Shown: in pieces, positions 1 through 64,000 of the stretch
Layout of the letters: the number at the start of each line of letters is the position of its first letter
Position numbering within the stretch: position 1 is the first letter of the stretch
Assembly (NCBI GenBank): GCA_024734495.1
Contig: JALMQS010000070.1
Span: 13,841,295-13,905,294 of the forward strand
Direction: 5' to 3'
DNA: 64,000 nucleotides
Source of the DNA: Forficula auricularia
Lineage: Eukaryota > Arthropoda > Insecta > Dermaptera > Forficulidae
Position numbers and translations under genes: made by a program
The notes under the pieces: model-generated
Database searches by the model: none
What the model was told of the DNA's origin: nothing
The model's input: only the letters and a program-made list of their open reading frames with translations

Positions 1-507
1 GTATAACTCGGTTCCAATTTGACTCTCCTTTCAGTGATAGCAACAATATTACAATATTTTCCAACATTATACCATAAGAGATAACCAAGTGCACTTATGG
101 TATAATGTTGGAAAATTAACTATTCAATACCCTGAAGAAGGAGAGAAAAAGTCTCTGATGAAACACCGGAAATTGAATAAAATTAAATAATTTATAGCCT
201 TTCATTAAAACCTATGTACTTATTAATAATGAGCTTAAAAAATAAAAACTAAATACAAATTAATTTATTTAATATGAAAAAAACAATAAAAAAAATTTCA
301 AATGGAGCTTAATTTTCATTCAATTGACACATTTTTAAAAGTCTGATATTATAATCCCTCATGTCATAAATCAACATTACGTTTCATTAGGATTTTTTAA
401 CATGTTTTTTATATCAAATTTGTGAATACATTTAGGTGTTAAATCACTAGTAAACTGTTTTCTGAAATAAAAATGGATGGATTTTGTTAAAATTAGGTAG
501 TTTTATA
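1..507. repeat. Short palindrome and a decayed ribozyme-like module
   Basis: A 22-bp-arm palindrome lies at about 63-113 (CAACATTATACCATAAG and its complement). At 130-175 a CCTGAAGAAGGAGAG...TCTC...GAAAC block looks like a decayed form of the hammerhead-like module seen elsewhere. The remaining AT-rich sequence shows no gene. Confidence 0.4.
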
Positions 508-1082
508 AAGGGTGTTTTTTAGAGGTTCACAACTTTAAATTAAAATAAAACAAAGAAAAATATTGTTAATTTCAATGAAACTGGCTTTATTGTAAACATA
601 ATTTTATGCCATTAATGTTTGAATATAATTTCGGCCATGTGGCAGCTGGCGCGATAGATGGCGCAATCTGGATTTCCAATTTTCACACAGTTTTCGTAGC
701 AATTGCGTCCGTATTTCACCAGTAATTAGCCGAAAGTTGTGTTCCAAGTGTTCAATCGTTTCTGGTTTATCGGCGTATAGACAAGTAACTTGACATATCA
801 CCAAAGCCGATAAACCAGAGACGATTGAACACTTGGAAGACAACATTCGGCGAATTATTGGCAAAATACGGACGCAATTGCTGCGAAAACTGTGGAAAAA
901 TTGAAAATTCAGATTTCGCCATCTACTCGCCAGCTACGGCGGCCACATGGCCGAAATCATATTCAAACATTAATGGCATAAAATTATCTTTCCAATAAAG
1001 CCAGTTTTATTGATATTAAAAATATTTTTCTTTGATTTATTTTAATTTAAAGTTGTGAACCTCTAAAAAAACACCCTTTACT
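508..1082. mobile_element. Foldback made of a DDE transposase 3' end
   Basis: A near-perfect 575-bp palindrome with arms of about 280 bp meeting near 795. Outer ends are GGGTGTTTTTTAGAGGTTCAC and its complement, a mariner-like terminal repeat. Each arm holds the last codons of a transposase; on the + strand the right arm reads GGHMAEIIFKH before a stop. No catalytic domain remains. Confidence 0.7.
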
Positions 1083-2704
1083 ATAGATTAGATATGATGT
1101 AATAAATTTTAATTTTTTATCTTAGTTAATGTTTTGTAAAATTGGATAATAAATATTTTTGAATTTAATGAGATCTGGAACGAGTCTTGATGAATCCGGT
1201 GGAAGATGGAATCCTTTGAGAATGATGGTTATTTTTCAAAAATAAAAAATCTTCATGATGGTTGTTAATTTATTTTATTTTGATCATGAACCGTTCATCA
1301 AGCCTCGTTCCTGATCTCATTAAATAATATACGAATCGTTAAGTACTGTCCTAAATATTTTTGAATTGAAAACCCCTTTTTAAAATTAAAGTTAATATAA
1401 AATTAACTGGGAGAATTGAGTAACTGAAAATATGCATTAATAATTGCTGCATCAATAATTATTAAAAATTACTTTTTTTCGAGTTGAAAATTAAAGCTCA
1501 TGGACTTTGTTAATGGAGAATGGTGTAGGTTTTTGGTGAAACATACTAAATAAAGTAAAGAAAATTTTTTGGCTGGCGCTTAGATGGCGAAATCTGAATT
1601 TTCAATTTTCACACAGTTTTCTATAATACATTTGCGTCATATTTTTAAAAAACTTTTAAATTTAAAATACTAGGTAGGACATCGACTTTGCTGAATCGCA
1701 AAATGGATTGATGCTAATAATGTCTGGTAATGAATTAATTTTGTTCAATCAGTGATTGTATATTATAGGTGGCTATCTAGAAATGAACTTGAATAAACAA
1801 TAATAATTATTATTATAAAAATATAAATATTTTTTTACATTTATTTAGTTCAATTTTTAAACCATAGTTATGTGACAAAGAGTTAATCGTAAACGTTATT
1901 CCCTCTTTATTCTTTTCTAGGTCGTTTTGCTTCAATTAAAGAACTTTTAATAACACGCAAATGAAAAATTGAACAGATCAATATATATCAAGAACTATAT
2001 TGTAATTTGATAAATTCTTGCTCTTTATGAAAATAAGCTGCTTTCATAGTAACTTAGCTTTAAAATATTAGTCGATGGTTATTGTTATCTTGTCGTATGT
2101 TAAAATAAATCAGAAAATAAGATCAATTTATTTTAGTGCATATTCATCATTATTAAATATTCGATTCAATTGATGCAATTCGCATCTCGATCTAGTTCTA
2201 TTCCAAGCCAATTCTTTTATAGTACTTACTTCTCTAAAATTTTCTCATTCTAAATAAATTTTAATATTGTATAAAAATTTACTATTATTTTTCTTTGGAA
2301 TTGCGCCTCCTATAATCAAGCACATTTGTACCACCAAGGTAGTACATTAACTATTAATATATCTAGAGCTGCTTCAAAAATATGAGAATACTTAATATAC
2401 TTATATCATTTATTAATATTGAACAGAGATCGATTTCGTCATAATTAGCTTCACCATCTATTCATATCAAATATAATTTCTTAACTATAAATATATCGTT
2501 TTTTCAGTGGGTGAGCTAAAGCCGTGAAACTTGACATTAAGGTGAAGCTTACTAATACATAATTGTGTGTCAAATTTCAATTAATTAGTTACAAAATAAA
2601 ATCTATACATATTAGTATGGTCCTTATTTTGGGTATTTTCGAATTTTTATGCTCATGTGATAGAGGCTCATATGATTCGAAATAAATAAAAAAATATCCC
2701 CTAA
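1083..2704. repeat. Intergenic, one palindrome and a transposase scrap
   Basis: A palindrome spans about 1168-1321 (ATGAGATCTGGAACGAG against CTCGTTCCTGATCTCAT). At about 1568-1640 is a short - strand scrap of the same transposase tail found at 508-1082. The rest is AT-rich with nothing recognisable. Confidence 0.45.
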
Positions 2705-3620
2705 GTTTCAAACAGTGGAGTAGCCAGAACATTTTCATGGGGGGGGGGGGTCAATCCACAAAGCAAAATATTTAGTGGGAATTTTTTTTTTATTAAAACA
2801 AATAGTCCAGTTAAATTGTGTTTTTACCCGGAAAGTTTTGAGGCAGTTGTATTTTCTTCAACATTTTATGTTTTGGGGTGTGCTGAATCCGAATCTGAGG
2901 GTTGCTAACAAAATTTCGTGACGGAACATTTCCAAAAATGCCAAAAAATATAAAAAATCTCATTTTTTGTGGTTTTTTGTTTATAACTCGAAAACTATCA
3001 ACTTTTCGTAAATAATCTTCCTATTCAAAATGAAAGTTCATAAAATTTCCTACAAATTTTATTACTTAGATTTTTTTTTCGACCAATCGTTTGGGCTCAA
3101 GCACTAGTTGAAAATTGGAGTATTTATTTTTGTTTCCGCAAATCCCAAAAACTCGCACTTTTTTCGATTTTTTCTCATTTTGACCATGAATGAGCACGTT
3201 TTCAACAAAGACCACTCAATGCATTTTTAAACTAGATTAAATTTTCTACAATTCAAACAAAATTTCATTTTAATTCCATAATGGTAACCCGTGCCGTAAT
3301 GAGGATAAAATTTTGAAAAACTGCAATTTTTTGCAAAAAATTGCAGTTTTTTCTCAATAAAATGAAAACCACTTATCTTAGAAACTCGATTCTTATCTCA
3401 TTCTCTAGGAAATTTGGTTTACTTGAACTCCTTTTTTGTAAAAACTTAGATTTATAGATATCCAGCATTTTACATGACACTTTTGAGGATTCGGATCATT
3501 TCCTCCCCGGAAAATGCTGAATATCTTTAAATCAAAGAGTTTTAACAAAAAAGTGCTCCAAGTAAACGTTCAATTCAACAAAATTTCCTAGAGAATGAGA
3601 TAGGAATCGAAGTTTCTAGG
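2705..3620 (-). repeat. F foldback repeat, partial copy
   Basis: Noncoding family with a poly-G/poly-C end (TAGCCAGAACATTTTCATGG then G12). It is built from nested inverted repeats: ATTCGGATCA-type centre, GCAATTTTTTGCAAAAAATTGC hairpins, TCGAAAACTATCAACTTTTCG. This copy has one arm and the centre. The other copies are at 19150, 34215 and 37440. Confidence 0.7.
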
Positions 3621-4139
3621 ATGAGTGGTGTTCATTTTATTAAGGAAAAACTGCGATTTTTTGCAACTCCCGTAAATAACTTTGTGTATATAAATAATTA
3701 CCAAGAACATAAGTATTTTTGTATTATAGATAGGGAGAATAGCAAAGGAAAGAATCAGAAACAAACGTTTATTAATTTTCAACACAGGTGTGTTTATTCA
3801 AGAAAAAGTATAGGTGATGATTATAGTTCCAAAAGGGGGTTAATCCAAGAGCTCTTGAACTCTTTAGGGACAGATAAAAATAAATCATTTTTTGTTTGTT
3901 AAAGCTTTCATGGTCAAGTTGATTCCGTTATCATTGGACTCGGAAAAAGACGTAGATCAAATTATTTGACATGTTTAATAGATTAGAATAATTTTGACCT
4001 ATATCTTATTTTTGTATACAACTAAATTATTTTGATTTAATTATTATGTGTTAAGGAAATATCTGATTGGAGATGAGAAGTAGTTAGAACTTAAAAAAAA
4101 AAAATCAACATTATCAGGTGAGGTTAATTAATAAAAATA
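3621..4139 (+). other. Unassigned open frame and AT-rich spacer
   Basis: An open frame runs from 3621 to 3902, beginning inside the F repeat. Its unique part (KNQKQTFINFQHR, KSIGDDYSSKRG) is not obviously low-complexity but matches no family I know. A CAG|GTGTGT near 3788 could be a donor. Probably chance. Confidence 0.15.
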
Positions 4140-4990
4140 TCTGTAAAATCATGTGAATACAATAAAAATAAACTGCAACGGATCGTTGCTAAACTTTATC
4201 CAAATTCATTTGAAATATTAATATGTTCTAGAGTAAAGTACTTTAAAATATAATTTTACTAAAAACTTTATTTAACCTTTTTTTGTGGGTCCAAACGTAC
4301 TTAATTAGGATATTAAATTTCATCAAAATTGGTTAAGTCATTTTCAAGATATTTAGAAAAAACTAAAAAAGTACTGAAATAAAGTACTAATGTTTGTGGA
4401 CCAATATGTACCAAAAACTAATCAGCGCTTCATTTTGTTAAAATACTGGTAGGTTTTCAATTTCAATTCATTCGGTGCAACGGTGTGGAAAAATTCGTGG
4501 ACGAAAAATACGATAACACACATACATCCATCCATCCATCCATCCGAACGCACTTCCAAAAAAAATGGCACTTTTTGGCCTCTCGGCGAGATCCCAGGTA
4601 ATTTTTGGCAAAACCGTCACGTGCTAAAATTCAATCTCATTGAATACTTCAATTTGTGACCTTAATTGAGTCTATGGGTTCCGTAGTCTTTACCTGAGGA
4701 CCCTTTGAAGTCGCGCTTGCCGCGAGACCCATTACAATACTTTCTCCCATGCTTCGCATTGGATAAAGTAAAAACATACATCCGTACAGACTAAATGAAA
4801 AAATCCCACTTTTTGGACTCTGGACGAGAGCCGATGTAACCGTCACATGCTAAAATTCAGCCTAATTGAATACTACAATTTGTGACTTTGGTTGAAGACC
4901 ATGGGTTCCGTAGTCTTTACCTGAGGACACTTTGAAGTCCCGCTTGCCGCGAGACCGATTTACCCATGCTTCTCATTGGATAAAGTAAAA
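4140..4990. repeat. Dispersed repeat, CATC microsatellite and ~230-bp direct duplication
   Basis: Starts with a block shared with 10690-10960 and 15215 (AACTGCAAC...GATCGTTGCTAAACTTTATC). A (CATC)n run is at about 4526-4546. Then about 4568-4768 and 4797-4990 are diverged direct copies, each with GGGTTCCGTAGTCTTTACC and CGCTTGCCGCGAGACC. Confidence 0.6.
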
Positions 4991-6074
4991 TGTGAAAAAA
5001 AAGTGGAAATTATCTCAAGACTCGGTACGCTCTCTGCAAAATTTGGTGATTTGGCAATTTTTTATCAGCGTATAATTTGTTAGAAAGCTGAAACGTGGTA
5101 CGAAGGTGAACCCTATTAATACTTGTGGGTCAAATTTCATCTCATCAGATACAACTCTTAATGAACATCTTATTATGACTATCGACACATCGTTGTCGAA
5201 ACCTCTCTCAATGACAATAAAGAATATTTTTTATAAAAAATTCATATTATCAAGTATAATTGATTAGCTCCACCTAAATTATAGAGAAATTTACAGCTCA
5301 AAGCTCTGACCATAATAATCTTATACCTTTAATGTTTTAATTTTTTTTTTTTTTGATTTTATGCATTTTTTATTGAAAAGCTTTCGAGAGAGATTGAAAG
5401 TGCCTTATCAATCATTCGTTTTGGAAATACAAGCATTTCTGTAAAGGACGAACTTTCTTCTTCTTTTTGAGTTACATTGAGTTTACGACAGAGAAAAAAA
5501 ATAATAATAATAATTGAAAATGATTTTTTTCCACCTTTCAAACATTTCAATTTATTTTTTATCTGGTTTCATAAATTTCTAAATATAAATAAGTAAACAG
5601 TGAACATTTTTGAATGAGTTCGAAATCACTCCTATGGTCTGATAAGCTATGCTCTGTTGCAAATTTAACCAGAAATAAATGTGATGGTGTCAGGGAAAAA
5701 AGTTTTTATCTTCACCTACCAGTTTTTTAGGAATGGAAAAAATGTGAGTTAAATGTGGCTAGAATTTTTTATTACATATTTGAATTTGGCAACATAGAAT
5801 AATAGAGATAGTAAAAATGGAAGAAATGCCCTATTTTTGTTTGCTTAAAAATTGTCAAAATTTAAAGAGCTATAACTCTAAATTACGTTTTTAATTCTAA
5901 ATATTCAAAATTTCATAACTGAGTCAATTTTTGGAATTTTTGGGAGGGACAAAAAGCGTTTTGTTCAGTTGTTTCTCTAGAAGATATCATTAGCTCAAAT
6001 TTGACCAGGTGAAGTTAAGGGCCCTTTTCCCCCATATAATCACAAATCTTAAAAACTGAGATATGATGCTTAAG
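4991..6074. other. AT-rich intergenic DNA
   Basis: No gene, RNA or clear element recognised. A poly-T tract lies near 5340. Short open frames here are composition effects. Confidence 0.4.
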
Positions 6075-6156
6075 CTAAATATTATAGATAATAAGTAAAA
6101 ATATATTTTTCTAGGTGGGTTTCACAAATAAAACAAATATATGTTTTGAGTTTTTT

Positions 6157-6198
6157 ATATCGATATATATTTCGGGTTATGAGCCCATCATCAGGAGT
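6157..6198 (-). ncRNA. Hammerhead-like module (ATATATAT stem III type)
   Basis: On the - strand: CTGATGA (6194-6188), one unpaired U, hairpin GGG/CCC, GAA, then ATATATAT closing on itself, then C and GA. This follows hammerhead order except for the extra base after the CTGATGA box. Stem I is only about 2 bp. Confidence 0.45.
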
Positions 6199-6484
6199 TA
6201 CAAAAGAAAACTAAATATAAAATTGGAAACAGATGTATAAGTGAAGTTCAATTGGGAGGAACGTACATGGTGGGGGGAAAGAATGCAGTATTGGTTATTG
6301 TATAAATAGACAAATGAACAAAGGAGTTTAACTATAAGGGCTTAGAATTATCCCTGGGCTTAGAAATAAAGGAAGAAGTAGAATAAGGTAAGGGAGGAGG
6401 GGTTAAGAACTTGAAAGAAACAATAGTAAAATATTAAAATAGAAATTTTGAGAATGGGAAATAATATTTTTCGGGTTATTTAAA

Positions 6485-6919
6485 TTATAAAATATAATCT
6501 ATAATGGTATTTTTATTAACTTCTAAATGGTTATTAAGGATGTTACTATTATTTGAAAGGGCTCTTTTAATTTCTGTGGACTCCAAAAGATCCAACCTAA
6601 GGCCTTTTCTTTCAAAATGAATAGGAATAGGATTATTAATAGAGGCCGAATGAGTAGAGGAATGTAAATGAATGGCGAAAGCAGAAGTTGAATCTAAATT
6701 GATGTTATCAGATCGGTCAAGGCGTTTAAGAGCACCAATATGTTCAGAGTAGCGTTTTCTGAAGGAGCGACCAGTCTGACCAATGTAAAATGCATCACAA
6801 TCATCACAAGTCAATTTATATACTCCTGCTTTGTCTAATTTATCAATTTTGTCTATTTTATTATTAATTAATCGAGAGCCTAAATTATTGTTATTATACA
6901 AAGCAGGAGTAATTCCCAC
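6485..6919 (-). pseudogene. GIY-YIG endonuclease C-terminal part, Penelope-like
   Basis: About 144 codons. It begins at a TAG-adjacent fusion with the inverted terminal sequence, so there is no natural start. Residues 31-51 hold the GIY-YIG core (GVYKL, then YIGQTG), with a CxxC (CDDC) between the two halves as in Penelope endonucleases, then R-FRKRYSEH. Near the end are NPIPIHFERKG and LDLLESTEIKRAL, the second of which recurs at 31275-31523. No frame breaks, but only the endonuclease end survives, so it cannot move by itself. Confidence 0.8.
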
Positions 6920-7008
6920 CTAGAAAAATATATTTTTACTTATTATCTATTAAAATGTTTCACCTAGAACCGACACCAAATTCTTTAAAGATTCTAAATA
7001 TTATAGAT

Positions 7009-7431
7009 GTGAGGGCCAAGTTAGACTAAAAATCGACATGATCGAAGTAAGCTTTTCTTTTTAGGTTTTTGCCAAATGCTTAAAAAAAGATTCTATTTTT
7101 ATTTATTTATTTTATTTATAAAGCCTACTATTAATTTAAGTAATTTTATTTTTATTTTACCTACGGCTTATATATTTTTTTTTGTGATAACCTTTCACAA
7201 GTGTTATTTATTTATCATTTTGAAATTTTGCGAAAAAAAATCGAGTTTGAATGAATTAAAGTTGCATCAGAATATAGAAGAGGGAAATGAATCGGTCACG
7301 CGAGGGTTGTTCACCCTTTCTCTTCGTGAATAAGAGGGAAAAACAATTGGCAACCCTAGTTGTTAAAGGAGCGGCAAATGAAACCTATCTATATACTTAC
7401 AGATGGCCACATTGGACTAAAAAGTTATATA
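7009..7431. other. AT-rich spacer
   Basis: No recognisable gene. Open frames here are short and low-complexity. Confidence 0.35.
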
Positions 7432-8315
7432 CTACCTTGATCAAAAAATTTCAGGAATTTATTCATAAAATTAAAAATACAAACTTATTCATCAAATTCG
7501 ATATTATCCCCTTCAAAGTACACCCCACCGACTGCAACGCACACATGCCAGCGCTTAATCAAATCCTCGAAACATTTTTTATATTCGATTTTCGGTATGG
7601 CCTTCAGAGCTGTCTGCGATTTTTGTATTATCTCCTCTTGGCTGCTAAAACGCGTTCCCCGGAGCGGTTTTTTGAGTCGACTGAACAGGAAGAAGTCGCA
7701 GGGAGCTAAATCAGGTGAATTCGGTGGCTTTTGGATGGTATTCGTTCCGTTCTTGGTCAAAAAGTTGCGGATAACGATGGCATTGTTCGACCGCGCGTTA
7801 CGTGGTTCCCACAAATCCGGTCTTTTTTGGCGTCTCAAAGCCAAATCATTAAACAAAATGTCTTGAACGGATTCATAAGCGATGTTCAAGTTCGCTGCCA
7901 TCTCTCCAATGGTCAATTTACAGTTTTCGGCCATCATTTCTTTGATTTTATCGACGTTTTCGTCGGTTTTCGATGTCGACTGCGTTCGTCATCCTCGACA
8001 GACTCACCAAAACTTGGGCCACACATAAAAGTTTGTTTTCGATAGAGTAACACTTCTTCAACATTTTCGCACCGTTTTTAACTCAAAATTTAATACAAAC
8101 TCGTTGATGCAAAGACGATTTCATTTTTAAAATCGTAAAAATCGGAACGGCTCTGATAGTCCATACCGAAAACCGAGTATAAAAAATGTTTAGAGGATTG
8201 GATCAAGCGCTGCAGTCGATGGGGAGTATTTTGAATGGGACAATATCGAGTTTGATGAATAAATTTGTATTTTTGATTTTCTGAATAAATTCCTGAAACT
8301 TTTTGATCAATGTAG
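7432..8315 (-). mobile_element. Mariner deletion derivative with its own 3' end duplicated in inverse
   Basis: Ends CTACCTTGATCAAAAA and TTTTTGATCAATGTAG are inverted. About 160 bp of the transposase 3' end occur twice, at 7432-7600 (- strand) and 8155-8315 (+ strand). Between them lies a frameshifted, internally deleted transposase. Confidence 0.75.
7485..7937 (-). pseudogene. Mariner transposase remnant
   Basis: 150 codons. The N-terminal helix-turn-helix region is present (ENCKLTIGEMAANLNIAYESV), then a deletion after RPDLWE removes the first two catalytic aspartates. The third is kept in NSPDLAPCDFFLF, followed by the normal C-terminus with LIKRWHVCV. Upstream HTH codons continue in another frame to about 8060. 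Confidence 0.8.
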
Positions 8316-9059
8316 AATGTCTAGTAAATGTATACCATTGTAAAATATTTAATATATTTATACCAGATAAACTACACATGTGTTTCATATTCGATCAAAA
8401 ATGATGATTATCATTGAACTATACAAAATTAGTCTATTATTTATTATAATCGGTTTGCGCGACGACCCTGACGTTTAAACCCCACTAATAGTTCATGACA
8501 AATAAAATTTATTTAAATTAGGAAATTTAAATTATATCCCCCTGGTCAATAAGATGTCAGCCGAAGGCGGGCTTCTCAACTGCTATTAGAAAACTAATTT
8601 GTATAAATTTTATCCTCATTTCAATTTTATGATTAGAATTGTTGATTATTAAGGTTCGAGAGGAAAGAAATACTAGAAGTTAATTCGATTTGTCTCTAAT
8701 TTGAACGGGAAGAGATATTTGATGTTCACGAATTGCGTACTTATGAAAATTTAAAGGGGAGGGAATTGGCGATTTATTTCTACAATTGATCAAAAGAGCA
8801 AACCAAGGCTTAATTTTATGGATTTTTTTTTAATTGCATTTAGACTGTTAAAATAATGCTTGGAGATTCCTCGAGGTTTATTCGAGCCACAGACGAATGG
8901 TGTCCTTGTAACATATACTCGTTGTACAAGAAACTAATTGGACATAAAATATCATCTGTTTCGTATTTTGCTTCAGAGGTATTATGATCCTTTCAAGACA
9001 AGACATTCTATATAGAATCAATCAATAACATTCACTCCTATAAGCTTCGAAGTATTTCA
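8316..9059. other. Intergenic, possible Helitron-type end
   Basis: AGCCGAAGGCGGGCTTCTC near 8559-8578 resembles the GC-rich 3' hairpin of the Helitron ending at 11499. Otherwise no feature. Confidence 0.3.
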
Positions 9060-9560
9060 AAGACAGAGATGTGACTTATTTTAGATACAAGTATTTGAAA
9101 TACAGATACAAGATACAAAATACGTATTTTCATCTTATATTTTAAATACTTTTTTTAATTTTCATTTTGTATCTTGTATTTAGATACATTCTTTTGGTAT
9201 CTTAGTATTTTGTAAATACTAAGTTTGCTAAAATACTTACCTTTGCATTTTTCTTACATTACGGCATCCCATCATAAAGGCAAAACTGAGAGCACCCTTA
9301 AAATTTTAATTTATCAACCTATTAATTATTATTAGACTCCATGGTCTAGTTACTTTTGCTTGCCACCGAAAAAAAAGATTAATAAAAATATGTTTTCTTT
9401 CAAAAAGTATTTTATTTTAAAAAAGTATTTAGAAAATACGTATTTTGTATTTAGTATTTCAAATACCATTTACAAAAGTATCTTGTATCTGATATTTCAA
9501 ATAGCTTGCTAAAAAAGTATTTTGTAACTTGTATTCCAGATACTTTTTATAAGATATCTT
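9060..9560. repeat. GTATTTGAAATAC-rich repeat
   Basis: Many direct and inverted copies of GTATTTGAAATAC and AGATACAAGATAC, with a central non-repetitive part (9240-9400). This is typical of nonautonomous DNA transposon ends with subterminal repeats. Class not resolved. Confidence 0.5.
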
Positions 9561-10278
9561 GTACAAAAAGAAGCAACGAAAATATTTGGAAGATTCCTAG
9601 CAATGCACCTAGAAGTTAGGCCACCTATTTGTCTTAACTCCATTAAAGTAAACTAAGCTAAGTTCATTTTAAAGAGTGTTTAGATTTAAAACGATTGAAG
9701 ATTATTCTTGATTGTATTTATTTATAAATACTATATTTGAAGACGGATTTTAGTGTATCAACATATTAATGGAACATTACAAAAGTCTAATGTAAAAACT
9801 CTTGAAGATGGTCGAATAAGCCGAAATATCCATGTACTCAATTTATTTGACTTGATGTATACTGATTGTTAAAATTTATTATATTTTTTAATTTACCATA
9901 CAGGGTATGGTCAAGTTATTGATAATAATGCATGAAATAAATGTTTTTTTTTTTGCTTCGTTTTTTCGAAATATCTAAAAAACGGCTGAAATTATTTTGA
10001 TTAAAAAAATTGGGCAAAACCATGGCATTTCGGTCTGCAAAAAAGCCCTAATAACTGAACATCGAAAAAATTATATTACGTTAGTAAGTGCGTTAGCGAA
10101 TTTTTGTGGACTCTTTAGCTCAAAAACTAGTATGGAATATCAAAACCAAATTTATCTAGTTTTGATGCATTGGGAATTAAGAGCTGATTATATTTTGGTT
10201 GAATCCAAAATAAAGGGGGAGGGTTTAGGAGTAAAATTATAAGATTTTTCAAACTAAAAAAAAACAAGAAAAATTAAA
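9561..10278 (-). repeat. Decayed ribozyme-like module and R repeat (inverted copy)
   Basis: CTTGAAGATGGTCGAATAAGCCGAAATATC near 9801-9831 is a decayed module. From about 9950 to 10250 the complement of the R repeat (14430-14870, 36170-36545) is present, including AAACGGCTGAAATTATTTTG. The open frame at 9997-10242 lies in this repeat and is not a gene. Confidence 0.5.
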
Positions 10279-11499
10279 TCTATATAATAAAAATGAATTT
10301 CTTTTCTTTGTAAAGCGCAGATCTCTCAAATGCCTGGACCGATTTGGCTATTTTTTTTTTAAATGTTCAAAATATCGTCCATTTCGGGTTAATAGGTAAA
10401 AAAATCGGAAAAGTTGCCCAGAAAATTGGAAAATTCACGAAAAAACTAAAACCAAATCTGTATAGCCAACATAGCTTGCCAAACAATAAAAGAAGTAAAC
10501 TAACCAAAACTAAACATTTGTTGGCTTTTCTTGTATCAAAAGATTTTTGGAATTATCATTCATTCTGTGCCTGGAAAATGTAGAGTTCTAACTACATTAT
10601 CTAGTTAGAAGAAAGAATTTAATAATGCAACAAAGATTTAAAAAACTATCTATTTTTTAAAAAGTACATACATTTAAAACAAAAAATTAAAAAAATAAAC
10701 TGCAACAGATAGTTTGCTAAACTTTATCAATGTACTATCTTATTCTAAAAATATAAAGTACACATATAACACAAATATAATTTTTACAAAAACTATATGT
10801 GTCTTTTTGTGGTCCTCAAGGTACTTAATTACAATGAATTTTCTGGAAGTATCTGAAATATTAAATTTAGCAAGTTAATTGATGAACTCAAAAATTATTA
10901 TTTAATTAATCAAAGTATTGCAACAGATCGTTTCTAAACTTTATCCAAATTTGAAATATTAATATATTTATTCATTTATTATTAATCAGATATCACTTGC
11001 AATTTGCAGTTCATGTTGACTTCTTTAAAAATAACAGTGTTCATTTAACAGTAGAGGAATAACCATTTCATTCGATTTTTGTGCACTGGTTTCATGGTAG
11101 CCATTAGGTAAAGACACATGGAAATTGACTTAAAATCAAAATAACGATCGATTCTTATCATACCTGAAAATTATTGTATTGCATTCCATTTTTGATGTTT
11201 TGACTCCTTATTTAATAACCTCTACTGAAAAACGTGGAAGAATCGACAAAATCAATAAATTAATTCTTTATGATATTTAGCAACAAAACTGAGAATAAGA
11301 ATTTTTATAATTTTCTGTATTTTATCTTTATTTCATCTTATTTTGTTTATAGTGTACTTTACAGATTCAAATACAAATCTCAAATTATATCTATTTAAGA
11401 CATTATAATAAAACAATTATATTTATTCTGCTACTAATAAACATCAATAAAGCAGCCACGTGCGCCCCAGGCTAGCCGAAGGCGTGGCCTTGCAGCTAG
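10279..11499 (+). mobile_element. Nonautonomous Helitron
   Basis: 5' end TCTATATAATAAAAATGAAT preceded by A, with GGACCGATTTGGCT at about 10338, the usual Helitron head. The 3' end has a GC-rich hairpin (GCCACG...CGTGGC, 11453-11490) and CTAG (11496-11499) followed by T, the classic A|TC...CTAG|T insertion. No Rep/helicase frame. The inside holds AACTGCAACAGAT-type units also seen at 4165 and 15215. Confidence 0.6.
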
Positions 11500-12539
11500 T
11501 ATGCTCTCAAAATGAACTTATAATGAGCGAAAAGATTATTAATTTTTCTGGGCGCCGAAATTGGGAGGGTGCGGGGGTGTAGGGTCAAAAATGAAAATCC
11601 AGGCCTTTGTATACATAATCAGTGGGCCCCGGAAGACTATAAGAGCAAAAAATACCGCCCAGGCTGACTGATTATGTATATGAAATTTGTTTGGGTTTGG
11701 TCCAAGGCCTAGATTTTCATTTTTTGACCCCCTACCCTGAATGATTATAAATTATTTTATTAAATATTAACTATAAGTGAGGGGCCAGGGTGTATGGTAA
11801 AGTCATCTGGATGGCCACATCAGTTTATTTCAGTGATTTATTTAGATAAAGTAGTTAAATGCAAATATTTCGAAAACTACAGCACTTCCTCATGTGTGAA
11901 TAACAAAACTATGTGTAAATAAATTAATAATACTGATAAAAGATAATTCTTTCACAACTCTTTTTTCATTTAAACCGAAATAAATATATATTGAGCTTTT
12001 CAAACGTTATTTAAGCTGTGAAACACCAACAAAACCTTTAACCCTAACTAATCGTATCAAGGATCTTATTAGATATCTTTGTTGATTATTCTTAAATGAC
12101 ATTGTATTTATATTGATTTATCCAAAAGAGTTTGTGTTTCAATTTTGAAATAAATTTAATAATAATTTGGATAAATAAATTAATCTTTATTTATTTACTA
12201 TATATTAATTCACTAAGCACTTGCGGTCACCACAGATTGATCATCTAAAGTAGCAATAATGTCTTTAATCTTTAAAAAAGATCGTAGGGAGTTGGACAAG
12301 AATTTAAATCAAAGGCAAAGTTTTTTTAATTAAATGGACCAAACGTTAAACGCGGGGCCCAAATTTTTTGGTTAATATTAACATGACGAGCTTTTCGTGC
12401 GTAGCCTTCGGCACGCCCTCGAAAAGCTGGGCATTTAGGAGATATTTCATATAACTGATTTTTGTGTGATTATTTTCTATTATCATAATTATGGAATTAC
12501 TATTATATTGTATTAAAAATATAACTAAATATAAGTTAT
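11500..12539. other. Intergenic with a GC hairpin
   Basis: Short R-like blocks (11560-11720). A hairpin at about 12388-12432 (CGAGCTTTTCG...CGAAAAGCTGG) may be a Helitron-type 3' end. No gene seen. Confidence 0.35.
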
Positions 12540-12735
12540 TCTTAAAAAGAGAAACAAAGCTGTTGTCCTCTGCTTAATGCAAATAAACATACACACATAT
12601 ATATATATATATATCAAATATATAATATTATTTATTTGTTTGAGACTATAAGCCTCGAAGGCTTGGCCTTCATCATCAGTCTCTTTTAATTATAAAATTT
12701 TATAATTAAAAAAGACTGATGATGAAGGTATTAAT
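12540..12735. mobile_element. Partial Penelope-type foldback arm
   Basis: Contains CTCTGCTTAATGCAAATAAACATACAC-type sequence, an (AT)n run and an inverted module (12641-12683 - strand, with CTGATGATGAAGG). A short palindromic jump then returns to CTGATGATGAAGG at 12716. Same family as 55338-55814. Its GAAAC is mutated to GAGGC. Confidence 0.6.
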
Positions 12736-12822
12736 ATCAAGAAATGAATTTATTTTGTTTAAGAACGAATCTAAGATTTTAGTAGAAATATTTTTACATT
12801 GCATATCAGAGAGAGATTTATC

Positions 12823-13316
12823 TTAAGGAGGTTCTTTCACGACAATCCACACAAAAAGTTTTAGCCTCGTAACCACTCTATAAATATGAACGGTGCTAAA
12901 ATTTTAGGGTATGCTTTTTAACATGACTGTACTTTTTACGCTACTATATTCTCATTATGAATGGATCGTTTACAAGCCATTGATATTATATCCCCTCCAC
13001 TAAAAATAATCGCCCAATTAGGTTTTTTATTTTTATTTTTTATCAAAACCACGTAGTAAATAATTTCAATTTTTTTTTTAAGTTACTCCGAATATAATTC
13101 TAACAAATATTAGTTTTTCATCAAGATGGTGAAAGTCCTTCAATGAAAAAAAATAAAATAATGATCATTTTCCCACCCTTTCCCAATCTACCATTATGTA
13201 AAAAATGTCATTTTTAATTGCAATTATTTCATTTTTGATGTGGTAAATCGTCTTCAAATTTTAATAGTCTGTTTATTATGCTTTTAATGACTTATATTCC
13301 AAGTTTCGAAGATTTG
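12823..13316 (-). mobile_element. MITE A, truncated copy
   Basis: Begins TTAAGGAGGTTCTTTCACG and matches the ~510-bp MITE A (56509-57016) in inverse orientation. The far end is cut by a foldback-family arm. Confidence 0.7.
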
Positions 13317-13420
13317 TGTGTATGTTTATTTTCATCAAGCAGAGGACAACCTCTTTGTTCTCTTTATGATTCAACAACTCTGCTACTCTCAGCAAAATAA
13401 AAACTTTTCAATTATATAAG
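13316..13420. mobile_element. Foldback-family arm fragment
   Basis: GTATGTTTATTTTCATCAAGCAGAGGACAACCTC... to CAACTCTGCTACTCTCAGC, the outer arm of the 55338-55814 family, here alone. Confidence 0.65.
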
Positions 13421-13522
13421 TTAGTGTTGTTTTTTCTGGGAGCTCGAAAATTTGTTTTTCCGCCAGTGATCAGAATATATATTAATATTACAATAAAATA
13501 GATTCTTATTATAATATATATA

Positions 13523-13800
13523 CATTTAAACCTCGTTTATCCGGCCCTCATTTATCCGGACCAGATTTGTAGACATTTTTATTTTAATAAATGTTCACAT
13601 AGTAAGAAATGATGTGAAAAGTTATTTTTTTTTTAACGTATGTATTTTTTTAACAATTCTATGTAATTTTGATTTAAACTTGTTTTTTTTATCGTAATAA
13701 ATTCAAATTCGCTTTATAAGCCATATATCAAGATTATCCGGATTTTCGATTATCCGTTTGGACTTTAGCCCTATTAGTCCGGAATAACGAGGTTCTACTG
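13523..13800. mobile_element. pogo/Tigger-type MITE
   Basis: Inverted ends AACCTCGTTTATCCGG and CCGGAATAACGAGGTTCTACTG, with further ATCCGGA blocks inside. Similar ends are known from pogo-like elements. Left end slightly decayed. Confidence 0.6.
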
Positions 13801-14389
13801 AAATATAATAGTATGGATTCTGATGGATAAATTATTATTTATTAAACATCTATGCGGATTTTCAACTTCATAGGTCAAACTATTTGCTAATAAAAATTGC
13901 AAAAACACGAGAATTTGCGGAAAGCCTTTCCTTTTTCCTCCAATTTATAAATCTAATTTCAACTAAGGATAATGCATTCTCGAAAAATTATTCTTGATTT
14001 TAATTATAAAAGCAAAATAAATCTTTTATGAGATACAGAGTCAGGATATAAAATATTCGTATTCATCTTTGCTTTGGATTTAATCAACGTTAACGTTTGT
14101 TCGTTCCCTTCTTAACGACCTATTTACAATTTATTTTTATTAAAAGAATTATTAAATCTGATTAAATGAAAATAGATTTGAAGAATACTTTCAATTAAAC
14201 CTTTCCTACTTTGGAGCATAGATAAAAATGAAGACGATCTTAATTGAGTTTAATACTTTAAAAATTGGATTTAAACTTGGCCTTGTATACATAAATTATA
14301 ACTTGGTTGAAACAATCCAAATCGATAATTCCTTAGTTAAATAATATATTTATAAAGCGGGGGGGGAGGAATTTTATCCTTTCTCAAAA
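13801..14389. other. AT-rich intergenic DNA
   Basis: Nothing recognised. Confidence 0.35.
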
Positions 14390-15189
14390 AATAAGCTGAA
14401 GTGTTCTGATGTGGCCATCGTTTGTTTTTGCATTTTTAGGCTTCTGGGATCCCAGTGATTATGTTTTCAAAATTTGGTTGAGTTTGCTCAAATTGCCTAG
14501 ATTTTTATTTTAACCCCCCTTCTACCCTCCTTAATTTTGGGGTCGATATGCACCAAAATCTAATCAGCTCTTAATCTCAATGGACCAAAACTACGTGTGG
14601 AATTTGGTTTCGATATTCACACTAGTTTTTGAGCTAGCTCGTCCAAAAAATTTGGTAACCCACAGACTAACAACCTAACAGACTAACAGACATTTTGACA
14701 AAACAATTATTATCTCGAAAAATTAATTTTTTCGATGTTCACCCTTTTTGTAGACCGAAATGCTCAATTTTTTAATCAAAATACTTTCAGCCGTTTTTTA
14801 GATATTTCGAAAAAAAAATGGAAAAAAACACTTTTTTCATGCACAATTACAATACTTGACCACTTAATTTAATAAATTGAAGAAAAAGTGAAAACTTTTA
14901 CAAAGATACACTGACTGCAAATTTTCAGGATTTAGCAAATTTTTTTTGTCACCGAGAGGTTTGAGCTAGAAAGTTGAAATTTTATTGGAAGTCTAGTTTA
15001 TTAATGATTCGAAAAATGGATGTCAATATTTAGGTAATTGTTTACAGCTGTTTGATAGCTTCCCATCTAAGTTATTTTTTTTTTTGGCTTTTCGGCCTTT
15101 CTAGCCATAAGCCAATTTACGATACTACTTATTATTTTTCTTAAAATTTGTCTCTACCCCGGGGTCAGATTTTAGCCGGATGCATCCTA
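14390..15189 (+). repeat. R repeat, + copy
   Basis: Noncoding block (about 14430-14830) shared with 36170-36545 and, inverted, with 9950-10250. Key strings are GGTCGATATGCACCAAAATC, ACTAACAGACATTTTGACAA and TATCTCGAAAAATT. Probably the inside of a nonautonomous element. Confidence 0.6.
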
Positions 15190-15830
15190 GTTAGTTATTT
15201 AGTTTGAAATATAAATAAACTGCAACGATCTTTGCTAAACTTTATCCAAAGTCATTTGAAATATTATATGTTTATTCTTTTATTATTAATCAGATATCAC
15301 TGGATATTTTCACTTAAATTCAAAAATAGTCATCGATTTTCATCTAATACCTACTCTAGGTATAACCATTCTACATTGGATTTTAAACGTTTCGGGTATT
15401 ATTGGTAACCATTGCTAAAGACATGGAGGAATAGACTTAAAATCAAAAATAGCGATTGATTCTCATCTATTACTTGAGGAATAACAATTCTACATTGGCT
15501 TGAGTTGTTTACCATAAAAGAATTTAGTCCTTTTGATTTTAAGTCGATTCTTCCACGATTTCAATAAAGGTTACCATTAATAGTCAAAACATCAAAAATG
15601 TAACCCAATAAGGTTACTCCTCTAGTATTAGATAAGAATCGATTGTTATTTTTGATTTTAAGCCGATTCCTCCATGTCTTCAGCAATGGTTACCAATAAT
15701 AACTGAAACGTCAAAAATCCAATGTTGAATGGTTATTCCTCAAGTACTAAATGAGAATCAATCGCTATTTTTGATTTTAAGTCGATCCCTCCATGTCTTC
15801 AGCAAAGGTAACGGATAAGAAAACAACGCA
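15190..15830. repeat. Helitron-related block with inverted minisatellite
   Basis: Starts with AACTGCAACGATCTTTGC as in the 10279 Helitron. Then a ~125-bp unit (AATAGCGATTGATTCTCATC ... GGTAACCATTGC ... GACATGGAGGAAT) occurs about twice forward (15320-15530) and about 2.5 times inverted (15530-15810). A related unit is at 11050-11170. Confidence 0.6.
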
Positions 15831-16309
15831 GTTGCTATGGTTAGTTATTAAATGTCCTCCCAAATTTTTAGCATTACACAGAGAGAAGCCTATCTATTCT
15901 TTCTTAAGCAAGGTTAATTAAATGACCCATAATAAGCCGATCAAATGAATAAATTTTAATGAATTTAAAATAATCGTATAATAATTCGAATGAACTTAAT
16001 ACTTTGGCCCGCCCCGTGCCTAGGGAGTATTATTTCATGACACTTGTTTATATTAAAAGTGGTGATGAAATAGAGCAAATTTTATTATAAATATATCGTT
16101 TTTATTTTTGAGTGATAAAAAAATGCAGAGTAATACATTAGGTCTTACTCTGCATCCTAGTAAAGAGAGGGTGAAGGAACGTAAAAAGGAATATTCAAGG
16201 TTTCGAATCTGGGAAAGGTATTAATTATGTAACCGCGGATTCGGAAGAATTGAAGGTCGGGAGATTTGGGGGAAGTGATACTAAGAAGGAAATTCCAGTC
16301 TCTGCAACA
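15831..16309. other. Intergenic DNA
   Basis: No gene. A GC-rich GCCCGCCCCGTGCCTAG at about 16009-16024 could be a Helitron 3' end. CATTAGGTCTTACTCTGCAT lies at 16137. Confidence 0.3.
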
Positions 16310-16671
16310 GTCATAAGTAGAGACCGGATTTTTATGAACCAAAAATTGTAAAAATATGCAGTTAAAAACGCTGAAATATGCAAGTAATATGCAGTATACG
16401 TTGAAATATGCAAAAATATGCAGTTAAAGATAGCCAAATAAATTTTTTTATGCAATAAAAAATTAAAATTGAAGACAAAAATACTATAAATTTGAAGGAA
16501 CGAAAAAATACGCAAGTGGGGGGGTTTATTTAACAGAAAGCGATTGTATTGCTTTTATTTTTTTATATTAACCATCTCTTCCTATTGACGTACAAATAAT
16601 AAACTAATAAAGAAATAATGCAAAATTTGACCGGCTATAATCTGATCCCTTCACTAATTTACACACACATA

Positions 16672-17577
16672 ACAGGTCATTCAATAAGTACGTAGGATAA
16701 GTAAGAAAAAAACAAAATTTTGACAAAACTCGATTTTATTATTCAACATAGTTGCCTTCTACAACGAGTATAGCGATTGTTGCCTTCTACAACGAGTATA
16801 GCGATTTTCCAACTTTTTGATACCACTTTTATAGTACGATTTCTCTTTCTCGTCAAAATAGGCCTCAATTTCAGCGATTACTTCATCATTGGACTTCTTT
16901 TGGATTCTGGTGTGTAATAGTGAAGCCATATCTCATCCATTGTCACATATCGACGATAGAATTCCATTTTATTGCGGTTTAACAGCGCCAAACACTCCTC
17001 TGAAGCATCGATTCGTTGTTGTTTTTGGTCGACTGTGAGCTCACGCGGCACCCACTTTGCACAGAGATTTCGCATACTCAAATGTTCGTGTAAAATGGTA
17101 AAAACACTACCATCTGATATCTTTACAATGTCAGCTAGCTCGTGCACCTTCAATTTGCAATCGTTCATAACCAATTTGTGGATTTTTTTTATGTTTTCTG
17201 GAATAACAGCCTCTTTTAGGCGTTCACTGCGCCCTGCATCATTTGTGCTGGTACGACCACTTTTAAATTCAGCAATACACTTCTTTACCATTTGGAGCAG
17301 AGTTCGGATAATGTTTATCAAGCCATTGTTTGGTTTCCACTGTATTTTTTTTCATCAAAAAGCAATGCTTTATTAAAAATCGAAATTCACTTTTTTCCAT
17401 TTTTTTTTTCAATAACAAAAGTTGCTTCACACAAAATGCTATAACTCACGAATCAATAGTCAGATTGCTGTCAAATTTATACATGTATCGTTTGAAGGTT
17501 AGTAGTAAATAAAAATCATATGGAAAAATTCTAGTAACGCCAACTATGTGTCATCCTACGGACTTATTGAATGACCT
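16672..17577 (-). mobile_element. Mariner deletion derivative nested in the hAT element
   Basis: Inverted ends AGGTCATTCAATAAGTACGT and its complement flanked by TA. A 25-bp block is duplicated at 16752-16801 (TTGCCTTCTACAACGAG). Shortened by loss of the transposase middle. Confidence 0.8.
16763..17400 (-). pseudogene. Mariner transposase, internally deleted
   Basis: ATG at 17400 (MEKSEFRFLIKHCFL). A frameshift falls near 17300 after the QWLDKHYP block. Then an open stretch contains GRTSTNDAGRSERLKEAV, the second HTH (KVHELADIVKISDGSV), WVPRELT and the first catalytic D in VTMDEIWLHYYTPESK. The second and third aspartates are deleted; the normal tail (EVIAEIEAYFDEKEKSYY) follows in another frame. 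Inactive. Confidence 0.85.
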
Positions 17578-18504
17578 AATACACACACATGAACACTCTA
17601 TGGCCAAAATTGGCTATAGTTCCAGGATGCCATTAAAAAAAGAAATAATTAACAAAGGATCTCAAAAATAATTAAAATTTGAATGTGAATAAATTATGTT
17701 TACAAGTATTTGTCTAAATTATGTATCTTCAGGTTATTATGTCTACGGTCACTTAAAATTGATTTATACGATGAAAAGGAGTGGTCCACATCCACAGACG
17801 TAATGGGGGTGAATTTCAAGAAACTTAAATCCCCACTTTTATTTTGAAAGAAAAAGATTGCAAACTTTTCGACATTTTCAAGTAGAGTAAGAAAAATAAG
17901 TGGATTGTTGTTTTTTAGCTATGTTTACATCCTTTGTAATCCGTCCAACACTACACTCTTGTCATTGAAGACTATTTTTGTTTTCTTCAAATTTAAATTA
18001 TTGTCTCCGTTTTATTTCATCTTTATTTTCATTCTTTCTCCAAAAAGTTACTTTTAAAACATCTGTATTGGCCCGAAATATGCAATTTTTTGCAATATCA
18101 CTTCAAATATGCAATTTTATGCAACATCCTTCAAATATGCAATTTTATGCAATATTACTCAAATATGCAAAAATATGCAGTATAAAATTTAACCAACAGT
18201 ATCCTAGATACATGATTCGGATAGATAATTGATCCCCTGAGTCGTATGTGGCGGCAAACAAAATATGCAATTGCATAGGAATCTGGTCTCTAGTCATAAG
18301 GATAAACGATTTATTTTATTCAATTCGTCTCTAATCGGACTATGTATGAAGAGGTGTTAAATCTAGTCAAGTAGTTTATTTAAGTTTGAGAGATTTTGTA
18401 ATTGATTTAATTGTAGAGATAGAAAACATTAGCTACTCATGAACATAGGGTAACCAGTCTTAAGAAAGACATCTTAACTGGAATATGTCGACTCTATAAG
18501 TTAA

Positions 18505-19080
18505 CTTGGTGTTATTGTTGATGATAGGTTGAATTTTAAAATGCATTTTAATGAACTAATTAGAAGTTTAAATGGAAAAGTTAATTATTTTCATAGAATC
18601 AGCAATAAATTAAATTTGAATAATAGAATTGCAGTTTATAAGAGCATAATTAATCCCAATTTTTACTATTGTCCTACAATCTTATACTTTGGTTTAAAAA
18701 ATAATATAAATGAGCTACAGTTACTACAAAATGAGTGTATGAGAACTATTTTGAAATGTGATAGATATACGCCAATTAGAAACATGCTGGAATGCCTAGG
18801 TTTTTTGAATGTAAGTATTTTTCTGTACTTACAAACAATGAGCTTTGCCTACAAATTGTATCACAGGGATTCACCACAGTATTTAGAATTCACAATAGTA
18901 AATGAAATGAATGAACATTATACAAGTTATAATGATAGGATATATGTAAATGAAGAATTGACGAAAAACTCACTGTATTTTAAGGGGCTTGAAAAATTCA
19001 ATTCTCTGCCCTCTGATGTAAAAAATTCAACAAGTTTAACAATATTTAAAATAAAACTAAGGAAACATATGTCAAACTAA
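18505..19080 (+). pseudogene. LINE reverse transcriptase C-terminal end (Jockey/CR1-like)
   Basis: Open from LGVIVDDRLNFK to a TAA at 19080. Contains the thumb-type region with IAVYKSIINPNFYYCPTILYFG and the tail motif LEKFNSLPSDVKNS, usual near the end of ORF2 in Jockey/CR1-like LINEs. No catalytic FADD box; 5'-truncated. AT-rich codon use matches its surroundings. Confidence 0.75.
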
Positions 19081-19149
19081 CCGTAATTAAATATATTTCA
19101 TATGTTTAATCAAAAAGTATGTTCTTTTTTAATTTCTTGAAGTACATTT

Positions 19150-20325
19150 TTAGTCCAGTTAAATTGTTCTCTAAAGAGCCCCACGCGGGAAAGTTTTAGG
19201 GTAGTTTTGATTTCTTGAACCTATTATATTTGTTTTTTGGTGTGCTGAATCCGAATCTGAGATTTGATAAGAAAATTTTGTGACGTAACATTGTCAAAAA
19301 TGCAAATTTTTTGGCGATTTTTTGCTTATAACTCGAAAACTATCAACTTTTCGTAAATAACACAGTTTTTCCTTCATAAAATGAAAACCACTCATCTTAG
19401 AAACTTGATTACTATCTCATTCTCTAGGAAATTTTGTTGACTTGAACGTTTACTCGGACTACTTTTTTGATAAGGTCTTAGATTTATAGATATCCAGCAT
19501 TTTCTGGAGAGGATATGATCCGAATCCTCAAAAGTGTCATGGAAAATGCTGGATATCGATAAATCTAAGAATTTTAACAAAAAAGTGGTTTAAGTAAACG
19601 TTCAATTCAATAAAATTTTCTAGAGAATGAGATAGAAATTAAGTTTATATGATGAGTGGTCTTCATTTTATGAAGGGAAAAACTGCAATTTTTTGCAAAA
19701 AATTGCAGTTTTTCAAAATTTCATCCTCATTTCGGCATGGGTTACCATTATCCAATTAAAATGAAACTTTGTTTGAATTGTAGCAAATTTAATCTAGTTT
19801 AAAAATTTATGGAGTGGTCATTGTCGAAAAGGTGCTCTTTCATGGCCAAAATGGGAAAAAATCGAAAAAAGTGCGAGTTTTTGGGATTTGAGGAAACAGA
19901 AAAAATACGCCAATTTTCAACTATCGCTTGAGCTAGAACAGTTGGTCGGAAAAAAACCTAAATGATGAAATTTGTAGCAAATTTTATGACCTTTCATTTT
20001 GATTAGGAAGATTATTTACGAAAAGCTGATAGTTTTCGAGTTAAAAGCAAAAAACCGCTAAAAATGAGATTTTTTAACCTTTTGTGACATTTTTGACAAT
20101 GTTCCGTCATTAAATTTTGTTATGAAACCTCAGATTCGGATTCAGCATACCCAAAAACATAAAAGGTCGAAGAAATTACAACTACCCTAAAACCTTCCGG
20201 GTAAAAACACAATTTAACTGGACTATTTGTTTTAATAAAAAAAAATCCCACTAAATATTTTGCTTTATGGATTGACCCCCCCCCCCCCCCATGAAAATTT
20301 TCTGGCTATGCCACTGACAACGATA
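19150..20325. repeat. F foldback repeat, fullest copy
   Basis: About 1.18 kb. Outer arms AGTCCAGTTAAATTG and CAATTTAACTGGACT. The centre is near 19525 at GGATATGATCCGAATCCTC, flanked by inverted TAGATTTATAGATATCCAGC blocks. The right arm is longer and ends in AAATATTTTGCTTTATGG, C14, and TGGCTATGCCACTGA. No coding potential. Terminal poly-C/poly-G tracts are present in the copies that retain this end. Confidence 0.75.
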
Positions 20326-20599
20326 GCTACCATATGTCTATTTGATGTTTTTCTAATTTACCGAATTTCCGAACTGGAAGTTATAAAGCTAGAAAACTCA
20401 AAATCTAAATAAATTTCTATTTTAGAAATATCTACAAATATTTTAGCATCAGAACGAACTTTCTACGACTTTCTATTCTTGGGTTATTGTGGATATCAGA
20501 ATCCAGCCAAACAGTCACACATATAGAGCTTATTGAATATTTTCACACTAAATGATAATGATTATTGTCCAGCATTTATGTATAGGTCTATATAGTTTC

Positions 20600-21390
20600 A
20601 CTTTTTTAATTAAATATAATTTAGGAAGCAATTTAGGAAGCAATAAAAAAGAATTAGAGGACGCCCTGAATGGAATTAACCAAATCCTAATAGAAGAAAT
20701 CAAAATGAAAATAAACAAGAATAAAACCAACGTCCTAGTATGTACAAAAAAAGAACAAACGAGACAGGAATGCATCAAAATTAACCAAGAAAACCTAGAA
20801 GGAGTTAAGGAATTCCGCTACCTAGGAAGTAAAATAACATGGGATGGGAGGATCGAAAACGAAATTAAATCAAGAATTGCCTAAGCAAAAATGGGGTTTA
20901 ATTCAAAACAAAAACTACTATGCTCCTCCTCAATCAGCTTAGAAAACAGGAAGTTGCTATTGAAGACATATGTATGGAGCATAGCCATGTACAGGTGTGA
21001 AACCTGGACAATTAGAAAAGCGGAGAGAAAGAGATTAGAGGCTTTCGAAATGTGGTGCTACAGAAGAATGATGAATATCAAATGGATGGATAAAATTACA
21101 AATGAAGAAGTTCTTGGAAGAATCGGAGAAAGAAGAACCTTGTGGAAGAGTCTGAAGAAGAGAAGAGGTCAGATGATGGGGCACACACTGAGACATGGGG
21201 GACTGCTTAGGGATATCTTGGAGGGGGAGGTGGGAAAGAAAAGGGGAAGGGGAAGACCCAGATTAGAATATTGCAACCAAATAATTGGGGATATGGGATG
21301 CCAGACATTTAGAGAGGTCAAACAGCTGGCGGGGGACAGAGTCGAGTGGAGACGGATTGTTGCATCAAACCAGTCTTAGGACTGTATACT
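20600..21390 (+). pseudogene. LINE endonuclease-RT C-terminal part, one in-frame stop
   Basis: Reads KKELEDALNGINQILIE, then KINKNKTNVLVCTKK and EFRYLGSKITWDGR, a stop at 20882-20884, then YVWSIAMYRCETWTIRKAE, RRMMNIKWMDKITNEEVL, HTLRHGGLLRDILEG and GRGRPRLEY. This is the thumb/C-terminal region of an insect endonuclease-RT LINE. Relatively GC-rich and little decayed, so recently active. A 15-base direct duplication sits at 20622-20643. Confidence 0.8.
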
Positions 21391-21869
21391 CAATGATGAT
21401 GAATTTAATAAAAATGAAGATACTATAAGTTTTTAGTCTGAATTTTTAAATCGGCATTTGTTAAAATAAATTCCTAAAAAGAGATTGTCTTTTACGGATG
21501 AATTAAGAATGATGAAAGAGCACGTGGTTAGTTAAAATGGTAAATAATCAATTCTCATGTTAGGAGTCGAAAACGTGTTTTTGCTATAATGTTAGTAAAG
21601 CTCGGTCGACATCGACCGATAAGACCCCTCTCTGTCGAAATTGATGACAAATATGAAAACAATCAATATTTACGCATAATAAAATACATTTATATATTTA
21701 TAAAAATTGATTTTTAAAAACAAGGAAACACTAAAGAAAAATAAATTATTATTGTTTTGCTAATTGTATTCAAGAAAGTGATGAGAGATATTTTTAAAAT
21801 TGTTTTTAAGTAGGTGATATATTCATGTACCTTTTTAGTTTTTTTTAATTTAATTTAAAAGTTTTTATT
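21391..21869. other. AT-rich intergenic DNA
   Basis: Nothing recognised. Confidence 0.3.
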
Positions 21870-22720
21870 TTGCGGAGAGTAGCAGAGCTGTTGAATCATA
21901 TAGAGAAACAAAGAGGTTTTCCTCTGCTTGATGCAAATAAACATACACACATATATATCAAATAAACGAGTATATGGTATATATGTATATAGTCCTTGGA
22001 GCACCGAGCGATGCTCGGTAACTTTTTGCTTCAGTTAAAAGTATATATTAATATTATTTTTTATTTAAAATTCTGATAAAAACGTCGATTTTTATTTGAA
22101 TTCAGAATTAAATAAAAAAAAATGTATGCATGGAATCAATGCCCGACAAAAGTGAAACTTTTTTCTATTGATATATGTACATTCTAATGGGTGGAGATCT
22201 ACAAATTATATCGAATTTCGTATAACTCTGAGATTTATGGTTGAAAAACGCAGGGGGTACATTCTTACCTAGATAAACATCAACTTCCGGTATTTCTATT
22301 TAGCCAAAATCTTGTGGTACTTCTCGTAGCTTCTAGATAGCTTAAGTATCAAATTTCAAGACTCTGCGGCTTACCGAAGACCAGATATGAACGATTAAAA
22401 TATTTATTTTACGACATGACTAATTTACACCCCCTTCCTTTATTTCAATCGGATTAAAATTTATACACGACTAATAACTCATGAGACCTTATAAGTACAC
22501 CAATTTTTAGAGAAATCGTTAGAACCGTTTTCGAGAAACATAGATACATATATACAATAATTGCTCATTTAATAATATAAGATACGATAAGATATTATTT
22601 ATTTGTTTGAAACTTTAGTTTCGAAGGCTTGACCCTCATCATCAGTCTTTTTAAAATTATAAATATTATTTTTCATGGGGTCAGTATCGCGTGGATATTG
22701 AAATTTGTTGTTCTTGCTTG
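21870..22720. mobile_element. Foldback-family arm split by a hairpin-ended repeat
   Basis: Arm of the 55338 family (TAGCAGAGCTGTTGAATC through ACACATATATATC) at 21880-21965 and its continuation with a - strand module (TTTCGAAGGCTTGACCCTCATCATCAGTC, 22608-22650). Between them is a unit starting ACCGAGCGATGCTCGGT (22002) and ending TGCTCATTTAATAATATAAG (22584). The latter unit looks inserted in the former. Confidence 0.5.
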
Positions 22721-23579
22721 GCCAACAAGCCAGTTAAACATTGAACAATTTTTAAATAAATTTTAAATTTCCCCAAAACAACTTAAATAATTTTAATAAA
22801 AAACATATGAAAAAAATATGTAATATAAATTTATCCATTGTTGGGTGCTACCATTTTTTAAAATATTTTATATTAGACTAATTTATTTTTTTCAAAATTT
22901 CGCTAATAAGCCTTTAATTATTTTAATAAGCAAATTTGAGAAGATATAGAAAGAAATACAAGCTCCAGAAAAAAGTTAATCATTAAAAAAAGTAAAATAT
23001 TTTTTCCATGGATTTAATCATTAAGCTAATAATATATATGTAATTATTATCTCGGAAAAAATCATTTTCCTATTGTTTATCACAAGAAAGTATTTGGAGG
23101 GATCTTGTAGCCTTGTAAATCAAATCGTTTTATCAAAACCGTTTCAGTCGTTTTTGATAAAATCTAAAAAAATCTAAATTATGAAATAAAGACTAAAAAC
23201 TAAAAAGAAAAATCGCTTTAAGCACTTTTCGTGCATGAATAAAACTAGCAGATTTGTTGAAAAATTAAAAAAGTATAAATAAAGTACATATTTAAAAAAA
23301 ACGTGTTGCCCAACAAGTGAAGAATTACTACTATTTAATGTTTTCTTATCAAAAATTCGTTTATAGTAAAAAAAACCACCATTATTTAATGTATAAATTT
23401 TTATCAAAAGAATCTTTGTAGGTTAGATCCATAATCAGTCACATTGTTTTATCAAAACCCTTCCAGTCGGCTTTAAGAAATTTTGAAAAATCTAAAAAGT
23501 ATATAATTAAGTACTCACGCTAAAAAATGATTTTTAAAATCAATTATGGTATTTTCTTTCTTGAAAAAATAGCAGGTTT
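22721..23579. repeat. AT-rich intron/intergenic DNA with diverged repeat units
   Basis: Loose copies of the downstream array unit (TGTTGCCCAACAAGTGAAG near 23305) precede the regular array. No exon seen on either strand. Confidence 0.35.
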
Positions 23580-24420
23580 TGTTAAATATTCAAAAAACAA
23601 AACACGTATGGGATAGAATATTGTTGAAAAAAATGTTCCTCAACAATCGACGAATTTCTTTTAAATATTTGAATTATATAAAAATTTAAAAAATTTCTTA
23701 AAATTAAATAATAATAAACCGGTAAATTGACGGGATTTCTGTAATAGAAATTCGTTAATAATTATTTATGGGATCATATTAAATAGCAGGTTTTAATAAA
23801 TTTTGAAAAAAATAAAAATGTATTGGATAAAATATTGTTGAAACAAAAATGTTGCCCAACAATCGAAGACTTTCTTTTAAATATTTGAATTATATAAAAA
23901 TTTAAAAAAATTTCTTAAAATTAAATAATAATAAACCGGTAAATTGACGGGATTTCTGTAATAGAAATTCGTTAATAATTATTTATGGGATCATATTAAA
24001 TAGCAGGTTTTAATAAATTTTGAAAAAAATAAAAATGTATTGGATAAAATATTGTTGAAAAAAAATGTTCCTCAACAAACGACGAATTTCTTTTAAATAT
24101 TTGAATTATATAAAAATTTCTTAAAATTTCTTAAAATTAAATAATAATAAACCGGTAAATTGACGGGATTTCTGTAATAGAAATTCGTTAATAATTATTT
24201 ATGGGATCATATTAAATAGCAGGTTTTAATAAATTTTGAAAAAAAATAAAAATGTATTGGATAAAATATTGTTGAAACAAAAATGTTCCCCAACAATCGA
24301 CGAATTTATGTTATTTGAATTATATAAAATTAAAAAAAAAAAATCTTAAAATTAAATAATAATAAACCGGTAAATTGACGCGATTTCTGTAATAGAAATT
24401 CGTTAATATTTATGGGATCA
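23580..24420. repeat. ~216-bp tandem array next to the transporter exon
   Basis: AATAAACCGGTAAATTGACG recurs at about 23713, 23930, 24146 and 24361 (spacing 217, 216, 215). Units also share ATAGAAATTCGTTAATAATT and AATAGCAGGTTTTAATAAAT, and differ by small indels. The array stops about 45 bp from the splice donor at 24465. Confidence 0.85.
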
Positions 24421-24465
24421 CTTTTATTTAATGTAAAATTTGTAAATTAAACAAAAATTACTTAC

Positions 24466-24729
24466 CATAGAAAAAACTCCCGAGACAGTCCATACGACCA
24501 AGGAGAGATTGACAGATCCAGTATGTTTTAATACGCCGGTGGGTGAAACGAAAATCCCGGAGCCGATAATACTCCCGACGATGACAGTAATGCCATTTAG
24601 TAGAGACATTTTGGCTTTGAGGCGGATTTCACCCCCGTCGTCGTCCTCCCCCGGCGGGTCGCCATCTGTCTTTTTCAAGTCGTTCATCAGTGTGTTTTCT
24701 TCGGCATTTTTCTGTCTTGTTTCGCTCAT
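24466..24729 (-). CDS. SLC7/LAT-type amino-acid transporter, first coding exon only
   Basis: SLC7 light chains pair with a 4F2hc-type heavy chain and exchange amino acids across the plasma membrane. The first ATG is at 24729 in a CAAAACCATG context; the frame upstream is open but has no ATG. The 88 codons give a hydrophilic cytosolic N-terminus (residues 1-40, acidic GEDDDGGE), then MSLLNGITVIVGSIIGSGIF, whose GSGIF is the TM1 substrate-binding motif, then VSPTGVL-HTGSVNLSLVVW into TM2. The exon ends VSGVFSM at ATG|GTAAG (24465). In the family the next exon normally begins IGALCYAELG. I could not find it in the next 24 kb, so the intron is long or the gene leaves the window. More GC-rich than its surroundings, as expected of a conserved exon. 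Confidence 0.85.
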
Positions 24730-24935
24730 GGTTTTGAGGAGCGAAGTGGCCGTCGAGGAGGTCTGGGAGTGGACTGAGCAGCGATCGGGAGTTTCCTGCC
24801 CACATATACTACTAGCCTTAGCCAATGCTGCTGAGGGGGAGCGAGCAGCCAGGAGAAATGGGGATGCTATCGACGCAAAAGGGGAGGCCACCCTTACACC
24901 TTACCCTTTCCCGTCCATGGACCAAGCCTGAAACA
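24730..24935 (-). promoter_or_regulatory. Transporter 5' UTR / promoter-proximal region
   Basis: GC-rich compared with the flanks and open in the coding frame back to about 24891, but without an ATG in that frame. On the - strand it has TTGTTTCAG followed by GCTTGGTCCATGG and then GGGTAAGG, so a short noncoding exon with its own splice sites is possible. Confidence 0.35.
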
Positions 24936-26505
24936 ACGCGCGCTAAATTACAACATTGTTTTTAGTGGACCTATTCGAATTTATAAATAATTAAAATTAA
25001 ATATTAAAAAATTATCATTTTCGTCCATAGAGTGTATTAATGAGAGCTTATAATGGGAATTAAGGCCAAGTTTTTGTGTGATTTTTTTACTTTCACATTT
25101 ATATTTATAGAATATAATGTGGAAGTATTGCGATGCCCTGTCTGGGTCCTGACTCTTTGAGAGCTTGTATCTCAGAGATGAAAAAAGTTAATTTCATTTT
25201 GTAACTTCTAGGTGGAAGGAATCGATGCCCTTAATAGTTGGAAAACGGATTTGGGACATAAAACCGGATATTGTGGTCCCCAGACACCAAAAAGAGGCCA
25301 AAAATCCATTGGTCAATGCGTACGTATGTATGTAAGTATATACTTCCCCTGCGTTTCGCAACATAAGTCTCAGAGCTACGAAATTCGAATCTTAAGTTCG
25401 ATATAGGCTAGAAGGAGTACAGCAAGTTTTTCAGGGTGATGTTCAGGGTGATGTTAGGCTCCCTTTTTAACTTTTCTAGTTTTATGAGGCGGACTTTCAG
25501 GACGGGGCCCGGCCTTAGTTGATTAAAATTGAAAGTTTAAATTTATGTGCATTGCTGGGCTGGTCATCTTCGACAAATGACTTTCTGCAGTGGCCAGCCC
25601 ATCTTAAACTAATTTTAACGTTTTTTAACATTAATGTTAACTTTTATTTATATTTTTTTCAATTATTTTTTTTTGTTTTTGTAATTTATTATTCTTGCTT
25701 AATCGCAGTGCACAGTTGTGGGGCGCTTTTGGCGCTCCCAACTCTCTGGCCTCGGTTCTGGTATTCTACTGGCGCCCATATATACATTGACATTTTACCA
25801 ATAGCCACAACATCTGGCATTATTTTTAGATGGCTGATGAGGTGTTACAACCAAATTTGTAAACAAATCTATTTTCTTTCTGTAAAGGGCTGCCCCCCTC
25901 TGCGTGGTTCAATAAATCAGTCATTGAAATCGGAAAACCGGAAGTGGACATTTACATGAAAGATTTTTCGTTTTTTTTTATTTTCTCAAAAACGGCTCTA
26001 ACGATTTTTTTTTAAATTAGTGTATTTATCAAGTGTAATGAGTTAATAGCTGTGTCAAATTTTTAATCCGATTGAAATAAAGGAAGGGGTGACACAACTA
26101 ATAACTCATGACACTTGATAAATATACTAATTTTTAAAAAAATCGTTAGAGCCGTTTTTGAGAAAATCAAAAAAACGAAATAACGTAGTGTCGCAATGAT
26201 TTCAAATAAATGAAAATGTCAAAGTCGTGTGGTGAACACACCAGTTGATTATTTTTATCACCAACGTTTTGTCGACTTTTCCGACTTCTTCAGGGTTCCA
26301 AATAGTTGCATCACACGTGATGTGCCAAATTTTTGAATTTCTGATGGTCATTGATATCTAAGATAAAGAAAAACCATTTATTTTAGACGATTGTGTGATG
26401 TAAGTATTTGAAACCCTGAAGAAGTCGGCAAAGTCGACGAAACGTTGACGAAAAAATAAAAAATTCACACAAAAACTTGTCCTTAATGCCCAGTATAAAC
26501 TCTCA
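24936..26505. repeat. Large inverted structure with nested palindrome and ribozyme-like pair
   Basis: AATGAGAGCTTATAATGG (25038) is repeated inverted near 26510 with the following ~25 bp. Inside: a palindrome at 25965-26190 with AAACGGCTCTAACGATTT arms, and an inverted pair of modules at 26258-26300 (-) and 26412-26450 (+). Open frames at 25212-25406 and 25519-25959 have no domain. Confidence 0.5.
26412..26450 (+). ncRNA. Hammerhead-like module (ACGT stem III type)
   Basis: CTGAAGA (26416-26422), A, hairpin GTCG/CGAC, GAA, ACGT, T, then GACG. The - strand partner at 26258-26300 has stem I ACC/GGT but a degenerate ACAAAAC in place of CGAAAC. Confidence 0.4.
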
Positions 26506-26517
26506 TTAAAAAAATGT

Positions 26518-26955
26518 ATATATTGTGGTTACTTGGTGAAACACTTCATATCGTGTAATCCCAATATATTTCAGAAAAATATTCCTGAAATATAACAATA
26601 ATAAATTTAAATTTAGGGAACGAAGGAAAGTTTTATTTTTATTACAGACAAAAGGATCAGCCGGGGCGATCGATTGGGAGGCGCTGGAATATATAACAAT
26701 AATATTATTGTAATAATTCGGGAATACTAGTCTACAATATTTCGGCACTACTAGGTACATTTTAATTAATATATTATTAAAATAACATTATTGTAATATC
26801 GCAGGAATATTTATGTTTGATTCCAAGGTATTCCTGCAATATTACAATAATATTACTTTAATAATATGTTAGTTAATATGTAATAGATCCAGAATATTGA
26901 AGATAAATATATTGCCATTACACGATATGACGTGTTTCACCAAGTGACCACGACT
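26518..26955. repeat. 430-bp palindrome
   Basis: GTTACTTGGTGAAACACTTC...CGTGTAATC on the left matches GATTACACGATATGACGTGTTTCACCAAG-type sequence on the right as its complement. Inner arms share GTATTCCTGCAATATTAC. No gene. The GTGAAAC-CAAG end is shared with Penelope-type insertions here. Confidence 0.6.
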
Positions 26956-27111
26956 TATATAAGAAATAGATTTAAAATTGTATTATTTTGCTTAATTACA
27001 GGTTTAGCATATTTAAATGCAATTTTCGCAAATCAAATTATTATTTTTGGAACTCAATTTTTTTTACAAAATTGTTTTCTTAATCTTTTATATCACTGGT
27101 TCTTAACCTTT

Positions 27112-27355
27112 AAGTGGGAGATAAATTTAACCGAATTTATCGCGCGGAGAATTTACCACTGCTCGAAGCCCCTAAAACCTTAGTAAATTGGATATTAAAT
27201 TGTATCTAAGTTTCTGAGATTGGCTCGTGATCCCGGCTTCTTTTCCTTCTACTCTGTTCTTTTCACGATTGAGGGGCCAGCCCACACAAGCCTTTAGGGG
27301 ATCCACCTTCTGGTGTATCTCCTTCTCTCATCAATATCATTAAAAAAAAAAAAAA
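27112..27355 (+). mobile_element. LINE 3' end with poly-A
   Basis: Matches 62694-62944 closely: GTGGGAGATAAATTTAA, TTTATCGCGCGGAG, CTCGAAGCCCCTAAAACC, GGGGCCAGCCCA, then poly-A. A 5'-truncated retrotransposon copy holding only the last codons and the 3' UTR. Confidence 0.75.
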
Positions 27356-28180
27356 CCTATGGACCGCGAGTCAAAATTGGGATATTCTTTGGGTGGCGCA
27401 GAGTCATTAAAATATATTAAAATTCCGAAAATAAATGAGGAAGTGCTCTGGTGGTTTGATAAGAAACAATTAAATTTGTATATCGTCTTCTGAACTGAAA
27501 GGGAAAATCCCTGAGGGATTTCCTCAACGTAAACACCCAACGAAAAATCCATTCATTAGAAAACTGGTTTTGGACTTTTTCGCTCTCGCTTTAACGACAT
27601 CGCTGCGATGTAAACATTGAAACGTGTAGAGGAAAACTCTAAAAAAGATTTCTGGAAGATCAACTCCTCATAGAACATTTCCTTAAAAAATGAGAGATTT
27701 GTTAATATGTACTGGGACTTAAATGGGAGGGAAAATATACTGACTTGCCATAAATTTTGTTTAATTCTTTTCTAATATATATGTAGTAAAATTTTTTGTT
27801 CAGTGAGAATAGTGTAGGTTCTAGGTCAGGGGTGTCCATCCTTACACGGGCCACATTTGAAGGAAAAAATTGTCTCGGGCCGCAGATAAAATATACTAAT
27901 TCTACCTTTTTTGTTCAACAAAAAAGATTGATGATAATATTAAAAAAAATATATGGATTGTTAAAATAAATACAAATCTTTTATAAACTTTAAACGTTTA
28001 ATCAAACACAAAAATTTCGGGAAAATTTTCAACTAAGACTAGCTAATATCTAAATATGTGTTTATTAATTGAAATTTTATTATTTCATCGGACTATTTTA
28101 TAATTAGGTATATATTTTTACTCTTCAATCAAATATATAAAAAATGATCATGAAAAATATTAGTCATGCAAAAAATGTAT
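27356..28180. mobile_element. hAT-type end and AT-rich DNA
   Basis: CAGGGGTGTCCATCCTTACACGG at 27827 followed by GGGCCACATTTG and GGGCCGCAGATAA is the common hAT terminal form. The matching right end was not found. Before it (27356-27826) nothing recognised. Confidence 0.5.
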
Positions 28181-28485
28181 AATCAGTAAACGTTTTCAGA
28201 TAAAAACCTAAAATTTTGTGCATTGTAATGCAAAATACATAGTTATGTACCATTTTTAGCTCATTAACTAAAACCTTTCAAGATTGGCATTTTGTACTTT
28301 CAGAAAACGTTTTCAGCTAAAAAACTGAAATTTGGTGCATTGTAAGATATTTGAGTAGTAATTTTCAGCTCATTAACTAAAACCTTTCAAGATTGGTATT
28401 TTGTACTTTCAGAAAACGTGTTCAGGTAAAAAGCTAAAATTTTGTGTATTGTAAGATATTTGAGTACCAATTTTCACATTCTATG
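28181..28485. repeat. ~113-bp tandem repeat, 2.5 units
   Basis: AAACGTTTTCAG-type starts at about 28189, 28305 and 28415. Each is followed by AAAATTTTGTGCATTGTA and TCATTAACTAAAACCTTTC. A decayed ribozyme-like module (CTGAAAATGGGCTCGTAAACC then GAAATAT) follows at 28494-28525. Confidence 0.65.
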
Positions 28486-29170
28486 TGAATTCCTGAAAAT
28501 GGGCTCGTAAACCGAAATATTTATATAGTCTTCCTCATAAACAATTTGTCTTTTATATTTGTGAAACCTACCTAGTAATTAATATTTTTTAAATTTTAAT
28601 TTTATATAGTTAGCCATGTATCCAAATTACGCAGAGCCAAAAAAATAAAAATATACTAGCGAATTTTATGTTTAAAATGTATTTATTTATTAATTTACAT
28701 CCTTATTTTTGTATTTATTTATTTAATTTATTATTAATCAAGAGAAGTGTGATAATACATTAAATTAAATTAATTATTTTAAATTTTATAATAAAAATAA
28801 TTAATCTAAAATTTTTTTTTCTTTTTTTAATTTGTGCCTTTGTTTCCAATGAGTTTCCACTTAGAGATAATCTACATAGTTTACAATGTACATTGTAAAA
28901 GTTAAGTAAAGTAAATTGATCCACGAAAATTTATTATAAAATATAAGTTTTAGTTGAAGAATAGTTAGGATCTGATAAATGTCATGATGGGCGAAATCGT
29001 GTTATACGAGCAAAGAACTAGTAGAAAGAAAAAATCTTAGGTTTCAAAAATATACAAAACTATATTATTTTCTTTTTTATAACTAAGAGAAATTTGAACG
29101 TTTAATCAATAATCGAACAAAAGAATTTCATATTAATTTAGGGGGCTTTGACTTCAACTCGTCAAGTACA
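28486..29170. other. AT-rich intergenic DNA
   Basis: Ends of a Penelope-type repeat (GTGAAACCTACCTAG near 28560), otherwise nothing recognised. Confidence 0.3.
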
Positions 29171-29340
29171 AGCACCATGGTCGTATCTCTAGTACATGGA
29201 AAGGGCGGTAACGCTGAGTCAGGTAATGAGTAAGATATGGCCGAGTCTGCTATTAGTTTAATTGCTCTCTTCTGAATTGCATCCAGGGTGGTAAGAGAAT
29301 GTTTGGAGGCACCTTTAATAAGCCGGTTTATGATAATAAG
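29171..29340 (-). pseudogene. LINE RT scrap
   Basis: - strand reads a version of LDAIQKRA, the same motif as at 39950. Very short. Confidence 0.5.
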
Positions 29341-29390
29341 TCCAAAATTTAACTATTTACTTCCGTATTGGTCTATATCTTATCTTATAC

Positions 29391-30294
29391 TAGGTGTGCC
29401 GGTTAATAATGTCCTTTTTTCGGCATGAGGAAAACACAAATTTTTTCAGAACTGGCAAAAGTGGTTTATTCAAAGTATGCACCATCGGATTCTACAGATT
29501 TTGACCAACGATCCGGCAAATTGTGTATCCCCTCCCAGTAGAATTTCACCCCTTTCGAGGCGAGCCAAAATTCGAGCCATTTTGCCACTTCTTCGTAATT
29601 AGCGAAGTGCTGGTCAGCCAATCCGTGTGCCTTTGACCTAAAGAGGTAGTAATCCGATGGAGCTAGGTCTGGAGAGTAGGGCGGGTGGGGTGGGGCCTCC
29701 CATTCGAGCGCTTTGATGGTTTCTTTCGTCGATTTGGCGGTGTTCGACGAAGCGTTGTCGTGGAGCAAAATGACACGTCCATGTCTTCGAGCCCATTGCG
29801 GCCGTTTTTCGATCAATGCATGATTCAAATTGATCAATTGTTGTCTGTAGCGCATTCCTTGCGATTGGCGCGGATCTCCTGCCAGCAAGTCCTCCAGGTC
29901 AGCATCCTCAAACTTTTTCGGCTGTCCAGGCCGCTCCTTGTCGTTCACATCAAAATCACCACTTCGAAACCGTCCAAACCAACGTTGGCAGATTTTTTCA
30001 GATGGAGCATGGTCCCCATAAACTCCCCGAGAATACGAGCCATTTCCGCAGCCGATTTCTTCATTAAAAAATAGTGCAACATCACCTCCCGCAAATGCTT
30101 TTTTCGGCACAAAATCCGCCATGTTTACAAGCCAATATCTCATACACAAATGAACCGAATGTTGACATGTTATATGCCGTTTGAAAGGTGATTACCAACA
30201 CTATAAAACCAAAAAAATATTTGGATGAGTTTGGTGGAAAAATACCGAAATGACATCTGTTAGAAAAAAGGGACATTATTAACCGGCGCATCTA
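29391..30294 (-). mobile_element. Mariner, 900 bp, with TA duplications
   Basis: TA at 29391-29392 and 30293-30294. Inverted ends GCCGGTTAATAATGTCC and GGACATTATTAACCGGC. It sits inside the hairpin-ended repeat whose tail continues at 30295 (ATTAAATGAGCAATTC). Ends nearly identical, so a young insertion. Confidence 0.85.
29466..30122 (-). pseudogene. Mariner transposase with an in-frame internal deletion
   Basis: A likely start is MADFVPKKAF at 30122. The HTH region (SEKICQRWFGRFRSGDFDVND, ERPGQPKKFEDADLE) joins directly to HALIEKRPQW. The second aspartate (ILLHDNASSNTAK) and third (YSPDLAPSDYYLF, 34-residue spacing) are present, and the C-terminus is normal (DRWSKSVESDGAYFE). The first catalytic aspartate and about 110 residues are missing, yet the frame has no stop. 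A DNA-binding, non-catalytic product is possible. Confidence 0.85.
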
Positions 30295-30972
30295 GTATTA
30301 TTAAATGAGCAATTCGGGGATTAATATATAGCTTTTAACTGAAGCAAAAAGTTACCGAGCATCGCTCGGTGGCCAGGTATTAATTAAATTAAAAGAGCAA
30401 TTCTTGTGTATATATATAGAATCGATTTCTCGAAAACGGCTCTAACAATTTGGATGCAATTCAGGAGTTAGGGGGTTTTTGGGTTGACAATTCGATCTGT
30501 CACGGTCTCATCTTCGGCTAAGTTATTTTTGATGGATTTTTTGTTAATTAAAATAATTATTCACAGGTGGTTGTCTCAATAAAAATGTATAATTACATTG
30601 GAATTTAATTAATTAAAGGTATTTTCTATTTTTTATAAAATAATTTATTAGTACATCAATTTCATTCTCTTAAACAATCCGACAATTCAGAGGATCGTGC
30701 CACCTTCTTCAGGATTGAAAACCTCCGTGTATATTAATATTATTTTTAATTGCAATTACATTCAAAACTTTGTGCCCAGTGATAGGTCCTGATGATGGCC
30801 ATAGCGGGTGTAAACGTTGGCAAAAAAATAAATTAAATTTTATTTCAATTTTATTTTATTTTGGCTCCTAATAAAAATCGACTTTTTTACCTGAATTTAA
30901 AATTAAAAATAACATTAATATATCGCTTTTAATTAAAGCAAAAAATTACCGAGCATCACTCGGTGTTCCAGG
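30295..30972. repeat. Hairpin-ended repeats and a decayed module pair
   Basis: ACCGAGCATCGCTCGGT (30353) and ACCGAGCATCACTCGGT (30948) end two copies of a repeat. Between them is an inverted pair of decayed modules, CCTGAAGAAGGTGGC on the - strand (30697-30711) and CCTGATGATGGCCATAGC on the + strand (30788-30805). Confidence 0.5.
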
Positions 30973-31157
30973 TACTATCTATTAATAATTATAATTAGTA
31001 GAGATTGTGGTGTTGGTGCCAGGTGAAACATCTTTAACAAAGATAAGAGTAAATAAATATTATATTTAATATTGATTTACTATGAGTTAAGGATACTAGG
31101 TCACTTATTTCACATTAAAATTAAAAAATTAAAAGATATAAAAATTTTTTCTTTTTC

Positions 31158-31195
31158 AATATATATATTTCGGGCTATCAACCCATCTTCAGGAA
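31158..31195 (-). ncRNA. Hammerhead-like module
   Basis: - strand CTGAAGA, U, hairpin GGG/CCC, GAA, then ATATATATAT. Same type as 6157-6198. Confidence 0.4.
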
Positions 31196-31274
31196 GTACA
31201 GAAAGTAACTAATTCAACTTATTGAATAACAGGTTATATATGTGTTTATTGAACAGAGGGAAAGAATTTTTAAA

Positions 31275-31560
31275 TTATTTTAAAAGGACACTTTTCTTTA
31301 TTGTTAAGTGAGAATATAAGGTTGGCGTTTGTTGACAAAGGTATGTTAAGATGAAAGAAAAGTTGGTAAGTTCATTGACTTGTGTCTCTAGGTTGGGAAT
31401 AAATTTTTTCTTAGATATTAAAAGGTCAATTATTATATTTTGTTTTACATCCAGTTGATTATTGATAATATTTTCATCGTTCGACAAGGCATATTTTATT
31501 TCCGTGGATTCAAGAAGATCCAATCTTAATCCTTTTCTTTCGAAATGAATAGGGGTGGGA
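31275..31560 (-). pseudogene. Penelope-like endonuclease tail
   Basis: Reads NPTPIHFERKGLRLDLLEST and EIKYALSNDENIINNQL, homologous to the tail of the frame at 6485-6919, then a longer C-terminus (KKFIPNLETQVNELT). The GIY-YIG core itself is missing. Confidence 0.7.
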
Positions 31561-31726
31561 TTAGTAGGTGAAGGATAGCCCGAAATATATATATTGAAAA
31601 AGAAAAAAATTTTATATCTTTTAATTTTTTAATTTTAATGTGAAATAAGTGACCTAGTATCCTTAACTCATAGTAAATCAATATTAAATATAATATTTAT
31701 TTACTCTTATCTTTACTATCTATTAA

Positions 31727-32099
31727 GTATAACGAATTTAATAAAAATATTTTTTCCTTAAAGAATTATTGCATTTGATTAATTTCAATAAAATTTATAT
31801 CTTTTTAGATTTTGATTAACTTTGAAATGATTTTCTTATTGGTGATAATAGTTTTTCTTCTATCGACCTACTAACCTATCTTTTGCGAAGTCCTTTAAAT
31901 GCTGGTTTGAGGTTTAATACCTAGGAAAAATGTTTATCCGTATTGAACTAGTTGCTAACCAAAAGGGAAGGAAAAAGGGATTAAAATAACTAAATTAAAC
32001 AGATACAATTTACTAAAATATCAATAATAATTGAAGTCGTTTTAGTATACTGAAAGAAATGTCTGTGAATTGAAATGAATTAAATTGAAAGTTTCTTTT
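31727..32099. other. AT-rich intergenic DNA
   Basis: Nothing recognised. Confidence 0.3.
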
Positions 32100-32365
32100 G
32101 CCGAGAGTAGCAGAATTTTTATAAATTAAAGGAGAGAATAAAAGAGTGTGTCTTCTGCTGAAATAATAATTTTTTTAATTTATTTATAACGAGACTATAG
32201 TTTCGAGTGCTTTCCCCCATTCGTCAGTCTATTACAATTGATTCAGAGGAATTGATGGGTGAAAGCAAAGCCCTCGAAACTATAGTCTCGTTTTAAATAA
32301 ATTTAAAAAATTATTATTTCAGCAGAAGATACACTCTTTTATTCTCTCTTTAACTTAAAATTTGT
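32100..32365. mobile_element. Foldback with inverted module pair
   Basis: AGAGAATAAAAGAGTGTG on the left pairs with its complement near 32335. Both arms hold CGAAACTATAGTCTC or its complement. The - strand module (32190-32232) has CTGACGA, the N7=C form. Target duplications not clear. Confidence 0.65.
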
Positions 32366-32794
32366 TTTGCTCAAGGTCGATGTTTCGCGACAATATTAAC
32401 AAAAAGTTAATGCTAGAGTATATAGAACATACAATAAAGATTCATAATTCATAAGCCCAAAACTTTTTGCTGTTTATGTACCACTACTAGCCAATCCCGT
32501 GCTCGTTTGACAAATCTGGCAACCCTGTCCGAGCTTGTATATATTTTATCATAGAAATGTCAGATAGAGTACATTATAAAGGGAGATTTATAAAACAAAA
32601 AGTTCTTAATAAATTATTAAAAGCTGTTACGACAATGGCTGAAGGGAAAAAAACGTCAAAAAATTACTAAAGTTAACCCACTTTTTAGGTTAAATAAATG
32701 CGTTGTTGCCAGCTTGGTTTTAGTTTAAATTTTTCATTATTTATTATTATTTCAGAAACTGTGTTGTAACTATGATTAAAATTCTCTTAAAAAA

Positions 32795-33136
32795 TGTATT
32801 AGTAAAATTAAAAACAGAGTTTTTTATTGAATGGGCCAGACGTTTCGTCGATTAATTTCGACTTCCTCAGTGGCTCATTCTATCACTCTTTGTCAAAAGA
32901 CAATTCCACTACGCGACGAAACATCCTTTAATCTTTTTTTTTTTTTTTTTTTCGTCGCGTAGTGGAATTGTCTTTTGACAAAGAGTGATAGAATGAGCCA
33001 CTGAGGAAGTCGAAATTAATCGACGAAACGTCTGGCCCATTCAATAAAAACTCTGTTTTTAATTTTTGTCCAATTCCCTGCTATTCCTGTTAATTAATGC
33101 TTATTATGGATACGAGTGATTTACCGTTGTATTAGT
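32795..33136. mobile_element. Palindromic insertion with 9-bp target duplication
   Basis: TGTATTAGT at 32795-32803 and 33128-33136. Arms meet near a T19 tract (32935-32952). Each arm has a full module (32835-32874 -, 32997-33036 +). The uninterrupted target is visible in the sister MITE B copies at 41690 and 47310. Confidence 0.85.
32997..33036 (+). ncRNA. Hammerhead-like module, clear stem I
   Basis: GCCA (stem I), CTGAGGA, A, GTCGA-AATTAA-TCGAC (stem II), GAA, ACGT (self-complementary stem III), C, TGGC (stem I partner). All hammerhead boxes are in order. The only departure is one extra A before stem II. The mirror copy is at 32835-32874. Confidence 0.55.
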
Positions 33137-33500
33137 TTTTGTTTAATGTTGGTTTAGTTTTTTATAACAATGGTAAGAAGGGTTTCTTAATTATAATTAA
33201 ATATGTATGTAAATTTTCGGATATCCAGTAGGTATAGTGTAATGTATAAGAGTCTGTAAAGCTCTATTTTTGGAATTTAATATCTCCTGAACTAAATTGT
33301 TCATAAATTTCGTTTTGTCACCAATCGATGCAGAAGTATTTAAATAATAATCTTTCTAAATTTCAAAAAAATTCTAACAAAAACCCATATGGTGAAACAA
33401 CTACGTTAATTATTTTTAAAAGTGCTTGAAACTTGAAGAGAACTCATTTGTATAGATACAAATTTTCGTGTTGGTGTAGCTGATAACTCTAGGACAGAAG

Positions 33501-33927
33501 CTCTAGAGCAGTGATTCTCAACCACTGTGCCGCGGCACTTTTGTGTGCCGCGAGATTCTTAAAGTGTGCCGCCACATTTTAGAAATGTAAACAATAAAAA
33601 TCACTTTGTATACTTTTATCTAATGAGTTATTATTTTTTTCAGTTCAGCTATTCAGATCATATAATTTAATTTTTAATGTTGTTATTTCGCATTAATAAT
33701 TTGTAATTAATCACTCAATAAACATATTATGTTGTCTTTATAGTACATATTATCATTATTTTACATTAAAAATTATTATCATAAACTATTTTACACAGTA
33801 ACACAGTATATGTATTATAGGTAAATAAAATTATTTTATACTAATCTTATATTTAGTGTGCCGCCAAATTTTAAAATTGTTAAAAGTGTGCCACAACAAA
33901 AAAAGGTTGAGAATCACTGCTCTAGAG
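33501..33927. mobile_element. hAT MITE with 8-bp target duplication
   Basis: CTCTAGAG at 33501-33508 and 33920-33927. Inverted ends CAGTGATTCTCAACC and GGTTGAGAATCACTG, followed inside by GTGCCGC blocks. 411 bp, noncoding. Confidence 0.9.
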
Positions 33928-33939
33928 GTTGTATGAGAG

Positions 33940-34070
33940 AGTTAAAATTGGCGAAAGATATAGATTTAAATTTTTTAATAAAATCACAAGAGGATTAGAT
34001 CCGATGGAATTATACGTCAGAAGGGTTGTATTTTATGCCTACGGGAATCGAACCCGGTGCGATTATTAGA
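33940..34070 (-). mobile_element. tRNA-derived SINE fragment
   Basis: - strand has the B-box string GGGTTCGATTCCCGTAGGC followed by CAACCCTTCTGACGTATAATT, shared with the SINE at 61765-62036. Confidence 0.6.
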
Positions 34071-35098
34071 TTAATATTTGTTTTTGAAATAAAAGTAAAT
34101 ATAAAAGTTTATCACCAAGCAAATGAGATTACCACGTATTAAAGCCATATAAAATTCTTATTTATATTAACATTTATTATCAAAAAACTTATTCCCCTTG
34201 CTTCTATAAACAATTGTTATTGATTTTTGTCGAAAACGTGCTCTTTCATGATCAAAATGGGAAAAAATCGAAAAAAGTGCAAGTTTTAGGGATTTGCGGA
34301 AACAGAAAAAATACTCCAATTTTCCTCTAGCGCTTGAGCCCGAACGATTGGTCGGAAAAAAAACCTAAATGATATAATTTGTAGGAAATTTTATAAACTT
34401 TAATTTTGAATATGATGGCTATTTATGAAAAGTTGATAGTTTTCGAGTTATAAGCAAAAAACCGCCGAAAAATGAGATTTTTTACCTTTTTTGGCATTTT
34501 TGACAATTATGTTGATTAATGTCCATTATAATTAGTAGATTAAAAATTCACAGTTTATTGGACAAAGTTTTTTATATTGAAGCTTTTCTTCAATTTTTGT
34601 ACAACGTTTCGTCTCTCTCGAGACTTTTTCAAGTACTCAATTGGTTAGAACAACATTGGTTGAAATAAAGATAAAAATAACTGAGACATAGTAGAATTTT
34701 TTCTTTCTAGATTGATATAATAAAATAATATAAGTCTAGATTTATATTGTTTTATTGTATCAATCTAGAAAGAAAAATTCTACTATGTCTCAGTTATTTT
34801 TATCTTTATTTCAACCAATGTTGTTCTAACCAATTGAGTACTTGAAAAAGTCTCGAGAGATACGAAACGTTGTACAAAAATTGAAGAAGAGCTTCAATAA
34901 AAAAACTTTGTCCAATAAACTGTGAATTTTTAATCTATTTTTGATAGGGTCGAAGAAATTATAACTACCCCAAAACTTTCCAGGTAAAAACACAATTTAA
35001 CTGGACTATTTGTTTTAATAAAAAAAAAATCCCACTAAATATTTTGCTTTGTGGATTGACCCCCCCCCCATGTAAATTTTCTGGCTACGCCTCTGGTC
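34071..35098. repeat. F repeat copy with a palindromic insertion
   Basis: F sequence at 34225-34505 and 34945-35098 (ending C9 and ATTTTCTGGCTACGCC). About 34506-34944 is a foreign palindrome with arms ATTCACAGTTTATTGGAC and GTCCAATAAACTGTGAAT and a module with ACGAAACGTTGTAC on each arm. Part of F was lost at the junction. Confidence 0.75.
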
Positions 35099-36019
35099 AG
35101 AACTCTTAAAAAAATCGGTTATTGATTTTTGAACTGCATCAACGTTTTTTTTTTGACAAATATGTATCTATTCATTTCAACTTTTTTTCACTTGAATTTA
35201 ATCCGGATTATCGACGGTCCGGATTTTTGACGTCCGGATTATCAAAGCTATACTGTAACCCGATTTTTATGTTTGGGTCGATAGGGGTTGATGAGTGGAA
35301 AATAAATTAAAATTTACTGTATAGCCAATAAGAGGAATCTGCCAAACAATTTGTACAGCAAACTAAGCCTAATATAGGTAATTTTATAAATAAAAATATT
35401 TCCAGCTACTAGAGAGGCTTAGTGATGTATACGCTAGCAATGGAGCTTGTATTAGTCTGACTTTTTAGGTGACCGGACTTAGTTAAAATTTCTGTTTTGT
35501 TTTTGTTACCTATTTATTTATTTTTTTTTATGGGCCGGTGTTATAGATGTCCTTTTTAAAGTGTTAACTTTTTAAATATGTTTATATCTGCTTTTCTTCT
35601 TTGAACAATTTTTTCCATTAATCAGTTTAATTAAAAAAATTATCGAATATTATCAATTCGAATTATGAATGACAGATATTTAATAAATAAACAAACACCG
35701 ATATTTGTTTTCGCTCAATTCAATGTATCTATGTGACATCACGATTTGTTTTATCCATCCTCCCTTCTCATGACATATAGTCCAAGAGCTGGTGACACAT
35801 TTTGACTACGGATTTGACCCAACTAGAAATAATGCGTAATAGTACCGTCTATGATAGTTGTACAGGGAATGGCCAGTCTGGCTGGCTGTAGCAGGTGGAC
35901 CAGGTACTGCGCATGGTGTGAGTGCGGCAAAAAATACATATGTGTTAAAAAATATTTTTAACCCAAAATGAAATTATAAAAATTATAATTTATAGTCAAT
36001 TATAAACATAATATATTCA
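35099..36019. other. AT-rich intergenic DNA with a pogo-like scrap
   Basis: ATCCGGATTATCGACGGTCCGG at about 35200 resembles the pogo-type MITE at 13523. Nothing else recognised. Confidence 0.35.
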
Positions 36020-36165
36020 CCCCAGACCATTTGAGTGGTGGGACGTGGAACCAGACCACCCAAAGTGTATTTTTACAACATGCAAAAAAATACCATGATG
36101 CTATTTTTTGCATGTTGTAAAAATACACTTTAGGTGGTCTGGTTCCATTTTGGGCGGTTGGTTTT
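36020..36165. repeat. Hairpin
   Basis: GGAACCAGACCACC...GTATTTTTACAACATGC and its complement, with an ~18-base loop near 36100. Ends differ by single bases. Confidence 0.65.
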
Positions 36166-36545
36166 TGCATTTTTAGACTTCTGGGGGTCCACTGATTATG
36201 TATACAAAATTTGGTTGAGTTTACTCAAATGGCCTAGATTTTTAATTTTTAACTCCCCTTAATTTTGGGTCGATATGCACCAAAATCTAATCAGCTCTTA
36301 ATCTCAATGCCCCAAAACTAAGTGTAATTTTTTTTTGATATTCATACTAGTTTTTGAACTAGCTCATCTACAAAAAATTGGTAACGCATTTACTAACAGA
36401 CTAACAGACATTTTGACAAAACAATTATTATCTCGAAAAATATAATTTTTTCGATGATCACTTATTAAGGCTTTTTTGTAGAGCAAAATGTCATGGTTTC
36501 GCTCAATTTTTTTAATCAAAATAGTTTCAGCCGTTTTTGAGATGC
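36166..36545 (+). repeat. R repeat, second + copy
   Basis: Matches 14430-14830, including GGTCGATATGCACCAAAATC and ACTAACAGACATTTTGAC. Confidence 0.65.
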
Positions 36546-37439
36546 TCCCAAATTATTGTAAAAATAATTATGTAAATTATATAAATTGAAATTTGAAAAT
36601 AAAAACATTTTGTTAAAAAGAAAAAATATATATATTTGATATTAAAAATGTATATTTTCAAATTTTTTTTTCATGGAACGCAATCTTTATGTACTTTTGA
36701 TATAACGTGAACGAATTGTCTCTATAACTATAAATTTGTCCACTTTGAGTTTAACAGATGGCAGTACTTGATGGGAACGCCTGTATTTAGACAACCGCAA
36801 CAGACGCTAGCAATGTGAATGATCCGATGAGCCTTACAATACATTTATTTATAAATGTACTCAAACTAAGCAAAATCAGCGTTAAAAAAAATTCGTAACC
36901 AAAAATAATGTATGTGTTATAATTAATTTAAGATGAAGTGGAGCAAAAAGAAAGACTAAAAAATGCATATTCAAATGTTTATGACACATTTTCCCACAGC
37001 AAAATAATATATTTTTAAATTTGAAAAATTTTCTGGAAAATGTGTTAGTTATATGCTTCTAAAACTGAAATAAGTAAAAATAAAACACAAATACTTAACG
37101 CTAGGTCGAGACCATGTTCGAATTTCCACCAATTAGATTTTGGGCTCTCTAGCCCGATTCAAAATGCAGAAAACAATTTTTTAAATTATATTAATTAGAT
37201 TTTAATATAATCATAAATAAACAATTTATAATTAAGTTTATTATTTATTACAAGGGCCGCTCTAGCCTGAGAGCGTAGTGAGTTTAGAAAAAGCTTTCAC
37301 TTTTTCCTCCAATTTTCAAGTATGTACCTTATTCAGTTAGCCTATAGAATTATGAAAGTGGACAGACATTGTAGTGACATTATTAGCGTTTTATTTTGCG
37401 TTTGTTTTGAAGACTAAAAATTAGAAAATCAAATCATAT
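36546..37439. other. AT-rich intergenic DNA
   Basis: No gene or element recognised. Confidence 0.3.
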
Positions 37440-38250
37440 GTGTAGTCCAGTCACATTTTGCTCAAATGGACCCCTACGAGGAAAGTTTTGGGGTAGTTCT
37501 GATTTTTTGCATATATATGATTTTTGTGGTGCTGAAACTTGAACGTTTACTTCTACCACTTTTTTGTTAAAACTCTTAGATTTATAGATATCCAGAATTT
37601 TCCATGACACTTCTGAGGATTCGGATCATATCCTGTCATGGAAAATTCTGGATATCTATAAATCTAAGACTTTTATCAAAAAAGTAGTCCAAGTAAACGT
37701 TCAAGTCAATGAAATTGTCTAGAGAATGAGATAGAAAAAAATTGGAGTTTGTCAAAACTTCAACCTCATTGCGGCACGGATTACCATTTATCCAATTAAG
37801 ATGAGACTTTGTTTTAATCTTAGAAAATTTAACCTAGTTTAAAAATGTATAGAATGGTCTTTGTCGAAAATGTGCTCTTTCATGGTCAAAATACGAAAAT
37901 ATAGAAAAAAGTGGGAATTTTTGTCTGCTGGGACTTCAGAGGTCGAAAACTTGGATTTTGCGCTTGAGCCCGAACGAATGGTCGGAGAAAAAAAAACCTA
38001 AAAATAAAATTTGTAGGAAATTTTATGAGATTTCATTTTTAATAGGAAGGTTATTTACGAAAAGTTGATAGTTTTCGAGTTATAAGCGCCAAAAATGGAA
38101 ATTTTCACCTTTTTTGAATTTTCTACAATATTGCGTGATGAAATTTTAGTGGGAGACCTCAGAATTGGATTCAGCGCCCCAAAAAACATATATATGCAAA
38201 AAATCAGAACTACCCCAAAACTTTCCTGATAAAAACACAATTTGACTGAA
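37440..38250. repeat. F foldback repeat, compact copy upstream of NOP14
   Basis: Outer arms GTCCAGTCACATTTTG and CAATTTGACTGAAC. Centre at GAGGATTCGGATCATATCC with TAGATTTATAGATATCCAGA arms. It ends about 190 bp before the NOP14 start codon. Confidence 0.75.
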
Positions 38251-38438
38251 CTAGTGTTAGAAATATCAAACTACGCGCTCAAAATAGGGACTTTTTTAAT
38301 CGGTGTCCTAAGGTTGGCCAACCTGTCTACTCACTTTTTGATTTATCTAAAGTCTAAAGCACATGTTTTCATTTATACCTATGTTTTTTAACTAATTTCT
38401 TATATTAATTTTATTTGATTATTTAATTTAATTACAAA
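38251..38438 (+). promoter_or_regulatory. NOP14 upstream region
   Basis: About 190 bp separate the start codon from the end of a copy of the F foldback repeat. The promoter and 5' UTR therefore lie either in this short AT-rich stretch or inside the repeat. No clear TATA box or initiator was found. Confidence 0.3.
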
Positions 38439-38609
38439 ATGGCAAAAATAAAAAAGAAATCAAAAGTAGCCCCCAAAAAGGCAGCAGTTAAAAAATCAAT
38501 GAATCCTTTTGAAATTCATATTAATAGGCAAAAATATGAAATTTTAGGAAGAAAAATGAAACATGATCAAGGTCTTCCTGGAGTTTCTCGATCAAAGGCG
38601 CTTATAAAG
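38439..38609 (+). CDS. NOP14: NOP14 exon 1 (start codon)
   Basis: Codes for residues 1-57, from MAKIKKKSK to SRSKALIK, and ends in phase 0 at AAG|GTATTG. The ATG follows an A-rich context (TTACAAAATGG), good for insect initiation. Read past the donor, the frame stops 12 bases later, which supports the splice site. Confidence 0.92.
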
Positions 38610-41600
38610 GTATTGAAATAAATCATTTCTTAATTTAATTTTATTTATAAATAAATAAATCTATTAATGAATAATAAAATATTTAAAATCATATAGGTTA
38701 TTTTCCATGAGTATCAGAGTTGTTCAATTTCTAAGGAATATAAATCAACCAGTGTGTCTTCTGCTTAAGGTTGCCAGATTTATTTATTTAGCTGTTTAGC
38801 TAGTTTTACGGACAAGATGTCCAATACAGAAAAAGAAACATATACAGGATACAATATTAAAACAATATGGATATAATAAAATAACAGATAGGTATCAGAG
38901 AGAAAAAACAAACTTATTACACTGAAGTGGTTTTTACAATGTGGCTGATGGTTTTAAGATGATTTTTTTGAGTTGGTGAGGAGTTGTGCTGGAAAGGTCA
39001 AGATTGGTCGAGTGTTTATTTGCTAGTGTTTGAATTCTGTCAATGGCGTTGGTTTTACCGAAGTTAGTCGAGTGATGTGGAACTACAAACATATCTTGGG
39101 ATCTCGTGCTATGTGATGGGATTCTAAAATTTAGCTTAGATAGAATTTTTGGACACACGATTTTCCCAGAAATAAGTTTAAGCAGGAAGGAAATGTCATT
39201 GTAATCACGTCGTTGTTCCAGTGTGTTGAGTTTCAGGTGTGAAATTAGATAGTCATAATTCAGATTATCTATACTTATGCCTAGTTTATAATTAACCGTC
39301 CTCAAAAATGTATGCTGGACTCTTTCCAAGGATGCCTTATGTATCTCATACTAGGGGTTCCCGTATATACAGGATTTTCCACATTTTATCCCGGTGTCCT
39401 TAGAAAGTATCTCGGAACATCTATTTTTCTCGTATTCCATGAATTTATATAGGGTCTTTCAAAAGTAGCGTCTAGATGTTTTTTAAAACATGTAAATACT
39501 TTTTTTTTAATGCAATCGAATGCACCAGTAAAGAGTGCAGCCCCTAAAGGATCTCGAAAGACCCTTGCATTACCGAAGAGAAGGAAAAGTTGATTAAGTG
39601 AGAGGGTGTGTAGGCGTAGGTGTCTATGCACTCGGGTTTTGAAGGTATGAAGATTATAAGTGCTGGGAGAGAGTTCCAGTTCCTTGAAGTCATGGAGATA
39701 TACGTATTGGCGAATGAAGTGGTCCGGCACTTTTCTAATTTGACCGCGAAAGAGTGTTGGGAGTCGGCAAAACGCGTGCTACGTGCAAAGCATGCTTTGG
39801 GGGGAATTATTGATTTTATCTCATCAGAGCACCTGCCGTGATAGTATCTATAGAAAAGGGAAAGGGCAGAGACGTTTCTTAGATGAGCCAGCGAGTCGAG
39901 GGAGTCGGTGAGGGTAGAATCGTCAATTAGTCTGACGGCTCGTTTCTGAATTGCATCCAGGGTAGCAAGGGAATATTTAGAGGCTCCTCTCCATAGATGA
40001 GATCCGCATTCGAGACAGGGGCGGATGTGGGCCTTGTAGATGTGAGAAGATGTGGGGCCTTGTAAAATCTTTTTGATTTTTCTGTTGTTTTTTATTTTTA
40101 TATAAATATGGCTCATAACAATTATATGTGAAAAATGACATAATTTAAATGTCCACCACGAGCAACTCTAAATGTTTAAAAAAAAAAAACAGGCTCTCAT
40201 ACGAACACCTAAATTTTGAAGGACGCGTTCACACATTTTAGCATCAAGTTTATCACTTTCGACCCCAATGTTGTTTTTCAGCTGTGCAATTGTTGTTGGC
40301 TTATTCACATAGAAAAGTTTTTGTTTTGCCTAGAGTAGCAGAGTTGTTGATTCACAAAGAGGTTGTCTCTGCTTGATGCAAATAAACATACACACATATA
40401 TATCGAGATGATATATCTGTATATATATTATTTATTTGTTTGATAAATAAATAAATAAATAAATAATATATATATACAGATATATCATCTCGATATATAT
40501 GTGTGTATGTTTATTTGCATTAAGCAGAGGACAACTCTTTGTTTCTCTTGTGTATTCACATAGACTTTACTTTACAAAAAACTCCAAAGGAAGTAATCTA
40601 ATGGGGTTAAATCACACGATTTTAGTCACCATTACGTGAAATTAATCGTCCTGGAAACTTAGACCGCAATAGCTCAATGTAACTTTAATGCGTTGGTTCT
40701 AGCATGTAACTATCCATGGTTAAAATTGTACATGTGTCCACTTCACAAATGTCAAAGGTGAAATAAAAAAATAGCGTTCAGAAATTATTTACTATTAACA
40801 TCTACACGACTTTTGAAAGACCCTTTATTTAAGAGTCAAAAAGTTTCCTGTCTTTAATCTATTATTTCCTAAAATCATGCGAATTCAATTCACTATGACT
40901 ATGAGTTGTCAATGTCTTCACCTCTTCAGCATCCTTACTCATAATGTCCATGCTGAGAAAATTGTTTTCCTTGTTGACTATGCACTGGTAATGCAGCGTA
41001 ATATCTCTTGGACATAAAAACAATGGAAAGTATATTACAGTGCTTAGTGAATATGGACAAATCTTCTTCTAAGTTCTATACCTATGTTTTGGAAAACAAG
41101 GAATTGTTAAAATGTGCGAAAGATTCTAGAAAATAGTGCAGTAGAGCTAATTGTGTTCATATGTCATTCTTACCAATTAAATTATATCGTCGCCTTTGCG
41201 TGTACAACCTGCTAAATCCATTTTTTATCATATATGACATATTAATACCGTTCCAAGTAAAACTGCTACTTAAGGTAGTTGTTTCGAGACAATACTAGCA
41301 AAAAGTTAATGCTAGAGTGTATAGAAGAGACAATAAGGATTCATAATTCATTAGCCCAAAACTTTTTGCTATTTATGTACCACTTCTAGTCATTCCCGTG
41401 CTCGTTTGACAAATCGGACAACATTGTCCGAGCTTGAATATTTTCATCATAGAAATGACAGACAAAATACATTATAAAGGTCGATTTATTAAACATAAAG
41501 TTCTTAATAAACGATTAAAAGCTGTTGCGACAATGGCTGAAGCGAAAAAAGTACTAAAGTTAACACATGTTTTAGGTTAAATACATGCGTTGTTGCCATC

Positions 41601-44600
41601 TTGTTTTTAGTGTAAATTTTTCATTATTTATTATTATCTCAGAAAATGTGTTGTAACTATGAATTGAAATTTTCTTAAAAAATGTATTGGTTATTGTTTA
41701 ATGTTGGTTTAGTTTTTTATAACACTGCTAAGTAGAGTTTGTTAATTATAATTAAATATGTATGTATACTTTCCGATATCCTTTATAGTGCAATGTATAA
41801 GAGTCTGAAAAACTCTATCTTTGAAATTTAATATCACCGGAACTATATTATTTATAAATTTCGTTTTACCACCAATCGATGCGCAAGTATTTAAATAATA
41901 ATCTGTAAATTTCAAAAAAATCCTAAGAAAACCCATATGGTGAAACAACTACCTTAAAATTACGATCGTAAGTTGTAGAAAAATAGTTTCTTTCCATAAC
42001 AATATTAATTTTGTTTGTTTTTTCTCTGCCCTGTAAAATTTCCTTGTTGTAAGTTAGCAGGTTTACTCTCTTAAGGCGACGATATAGGATATTTAATGTA
42101 TTGTTTTAGCTATTTTATATGCTTTGAAGTTACTAAGGTACACTAATAGTAAATTCACAAACCTATTATACACTGTTACTAGATCCTATGTCAAAATAAT
42201 AAATTTAAAAAGTTCTCAAAGTGAATATAAGACTTCATTTTTCTGATAAAAGTAGTCTTTAAATTTCCTAGGAAATCTCACGAGATTGTCATCAACTGGA
42301 ATTAATTATTTGTGAGAAAAGTTGTTTTCACCCTCTTCGGGAATGCCATCCATGCCAATTAACTGTCCGGGATTTGCCTCACAGAAGTCATTTGGTCCGG
42401 ATTGCTAATTTTGGCACTTCGGGTTCCGGTTCCCAAAACAACCCTTCTAACATATAATTCTAGTAGATGAAAATTTTGTGATTTCCATAAAAGTGTCCCG
42501 TATATCATTACTAAATATCTAGCAACCCTAGTGCTTGACATAAATAAGTAAAATTAAAGAGAAATCAATGAGGTTGTCCTCTGCTTGATGCAATTAAACA
42601 TATACATATTTATGTTTGGATATGTCTATGTTTATTCGTATCAAGCAGAGGACATCCTCATTGATTTCTCTTTATGAATCAACAACTCTGCTACTCTCGG
42701 CAAAACAAAATATTTTCAATTAAATAAATATGTTGAAGGAGACAATAAAAGAGTGTGTCTTCTGCTGGAATTATTCCAGTAGAAGCCACACTCTTTTATT
42801 GTCTCCTTCAACATATAAAAATTCTGCTACTCTCGGCACAAAAACTTTCAATTTAAATAAATATGTATTATATTATATATATTTGAAATAAATATTTAGT
42901 GTTATAAAATTCTTCCAGAACTTAAGTGACTTAATTTTTAAATTGAAAGGTTTTTATAGTCACAAACTAATAAAGACAGTAATTTTATTTATTTTAGTGA
43001 ATTAATAAAATAAAAAATAATAATTAAATAAAAATAATGTCTTTTATTAGTTTGTGATTATAAAAACCTTTCAATTTAAAAATAATAAATATTTATATTT
43101 AAGTTTATCAAGCAAGGAAACATTCTTAGATTTATTCCTTAGAGCAGTGTTTCCCAACCTTTTTCGATTCAGGGAACATTAGAAATGTTTAACTAAACTC
43201 TTAGTACCTGACTGCCCAACAATGAAAATGCCTCGGGCTCAAAAATACCTGATTCTTATGTATTTCCACCTGCTGAATCCAAAAATCACCTTAAAAATGA
43301 CCGATTAGCTTTTGTTTTGGAGATATTATCGGTCAAAAAGGCGAAAAGGGCCATTTTGACATATTTTCCAATCCCATTAGATATTAAACAGGAATATTTG
43401 ATATCACAATATTTTGTTGAAGTAATAGAAAACAACTTCTTCTTTGATTTACAAATTACGCCTTATTTTTAGCTCAATTAGAAATCGAGTTATAACTAAA
43501 AAACTAGAACTACGTGATTATAAAGGATAAAAACATATGGTCTTACATTTTTAGTTAAACTCGAGTTCTAATTGAGTTTTGAACAAGTGGTAATTTGAAA
43601 ATCAAAGAGGAAGCTGTTTTCTATTACGTCAACAAAATATTTTTATTTCAAATATTGCTGTTTAATATTTAATGTGACTCGAAAATAGGTCAAAATGGCC
43701 TTTTTCGTCGTTTATTATTATTATAACCACTACAAATTCAAACTTTTTTCGGAATATAAGTAGGTACTTTTCCTTTATTTTGGTTCACAATGAATAGAAA
43801 AATCATGAAATAAACTTTAGGTCAAGGAAAAAAATTTCTACAGTTGTGTAATATTTAAATGCAAAATGTATTATTTTAGGTGAATCCTTAACAATGAGTC
43901 CCGAAATCCCGGTTGAAAATCACTAGATCACTACCATATATATTGTATATAAATTAATATATTTTTTAATATTTTTCAGCGTAAAGATACATTACTCCAG
44001 GAGTATAATCAAAAAGATAAAGTAAATGTATTTAAGGATAATCGAATTGGAGAACGTAATGCATCGATGACCTCAGAAGATAAAATTCTTGCCCGATTTA
44101 CTGCTCATCAGAAGAAAGCTCATAAAGCAACAAAGTATAATTTAGCTGATGATGTGGAAGAGCTAACTCACAAAGGGCGAGCATTGACTGATATTGAAAT
44201 GCAGGAAGATCCTCGTAGTGATTTCGAAGATGATGACGATGATGATCTTATGAATGGAAAAAGTTACAAGGGAGGAAATCTTAGCTGTAAGTAAAAATTA
44301 ATATAATCTTATTTATTATTGAAACTTATATGTGGAGCGACCTTAAGGTAGTTCTTTCACAAATGCAAAAATTCAAGAAGTCTTAGAAACTTGGAATATG
44401 TTATTAAAAGCATAATAAACACACTGTTAAATTAATTTTTAAGGATTTAGGTGTCGGTTCTAGGTGAAACATTATAAGTAACTTATGAGGAGAATTTTCT
44501 AGGTTAGGTTTCACAAAAAGGAAATATTAAAACAAATGTAAGTGTATTTTGAGTTTGATTCATTCGATATATATTTCGGGTTATTAGTCCATCTTCAAGA

Positions 44601-47600
44601 GTTCAAATTCAGATTTTATTTGAACTTCTGAAGATGGAGCTAACCCGAAATATATATCGAATGAATCAAACTCAAAATAAACATACATTTGTTTTAATAT
44701 TTCCTTTTTGTGAAACCTAACCTAGAAAATTCTCCTCATAAGTTACACTGTTAAAATTTGAAGCCGATTTACCACACAAAACATGAAATTATAAATGAAA
44801 TTTTTTACATATGGTAGCATGGGAAAGGGTGGGAAAATGATCATTATTTTATTTTTTTTGATTGAAGGACTTTCGCCATCTTGATGAAAAACTAATATTT
44901 GTTAGAATAATATATTGGGAGTAAATTAAAAAAAAATTGAAATTATTTACCAAAAATATAAAAAAAAACATATTTGGGCGATTATTTTTAGTGGAGGGGA
45001 TAAAATATCAATGGCTTGGAAACGATTCATTCATAAAGATAATATAGTAGTGTAAAAAGTACAGTCACGTTAAAAAACATTTTAACACTGTTCATATTTA
45101 TAAGAGTGGTTACGAGGCTAAAACTTTTTGTGTGGATTGTCGCAAAAGAAGCTTAAAATTTGAATTATTAAACGGTTTTTGGGTCGCTCAGAAGCTAATG
45201 AATGCGAATAAGTCCATAAACAACAATAAATAAAAATTAATGTTTTTAAAATCCCATCCCCATAAGAAAACATATTCAAAAGAAATAAAAGGTAGACTGA
45301 GGATACCCGAAGAAAGTAATAAATCCTTTTATACTAAAAAGAATAAACCTAATTTATTGTTAGATTAACTCGAATCACAAGATTGTCGGGTTCCACGCTT
45401 ACCATCCAAACGGAAAAGGGTTCCACATTCGAAAAAGTTTGAGAAACACTGCTATAGATTATTTAGAGTAGCTAGCAATGTTTTCAGACGGTCCAAGGAT
45501 CAAGGGAATAAATTGTCTGAACAAATTATGTAAAAATGTATATAAATGTAAAAAGGGTCTTCAAATAAAGACACTATTATTATTATTATATATTATCTAG
45601 CAATGGATTCAAGGTAATTATATTATATTATGTCTGGGTTGATTTTGATGATTGTGAATGATTCATATGTACTTATTTTTAGAGCCTGATGAACCCATAA
45701 TAAATTGGCGAAACGTCGCAATTGATCGCATGTTTTAACACTGTGTTTATAATTGTTCCTTTTTTTCGTCTGATTTGCTCTAATAATAATAATGGAACTG
45801 AATAACAATAATGCTAATTTATTGTATAATTAAAGTTGTAGGGAAATAAGGGCTATATCTTTTATGCAGATAATTTATATTTTATTTTCAACATTTCGTC
45901 AACTGTTGTTGATGACTTGCCTTGATATGTTTACTAAGAAAGAATAATTATAAATTATATTTAAAAAAAAACTAAAAAACATGCTTATAAAAAGTACAAA
46001 ATAATGTAATACTTAATCAAAATGTGTGGGGCGCAGAAACTTTTATTTAATTTCGACAAAGTGCCCCACGCTTTTTGACTTTTTAGTCGTAATTATTTTT
46101 ATAGAGAAAAGTTTGCGGAATTTAACAGCATGAAATGTATTTATTTTTATATAATTTCATTTAAATTGGGTAGGTAAACAATTATTTATATAGAGAAATG
46201 TTTGCGGGATTTAACAGAACAAAAGTCACATTGATACATACAAGTTAACTACTAATTTATTGTATAATTCAGAAAATTTCCAAAAATAGACTTGAACACA
46301 GTCGATTCTGACTGACTCATTTTTTTGGTCGATATATTCACATATTTTATTTTTATTTTTCAGCTGACTTTGTAAGTAATGCCCATTTCGGCGGAGGAAT
46401 ACTTAGTAAAAGTGAAGATTCTAAAAATGGAGATATTCCCCAAAGTCGTAAAGATTTAATTGATCAATTAATATTGGAATCTAAAAAACGAAAAGCTGAA
46501 AAAATGCAAACCAAGGAGAAAACGCTAGCTATGACAGAAAAACTGGATGCCGATTGGAAAAATATTTTTTCGACAATTGTTCCCGCAAAGACAAAACAAG
46601 AGGAAAAAGACACGACTAAAGATGATTATGATATTTATGTCCAGCAATTGAAATTTGATCGACGAGGACAGGTATATATTGTTAATTGTTATTAATTATC
46701 TATACAAGATAAAGCCACTATTATTATCATAACTAAAATTATTCAATTCGAAAATTAAGAAAGAACATTTTAATTGAAGGGCCTGGTTGGCAGACAAAGT
46801 GGATTTTAATATTTTTTATCTGAAGCTATAGCTCTGAGCTAGTTGTCTTTATATAAAAAACTTATAGGAATCCCTTGATTAGTGCGGTTAATAAAATAAT
46901 AACTAGCAAAAAGTTAATGCTAGAGTATATAGAACAGACAATAAGGATTCATAATTCATAAGCCCAAAACTTTTTGCTGTTAATGTACCACTACTAGCCA
47001 ATCCCGTGCTCGTTTGGCAAATCTAGCAACACTGTCCGAGCTTCTATATATTTTATAATAGAAATGTCAGATAAAGTACATTATAAAGGTTGATTTATAA
47101 AACAAAATGTTCTTAATAAGCGATTGAAAGCTGTTGCGACAATGGCTGAAGCGAAAAAAGTCAAAAAAGTACTAAAGTTAACCCGCTTTTTAGGTTAAAT
47201 AAATGCGTTGTTGCCAGCTTGTTTTTAGTGTAAATTTTTCATTATTTATTCATTATTATCTCAGAAACTGTGTTGTAACTATGAATTAAAATTTTCTTAA
47301 AAAATGTATTAGTTATTGTTTAATGTTGGTTTAGTTTTTTATTACAATGGTAAGAAGAGTTTCTTAATTATATAATTAAATATGTATGTAAACTTTCCGA
47401 TATCCCGATAGTGCAATGTATAAGAGTGAAAAACTCTTGGAATTTAATTTAATGTCTAATAATTTAATATCTCCGGAACTATATTGTTCATAAATTTCGT
47501 TTTGCCACCAATCGATACAAAACTATTTAAATAATAATCTATCTTAATTTCAAAAAAATCCTAAGCAAACCCATATGGTGAAACAACTACCTTAATATGA

Positions 47601-50600
47601 TAACATATATCTGTATGCTTCTCAAACGAGATACTAAATAACCATCAAATTTTATACATCAACTATATAATTATATACTTTTTGATTTATCGAGTTTTTT
47701 TTACTGTAACTTTGAATAGCATATAATCCCCGGCTACCTTAATTTATTATATTAATGTTACCTGAGGTTTACTGAGAAATTTAAGATGAAATTTTAGAAA
47801 ATAAATATTTGTAGATTTATGACTAAAAAATCAAAAATTCCATTCACGCTACTTTCAATTTATTTATTCAATTTCTTATTCATTGCACTTTCAGCCAACT
47901 GATAAGCTAAAAAGTGAGGAGGAAATTGCTAAAGAAGAATTTGAGCGATTGAAAAAATTGGAGCAAGATCGATTAAATCGAATGCAAGGAATTACTTCTG
48001 AAGATAACAAACCTAAACATAGATCTGCTGATGATTTGGATGACGGGTAAGTAATCAATTAGTTTCTTATTTAGGGTGTTTCAATAATACAGGAATTTAG
48101 AATCTGGCAAAGCTTCAGCTATATTAATTCTGCATTCTTATAACACTTCTTAATCAATTTCCTATTTGTCTATCTTTCGTCAATTACATGACCCATTAAG
48201 ATGTTACAAAAATACACATATCGATATCCAGTGTATTGAGGCATACCTTCTAATGAAAGCAGTCCACGTGGTTGTAAAAAAATAAGACTATAGAGGTTTT
48301 ATTATTTTACATTTATTTGTTAAACCGACGTTTCGGAGATTTATTCTCTCCTTCTTCAGGGTAACAAAAAGTCAATGAAAGTAGTTCAAATCATAATTAC
48401 TTCCTGTCTCCTTTGACAATGCCAAAAAAAACATTATAAAAAATTTTCATCTCGAATAGAAATAAAGTAAAAATCAATATTGCTTTTTACTTTATTTCTA
48501 TTCGAGATGAAAAATTTTTATAATGTTTTTTTGGCATTGTCAAAGGAGACAGAAAGTAATTATGATTTGAACTACTTTCATTGACTTTTTGTTACCCTGA
48601 AGAAGGAGAATAAATCTCCGAAACGTCGGTTTAACAAATAAATGTAAAATAATAAAACCTCTAGTCTTATTTTTTTACAACCACCGAGGACTGCTTTCAT
48701 CAACATCCAATTGCATATTTATACCAGTCCGTCTCCTAAAGAAAAACTCTATCAATACCTTCTAATCCTAGGAAAAATAAGGTCAATTAACCCCTAAAAA
48801 CATCCTCTCCCAAATTACATTTTTTAATCAATATGGGTGCATCCCTAAACTAATAAGCAATGTAAGCCATTGAATGGACCCCGCCATAATAGCAAACAGC
48901 CCTCATAGAAAGTACTTAATGGGAATGAGCTACATTAAGAATCAAAAATTTTTCTTGCTATTAACTTACTTATTAATCATGAAATATGAGCTAAGATTGA
49001 AAGTGGCAGTCCCCTCTCCACAGATGCGAACCATGTACGAGACGTGGGCGGATTTGAGCCTTCTATATAGTAGGGTAAGAAGTTAAGTGAAAGTGAACAA
49101 GCGAATATTAACAAAGCTTACTTATATTAAAATGGACAATTTTAGAGGGTTTAAGAACGAGCCGCTGTGCATCTCCTAAGGTGACTCATTACAAAACACC
49201 TCTCCCTTGGCTCTATCCATGGAAGTAAAGGCTAGCCAGTTACGATATCCCCCTCTAGTACGACCTGACGGGATCCAGAGAAAAGGTGAACAACACTTCT
49301 GGAGTCTTTCTGTACCTTTTCCCTATTAGTCGCCTCTTACGACAAGCAGGGAATACTGCTGGTCTATTCTACTCCCAACCCGCAGGGCTTAGATGCAAAT
49401 AAACATATACATATATACCTATATATTCAATACAACCTCCATCGTTTGTTATGTGGCTAGCTTGCAATAACAAAACGAATTTATCTACACCCACTCGGGT
49501 AATTGAGCCCATGAGTAATAAAAATAACAGATAAAATATTGATGATGAAAGTCAAAGCCTAGAAATTACAGTTCCAAACAAATAAATTATAATTATTCGA
49601 TAAAATACTTTGTAGGTTTCACATTAAGATATAAAAAATAAAACAAATTTATTTTTAGAGAATCTTTAATCTCGATATATATATTTCGGGGGACTAACCC
49701 ATCTTCAGGAGAAACAGAAAGTAAATGACCTGAAATATATATATCGAGATTAAAGATTCTCCAAAAATAAATTCGTTTTATTTTTTATTTCTTAATGTGA
49801 AACCTACCAAGTATTTTATCCAATAATTTTAAAAAATGTTTCACCAAGTACCAACACCAAATTCCTTAAAAACCAAATAAATTATATATATACATATTTA
49901 TATTTAGTATATAAATATGTTTATTAGTGAGAATAATCTCTTTGATTTCTCTGTGAATCAACAACGCAGCTAATCTGGCAAAACAAAATCTTTTCAATAA
50001 ACTAGTTCCTTGATAAAAAATAAAAATAAATGGGGTTCCCCTCCTAATTTGTTTAGGGGTTTGTCCCCTAGACGGGTAGCCGATCAAGGCTGAAGAGTCC
50101 CATCCAACCTTTCCCTATTAGTCGCCTCTTACGACAAGCAGGGATTACTGCGGCTGTGGGTTTTCCAAATTCTGCTCAGTTTTAACCATTTATATTAAAT
50201 TTAGAACTTTAAAAATTATATTTTTTGTAGTTTTGAACTCATGGATACAATCACAGATGAATCGGAAATCATTTATGATAAAGATGGAAAACTAATTACA
50301 AAATTAGAAGAAGATGATACGTCGGAAGAAGAGGAGGATGAACTAGAAGATGAGGAAGATGAAGAAGAAGAAGAAAGTGAAGGAGATGATAATGAAGAAA
50401 TTGAAGGGGATGATAATGAAGAAAAAGAAGAAAGTGAAGGAGATGATAATGACGATGAAGATGATGACGAACATGATGATTTATCCGATTTAAGAGCTTC
50501 TAGTGATGATGAAGAAGATTCTGGTATGTTTTTACTAAATTTACATTTAGAAATATTTATCTCTTTTTGTAATCAAAATTCATTAATCAAAACTTTCTTT

Positions 50601-53600
50601 ATATAAAATATTTAATTTATTATTCAAAATATTATATTGTTAAATTATTTTTTTGCAGAAATCGAAAGCCAAACCAAACTTGATTCGGAAGAAATAAAAA
50701 TGAAGGAAGAAGAAAATAAAAAAATTAAGGAAGAAGAAAATAAAAAAATAAAAGAGTTAGCAGAAAAAGAAGTTCCATACACTTTTGAATGTAATATTTG
50801 AACTATATTATATATTTTAAATTTGTGATTTAAATTTTATAATCAAAAAATATTTGCATAGTTCCAGAATCATACGAAGAATTTGAAGAATTATTAGAAA
50901 ATAAATCTATAATTGTTCAATCTGTTATTGTGGAACGCATAATTAAATGTCATAAATTGGGTTTAGACGAACAAAATCGAGAACGACTCAATACACTTTT
51001 TACTTTTCTGCTGCAGTTACTTCAAGATGTTTCTTTAAAGAATCCACAAGTATTTAAATTTTATTTTATTTTTTACTTATACCAGGTGTACAAATATGGA
51101 ATGCGGATTTGAGAAACAGATGACGCACCAATGCAGTGTGTAGCATAAAGATTTGACATAGATGGCACTTTGTTGCTCCATCAACAAGTGTCAAAGGCGC
51201 ATAAGTGATAAATTGTAAAAGTGTTTGCATAGTATTGTTTTGCTGTGTTCAATATGTCGAAATTTGTGCCAAATAAGATCATTCACCTACAGCATTAATT
51301 TTTTGTTTTCATTCCAAGACAACTGCTGCTGAATCATACCGAATGCTTCGAGAAGCTTATGGTGAACATGCGTGTGAAGGATGGTTTTGGCGTTTCAAAA
51401 ATGGTGGTTTCCATGTTGCAGACAAGGAACACGGAAAACCGGCAAAAATGTAAGAAGGTGTAGAATTTCAAGCATTGTTGGACGAAAACGATTAAAACGG
51501 TTAATACCAAACCCAACCAACAACAATTGATTGATTTAAACAGTTCGCTGCTCAAAAAACGATCAGAATATCAAAAAAGACAACATATTTTCTCCATGAA
51601 AATTCTCCATCATATACCGAAAAACCGGTTTGCGAAACGTTGGAAGCACTCAGCTGGGAGTTCTAGCCCATGCGGCTTTCTCACCAGACTTTGCTCCTTC
51701 CGATATCCACTTGTTTGCATTGATGGGTCACGCGCTTGCTGAGCAGCTCTTTGGTTCGTACGAAGATGTGAAAAAATGGTTCGATGAATGGTTCGCAGCA
51801 AAAGGGGAAGATTTTTACTGGCGTGGTATCCACAAATTGCCCGAAAGATGGGAAAAATGTATAACAAGCGATGGAGCATAATTTGAATAAAACACTTTTT
51901 ATTATTCTTCCGAATTTAACATGTTTTTTTAGAAAAAAAAATCCGCATTCCATACTTGTGCACTTAGTATATATCTATCATACAGTTGATTTTTGTAATT
52001 TTTATTTATTATAATAACATTTTTATTGCTTTAAAATATTTTTTAATTTAATTCTTGGTTCTTGGAAATTTGGAACAAGAAAAATTTGTTTAATACTTAT
52101 AAAACGTTTTGCCAGCAATCAAGACTTTTTTAGGCTTTAAATACAGTGGTACCTTGAGATACGAATCTTTTGAAATACAACATGAAATATTCTAAAATTT
52201 ATACCTCGACATACAACGAAAAATTTGAGATACGAATTTGCGATGTGCCTTATTTGATGATAGGTGTCTCACATTCTTTCGTAACATTTTAAAAAGAAGG
52301 CAGAAACAGACCTCTCTTGATCGTTACCTTATGAAGGTCTCACGCAGTGAAAGTCAGGAAAGTGAGGCCAAAAAGGCCTGACGTTAAAGTGATGATTAAT
52401 AAACATTGTGTGTTATTAATATATTAATAAACAAATTAATAAACATTATGTGTATTATTACTCGTTTATCTATATACAAATTGTGTATATTATGTTGTAA
52501 TTTAACTGTGTTTTGGGTTAGTTTAATATCGCTAGAACGCATTAATATATATTACATTATTTTAAATGGGAAAAATTGCTTCGAGATACGATTTTTTTGA
52601 CATACGACGATGATCACAGAACGAATTAAATTCGTATCTCAAGGTACCACTGTACATACAACAAGTAATAATAAAATTAATTATTTTTTATAATCTTAAA
52701 GCACAAAAATGTAAAAATCACCCATACATAACTAAATTCTACTAACTATTAAGTATCGTAGCCAAACTTTAATACTATCCTTCCATTGATACATATAGGA
52801 ATGTATAGGTGATTTTTATATATTTTATTATATTAAACGAACAATTTATGTATATATATAAGAATTAAAAAACATTTTTTTTATTCCTGATTACCAACAA
52901 CCAATATTACAATTTTCATAATGGAACAGAACACAATAAATGATATTTTCTTAATATTATAAATTTTTTCTTTTAGGATACTTTCAAACTTGTAGAACGA
53001 CTAGCCCCAATATTTTATGATTTAGCACAAATTTCACCCTCTCATTCAGAATTTTGTCTCATTCATGTTTTGAAAGAAAAATATAGTGAATTTATTGAAT
53101 CCAAACATAAAAGAATTCCTTCATTAAATACGGTAATATTCAAAAAATAATTTGTTTTAATATTTATAAATTACTAATTTGATTTTTCTTCATTGTAGAT
53201 GATATTTTTAAAATTGATTCCATATATTTTCCCAACATCTGATTTTTATCACCGAGTAACGTCGCCTGCTTTTGTATTTTTAGAGCATATATTAAGTTTA
53301 AGTCGAATATTATCTGTATACGACTTAACTCGAGGATTATTTTTAGTTACTATTTATATGGAGGTAATTATTTGGTTTCAAAAAACATTTAAAATAAATA
53401 ATTATCAATATTATTTTCTATTTATATTAATGTTGAAATTAATTGTTCTTTCTAGTATACTTCATTATCTAAAAGATTTTGTCCTATAGTGATAAATTTT
53501 TTAAGGGGAATTCTTTATATGGCTTACCCTGAATTTGAGCCCAAATCAATGTCTTATCCATTTAAAATTAAAGAAAAGCTTCTACTTATTGAGGAAACTT

Positions 53601-56600
53601 CAAAAGATTCACCTAATGAAGAAATTACAAACAGCAAGTAGGTTTTATTTAATTATGAATTCACTAAACACAGTTTATATGTATTTTAATATACACTCAT
53701 GACTTTTATTCTCAAGAAATAATCAACAATTCCATACAATATGAATTAATCATTTCATTTAAAATTTTTATCTCAATTGGAATTTTCTGCAATTCTTTTG
53801 CTAGACAACCAGGACTGGTCAATAGTAACTGGTCACTTATTGTAACTTGTAATTGGAACTAGTTTTCAAAATGAAAGGAACTACATAGTACAGTTTTTTT
53901 TTTTTGGGGGGGAGGAACTGTAACTTTAAAATTACTAATTCCTTGAAGTTATGGGGACAAACGTATTGGCGAATTAACTGGTCCGGCACTTTTCCAATTT
54001 AACCGCGAAAGCTTTCGGGAATCGGCAAAAATCATACTTTGGAGGGAATGACTATAACTCATCAGAGCCGTGGTAGTATCTATAAAATAGGGAAAGCACG
54101 GAAACGCTTCTTCGATGAGCTTTTCGGGTTGAGGGAGTTGGTGAGGGTCAAATCAAGCACCCCTTCGCTGTCAAATTGGATAAAAATCGAACAAGCGCTT
54201 TCGCAAACTCTTTTATTCCTATGACCTCCAGAGACTGGAACTCGCTCCCAGCCACCGTCTTCCCCGCGACTTATAACCTTCAGCTGTTTAAGACCCGTAT
54301 CCACAGATACCTTCGACCCCTACCCAGCCCATAAAAACCCTTCTTCTTCTTCTTTTCACGATGGAGGGGCCAACCCAAGCCTTTAGGGGATGCACCTTTT
54401 TGGTGTAACTCCTTCTCTTATCATTTTCATTAAAAAAAAAATCGTCAATTAGCCTAACAGCTCGTTTCTGAATTGCATCCAGAGTAAATTTTGAAAGAAA
54501 AACAATTAAATACATTAAATATTTGACCGATATGGACTATATAATGCACACTTACTCTTTTATGACATTACGAAATAAATTGAACTAAAATCATTTACCC
54601 AGAGGGGAGTAAGAAAAAAAAGAAATGAAATCTAATCAAATTTTAGTTATTCTTAAGGACCATACAGAATGAATTAAATAATAATTACTTACTTATCGCG
54701 GACTCTCGACGCTTCTCCGCACCCAGTCTCCATCTTTCTCGATCCTGACTATCCTCTTCGTTTAGGTTTCAGGATCGCATACCCTCGTTCATGTCGTCCA
54801 TCCAACATCGTCTGGCACGATCCCTCCTCCGTTTCTCCCATGGTGTCCATTGTAGAACCCTATTTGGGATTCTTTCCTCATCCATTCTTCATAAAAATTA
54901 CATGTCCTAAATGGAAGGGGGAGGGGATGATTAAAAAAACCAAAATAATTAAATCTTAGCTGATTTGTACAATATTTTTCACATTTACTCTTTAGAATCC
55001 TGTGGGATAAATGGGGCAAAACTTAGCAACAAATCTTTGGGGATGGTAAAAATAGAACCTCGTTGGACTTTAAAATCAGAAAAAAAAAAATTAATTATTA
55101 TTCGTATGAGTATTATTTTTAAAAAATTACTTTTTGTTGTACAAAAAAATTGGCATGTCTTTGCACTGTATTACTTTATCATTGCCCTCAAAACGGGTAT
55201 ATGTAAAGGTTATGTCAATGCATAAGCACTTTACACTAAATAAATCAAAATGTTTAAAAGTAACTTGTAACTCTGAGTAATTCCTTTAAATAAAAGATAC
55301 TCAGTTCTTTAAAATGATATTAACCTAGTAACTTATTTAATTGAAAAGTTTTTATTTATAGTAACATATTCACAAAGAGAAACAAAGAGGTTGTCCTCTA
55401 CTTGATGCAAATAAACATACACACATATATATCGAAATTATATATCTGTATATATATATATATATTATTTATTTGTTTAAGACTATACTTTCGAAGACTT
55501 GGTCTTCATCATCAGTCTTTTATTAATTATAAATATTGTTTTTCATGGAGTCAATACCGTATGAATATTGAAAATTTTCGATCTTTACTTAGTAAATATC
55601 CATGAAAAACAAAATTTATAATTAAAAAAAGTCTGATGATGAAGACCAAGTCTTCGAAACTATAGTCTCAAACAAATAAATATTGGTATATACAGATATA
55701 TAATTTCGATATATATATGTGTGTATGTTTATTTGCATCAAGCAGAAGACAACCTCTTTGTTTCTCTTTGTGAATCAACAACTCTGCTACTCTCAGCAAA
55801 ACAAAAACTTTTCAAGTAACTTATTCCCTAGAAGTTATGAAACTGCCCAGCCCTTTTTACAACAAACACAATATTGAATTAAAAAGAAGGCGGTAATCTT
55901 AGTCTTATCTAATACCTAATATGACGGAAATTTTTATTTCAGCAAAATTGATCTTCGACTTTCCTTTGCCAATCTGGATTCTGAAAACCCAAAAAATAAT
56001 AAATCCGAGTTAATCTCCAAATGTATATATACAGCATTAAAGATGTTAAAAGAAATTTTAAATATTCATGGTGAAAATTTAACATCACCTCAACATCTTT
56101 TTGAGCCATTTTTGTTGATTTTAAATAAATTACAAAGTCATTTGAAAAAAATTCAAAATGAATCTTTGGCATTAGAACAAATCAAAATATTGGTTGATTC
56201 AAATCTAGAGCTTTTAAATAAAATATTGGAGAAACCTTTAGAAAGACTTATACCAGAAGTGAAGAAACCAAAATTATTAAGACAATATGAACCACGAGTG
56301 AAAAAAGTTTATGACGATAAACATCATCGGTCGAGTGATCCAGAGAAAAATGAGCGGAATAAACTTTTACATAAAATCAAGAGGGCAAAGAAAGGAGCTT
56401 TGCGAGAAATTCGAAGAGACAAAGCTTTCATAGCTAAGGTTAAATTGAAAGAAACATTAAGAAGGTAAAATAATCATTCATAATATAAATTATTATTAAA
56501 AAAATTGATTAAGGTAGTTCTTTCACAAATACAAAAATTCAAGAAGTCTTATAAACTTGGAATATAAGTCATTAAAAGCATTATACACATACTGTTAAAA

Positions 56601-57362
56601 TTTGAAGACGATTTATCACACCAAACATGAAATAAATGCAATTAAAAATGAAATTTTTTACATAGGGTAGATTGGGAAAGGGTGGGAAAATGATCATTAT
56701 TTTATTTTTTTCATTGAAGAACATTCACCATCTTGATGAAAAACTAATATTTGTTAGAATAATATATTCGGAGTAACTTAAAAAAAATTGAAATTATTTA
56801 CCTTGTAGTTTTAATAAAAAAATTGGGCGATTATTTTTAGTGGGGGGATAGAATATCAATGGCTTGGAAACGATCCATTCTTAAATAGAATATAGTAGCG
56901 TAAAAAGTACAGTCACGTCAAAAAACATAACCTAAAATTTTAACACCGTTCATATTTATAGTGTGGTTACGAGGGTAAAACTTTTTGTGTGGATTGTCGC
57001 GAAAGAACCTCCTTAAATAAAACTTAACTTAATACAATACACTTGTGCATAAGAGCTCAAACTATTTTCAGAAATAGTAAATGCAACTTATTTTAATTAA
57101 GATAATTTATTTTAATGAAAATTACAATATAAGTTTATTGCTTTTACAAACATTTAAACATTCAAAAATGTTTAAATACAAAGGATTCTTTTATAAATTC
57201 AAAGTTATTTTTATTTAGGTATTTAATAATTTAATTTATATTTTTATACTAACACTAATATTTATTTTTAGTGATGCTGAACGAATGGCTAAAGTTAAAG
57301 AAATTTACGGATCAGCAGCCACTCAACAGGGAGAATTACGAAAATTGGAAAGGAATAAATAA
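38439..57362 (+). CDS. NOP14: NOP14 homologue, nucleolar SSU-processome protein, 12 exons, complete
   Basis: NOP14 acts in the nucleolus in the U3 snoRNP/SSU processome and is needed for 18S rRNA maturation and 40S assembly. Exons: 38439-38609, 43980-44286, 46364-46671, 47895-48046, 50231-50523, 50659-50790, 50862-51049, 52977-53132, 53199-53363, 53456-53637, 55943-56464, 57272-57362. All junctions are GT-AG and all phases join, giving 2,667 nt or 888 residues, close to the usual 800-900 of the family. Visible family features: a basic N-terminus followed by NPFEIH and the GLPGVSRSKA block (about residues 21-55), a long acidic run (about 340-405), the PYTFE-FPESYEEF segment (about 450-462), and a basic C-terminus with KGALREIRRDKAFIA (about 837-851). 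The spread over 19 kb comes from repeat-filled introns. The reading frame has no breaks, so the gene is probably functional. Identity rests on recognition of the family; exon joins are seen directly. Confidence 0.93.
38934..39345 (-). pseudogene. LINE RT C-terminal scrap
   Basis: - strand reads LERVQHTFLRTVNYKLG, LISHLKLNTLEQRRDYND and KLNFRIPSHSTRSQDMF, a Jockey-type ORF2 end. Lies antisense in NOP14 intron 1. Confidence 0.7.
39500..40116 (-). pseudogene. LINE RT C-terminal scrap, frameshifted
   Basis: HIYKAHIRPCLECGSHLWRG, LDAIQKRAVRLIDD, LSLFYRYYHGRCSDE, MTSRNWNSLPA, then a frame change to YNLHTFKTRVHRHLRL. Same LINE family as the scraps at 29190, 53935 and 54165. Confidence 0.75.
40302..40564. 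mobile_element. Palindromic insertion, 12-bp target duplication
   Basis: TATTCACATAGA at 40302-40313 and 40553-40564. Arms share TGCAAATAAACATACACACA and ATATATCTGTATATAT, meeting at TAAATAAATAAATAAAT. The module region is deleted in both arms. Confidence 0.8.
41270..41957. mobile_element. MITE B, complete copy
   Basis: TTAAGGTAGTTGTTTC and GTGAAACAACTACCTTAA ends. 688 bp including TTAA at each end. Noncoding. In NOP14 intron 1. Confidence 0.85.
42542..42720. mobile_element. Foldback-family copy without modules
   Basis: ATCAATGAGGTTGTCCTCTG and its complement flank an ~60-bp centre, ending CAACTCTGCTACTCTCGGC. The next insertion sits directly beside it. Confidence 0.65.
42721..42866. mobile_element. 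Minimal 120-bp palindromic insertion, 13-bp target duplication
   Basis: TAAATAAATATGT at 42721-42733 and 42854-42866. Arms GAAGGAGACAATAAAAGAGT and complement meet at GGAATTATTCC. The smallest clean example. Confidence 0.8.
42930..43085. repeat. 150-bp palindrome
   Basis: AAATTGAAAGGTTTTTATAG and complement, loop of AT-rich sequence near 43010. Confidence 0.65.
43145..43979 (+). mobile_element. hAT-like end and intron spacer
   Basis: CAGTGTTTCCCAACCTTTTTCG at 43145 is a hAT-type terminus pointing toward NOP14 exon 2. An inverted partner lies at 45430-45451, beyond the exon. Confidence 0.5.
43980..44286 (+). CDS. NOP14: NOP14 exon 2
   Basis: Starts after a TTTTTCAG acceptor with RKDTLLQEYNQKDK and ends in phase 1 at AGCT|GTAAGT. 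It contains the conserved N-terminal NOP14 stretch with FKDNRIGE, followed by LTHKGRALTDIE, and a run of aspartates near its end. Confidence 0.92.
44343..45156 (+). mobile_element. MITE A copy, split by a foldback
   Basis: TTAAGGTAGTTCTTTCAC to GAAGCTTAA. Interrupted at ACACTGTTAAA by 44432-44745. Original length about 490 bp. In NOP14 intron 2. Confidence 0.8.
44421..44756. mobile_element. Palindromic insertion, 11-bp target duplication
   Basis: ACACTGTTAAA at 44421-44431 and 44746-44756, matching a single copy of this string in the other MITE A elements. Modules at 44565-44604 (-) and 44624-44662 (+, CTGAAGA...GAAATATATATC). Confidence 0.85.
45157..46363 (+). other. NOP14 intron 2, second half
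   Basis: Contains the hAT-like right end (45430-45451), a LINE-type tail AAATAAAGACACTATTATTA at 45565, and a + strand module CTGATGA...GGCGAAACGTCGC near 45687-45720. Confidence 0.5.
46364..46671 (+). CDS. NOP14: NOP14 exon 3
   Basis: Acceptor TTTTTCAG; the first two bases complete the serine codon split with exon 2. Contains HFGGGIL and the SRKDLIDQLILESKKRK block that is typical of NOP14. Ends in phase 0 at GGACAG|GTATAT. Confidence 0.92.
46672..47894 (+). other. NOP14 intron 3
   Basis: Mostly one MITE B copy; the rest is AT-rich without features. Confidence 0.7.
46888..47595 (+). mobile_element. MITE B, left end truncated
   Basis: Matches 41270-41957 from AACTAGCAAAAAGTTAATGC to GTGAAACAACTACCTTAA. 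The left terminal repeat is reduced. Confidence 0.75.
47895..48046 (+). CDS. NOP14: NOP14 exon 4
   Basis: Acceptor CTTTCAG. Codes for PTDKLKSEEEIAKEEFERL and then LEQDRLNRMQG, a charged helical segment conserved in the family. Ends in phase 2 at GACGG|GTAAGT. Confidence 0.92.
48243..48766. mobile_element. 500-bp palindromic insertion, 12-bp target duplication
   Basis: ATACCTTCTAAT at 48243-48254 and 48755-48766. Arms of about 215 bp with very few differences meet near 48481. Each arm has a complete module (48316-48368 -, 48588-48638 +). Confidence 0.88.
48588..48638 (+). ncRNA. Hammerhead-like module, best stem I
   Basis: TTTGTTACC (stem I), CTGAAGA, A, GGAGA-ATAAA-TCTCC (stem II), GAA, ACGT (stem III), C, GGTTTAACAAA (stem I partner, 8-9 pairs with a small bulge). 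The expected cleavage would be after C48627. The extra A48604 departs from the hammerhead consensus. Confidence 0.6.
49140..49390. repeat. LINE-tail-like repeat
   Basis: CTCTAGTACGACCTGACGGG, then CCTATTAGTCGCCTCTTACG and ACAAGCAGGGAATACTGC. The last part recurs at 50107-50152. Similar strings are common at insect LINE 3' ends; class not resolved. Confidence 0.5.
49579..49886. mobile_element. Palindromic insertion, 13-bp target duplication
   Basis: CAAATAAATTATA at 49579-49591 and 49874-49886. The left arm has a module (49671-49712 -), the right arm lost part of it (CCTGAAATATATATATCGAG). The right end is TGTTTCACCAAGTACCAACA, as in the 6075-7008 element. Confidence 0.8.
50231..50523 (+). 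CDS. NOP14: NOP14 exon 5, acidic domain
   Basis: Acceptor TTTTTTGTAG. The first base completes a glycine codon shared with exon 4. Most of the exon is a glutamate/aspartate tract with imperfect internal repeats (EEESEGDDNEE units), as in other NOP14 proteins. Ends in phase 1 at TCTG|GTATGT. Confidence 0.9.
50659..50790 (+). CDS. NOP14: NOP14 exon 6
   Basis: Acceptor TTTGCAG. Lysine/glutamate-rich, including a near-exact repeat of MKEEENKKI-like units, ending in VPYTFE at the start of the conserved central region. Donor GAAT|GTAATA, phase 1. Confidence 0.88.
50862..51049 (+). CDS. NOP14: NOP14 exon 7
   Basis: Acceptor GCATAG. Codes for FPESYEEFEELL through SVIVERIIKCHKLGLDEQNRE, the start of the conserved helical core. 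Ends in phase 0 at CCACAA|GTATTT. A mariner remnant begins about 30 bp into the following intron. Confidence 0.9.
51080..51966 (+). mobile_element. Mariner deletion derivative in NOP14 intron
   Basis: Inverted ends AGGTGTACAAATATGGAATG and complement, TA on both sides, 883 bp between. Sense-oriented with NOP14. Confidence 0.85.
51290..51881 (+). pseudogene. Mariner transposase remnant
   Basis: HTH region in one frame (TTAAESYRMLREAYGEHACE, GWFWRFKNGGFHVADKEHGK), stops near 51450, then from about 51640 LGVLAHAAFSPDFAPSDIHL with the third catalytic aspartate and the tail WEKCITSDGA. Middle deleted, frames broken. Confidence 0.8.
52142..52654. mobile_element. pogo/Tigger-type MITE, TA duplications
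   Basis: TA-flanked ends CAGTGGTACCTTGAGATACG and complement. 509 bp, further GAGATACGAAT and GACATACGA motifs inside. Noncoding. Confidence 0.85.
52977..53132 (+). CDS. NOP14: NOP14 exon 8
   Basis: Acceptor TTCTTTTAG. Phase 0 on both sides, 52 codons, from DTFKLVERLAPIFYDLAQ to KRIPSLNT. Matches the helical repeat core of the family. Donor ACG|GTAATA. Confidence 0.91.
53199..53363 (+). CDS. NOP14: NOP14 exon 9
   Basis: Acceptor TTGTAG. Phase 0 on both sides, 55 codons. Contains the conserved LIPYIFPTSDF-HRVTSPA and DLTRGLFL motifs. Donor GAG|GTAATT. The intron before it is only 66 bp. Confidence 0.92.
53456..53637 (+). CDS. NOP14: NOP14 exon 10
   Basis: Acceptor TTTCTAG, phase 0. Begins YTSLSKRFCPIVINFLRGI. 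Ends in phase 2 at AGCAA|GTAGGT and joins the first base of exon 11 to make an asparagine codon. Confidence 0.9.
53935..54490. mobile_element. LINE scrap nested in an opposite-strand LINE scrap
   Basis: - strand LINE sequence (as at 39670-39960) is broken at about 54150 and resumes at 54440 (LDAIQKRAVRLIDD). Between, a + strand LINE tail reads MTSRDWNSLPATVFP, YNLQLFKTRIHRYLRPLPSP, stop, then a 3' UTR and poly-A at 54430. Confidence 0.7.
55327..55825. mobile_element. 477-bp palindromic insertion, 11-bp target duplication
   Basis: AGTAACTTATT at 55327-55337 and 55815-55825. Outer ends TTGAAAAGTTTTTATTTATAG and complement. Modules at 55480-55517 (-) and 55631-55670 (+). Inner arms ATTATAAATATTGTTTTTCATGG. 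Reference copy for the CTCTGCTTGATGCAAATAAAC family. Confidence 0.88.
55631..55670 (+). ncRNA. Hammerhead-like module (ACTATAGT stem III type)
   Basis: CTGATGA, T, GAAGAC-CAA-GTCTTC (stem II), GAA, ACTATAGT (self-complementary stem III), C, TC. Stem I is short (GA/TC). Confidence 0.5.
55943..56464 (+). CDS. NOP14: NOP14 exon 11, longest exon
   Basis: Acceptor TTTCAG. Contains the SPQHLFEPFLLIL segment, the LRQYEPRVKK motif and the basic KIKRAKKGALREIRRDKAF motif, all characteristic of the NOP14 C-terminal third. Ends in phase 2 at AGAAG|GTAAAA. Confidence 0.93.
56509..57016 (+). mobile_element. MITE A, complete copy in the last NOP14 intron
   Basis: TTAAGGTAGTTCTTTCAC and GCGAAAGAACCTCCTTAA ends, 508 bp with TTAA at both ends. 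Noncoding. Confidence 0.88.
57272..57362 (+). CDS. NOP14: NOP14 exon 12 (stop codon)
   Basis: Acceptor TTTTTAG. Completes a serine codon, then DAERMAKVKEIYG and a Q/E/R-rich tail to TAA at 57360-57362. The intron before it (56465-57271) holds a full MITE copy. Confidence 0.91.
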
Positions 57363-57448
57363 AATAAATGTTGATTGTATATATTATGTTAATTAAAATA
57401 AGATATATTTTGATTGTAAATATATATTAAGGTAATAAAATAAGTTAT
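57355..57448 (+). terminator. Candidate NOP14 polyadenylation region
   Basis: Two AATAAA hexamers overlap or touch the stop codon (57355-57360, 57362-57367), and another AATAAA lies near 57436. A very short 3' UTR is likely. Which signal is used cannot be told from sequence. Confidence 0.45.
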
Positions 57449-58835
57449 TTTTTAATTGCTGTCTATTTATATACGTATACAGAATAGAAAAAAACCCATT
57501 ACTAATAAGGTCTTTTTGAGAATAAATAAGTATTAGGTTAAACCAATCTTAAAAATATAAATAAATTTAAAAACTCCTAACTTTCATACTTAAAATTCAC
57601 GAAAATCAGCAACCCCTAGATGCCGCCTAATTCCAAATTTAGGTGAGGTGAGAAGGGGTGAAAAATAAAAATAATTCAAAATGACCGAGATTATTGTAGA
57701 ATCCATAGTTTTCGGGGTCGCTGAGATCATACTGCCGATGCTGTTTAATTTCAAGTTGGGAGTGGGGGGTGGGGGAAGGTCAGAAATAAAAATAATCAAA
57801 AACGAACGATATTATTGTAGAATGCATAGTGTTCGAGGTTGCTGAGATGATTAGTGACATTGTCGATGCCGTTTAATTCCAAGTTAAGGACGTTCCCGAA
57901 TTTAGCTCAGAAGCCATTCGCTCTTTCCCCTACTCTCACATGCGCAGAAATGCAAAAATATTTTCACTGCGTCGTTTCTCGGATCTGGCAACATTGCATT
58001 CTTATCGACGCTAAAAGACAAAGAATAAAAAAAAAATACTTTATGAAACAGCTCCATACGAAATTCCAGAGTGAGAACAGTTTAGTTAGGTTGAGAGAAT
58101 TAGCTAAAAATCTCAAATGCACCAGATGCAGAAGTTTTTTAGATATGGAAAAATTGAGTGATTTTAGTGCGACGTTGCCAACTCGCCATCTCTCACTTGC
58201 CATGCTATGAGAGAAAAAATGAAAACCATCAAAAGTACCTCATTTTTAACATTTTTCATACAAAACGAATACCGCTTTATACAATTATTTTAACAGAAAA
58301 ATATTTGTTATATATCCAGTTAATGATTATCAGTTTTTCAAAATAATTTCAAGAAAATTACGATTGTTATTTAATGAAACAGTCGCTTTAACATCAATCG
58401 GGATAGGGTTCTCGTGTTAAATATTCAAATTTCAAAGGTCAATATTTATAAATTTAGTCCCGCAAGGACTATAGAAAAAAAATTCTAGGTATAAAGGACA
58501 CTTATAAATATGTGTATTCAAAGTTTTAAAAGGATTGCAAGAAAATCGATTTATTAGGGGACGTCATTAAGCCCTATCAGCATGGGGTTGAGAATGGGTT
58601 GAAAATAAAAATAATAAAAAATGAACGAAATTAGTGTAGAATCCATAGTTTTTGGGGTCGCTCACATGAATAAAGCAGCTATGAATTAAGTTAGGGAATA
58701 GAGTAAAAAATGTTTGTTTAAGAGATGGGACGAGCTGGGAATTGATCCTGCCCCTTTGGATTGCATTCACTTCAAATTTTACTAGAGCGGAAAAAACAAC
58801 ATTGTCTGGGACGGCAAAAAAATTAAACACCGGTC
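57449..58835. repeat. Intergenic with a three-times repeated ~90-bp block
   Basis: GTAGAATCCATAGTTTTCGG-type blocks lie at about 57640-57733, 57760-57851 and 58585-58672, each after AAAAATAAAAATAATCAAAA. The open frame 57854-58210 between them is unsupported as a gene. Confidence 0.55.
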
Positions 58836-59313
58836 ATAATACAGTTTCATAAAGAGAAACAAAGAGGTTGTCCTCTGCTTGATGTAAATCAACATACACA
58901 CATATATATCGAAATTATTTATCTGTATATATATTATTTGTTTGAGACTATAGTTTGGAAGACTTGGCCTTCATCATCATTCTTTTTAATTATAAATATT
59001 ATTTTTCATGGGATTAGTATCGCGAGGATATTGAAAATTTTCTTCTTTGCTGGATAGCCAGCTAGAATTAAAAAAATTTTAATACTGATCCCATGAAAAA
59101 TAATATTTATAATTAAAAAGACTAATGATGAGGGCCAAGTCTTCGAAACTATAGTCTCAAACAAATAAATAATATATATACAGGTATATAATTTCTATAT
59201 ATACGTATGTATATTTATTTGCATCAAGCAGAGGACAACCTCTTTGTTTCTCTTTATGAATCAACAACTCTGCTACTCTCGGCAAAATAAAAACTTTTCA
59301 AATAATACAGTTT
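58836..59313. mobile_element. 454-bp palindromic insertion, 12-bp target duplication
   Basis: ATAATACAGTTT at 58836-58847 and 59302-59313. Same family as 55327-55825. Both modules have a mutated first box (AATGATGA on the - strand, CTAATGATGA on the +). Lies between the convergent ends of NOP14 and the Sfi1-like gene. Confidence 0.85.
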
Positions 59314-59493
59314 AATAAAAATTGACGGATAACTTATTAATTAAAATGCAAAACAATACCTACATTTATTGGTTGATTATGGACAAAAAATTTTAAATTA
59401 ATCTGTATTCGTAATAAATACATATTTTCTATAAATCATTTAACAAAATACTTTAACATTATAGAAAGATAGATCAGGAAAAAAACGTTTTTT

Positions 59494-59610
59494 TCAACAT
59501 TTTTCTAAAAGATATTCAGGAATCTTAGGAGTGCGAAGAGACCGTTTTTCTTGAAATTTTTTTATTAAAATATTTGTCTCTTTTTTGCCTCTACTATTAA
59601 CATCGCTATT
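59494..59610 (-). CDS. Sfi1-like gene, last exon
   Basis: Acceptor TTTTTTCTAG, 38 codons from NSDVNSRGKKE to YLLEKC, then TGA. Phase 0 join to exon C. Confidence 0.6.
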   Translation of the reverse strand, partial: NSDVNSRGKKETNILIKKFQEKRSLRTPKIPEYLLEKC

Positions 59611-61692
59611 CTAGAAAAAATAAATATTATATTTTTACACAAACTTTAAAAATATAAAATATACATAATTATAATACCTGAGATGATAGTGGATTTTTAT
59701 TTAAAGATAATAAAAAATTTTCTCGCCATATTTTTCTTTCTTTCGAATATTGTTGCAGATGTTTGAAATACTACAAAAAGATTATTTTTTTTTTTTAATT
59801 ATTTAGGAGATTCAACTATCTTTTTTAGGTTTTTTTTTTCTAATAAAGTTAAAATTTACTTTTTTTAAAATCATATTCTTTAAATGCTCCCACGACTTAA
59901 GTTCATTAAATTTAATTTTTTTATTATTTTCATATTTATGTTTTAAAATTTTCCAATATCTAAAAACAAAGAATAATCTATAGAAAATCTGGAATGTCCA
60001 AATGTATGGTCAACATAGACGGCAAATTCTGGCTGAGAGTGGAAGTTTGGACATAAGCTTTTAAAAAACTTTTTAAAGTTGTTGGCGTGAATACAACACT
60101 TCAACCTCAACCTTAAGGTTTGAGAGAAAGCTTTCAAACCAGTTGCAGAGGCTCGAGGGGTGGCCAAAGACAGGCACTTTGGTAAGATTTTCGTGCAATA
60201 CCCGATTGAAAGCCTTTGAGAAATGACTAAAGCTATTGCGAAAGTCTCTTTGCCGGTCTCAAGTGTTTAATTACATATGCTAGAACGTTTCCCAAACTTT
60301 TTCGAAGTGGGGATCACTTTTATGGGTCAGACCAGTTCTGCGGACCATCTTGTTCCCTTCGAAAGCAAATTTATCATTTTTTAGCTTATTTTATAATACC
60401 AGTATATTTAGATTTTAAAAGAGAATTAAGTTAATTCAATTAATTTTTAAGGTAGTTCTTTCACAAATACAAAAATTCAAGGAGTCTTCGAAACTTGGAA
60501 TATAAGTCATTAAAAGCATAATACACATATTGTTAAAATTTGAAGACGATTTACCACACCAAACATGAAATAATTGCGATTAAAAATGAAATTTTTTACA
60601 TATGGTAGATAAGGAAAGGGTGGGAAAATTATCATTATTTTATTTTTTCATTGAAGGACTTCCACCATCTTGATGAAAAACTAATATTTGTTAGAATAAT
60701 ATATTCGGAGTGACTTAAAAAAAAATTGAAATTATTTACCACGTAGTTTTGATAAAAAAAAATAACATATTTAGGCGATTATTTTTAGTGGAGGGGATAT
60801 AATATAAATGGCTTGGAAACGATCCATTCGTAAAGAGAATATAGTAGCGTAAAAAGTACAGTCACGTTAAAAAACATAACCTAAAATTTTAACACCGTTC
60901 ATATGTATAGAGTGGTTACGAGGCTAAAACTTTTTGTGTGAATTGTCACTAAAGAACCTCCTTAATAGAAGAAAATTCATATCCGTTTTTTTAATAATTC
61001 TAGACTATTTCTGTCTTTTTTGAAGCACCACAAGAAAAGAGCTCGAGGACCTCTAGTGGTCCGCAGACTAAATAGCTTGTGAAAAGCTCTCCTGGAATAT
61101 TATATCTTATATCATGGGGGGGTCTGATCTGACAAAATCTTCCCATCAACTTAATATATTAATAAAGTAATGAAAATTTTAAAATATAAAAATTATGAGT
61201 CATGCTAATAAGCATCTTGTCTTTTATTTTGCGAAATCTACCTAGAATTTTTATTTTTTTAAATTTTCATTACTTTATTAAAATGTTATCTCTAAGGAAA
61301 GTGATGTAGGTTTTAAGTGAAATATTAATAAATGAATAGTAAATATATAATTTTTTATATTATATATTTACTATTCATTTATTATTAAAATGTGTTTCAC
61401 CAAGAACCTACACCATTCTCCCTTAACAAAATTGATATATTAATAGATATAATAATCTAATGAAAAGTATTTTTACATTACGTTTTTAAAATTAAATTTT
61501 TTCTTCTTTCACTAATATATTCTATATTTTTCCTTATCATTTTTTCTCGATCCTTATGGAGTTTTAGAAAATTAAAACAATTGGATTTCAATTTATGATG
61601 ATAATAAAAATCTGTTTTGTTTCTTTTAATTTCTAAAATAATATGGTGTTGATGTTGGAATCGCCAAGTAAAAAAATATATTTTTAATTGCA
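59494..61692 (-). CDS. Sfi1-like W/F-repeat protein, last four exons (5' part missing)
   Basis: Exons on the - strand: 61692-61482, 59959-59860, 59770-59678, 59610-59494. All have GT-AG borders and compatible phases (2/1, 0/0, 0/0), giving about 140 residues to a TGA at 59496-59494. The protein is basic and has spaced aromatic motifs: YFFTWR, CFNFLKLHK, YWKILKHKYE, SWEHLKN, YFKHLQQYSKERKIW. These resemble the LLxxYFxxW repeats of Sfi1/CCDC191-type centrin-binding proteins. The C-terminus is RTPKIPEYLLEKC. It faces NOP14 tail to tail, with a foldback insertion between them. Exon joins are seen; the family is inferred, and a Myb-like domain is the main alternative. Upstream exons were not found. 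Confidence 0.6.
59678..59770 (-). CDS. Sfi1-like gene, partial exon C
   Basis: Acceptor CTTTTTGTAG, 31 codons from YFKHLQQYSKERK to LSSQ, donor CAG|GTATTA in phase 0. Basic and aromatic-rich. Confidence 0.6.
59860..59959 (-). CDS. Sfi1-like gene, partial exon B
   Basis: Acceptor TTGTTTTTAG. One base plus 33 codons, beginning YWKILKHKYEN and ending NMILKK at donor GTAAAT in phase 0. The 1.5-kb intron before it contains a MITE and hAT remnants. Confidence 0.6.
60447..60965 (+). mobile_element. MITE A, complete copy
   Basis: TTAAGGTAGTTCTTTCACAA to AAAGAACCTCCTTAA, 519 bp. Nested in hAT-like sequence. Confidence 0.85.
61155..61425. repeat. Two adjacent palindromes with Penelope-type ends
   Basis: AATAAAGTAATGAAAATTTT with its complement (61155-61283), then TAATAAATGAATAGTAAATA with its complement (about 61329-61385), the latter flanked by GATGTAGGTTTTAAGTGAAA and TGTTTCACCAAGAACCTACA. 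Confidence 0.6.
61482..61692 (-). CDS. Sfi1-like gene, partial exon A
   Basis: Acceptor is a long T tract ending in AG. Open for 69 full codons (QLKIYFFTWRFQHQ through ERRKNLILK) and leaves two bases at donor AAAAC|GTAATG, which pair with the single first base of the next exon to make threonine. Confidence 0.6.
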
Positions 61693-61764
61693 CTAAAAAA
61701 AAAAAAGAATGTATATAAATCTACCTATATATATTCAGTTTTAAATGAAAAATAATTATATTAT

Positions 61765-62036
61765 ACTAGAAAATCATAAGATGGTGTCATCTATTAAATC
61801 CGATGGAATGGAATATTTTTAATTATATGTCAGAGGGGTTGTTTTTCACCCCCTCGGGAATCGAACCCGAGTGCCAGTAACAGCAATCCGGGCCACCTGG
61901 CTCACCTGCGGGATACGAACCTCTCTGACATATGCAAACGCGTAAAAAACGGTGAAAAACAACCCCTCTGACATATAATTAAAAATATTCCATTCCATCG
62001 GATTTAATAGATGACACCATCTTATGATTTTCTAGT
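61765..62036. mobile_element. Palindromic tRNA-derived SINE
   Basis: Arms of about 90 bp (ACTAGAAAATCATAAGATGG and complement; AACCCCTCTGACATATAATT). The centre on the - strand has an A-box-like TGAGCCAGGTGG and a B box GGGTTCGATTCCC. Pol III-type SINE sequence with the tail duplicated in inverse. Confidence 0.7.
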
Positions 62037-62326
62037 AAATTTGAATCTATTACCATCGGCAAATTAATATCTTTCAAATTATATTATAATTTCTTATTTC
62101 TAGTTTTTGGATTAAACTTTAGACTTGTGATTAAATACATGAGCGTCTATTTGATTTTTTTCACGGGGGACTTTAATCTGTTGATGGCGCAACCAGGGCT
62201 GCAATTATTAGAGGGGCCACGTGCGCCCGTACCGTATTTTAAAGTTTTATATTTCAGTACTTTTTTAGTTTTTTCAAAATTTCTATAAAATATGTATAAT
62301 GATCGGATCGGCTTAACACCAAGACA
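62037..62326. other. Intergenic DNA
   Basis: No gene. GGGCTGCAATTATTAGAGG and GTGCGCCCGTACCG near 62190-62230 may be a Helitron-like scrap. Confidence 0.3.
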
Positions 62327-62944
62327 AAATGCATGGCGATTGCAAAAGCTTCCCTTAGGTGTAACTTAGTCATCAACAACAGTCCAATAGAACAAGTCCC
62401 AAGCTTTAACTATATGGGAGTTCAGATTTCTAGCAGACGAAACCTTAAGGAAGAAGTAAAATCGCAAGTCATCAAAGGATCAAAAATTTCAGGCTGTCTA
62501 TCAAATCTAGTTTGGAAAAATAAGTTTATGTCTGCCGAAAGTAAAATTAGGATATATAAGTCCTGTGTACGCCCGATAATAACTCATGGGGCTGAGTCCA
62601 GGCCAGACACAACCGTTACAAAGCAGTTTCTCCGGACAACTGAGATGAGAGTTGTAAGACCGATCCATTCGAAAACCCTGCATGATAAAATCCCCAGCGA
62701 GTGGGAGATAAATTTAATCTAATTTATCGCGCGGAGAATTTACCACTGCTCGAAGCCCCTAAAACCTTAGTAAATTGGATATTGAATTGTATCTAAGTTT
62801 CTGAGATTGGCTCGTGATCCCGGCTTCTTTTTCCTTCTACTCTGTTCTTTTCACGATTGAGGGGCCAGCCCATACAGGCCTTTAGGGGATGGACCTTCTG
62901 GTGTATCTCCTTCTCACATCAATATCATAAAAAAAAAAAAAAAA
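62327..62944 (+). pseudogene. LINE RT C-terminal end with 3' UTR and poly-A
   Basis: Reads KCMAIAKASLRCNLVINN, FNYMGVQISSRRNLKEEVKS, KIRIYKSCVRPIITHGAESR and KTLHDKIPSEWEINLI, then stop and the 3' UTR shared with 27112-27355, ending in A-rich tract at 62928-62944. 5'-truncated LINE. Confidence 0.8.
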
Positions 62945-63597
62945 GAACACCTTAGGCCAGGGGTCGGCAACCTTTTGAGAGGAAAGAGCCAAAAATTACA
63001 ATTTACAAAATTTCCCAGTTTTTAAAGAGCCACTAACATTTTTGTTTCAATATTATGGTATTTGATTAGGATTAGGTATATAAATTTGACTTTTGATTTA
63101 AAATAAATAATTTTAAATATGAAATAATATTTATTCATATAAAAGCATAGAAATGTTTCGCACAAAACATATTAAAGTATTTTAGCTAGCTCTTCTAGAT
63201 TAATAAAATTAGTAATCAAATAATATAACTATAATTATTGAATAATAGATAGTTACATCAATGGGAGCATTGGCTTTGCATGCCTTTTGAAAGTTTGGTT
63301 AAATCTGGCTCATAACTTGTTGTTTTCAGTTTCAAGCACGCCTCTAGATTTTTATTTGTTAGTTGGCTTCTTACTTTACTTTTTATTATACACTTGGGAG
63401 CAAAAAAATCGGCCCACCTCTAAATTTTTACATTCATAAGGAATAACTCGAAAAAAACGCTTTTATTTCGAAAAATGATAATGTATTCTCAATGTTCTCT
63501 GTTGAGTGTTCTTAGCCTGTTTGCAGTATATTTTTTTTTTAAGAAGTATAATATTTTTTTATGAGTTTTGAAAATAAAATAATATAATTATTAATAT
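62945..63597. mobile_element. hAT-like end and AT-rich DNA
   Basis: CAGGGGTCGGCAACCTTTTG at 62958 followed by AAAGAGCCA and AAGAGCCACTAAC is a common hAT terminal form. The right end was not located. Confidence 0.5.
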
Positions 63598-63825
63598 TTG
63601 CGCTTGGAACTGGAGAGCCGCATCTTGACATCGAAAGAGGCACAAAGCGCTCTTCAGGACATAATCGATTGGGTTCACGTAAGAAGATGCTGGGCTGCCC
63701 ATGTAGACAGAATGCAAGACGACCGTCTCCCGAAAATATTGGCAAAAAACAGTCCCGAGGTGACCCCCAGAAGCCGTGGAAGACCGAAGAAAAGATGGAA
63801 ACAGAGTTATGACCCTGATGACTGA
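63598..63825 (+). pseudogene. LINE RT C-terminal scrap
   Basis: HVRRCWAAHVDRMQDDRLPK and SRGRPKKRWKQSY are typical of the last part of insect LINE ORF2 proteins. Short, both ends cut. Confidence 0.7.
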
Positions 63826-64000
63826 ATATAAATATTTTGGAGAAACAGAGGTGTTCGCACCTATATAGAAGAAGATGTATAATGATTTTGATCAAAAAAT
63901 GTATTTATTTATTTACAATGCATATAAACATAGGACCTTAGGTCCCACCTAGTGTTGTACAACACTTGAGTTGCAATAAGTAGAAAAACTTGACAAAATT
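63826..64000. other. AT-rich end of window
   Basis: Nothing recognised. Confidence 0.3.

Follow-up and report, generated by a model that had tools for sequence, protein, structure and literature searches.

How a genome comes to contain palindromes that are each bounded by a short duplication of the target is the question raised by a 64,000-nucleotide stretch from the earwig Forficula auricularia (hereafter the window; positions 13841295-13905294 of its contig, 30% GC, in a genome of 1.06 Gb). The original prediction for this DNA named ten palindromic insertions with target-site duplications (TSDs). All ten are present, and nine are exact at the predicted coordinates. In the tenth, E6, predicted at 44432-44745, the duplication ACACTGTTAAA is indeed exact at 44421-44431 and 44745-44755, but the right boundary had been placed 1 bp too far, and the element is 44432-44744. 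We argue below that these insertions are probably head-to-head pairs of truncated Penelope-like elements (PLEs) made by two-ended target-primed reverse transcription (TPRT). Their anatomy is as follows:

E1, insert 6090-6993, TSD 6075-6089 and 6994-7008; long tailless arm from 6090 rightwards, antisense; short arm 6915-6944; tail 6945-6993
E1, 6647-6883, reverse strand, GIY-YIG remnant in the long arm (tblastn, 41.8% over 79 aa, E 1.9e-12)
E2, TSD 30973-30985 and 31714-31726; tail on the left, 30986-31039; arms 31040-31179 and 31574-31713, 99.3% identical
E3, TSD 32795-32803 and 33128-33136 (9 bp); palindrome 32804-33066; tail 33067-33127
E4 (family A), TSD 40302-40313 and 40553-40564; tail on the left, 40314-40353; palindrome from 40354 to the tailless end at 40552
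E5 (relative of family A), TSD 42721-42733 and 42854-42866; palindrome 42734-42810; tail 42811-42853
E6, TSD 44421-44431 and 44745-44755; tail on the left, 44432-44477; palindrome 44478-44744
E7, TSD 48243-48254 and 48755-48766; palindrome 48255-48700; tail 48701-48754
E8, TSD 49579-49591 and 49874-49886; palindrome 49592-49827; tail 49828-49873; inside an older family-A-like copy
E9 (family A), TSD 55327-55337 and 55815-55825; tailed on both sides, with an internal deletion in the left tail
E10 (family A), TSD 58836-58847 and 59302-59313; palindrome 58848-59260; tail 59261-59301

The insertions are asymmetric: nine of the ten consist of two head-to-head arms and a tail of 40-61 bp that lies outside the palindrome at one end. 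The exception in the window is E9, which has a tail at both ends (A/A in the notation introduced below) and an 11-bp duplication. The matched arms of E1 and E2 measure just 30 bp and 140 bp, with the remainder of each element one-sided. A flanking match of at least 11 bp bounds nine of the ten elements, as against 2 of 300 random placements; the 9-bp duplication of E3 is weak when taken alone, given that matches of at least 9 bp occur in 37 of 300 random placements, and E5 has an alternative reading with a 14-bp duplication. A blind palindrome scan, independent of the original list and covering the window and 20 genomic loci (263,820 bases), recovered 85 non-overlapping palindromes, 26 of them with a duplication of at least 11 bp (random placements, 13 of 600), a count that differs from a genome rate because the 20 loci were picked for PLE hits. 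Four of these 26 duplications are of low complexity, and the one recorded for E5 is a 16-bp repeat between two tails, not its TSD. PLE-type palindromes absent from the original list include 32119-32360, 42555-42674 and 26249-26459. Some other palindromes of the window (e.g., 506-1080 and 34536-34937) have no hammerhead motif and no duplication of at least 11 bp.

Each palindrome had been proposed to stem from one insertion event, and this holds where it is testable, namely for the four of the ten elements with paralogous empty sites (E3, E4, E6 and E8). When the flanks of E4 are joined with one target copy (210 nt), all 40 of the listed matches span the junction at 88-97% identity, 19 of these 40 without net length change; hence, E4 sits in a multicopy repeat, other copies of which are without E4. 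The window itself has paralogous empty sites for E3 (47160-47448 and 41545-41835) and for E6 (56509-56757, 60447-60694 and 13100-13315). Across the window and three sampled loci (L031, L034 and L040), the empty sites of these two elements have a single target copy each, which is sometimes mutated. The host of E8 is an older PLE-like copy that aligns across the joined flanks at 72% identity, the alignment being gapped past the junction. None of the 41 matches to the joined flanks of E1 crosses the junction, and no empty site for E2, E5, E7, E9 or E10 was found among the window and the loci already retrieved.

The source of the elements was traced through their coding machinery. Searching the genome for the Pfam GIY-YIG domain yielded 3,423 candidates, of which 150 were scored as matches, and several of these lie in open frames longer than 800 codons. 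At locus L021, head-to-tail units with a period of ~2,909 bp are 99.6% identical and hold two open frames of 858 codons, and this frame matches both RVT_1 (E 1.6e-16) and GIY-YIG (E 8e-6) above the cut-off. Counted from the preceding stop codon, the frame starts INNSATLGKTKTFQ, and the same codons form the tail of E4, E5, E9 and E10; the first Met codon of the open frame is residue 32, with the tail upstream of it. E9 and E10 are 83-92% identical per arm to the L021 PLE. We class E4, E5, E9 and E10 as members or relatives of the L021 PLE, referred to here as family A. The anatomy of family A is Penelope-like, with an RT and GIY-YIG frame, tandem pLTR copies and a tail that is the beginning of the frame. 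The Penelope-type machinery of the original prediction is thus present as an open frame in the same family, and the predicted scarcity of coding sequence is confirmed by tblastn, which finds a remnant in E1 only. That GIY-YIG remnant (Pfam E 0.0012, below the cut-off) appears to come from a PLE family other than family A, and E1 is a sequence relative of E2, E6 and E8. A tblastn search with the family-A frame gave no match in the window copies of E3 or E7; these are filed by anatomy alone as putative further PLE families, E3 by its tail and motif and E7 also by its A/B ends. A PDB search with the ORF returned just other RTs.

The outer ends of the family-A insertions fall at two positions of the element. 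With the TSD trimmed, the tails end between +36 and +49, and the opposite, tailless ends fall between -6 and -1, in 14 of the 15 insertions that have one of each, the fifteenth (L024) being without a clean duplication. The first position, site A, is ~42 nt inside the open frame; the second, site B, is ~3 nt before the frame and about 44 nt upstream of A. The E7 family has a comparable spacing: in 15 copies, the tail ends at position 272 of the query and the tailless end falls at 230-234, 38-42 nt further in. The insertion ends are the tail or site B, not a LINE-1-like poly(A) or simple-repeat 3' tail.

The rules set out here come from about 40 insertions, within a scope of one genome and tens of insertions sampled. 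The family-A sample began with 32 loci (12 + 20) that were taken from the GIY-YIG search and compared with one L021 stretch, which 26 of them matched; 8 of the 20 loci of the second batch had been chosen for nearby divergent GIY-YIG matches, the tail playing no part, and the head-to-head share in this family is inflated because of that choice. L016 was dropped as it repeats L015. Two outer ends and a head-to-head centre are present at 18 loci (15 A/B, 2 A/A, and L034 with one end elsewhere), and the remaining seven (L010, L018, L021, L022, L031, L035 and L037) are solo, open or ambiguous; smaller fragments in L028, L034 and L039 were left unscored. The E7-family sample comprises the first 24 by rank of the best 40 matches to the tail-bearing arm of E7, with E7 included, and it is unfit for comparing the frequencies of A and B because its loci were chosen by the tail. 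An inverted tailless partner accompanies 21 of these 24; L055 has an internal inverted piece only, and L046 and L049 are solo. L045 is counted among the 21 pairs, though its flank is common to L047. An inverted neighbor within the same match list is seen for 25 of the 40 best E7-family matches.

The two starts are paired in a non-random manner. Of the 17 scored head-to-head insertions of family A, 15 are A/B, two are A/A and none is B/B (p = 0.0024 under random pairing), L034 being left out of this test as one of its ends is at neither A nor B. Exceptions to the A/B rule, with tails at both ends, are L028, L032 and E9. No clear duplication was found at L028 or L032 and no duplication at L034, and the A/B insertion L024 has only a doubtful 8-bp match. 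Solo one-arm insertions also exist, as at L046 (12-bp duplication) and L035 (11-bp). The arrangement described earlier as head-to-head dimers is correct as to orientation, but "dimer" is too simple a term for arms that start at two RNA positions and end at unrelated ones.

The duplications had been described as variable in length, which does not agree with the 42 exact sites (14 in family A, 17 in the E7 family, 9 in other window elements and 2 others). Their lengths are 9 bp (1), 11 bp (3), 12 bp (23), 13 bp (13), 14 bp (1) and 15 bp (1), with the shorter ones under-sampled because the search aimed at long ones. Hence, with 12 or 13 bp in 36 of the 42, the stagger looks fixed, and a fixed 12 may be read as 13 fairly often through the chance match of one adjoining base. 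Four E7-family loci (L045, L049, L051 and L055) gave no accepted duplication, and L061-L063 were outside this test. The target sites are AT-rich. A dyad-symmetric target motif, which a dimeric nuclease would lead one to expect, stands at p = 0.001 against random sites (all 41) and p = 0.092 against AT-matched ones and is not claimed, dyad symmetry not being shown beyond AT-richness. Nor do we claim a start-site stem-loop at A/B, where the RNA folds slightly better than shuffles (z -1.6).

In contrast to their outer ends, the inner ends of the arms vary. Arm lengths are unrelated (L030, 196 and 3,161 nt; L036, 87 and 2,593; L015, 1,148 and 72). The tail sits on the arm that is shorter by more than 100 nt in five of the 15 family-A A/B insertions (L024, L027, L030, L036 and L040) and on the longer arm in seven (including L020, via an internal deletion), the arms of the other three being within 100 nt of each other. 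In those five, and in E1, the longer arm cannot have been the template of the shorter, which has a tail that the longer lacks. The exact overlap at 14 family-A centres is -5, -2, -2, -1, 0, 1, 2, 3, 3, 3, 3, 4, 4 and 6. Microhomology of at least 3 bp thus occurs at 7 of the 14, compared with 8% in simulation (p = 4.5e-5), and the other seven have at most 2 bp or filler. Five centres are outside this score: L024 is unscorable, and L017, L020, L029 and L033 have homopolymers or hairpins, those of L020 and L029 being near-perfect hairpins; counted as misses, they bring the figure to 7 of 19.

The arms nonetheless share their source alleles. In family A, they agree at 352 of 360 cells (38 informative sites), compared with 64% when shuffled, a level reached by none of 2,000 shuffles. 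In the E7 family (without L045), the agreement is 33 of 40 against 66% shuffled (p = 0.0025), with just 6 of 10 in agreement at position 32. Because both arms usually share subfamily alleles in family A, its pairs likely derive from two RNAs, or one RNA used twice, from one source locus, although arm-to-arm gene conversion could raise the agreement. As to one or two template RNAs, family A points to one source, while the picture in the E7 family, whose tail-bearing arms were selected by similarity to the query, is mixed.

To the observed boundaries, duplications, unequal arms, microhomology, common alleles and empty sites, the two-ended model adds a set of molecular steps. At the target, the GIY-YIG endonuclease would make a cut in each strand, with a 3' stagger of 12 nt between the two. 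The top cut is placed to the right and the bottom cut to the left of the 12-bp target, leaving 3' overhangs, because both copies of the TSD adjoin a cDNA start. A separate cDNA would then be started on element RNA from each 3' overhang, at A from one and at B from the other, so that both ends would be RT-primed and two first strands would arise in place of a first and a second strand. Both cDNAs would run toward the 5' end of the RNA and halt independently—this independence being what the unequal arms show. Their 3' ends may then be joined head-to-head at a short microhomology, with annealing and fill-in by host enzymes as the presumed repair route, and the copied overhangs would yield the 12-bp duplication.

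The core of this model has a biochemical parallel in PAc, a Poseidon PLE of the lizard Anolis carolinensis, whose RT and GIY-YIG protein cleaves and extends both target strands in vitro, has two adjacent internal RT starts on the RNA that bound the tail, and is predicted to dimerise (PMC11167929). A hammerhead is also placed near its pLTR/ORF junction (PMC11167929). By analogy, these properties support the core of the two-ended model. In the available text of that study, the start site in vitro does not differ between the strands (PMC11167929), so that one A and one B per insertion is not predicted by it. The same text leaves inverted insertions untreated and the steps past the first priming open, and it contains no pairing of one start per end (PMC11167929). 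The main start also differs, lying 111-118 bp into the ORF in PAc (PMC11167929) and ~42 nt into the frame, before the first Met, at site A of the earwig elements.

Two rival routes also involve reverse transcription. In the self-priming scheme, the 3' end of a single cDNA or antisense RNA loops back to prime a copy of the same strand, so that one initiation yields an inverted pair, as proposed for Penelope of the rotifer Adineta vaga from palindromic junctions (PMC3846280). In its favor are the near-perfect hairpins at L020, L029 and several E7-family centres, of which those at L020 and L029 may have arisen in this way, and the source alleles common to both arms. Yet we find it unlikely as the general route: in five of the 15 A/B insertions and E1, the short arm holds tail sequence missing from the long arm, nor does self-priming predict that the tailless boundary keeps to a single RNA position in each of the two families. 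Equally improbable, in our estimate, is one-ended TPRT in which host repair, or an accident resembling the twin priming of some LINE-1 insertions, supplies the second arm. Twin priming involves both target strands and internal priming on the RNA. LINE-1 inversions with breakpoint duplications have been reported (PMC12350158), and solo PLE insertions occur (L046 and L035). Against this, the second start keeps to a single site on the RNA, the second arm covers RNA that is also copied in the first, and an inverted partner is present in 21 of 24 E7-family loci (in rank order, of the best 40), so it is not rare there.

A ready-made palindromic source element, transcribed and then inserted whole, would account for same-family window copies being alike in outline; it is very unlikely in view of the constant outer ends and differing centres in the family-A junctions and among E4, E5, E9 and E10. 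Fold-back DNA transposons or MITEs mobilised by a transposase share with the insertions the inverted arms and the near-fixed target duplication. However, the ends are not inverted copies in nine of the ten window elements, with their one-sided tail, the centres vary from copy to copy, and long copies have an RT/GIY-YIG frame and are themselves truncated on the 5' side. The anatomy of tail and truncation refutes this as the main explanation, and we consider it scarcely conceivable. The two-ended TPRT model, by comparison, places the fixed outer ends at the two starts and the variable centres where the cDNAs would halt and join.

Hammerhead-like motifs form a further feature of these elements. 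The core CTGANGA-stem II-GAAA occurs nine times in the window, compared with none in 20 single-base shuffles, and is also found in L021. Six of the nine window cores lie in E3, E7 and E9, on opposite strands; these six and a motif in E2 are as follows:

31192, reverse strand, hammerhead-like motif in E2
33001, forward strand, hammerhead-like motif in E3
32870, reverse strand, hammerhead-like motif in E3
48597, forward strand, hammerhead-like motif in E7
48359, reverse strand, hammerhead-like motif in E7
55633, forward strand, hammerhead-like motif in E9
55515, reverse strand, hammerhead-like motif in E9

By eye, the putative motif in E3 and E7 has flanks able to pair as stem I and GTC after the core. 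With Rfam, the window gives no hammerhead match at E up to 5, and L021 none at E up to 0.5. Rfam matches of the window to microRNAs (MIR5048, mir-8517 and others) were rejected as being below the gathering score and mostly palindromes that fold as hairpins, and SNORA55 matches on the PLE were likewise rejected as below threshold. Metazoan retrozymes are ~300-bp non-coding repeats with type I hammerhead motifs (PMC7229834), a description that the E7 family, with its hammerhead-like motifs, resembles. They differ in being direct tandem repeats (PMC7229834), whereas E7-family copies are inverted pairs with a tail and a TSD, or solo. At one E7-family locus, L059, part of a direct copy is also present.

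Several single facts of this account have precedents: inverted pLTRs with one tail were published in 2013 and the extension of both strands in vitro in 2024. In the Adineta vaga Penelope, an inverted pLTR stands beside direct pLTRs, mostly head-to-head, with an optional 31-bp tail on one inverted pLTR, a TSD of 8-10 bp and, in one element, a 15-bp overlap at the inverted junction (PMC3846280). That system differs in its few copies and in the self-priming on an antisense template proposed there, and the available text of the account is without an A/B rule, TSD statistics or a test of arm origin (PMC3846280). LINE-1 twin priming also leaves an inverted junction inside the insert (PMC12350158); in contrast to the earwig insertions, as far as the available text of that source goes, LINE-1 ends in poly(A), whereas the earwig insertions have a second start at a set position, from which the two arms overlap. 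In the available text of the open-licence literature, we found no statement of a two-ended model for PLEs. As far as that literature shows, the novelty lies in the rules taken together and in the two-ended mechanism, priority being uncertain.

The rules provide a testable integration pathway that is distinct from the TPRT of LINEs, and they would explain two puzzles at once, the inverted pLTR and the one-sided tail. They point, too, to a retroelement machinery that sows many palindromes, given the inverted neighbors of 25 of the 40 best E7-family matches. With their help, short PLE insertions that lack coding sequence can be told from the fold-back elements or MITEs for which they could be mistaken. 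A bolder proposition, which we regard as evenly poised between right and wrong, is that PLEs dispense with the usual second-strand synthesis. A dimeric RT-GIY-YIG complex would make a double-strand break with 12-nt 3' overhangs and begin both first strands simultaneously, its two protomers being bound to use different RNA starts, A and B, and each cDNA would then template the other. If this is true, such an asymmetric pair would have left its trace directly in the tail and the inverted pLTR, both so far regarded as optional oddities, and head-to-head palindromes would be the default product.

Beyond the ten insertions of the original prediction, five further palindromes in the window look, from their sequence, to be of the Penelope-like element (PLE) type. 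They were recognized by eye, through resemblance to family A (the PLE family of E4, E9 and E10, with its tail outside the palindrome), a hammerhead-like core, or resemblance to the insertions E6 and E8:

32119-32360, palindrome with an adjoining family-A-like tail
42555-42674, palindrome with an adjoining family-A-like tail
26249-26459, palindrome containing a hammerhead-like core
12667-12728 and 61296-61421, palindromes with a family-A-like core or E6/E8-like end

Within the geometry searched, none of the five has a duplication of at least 8 bp. The span 61754-62088 may be a young insertion of the PLE type that belongs to a different family: its two identical inverted arms of 87 bp, separated by 100 bp, lie between copies of the 12-bp AT-only repeat AATTATATTATA (61754-61765 and 62077-62088), the right copy lying 39 bp past the arm end. 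Six long palindromes that lack both a hammerhead core and any duplication of at least 11 bp possibly represent another class of fold-back element:

506-1080, 34536-34937, 43336-43713, 19336-19712, 15312-15782 and 25966-26180, arms at 75-97%

The window also contains:

29466-30191, minus strand, remnant of a mariner-like transposase (HTH_48 scores above the cut-off, DDE_3 below it)
55920-56468, plus strand, open reading frame with a match (E 6e-28) to the C-terminal portion of Nop14
23567-24413, 216-bp unit repeated in tandem (3.9 copies with 92% matches)

The Nop14-like frame, about 100 bp past E9, is predicted to be an exon of a host gene or a copy of such an exon.

Long A or T runs occur inside some centres, the joints between head-to-head arms (E3 and the family-A loci L017 and L033), and could stem from non-templated addition or a template jump. 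Another family-A locus of this genome is a tandem array that includes a head-to-head joint with an inverted copy:

G000:C563:409000-418990 (L021), near-identical PLE units in tandem, with open frames

The PLE family of this array has expanded recently.
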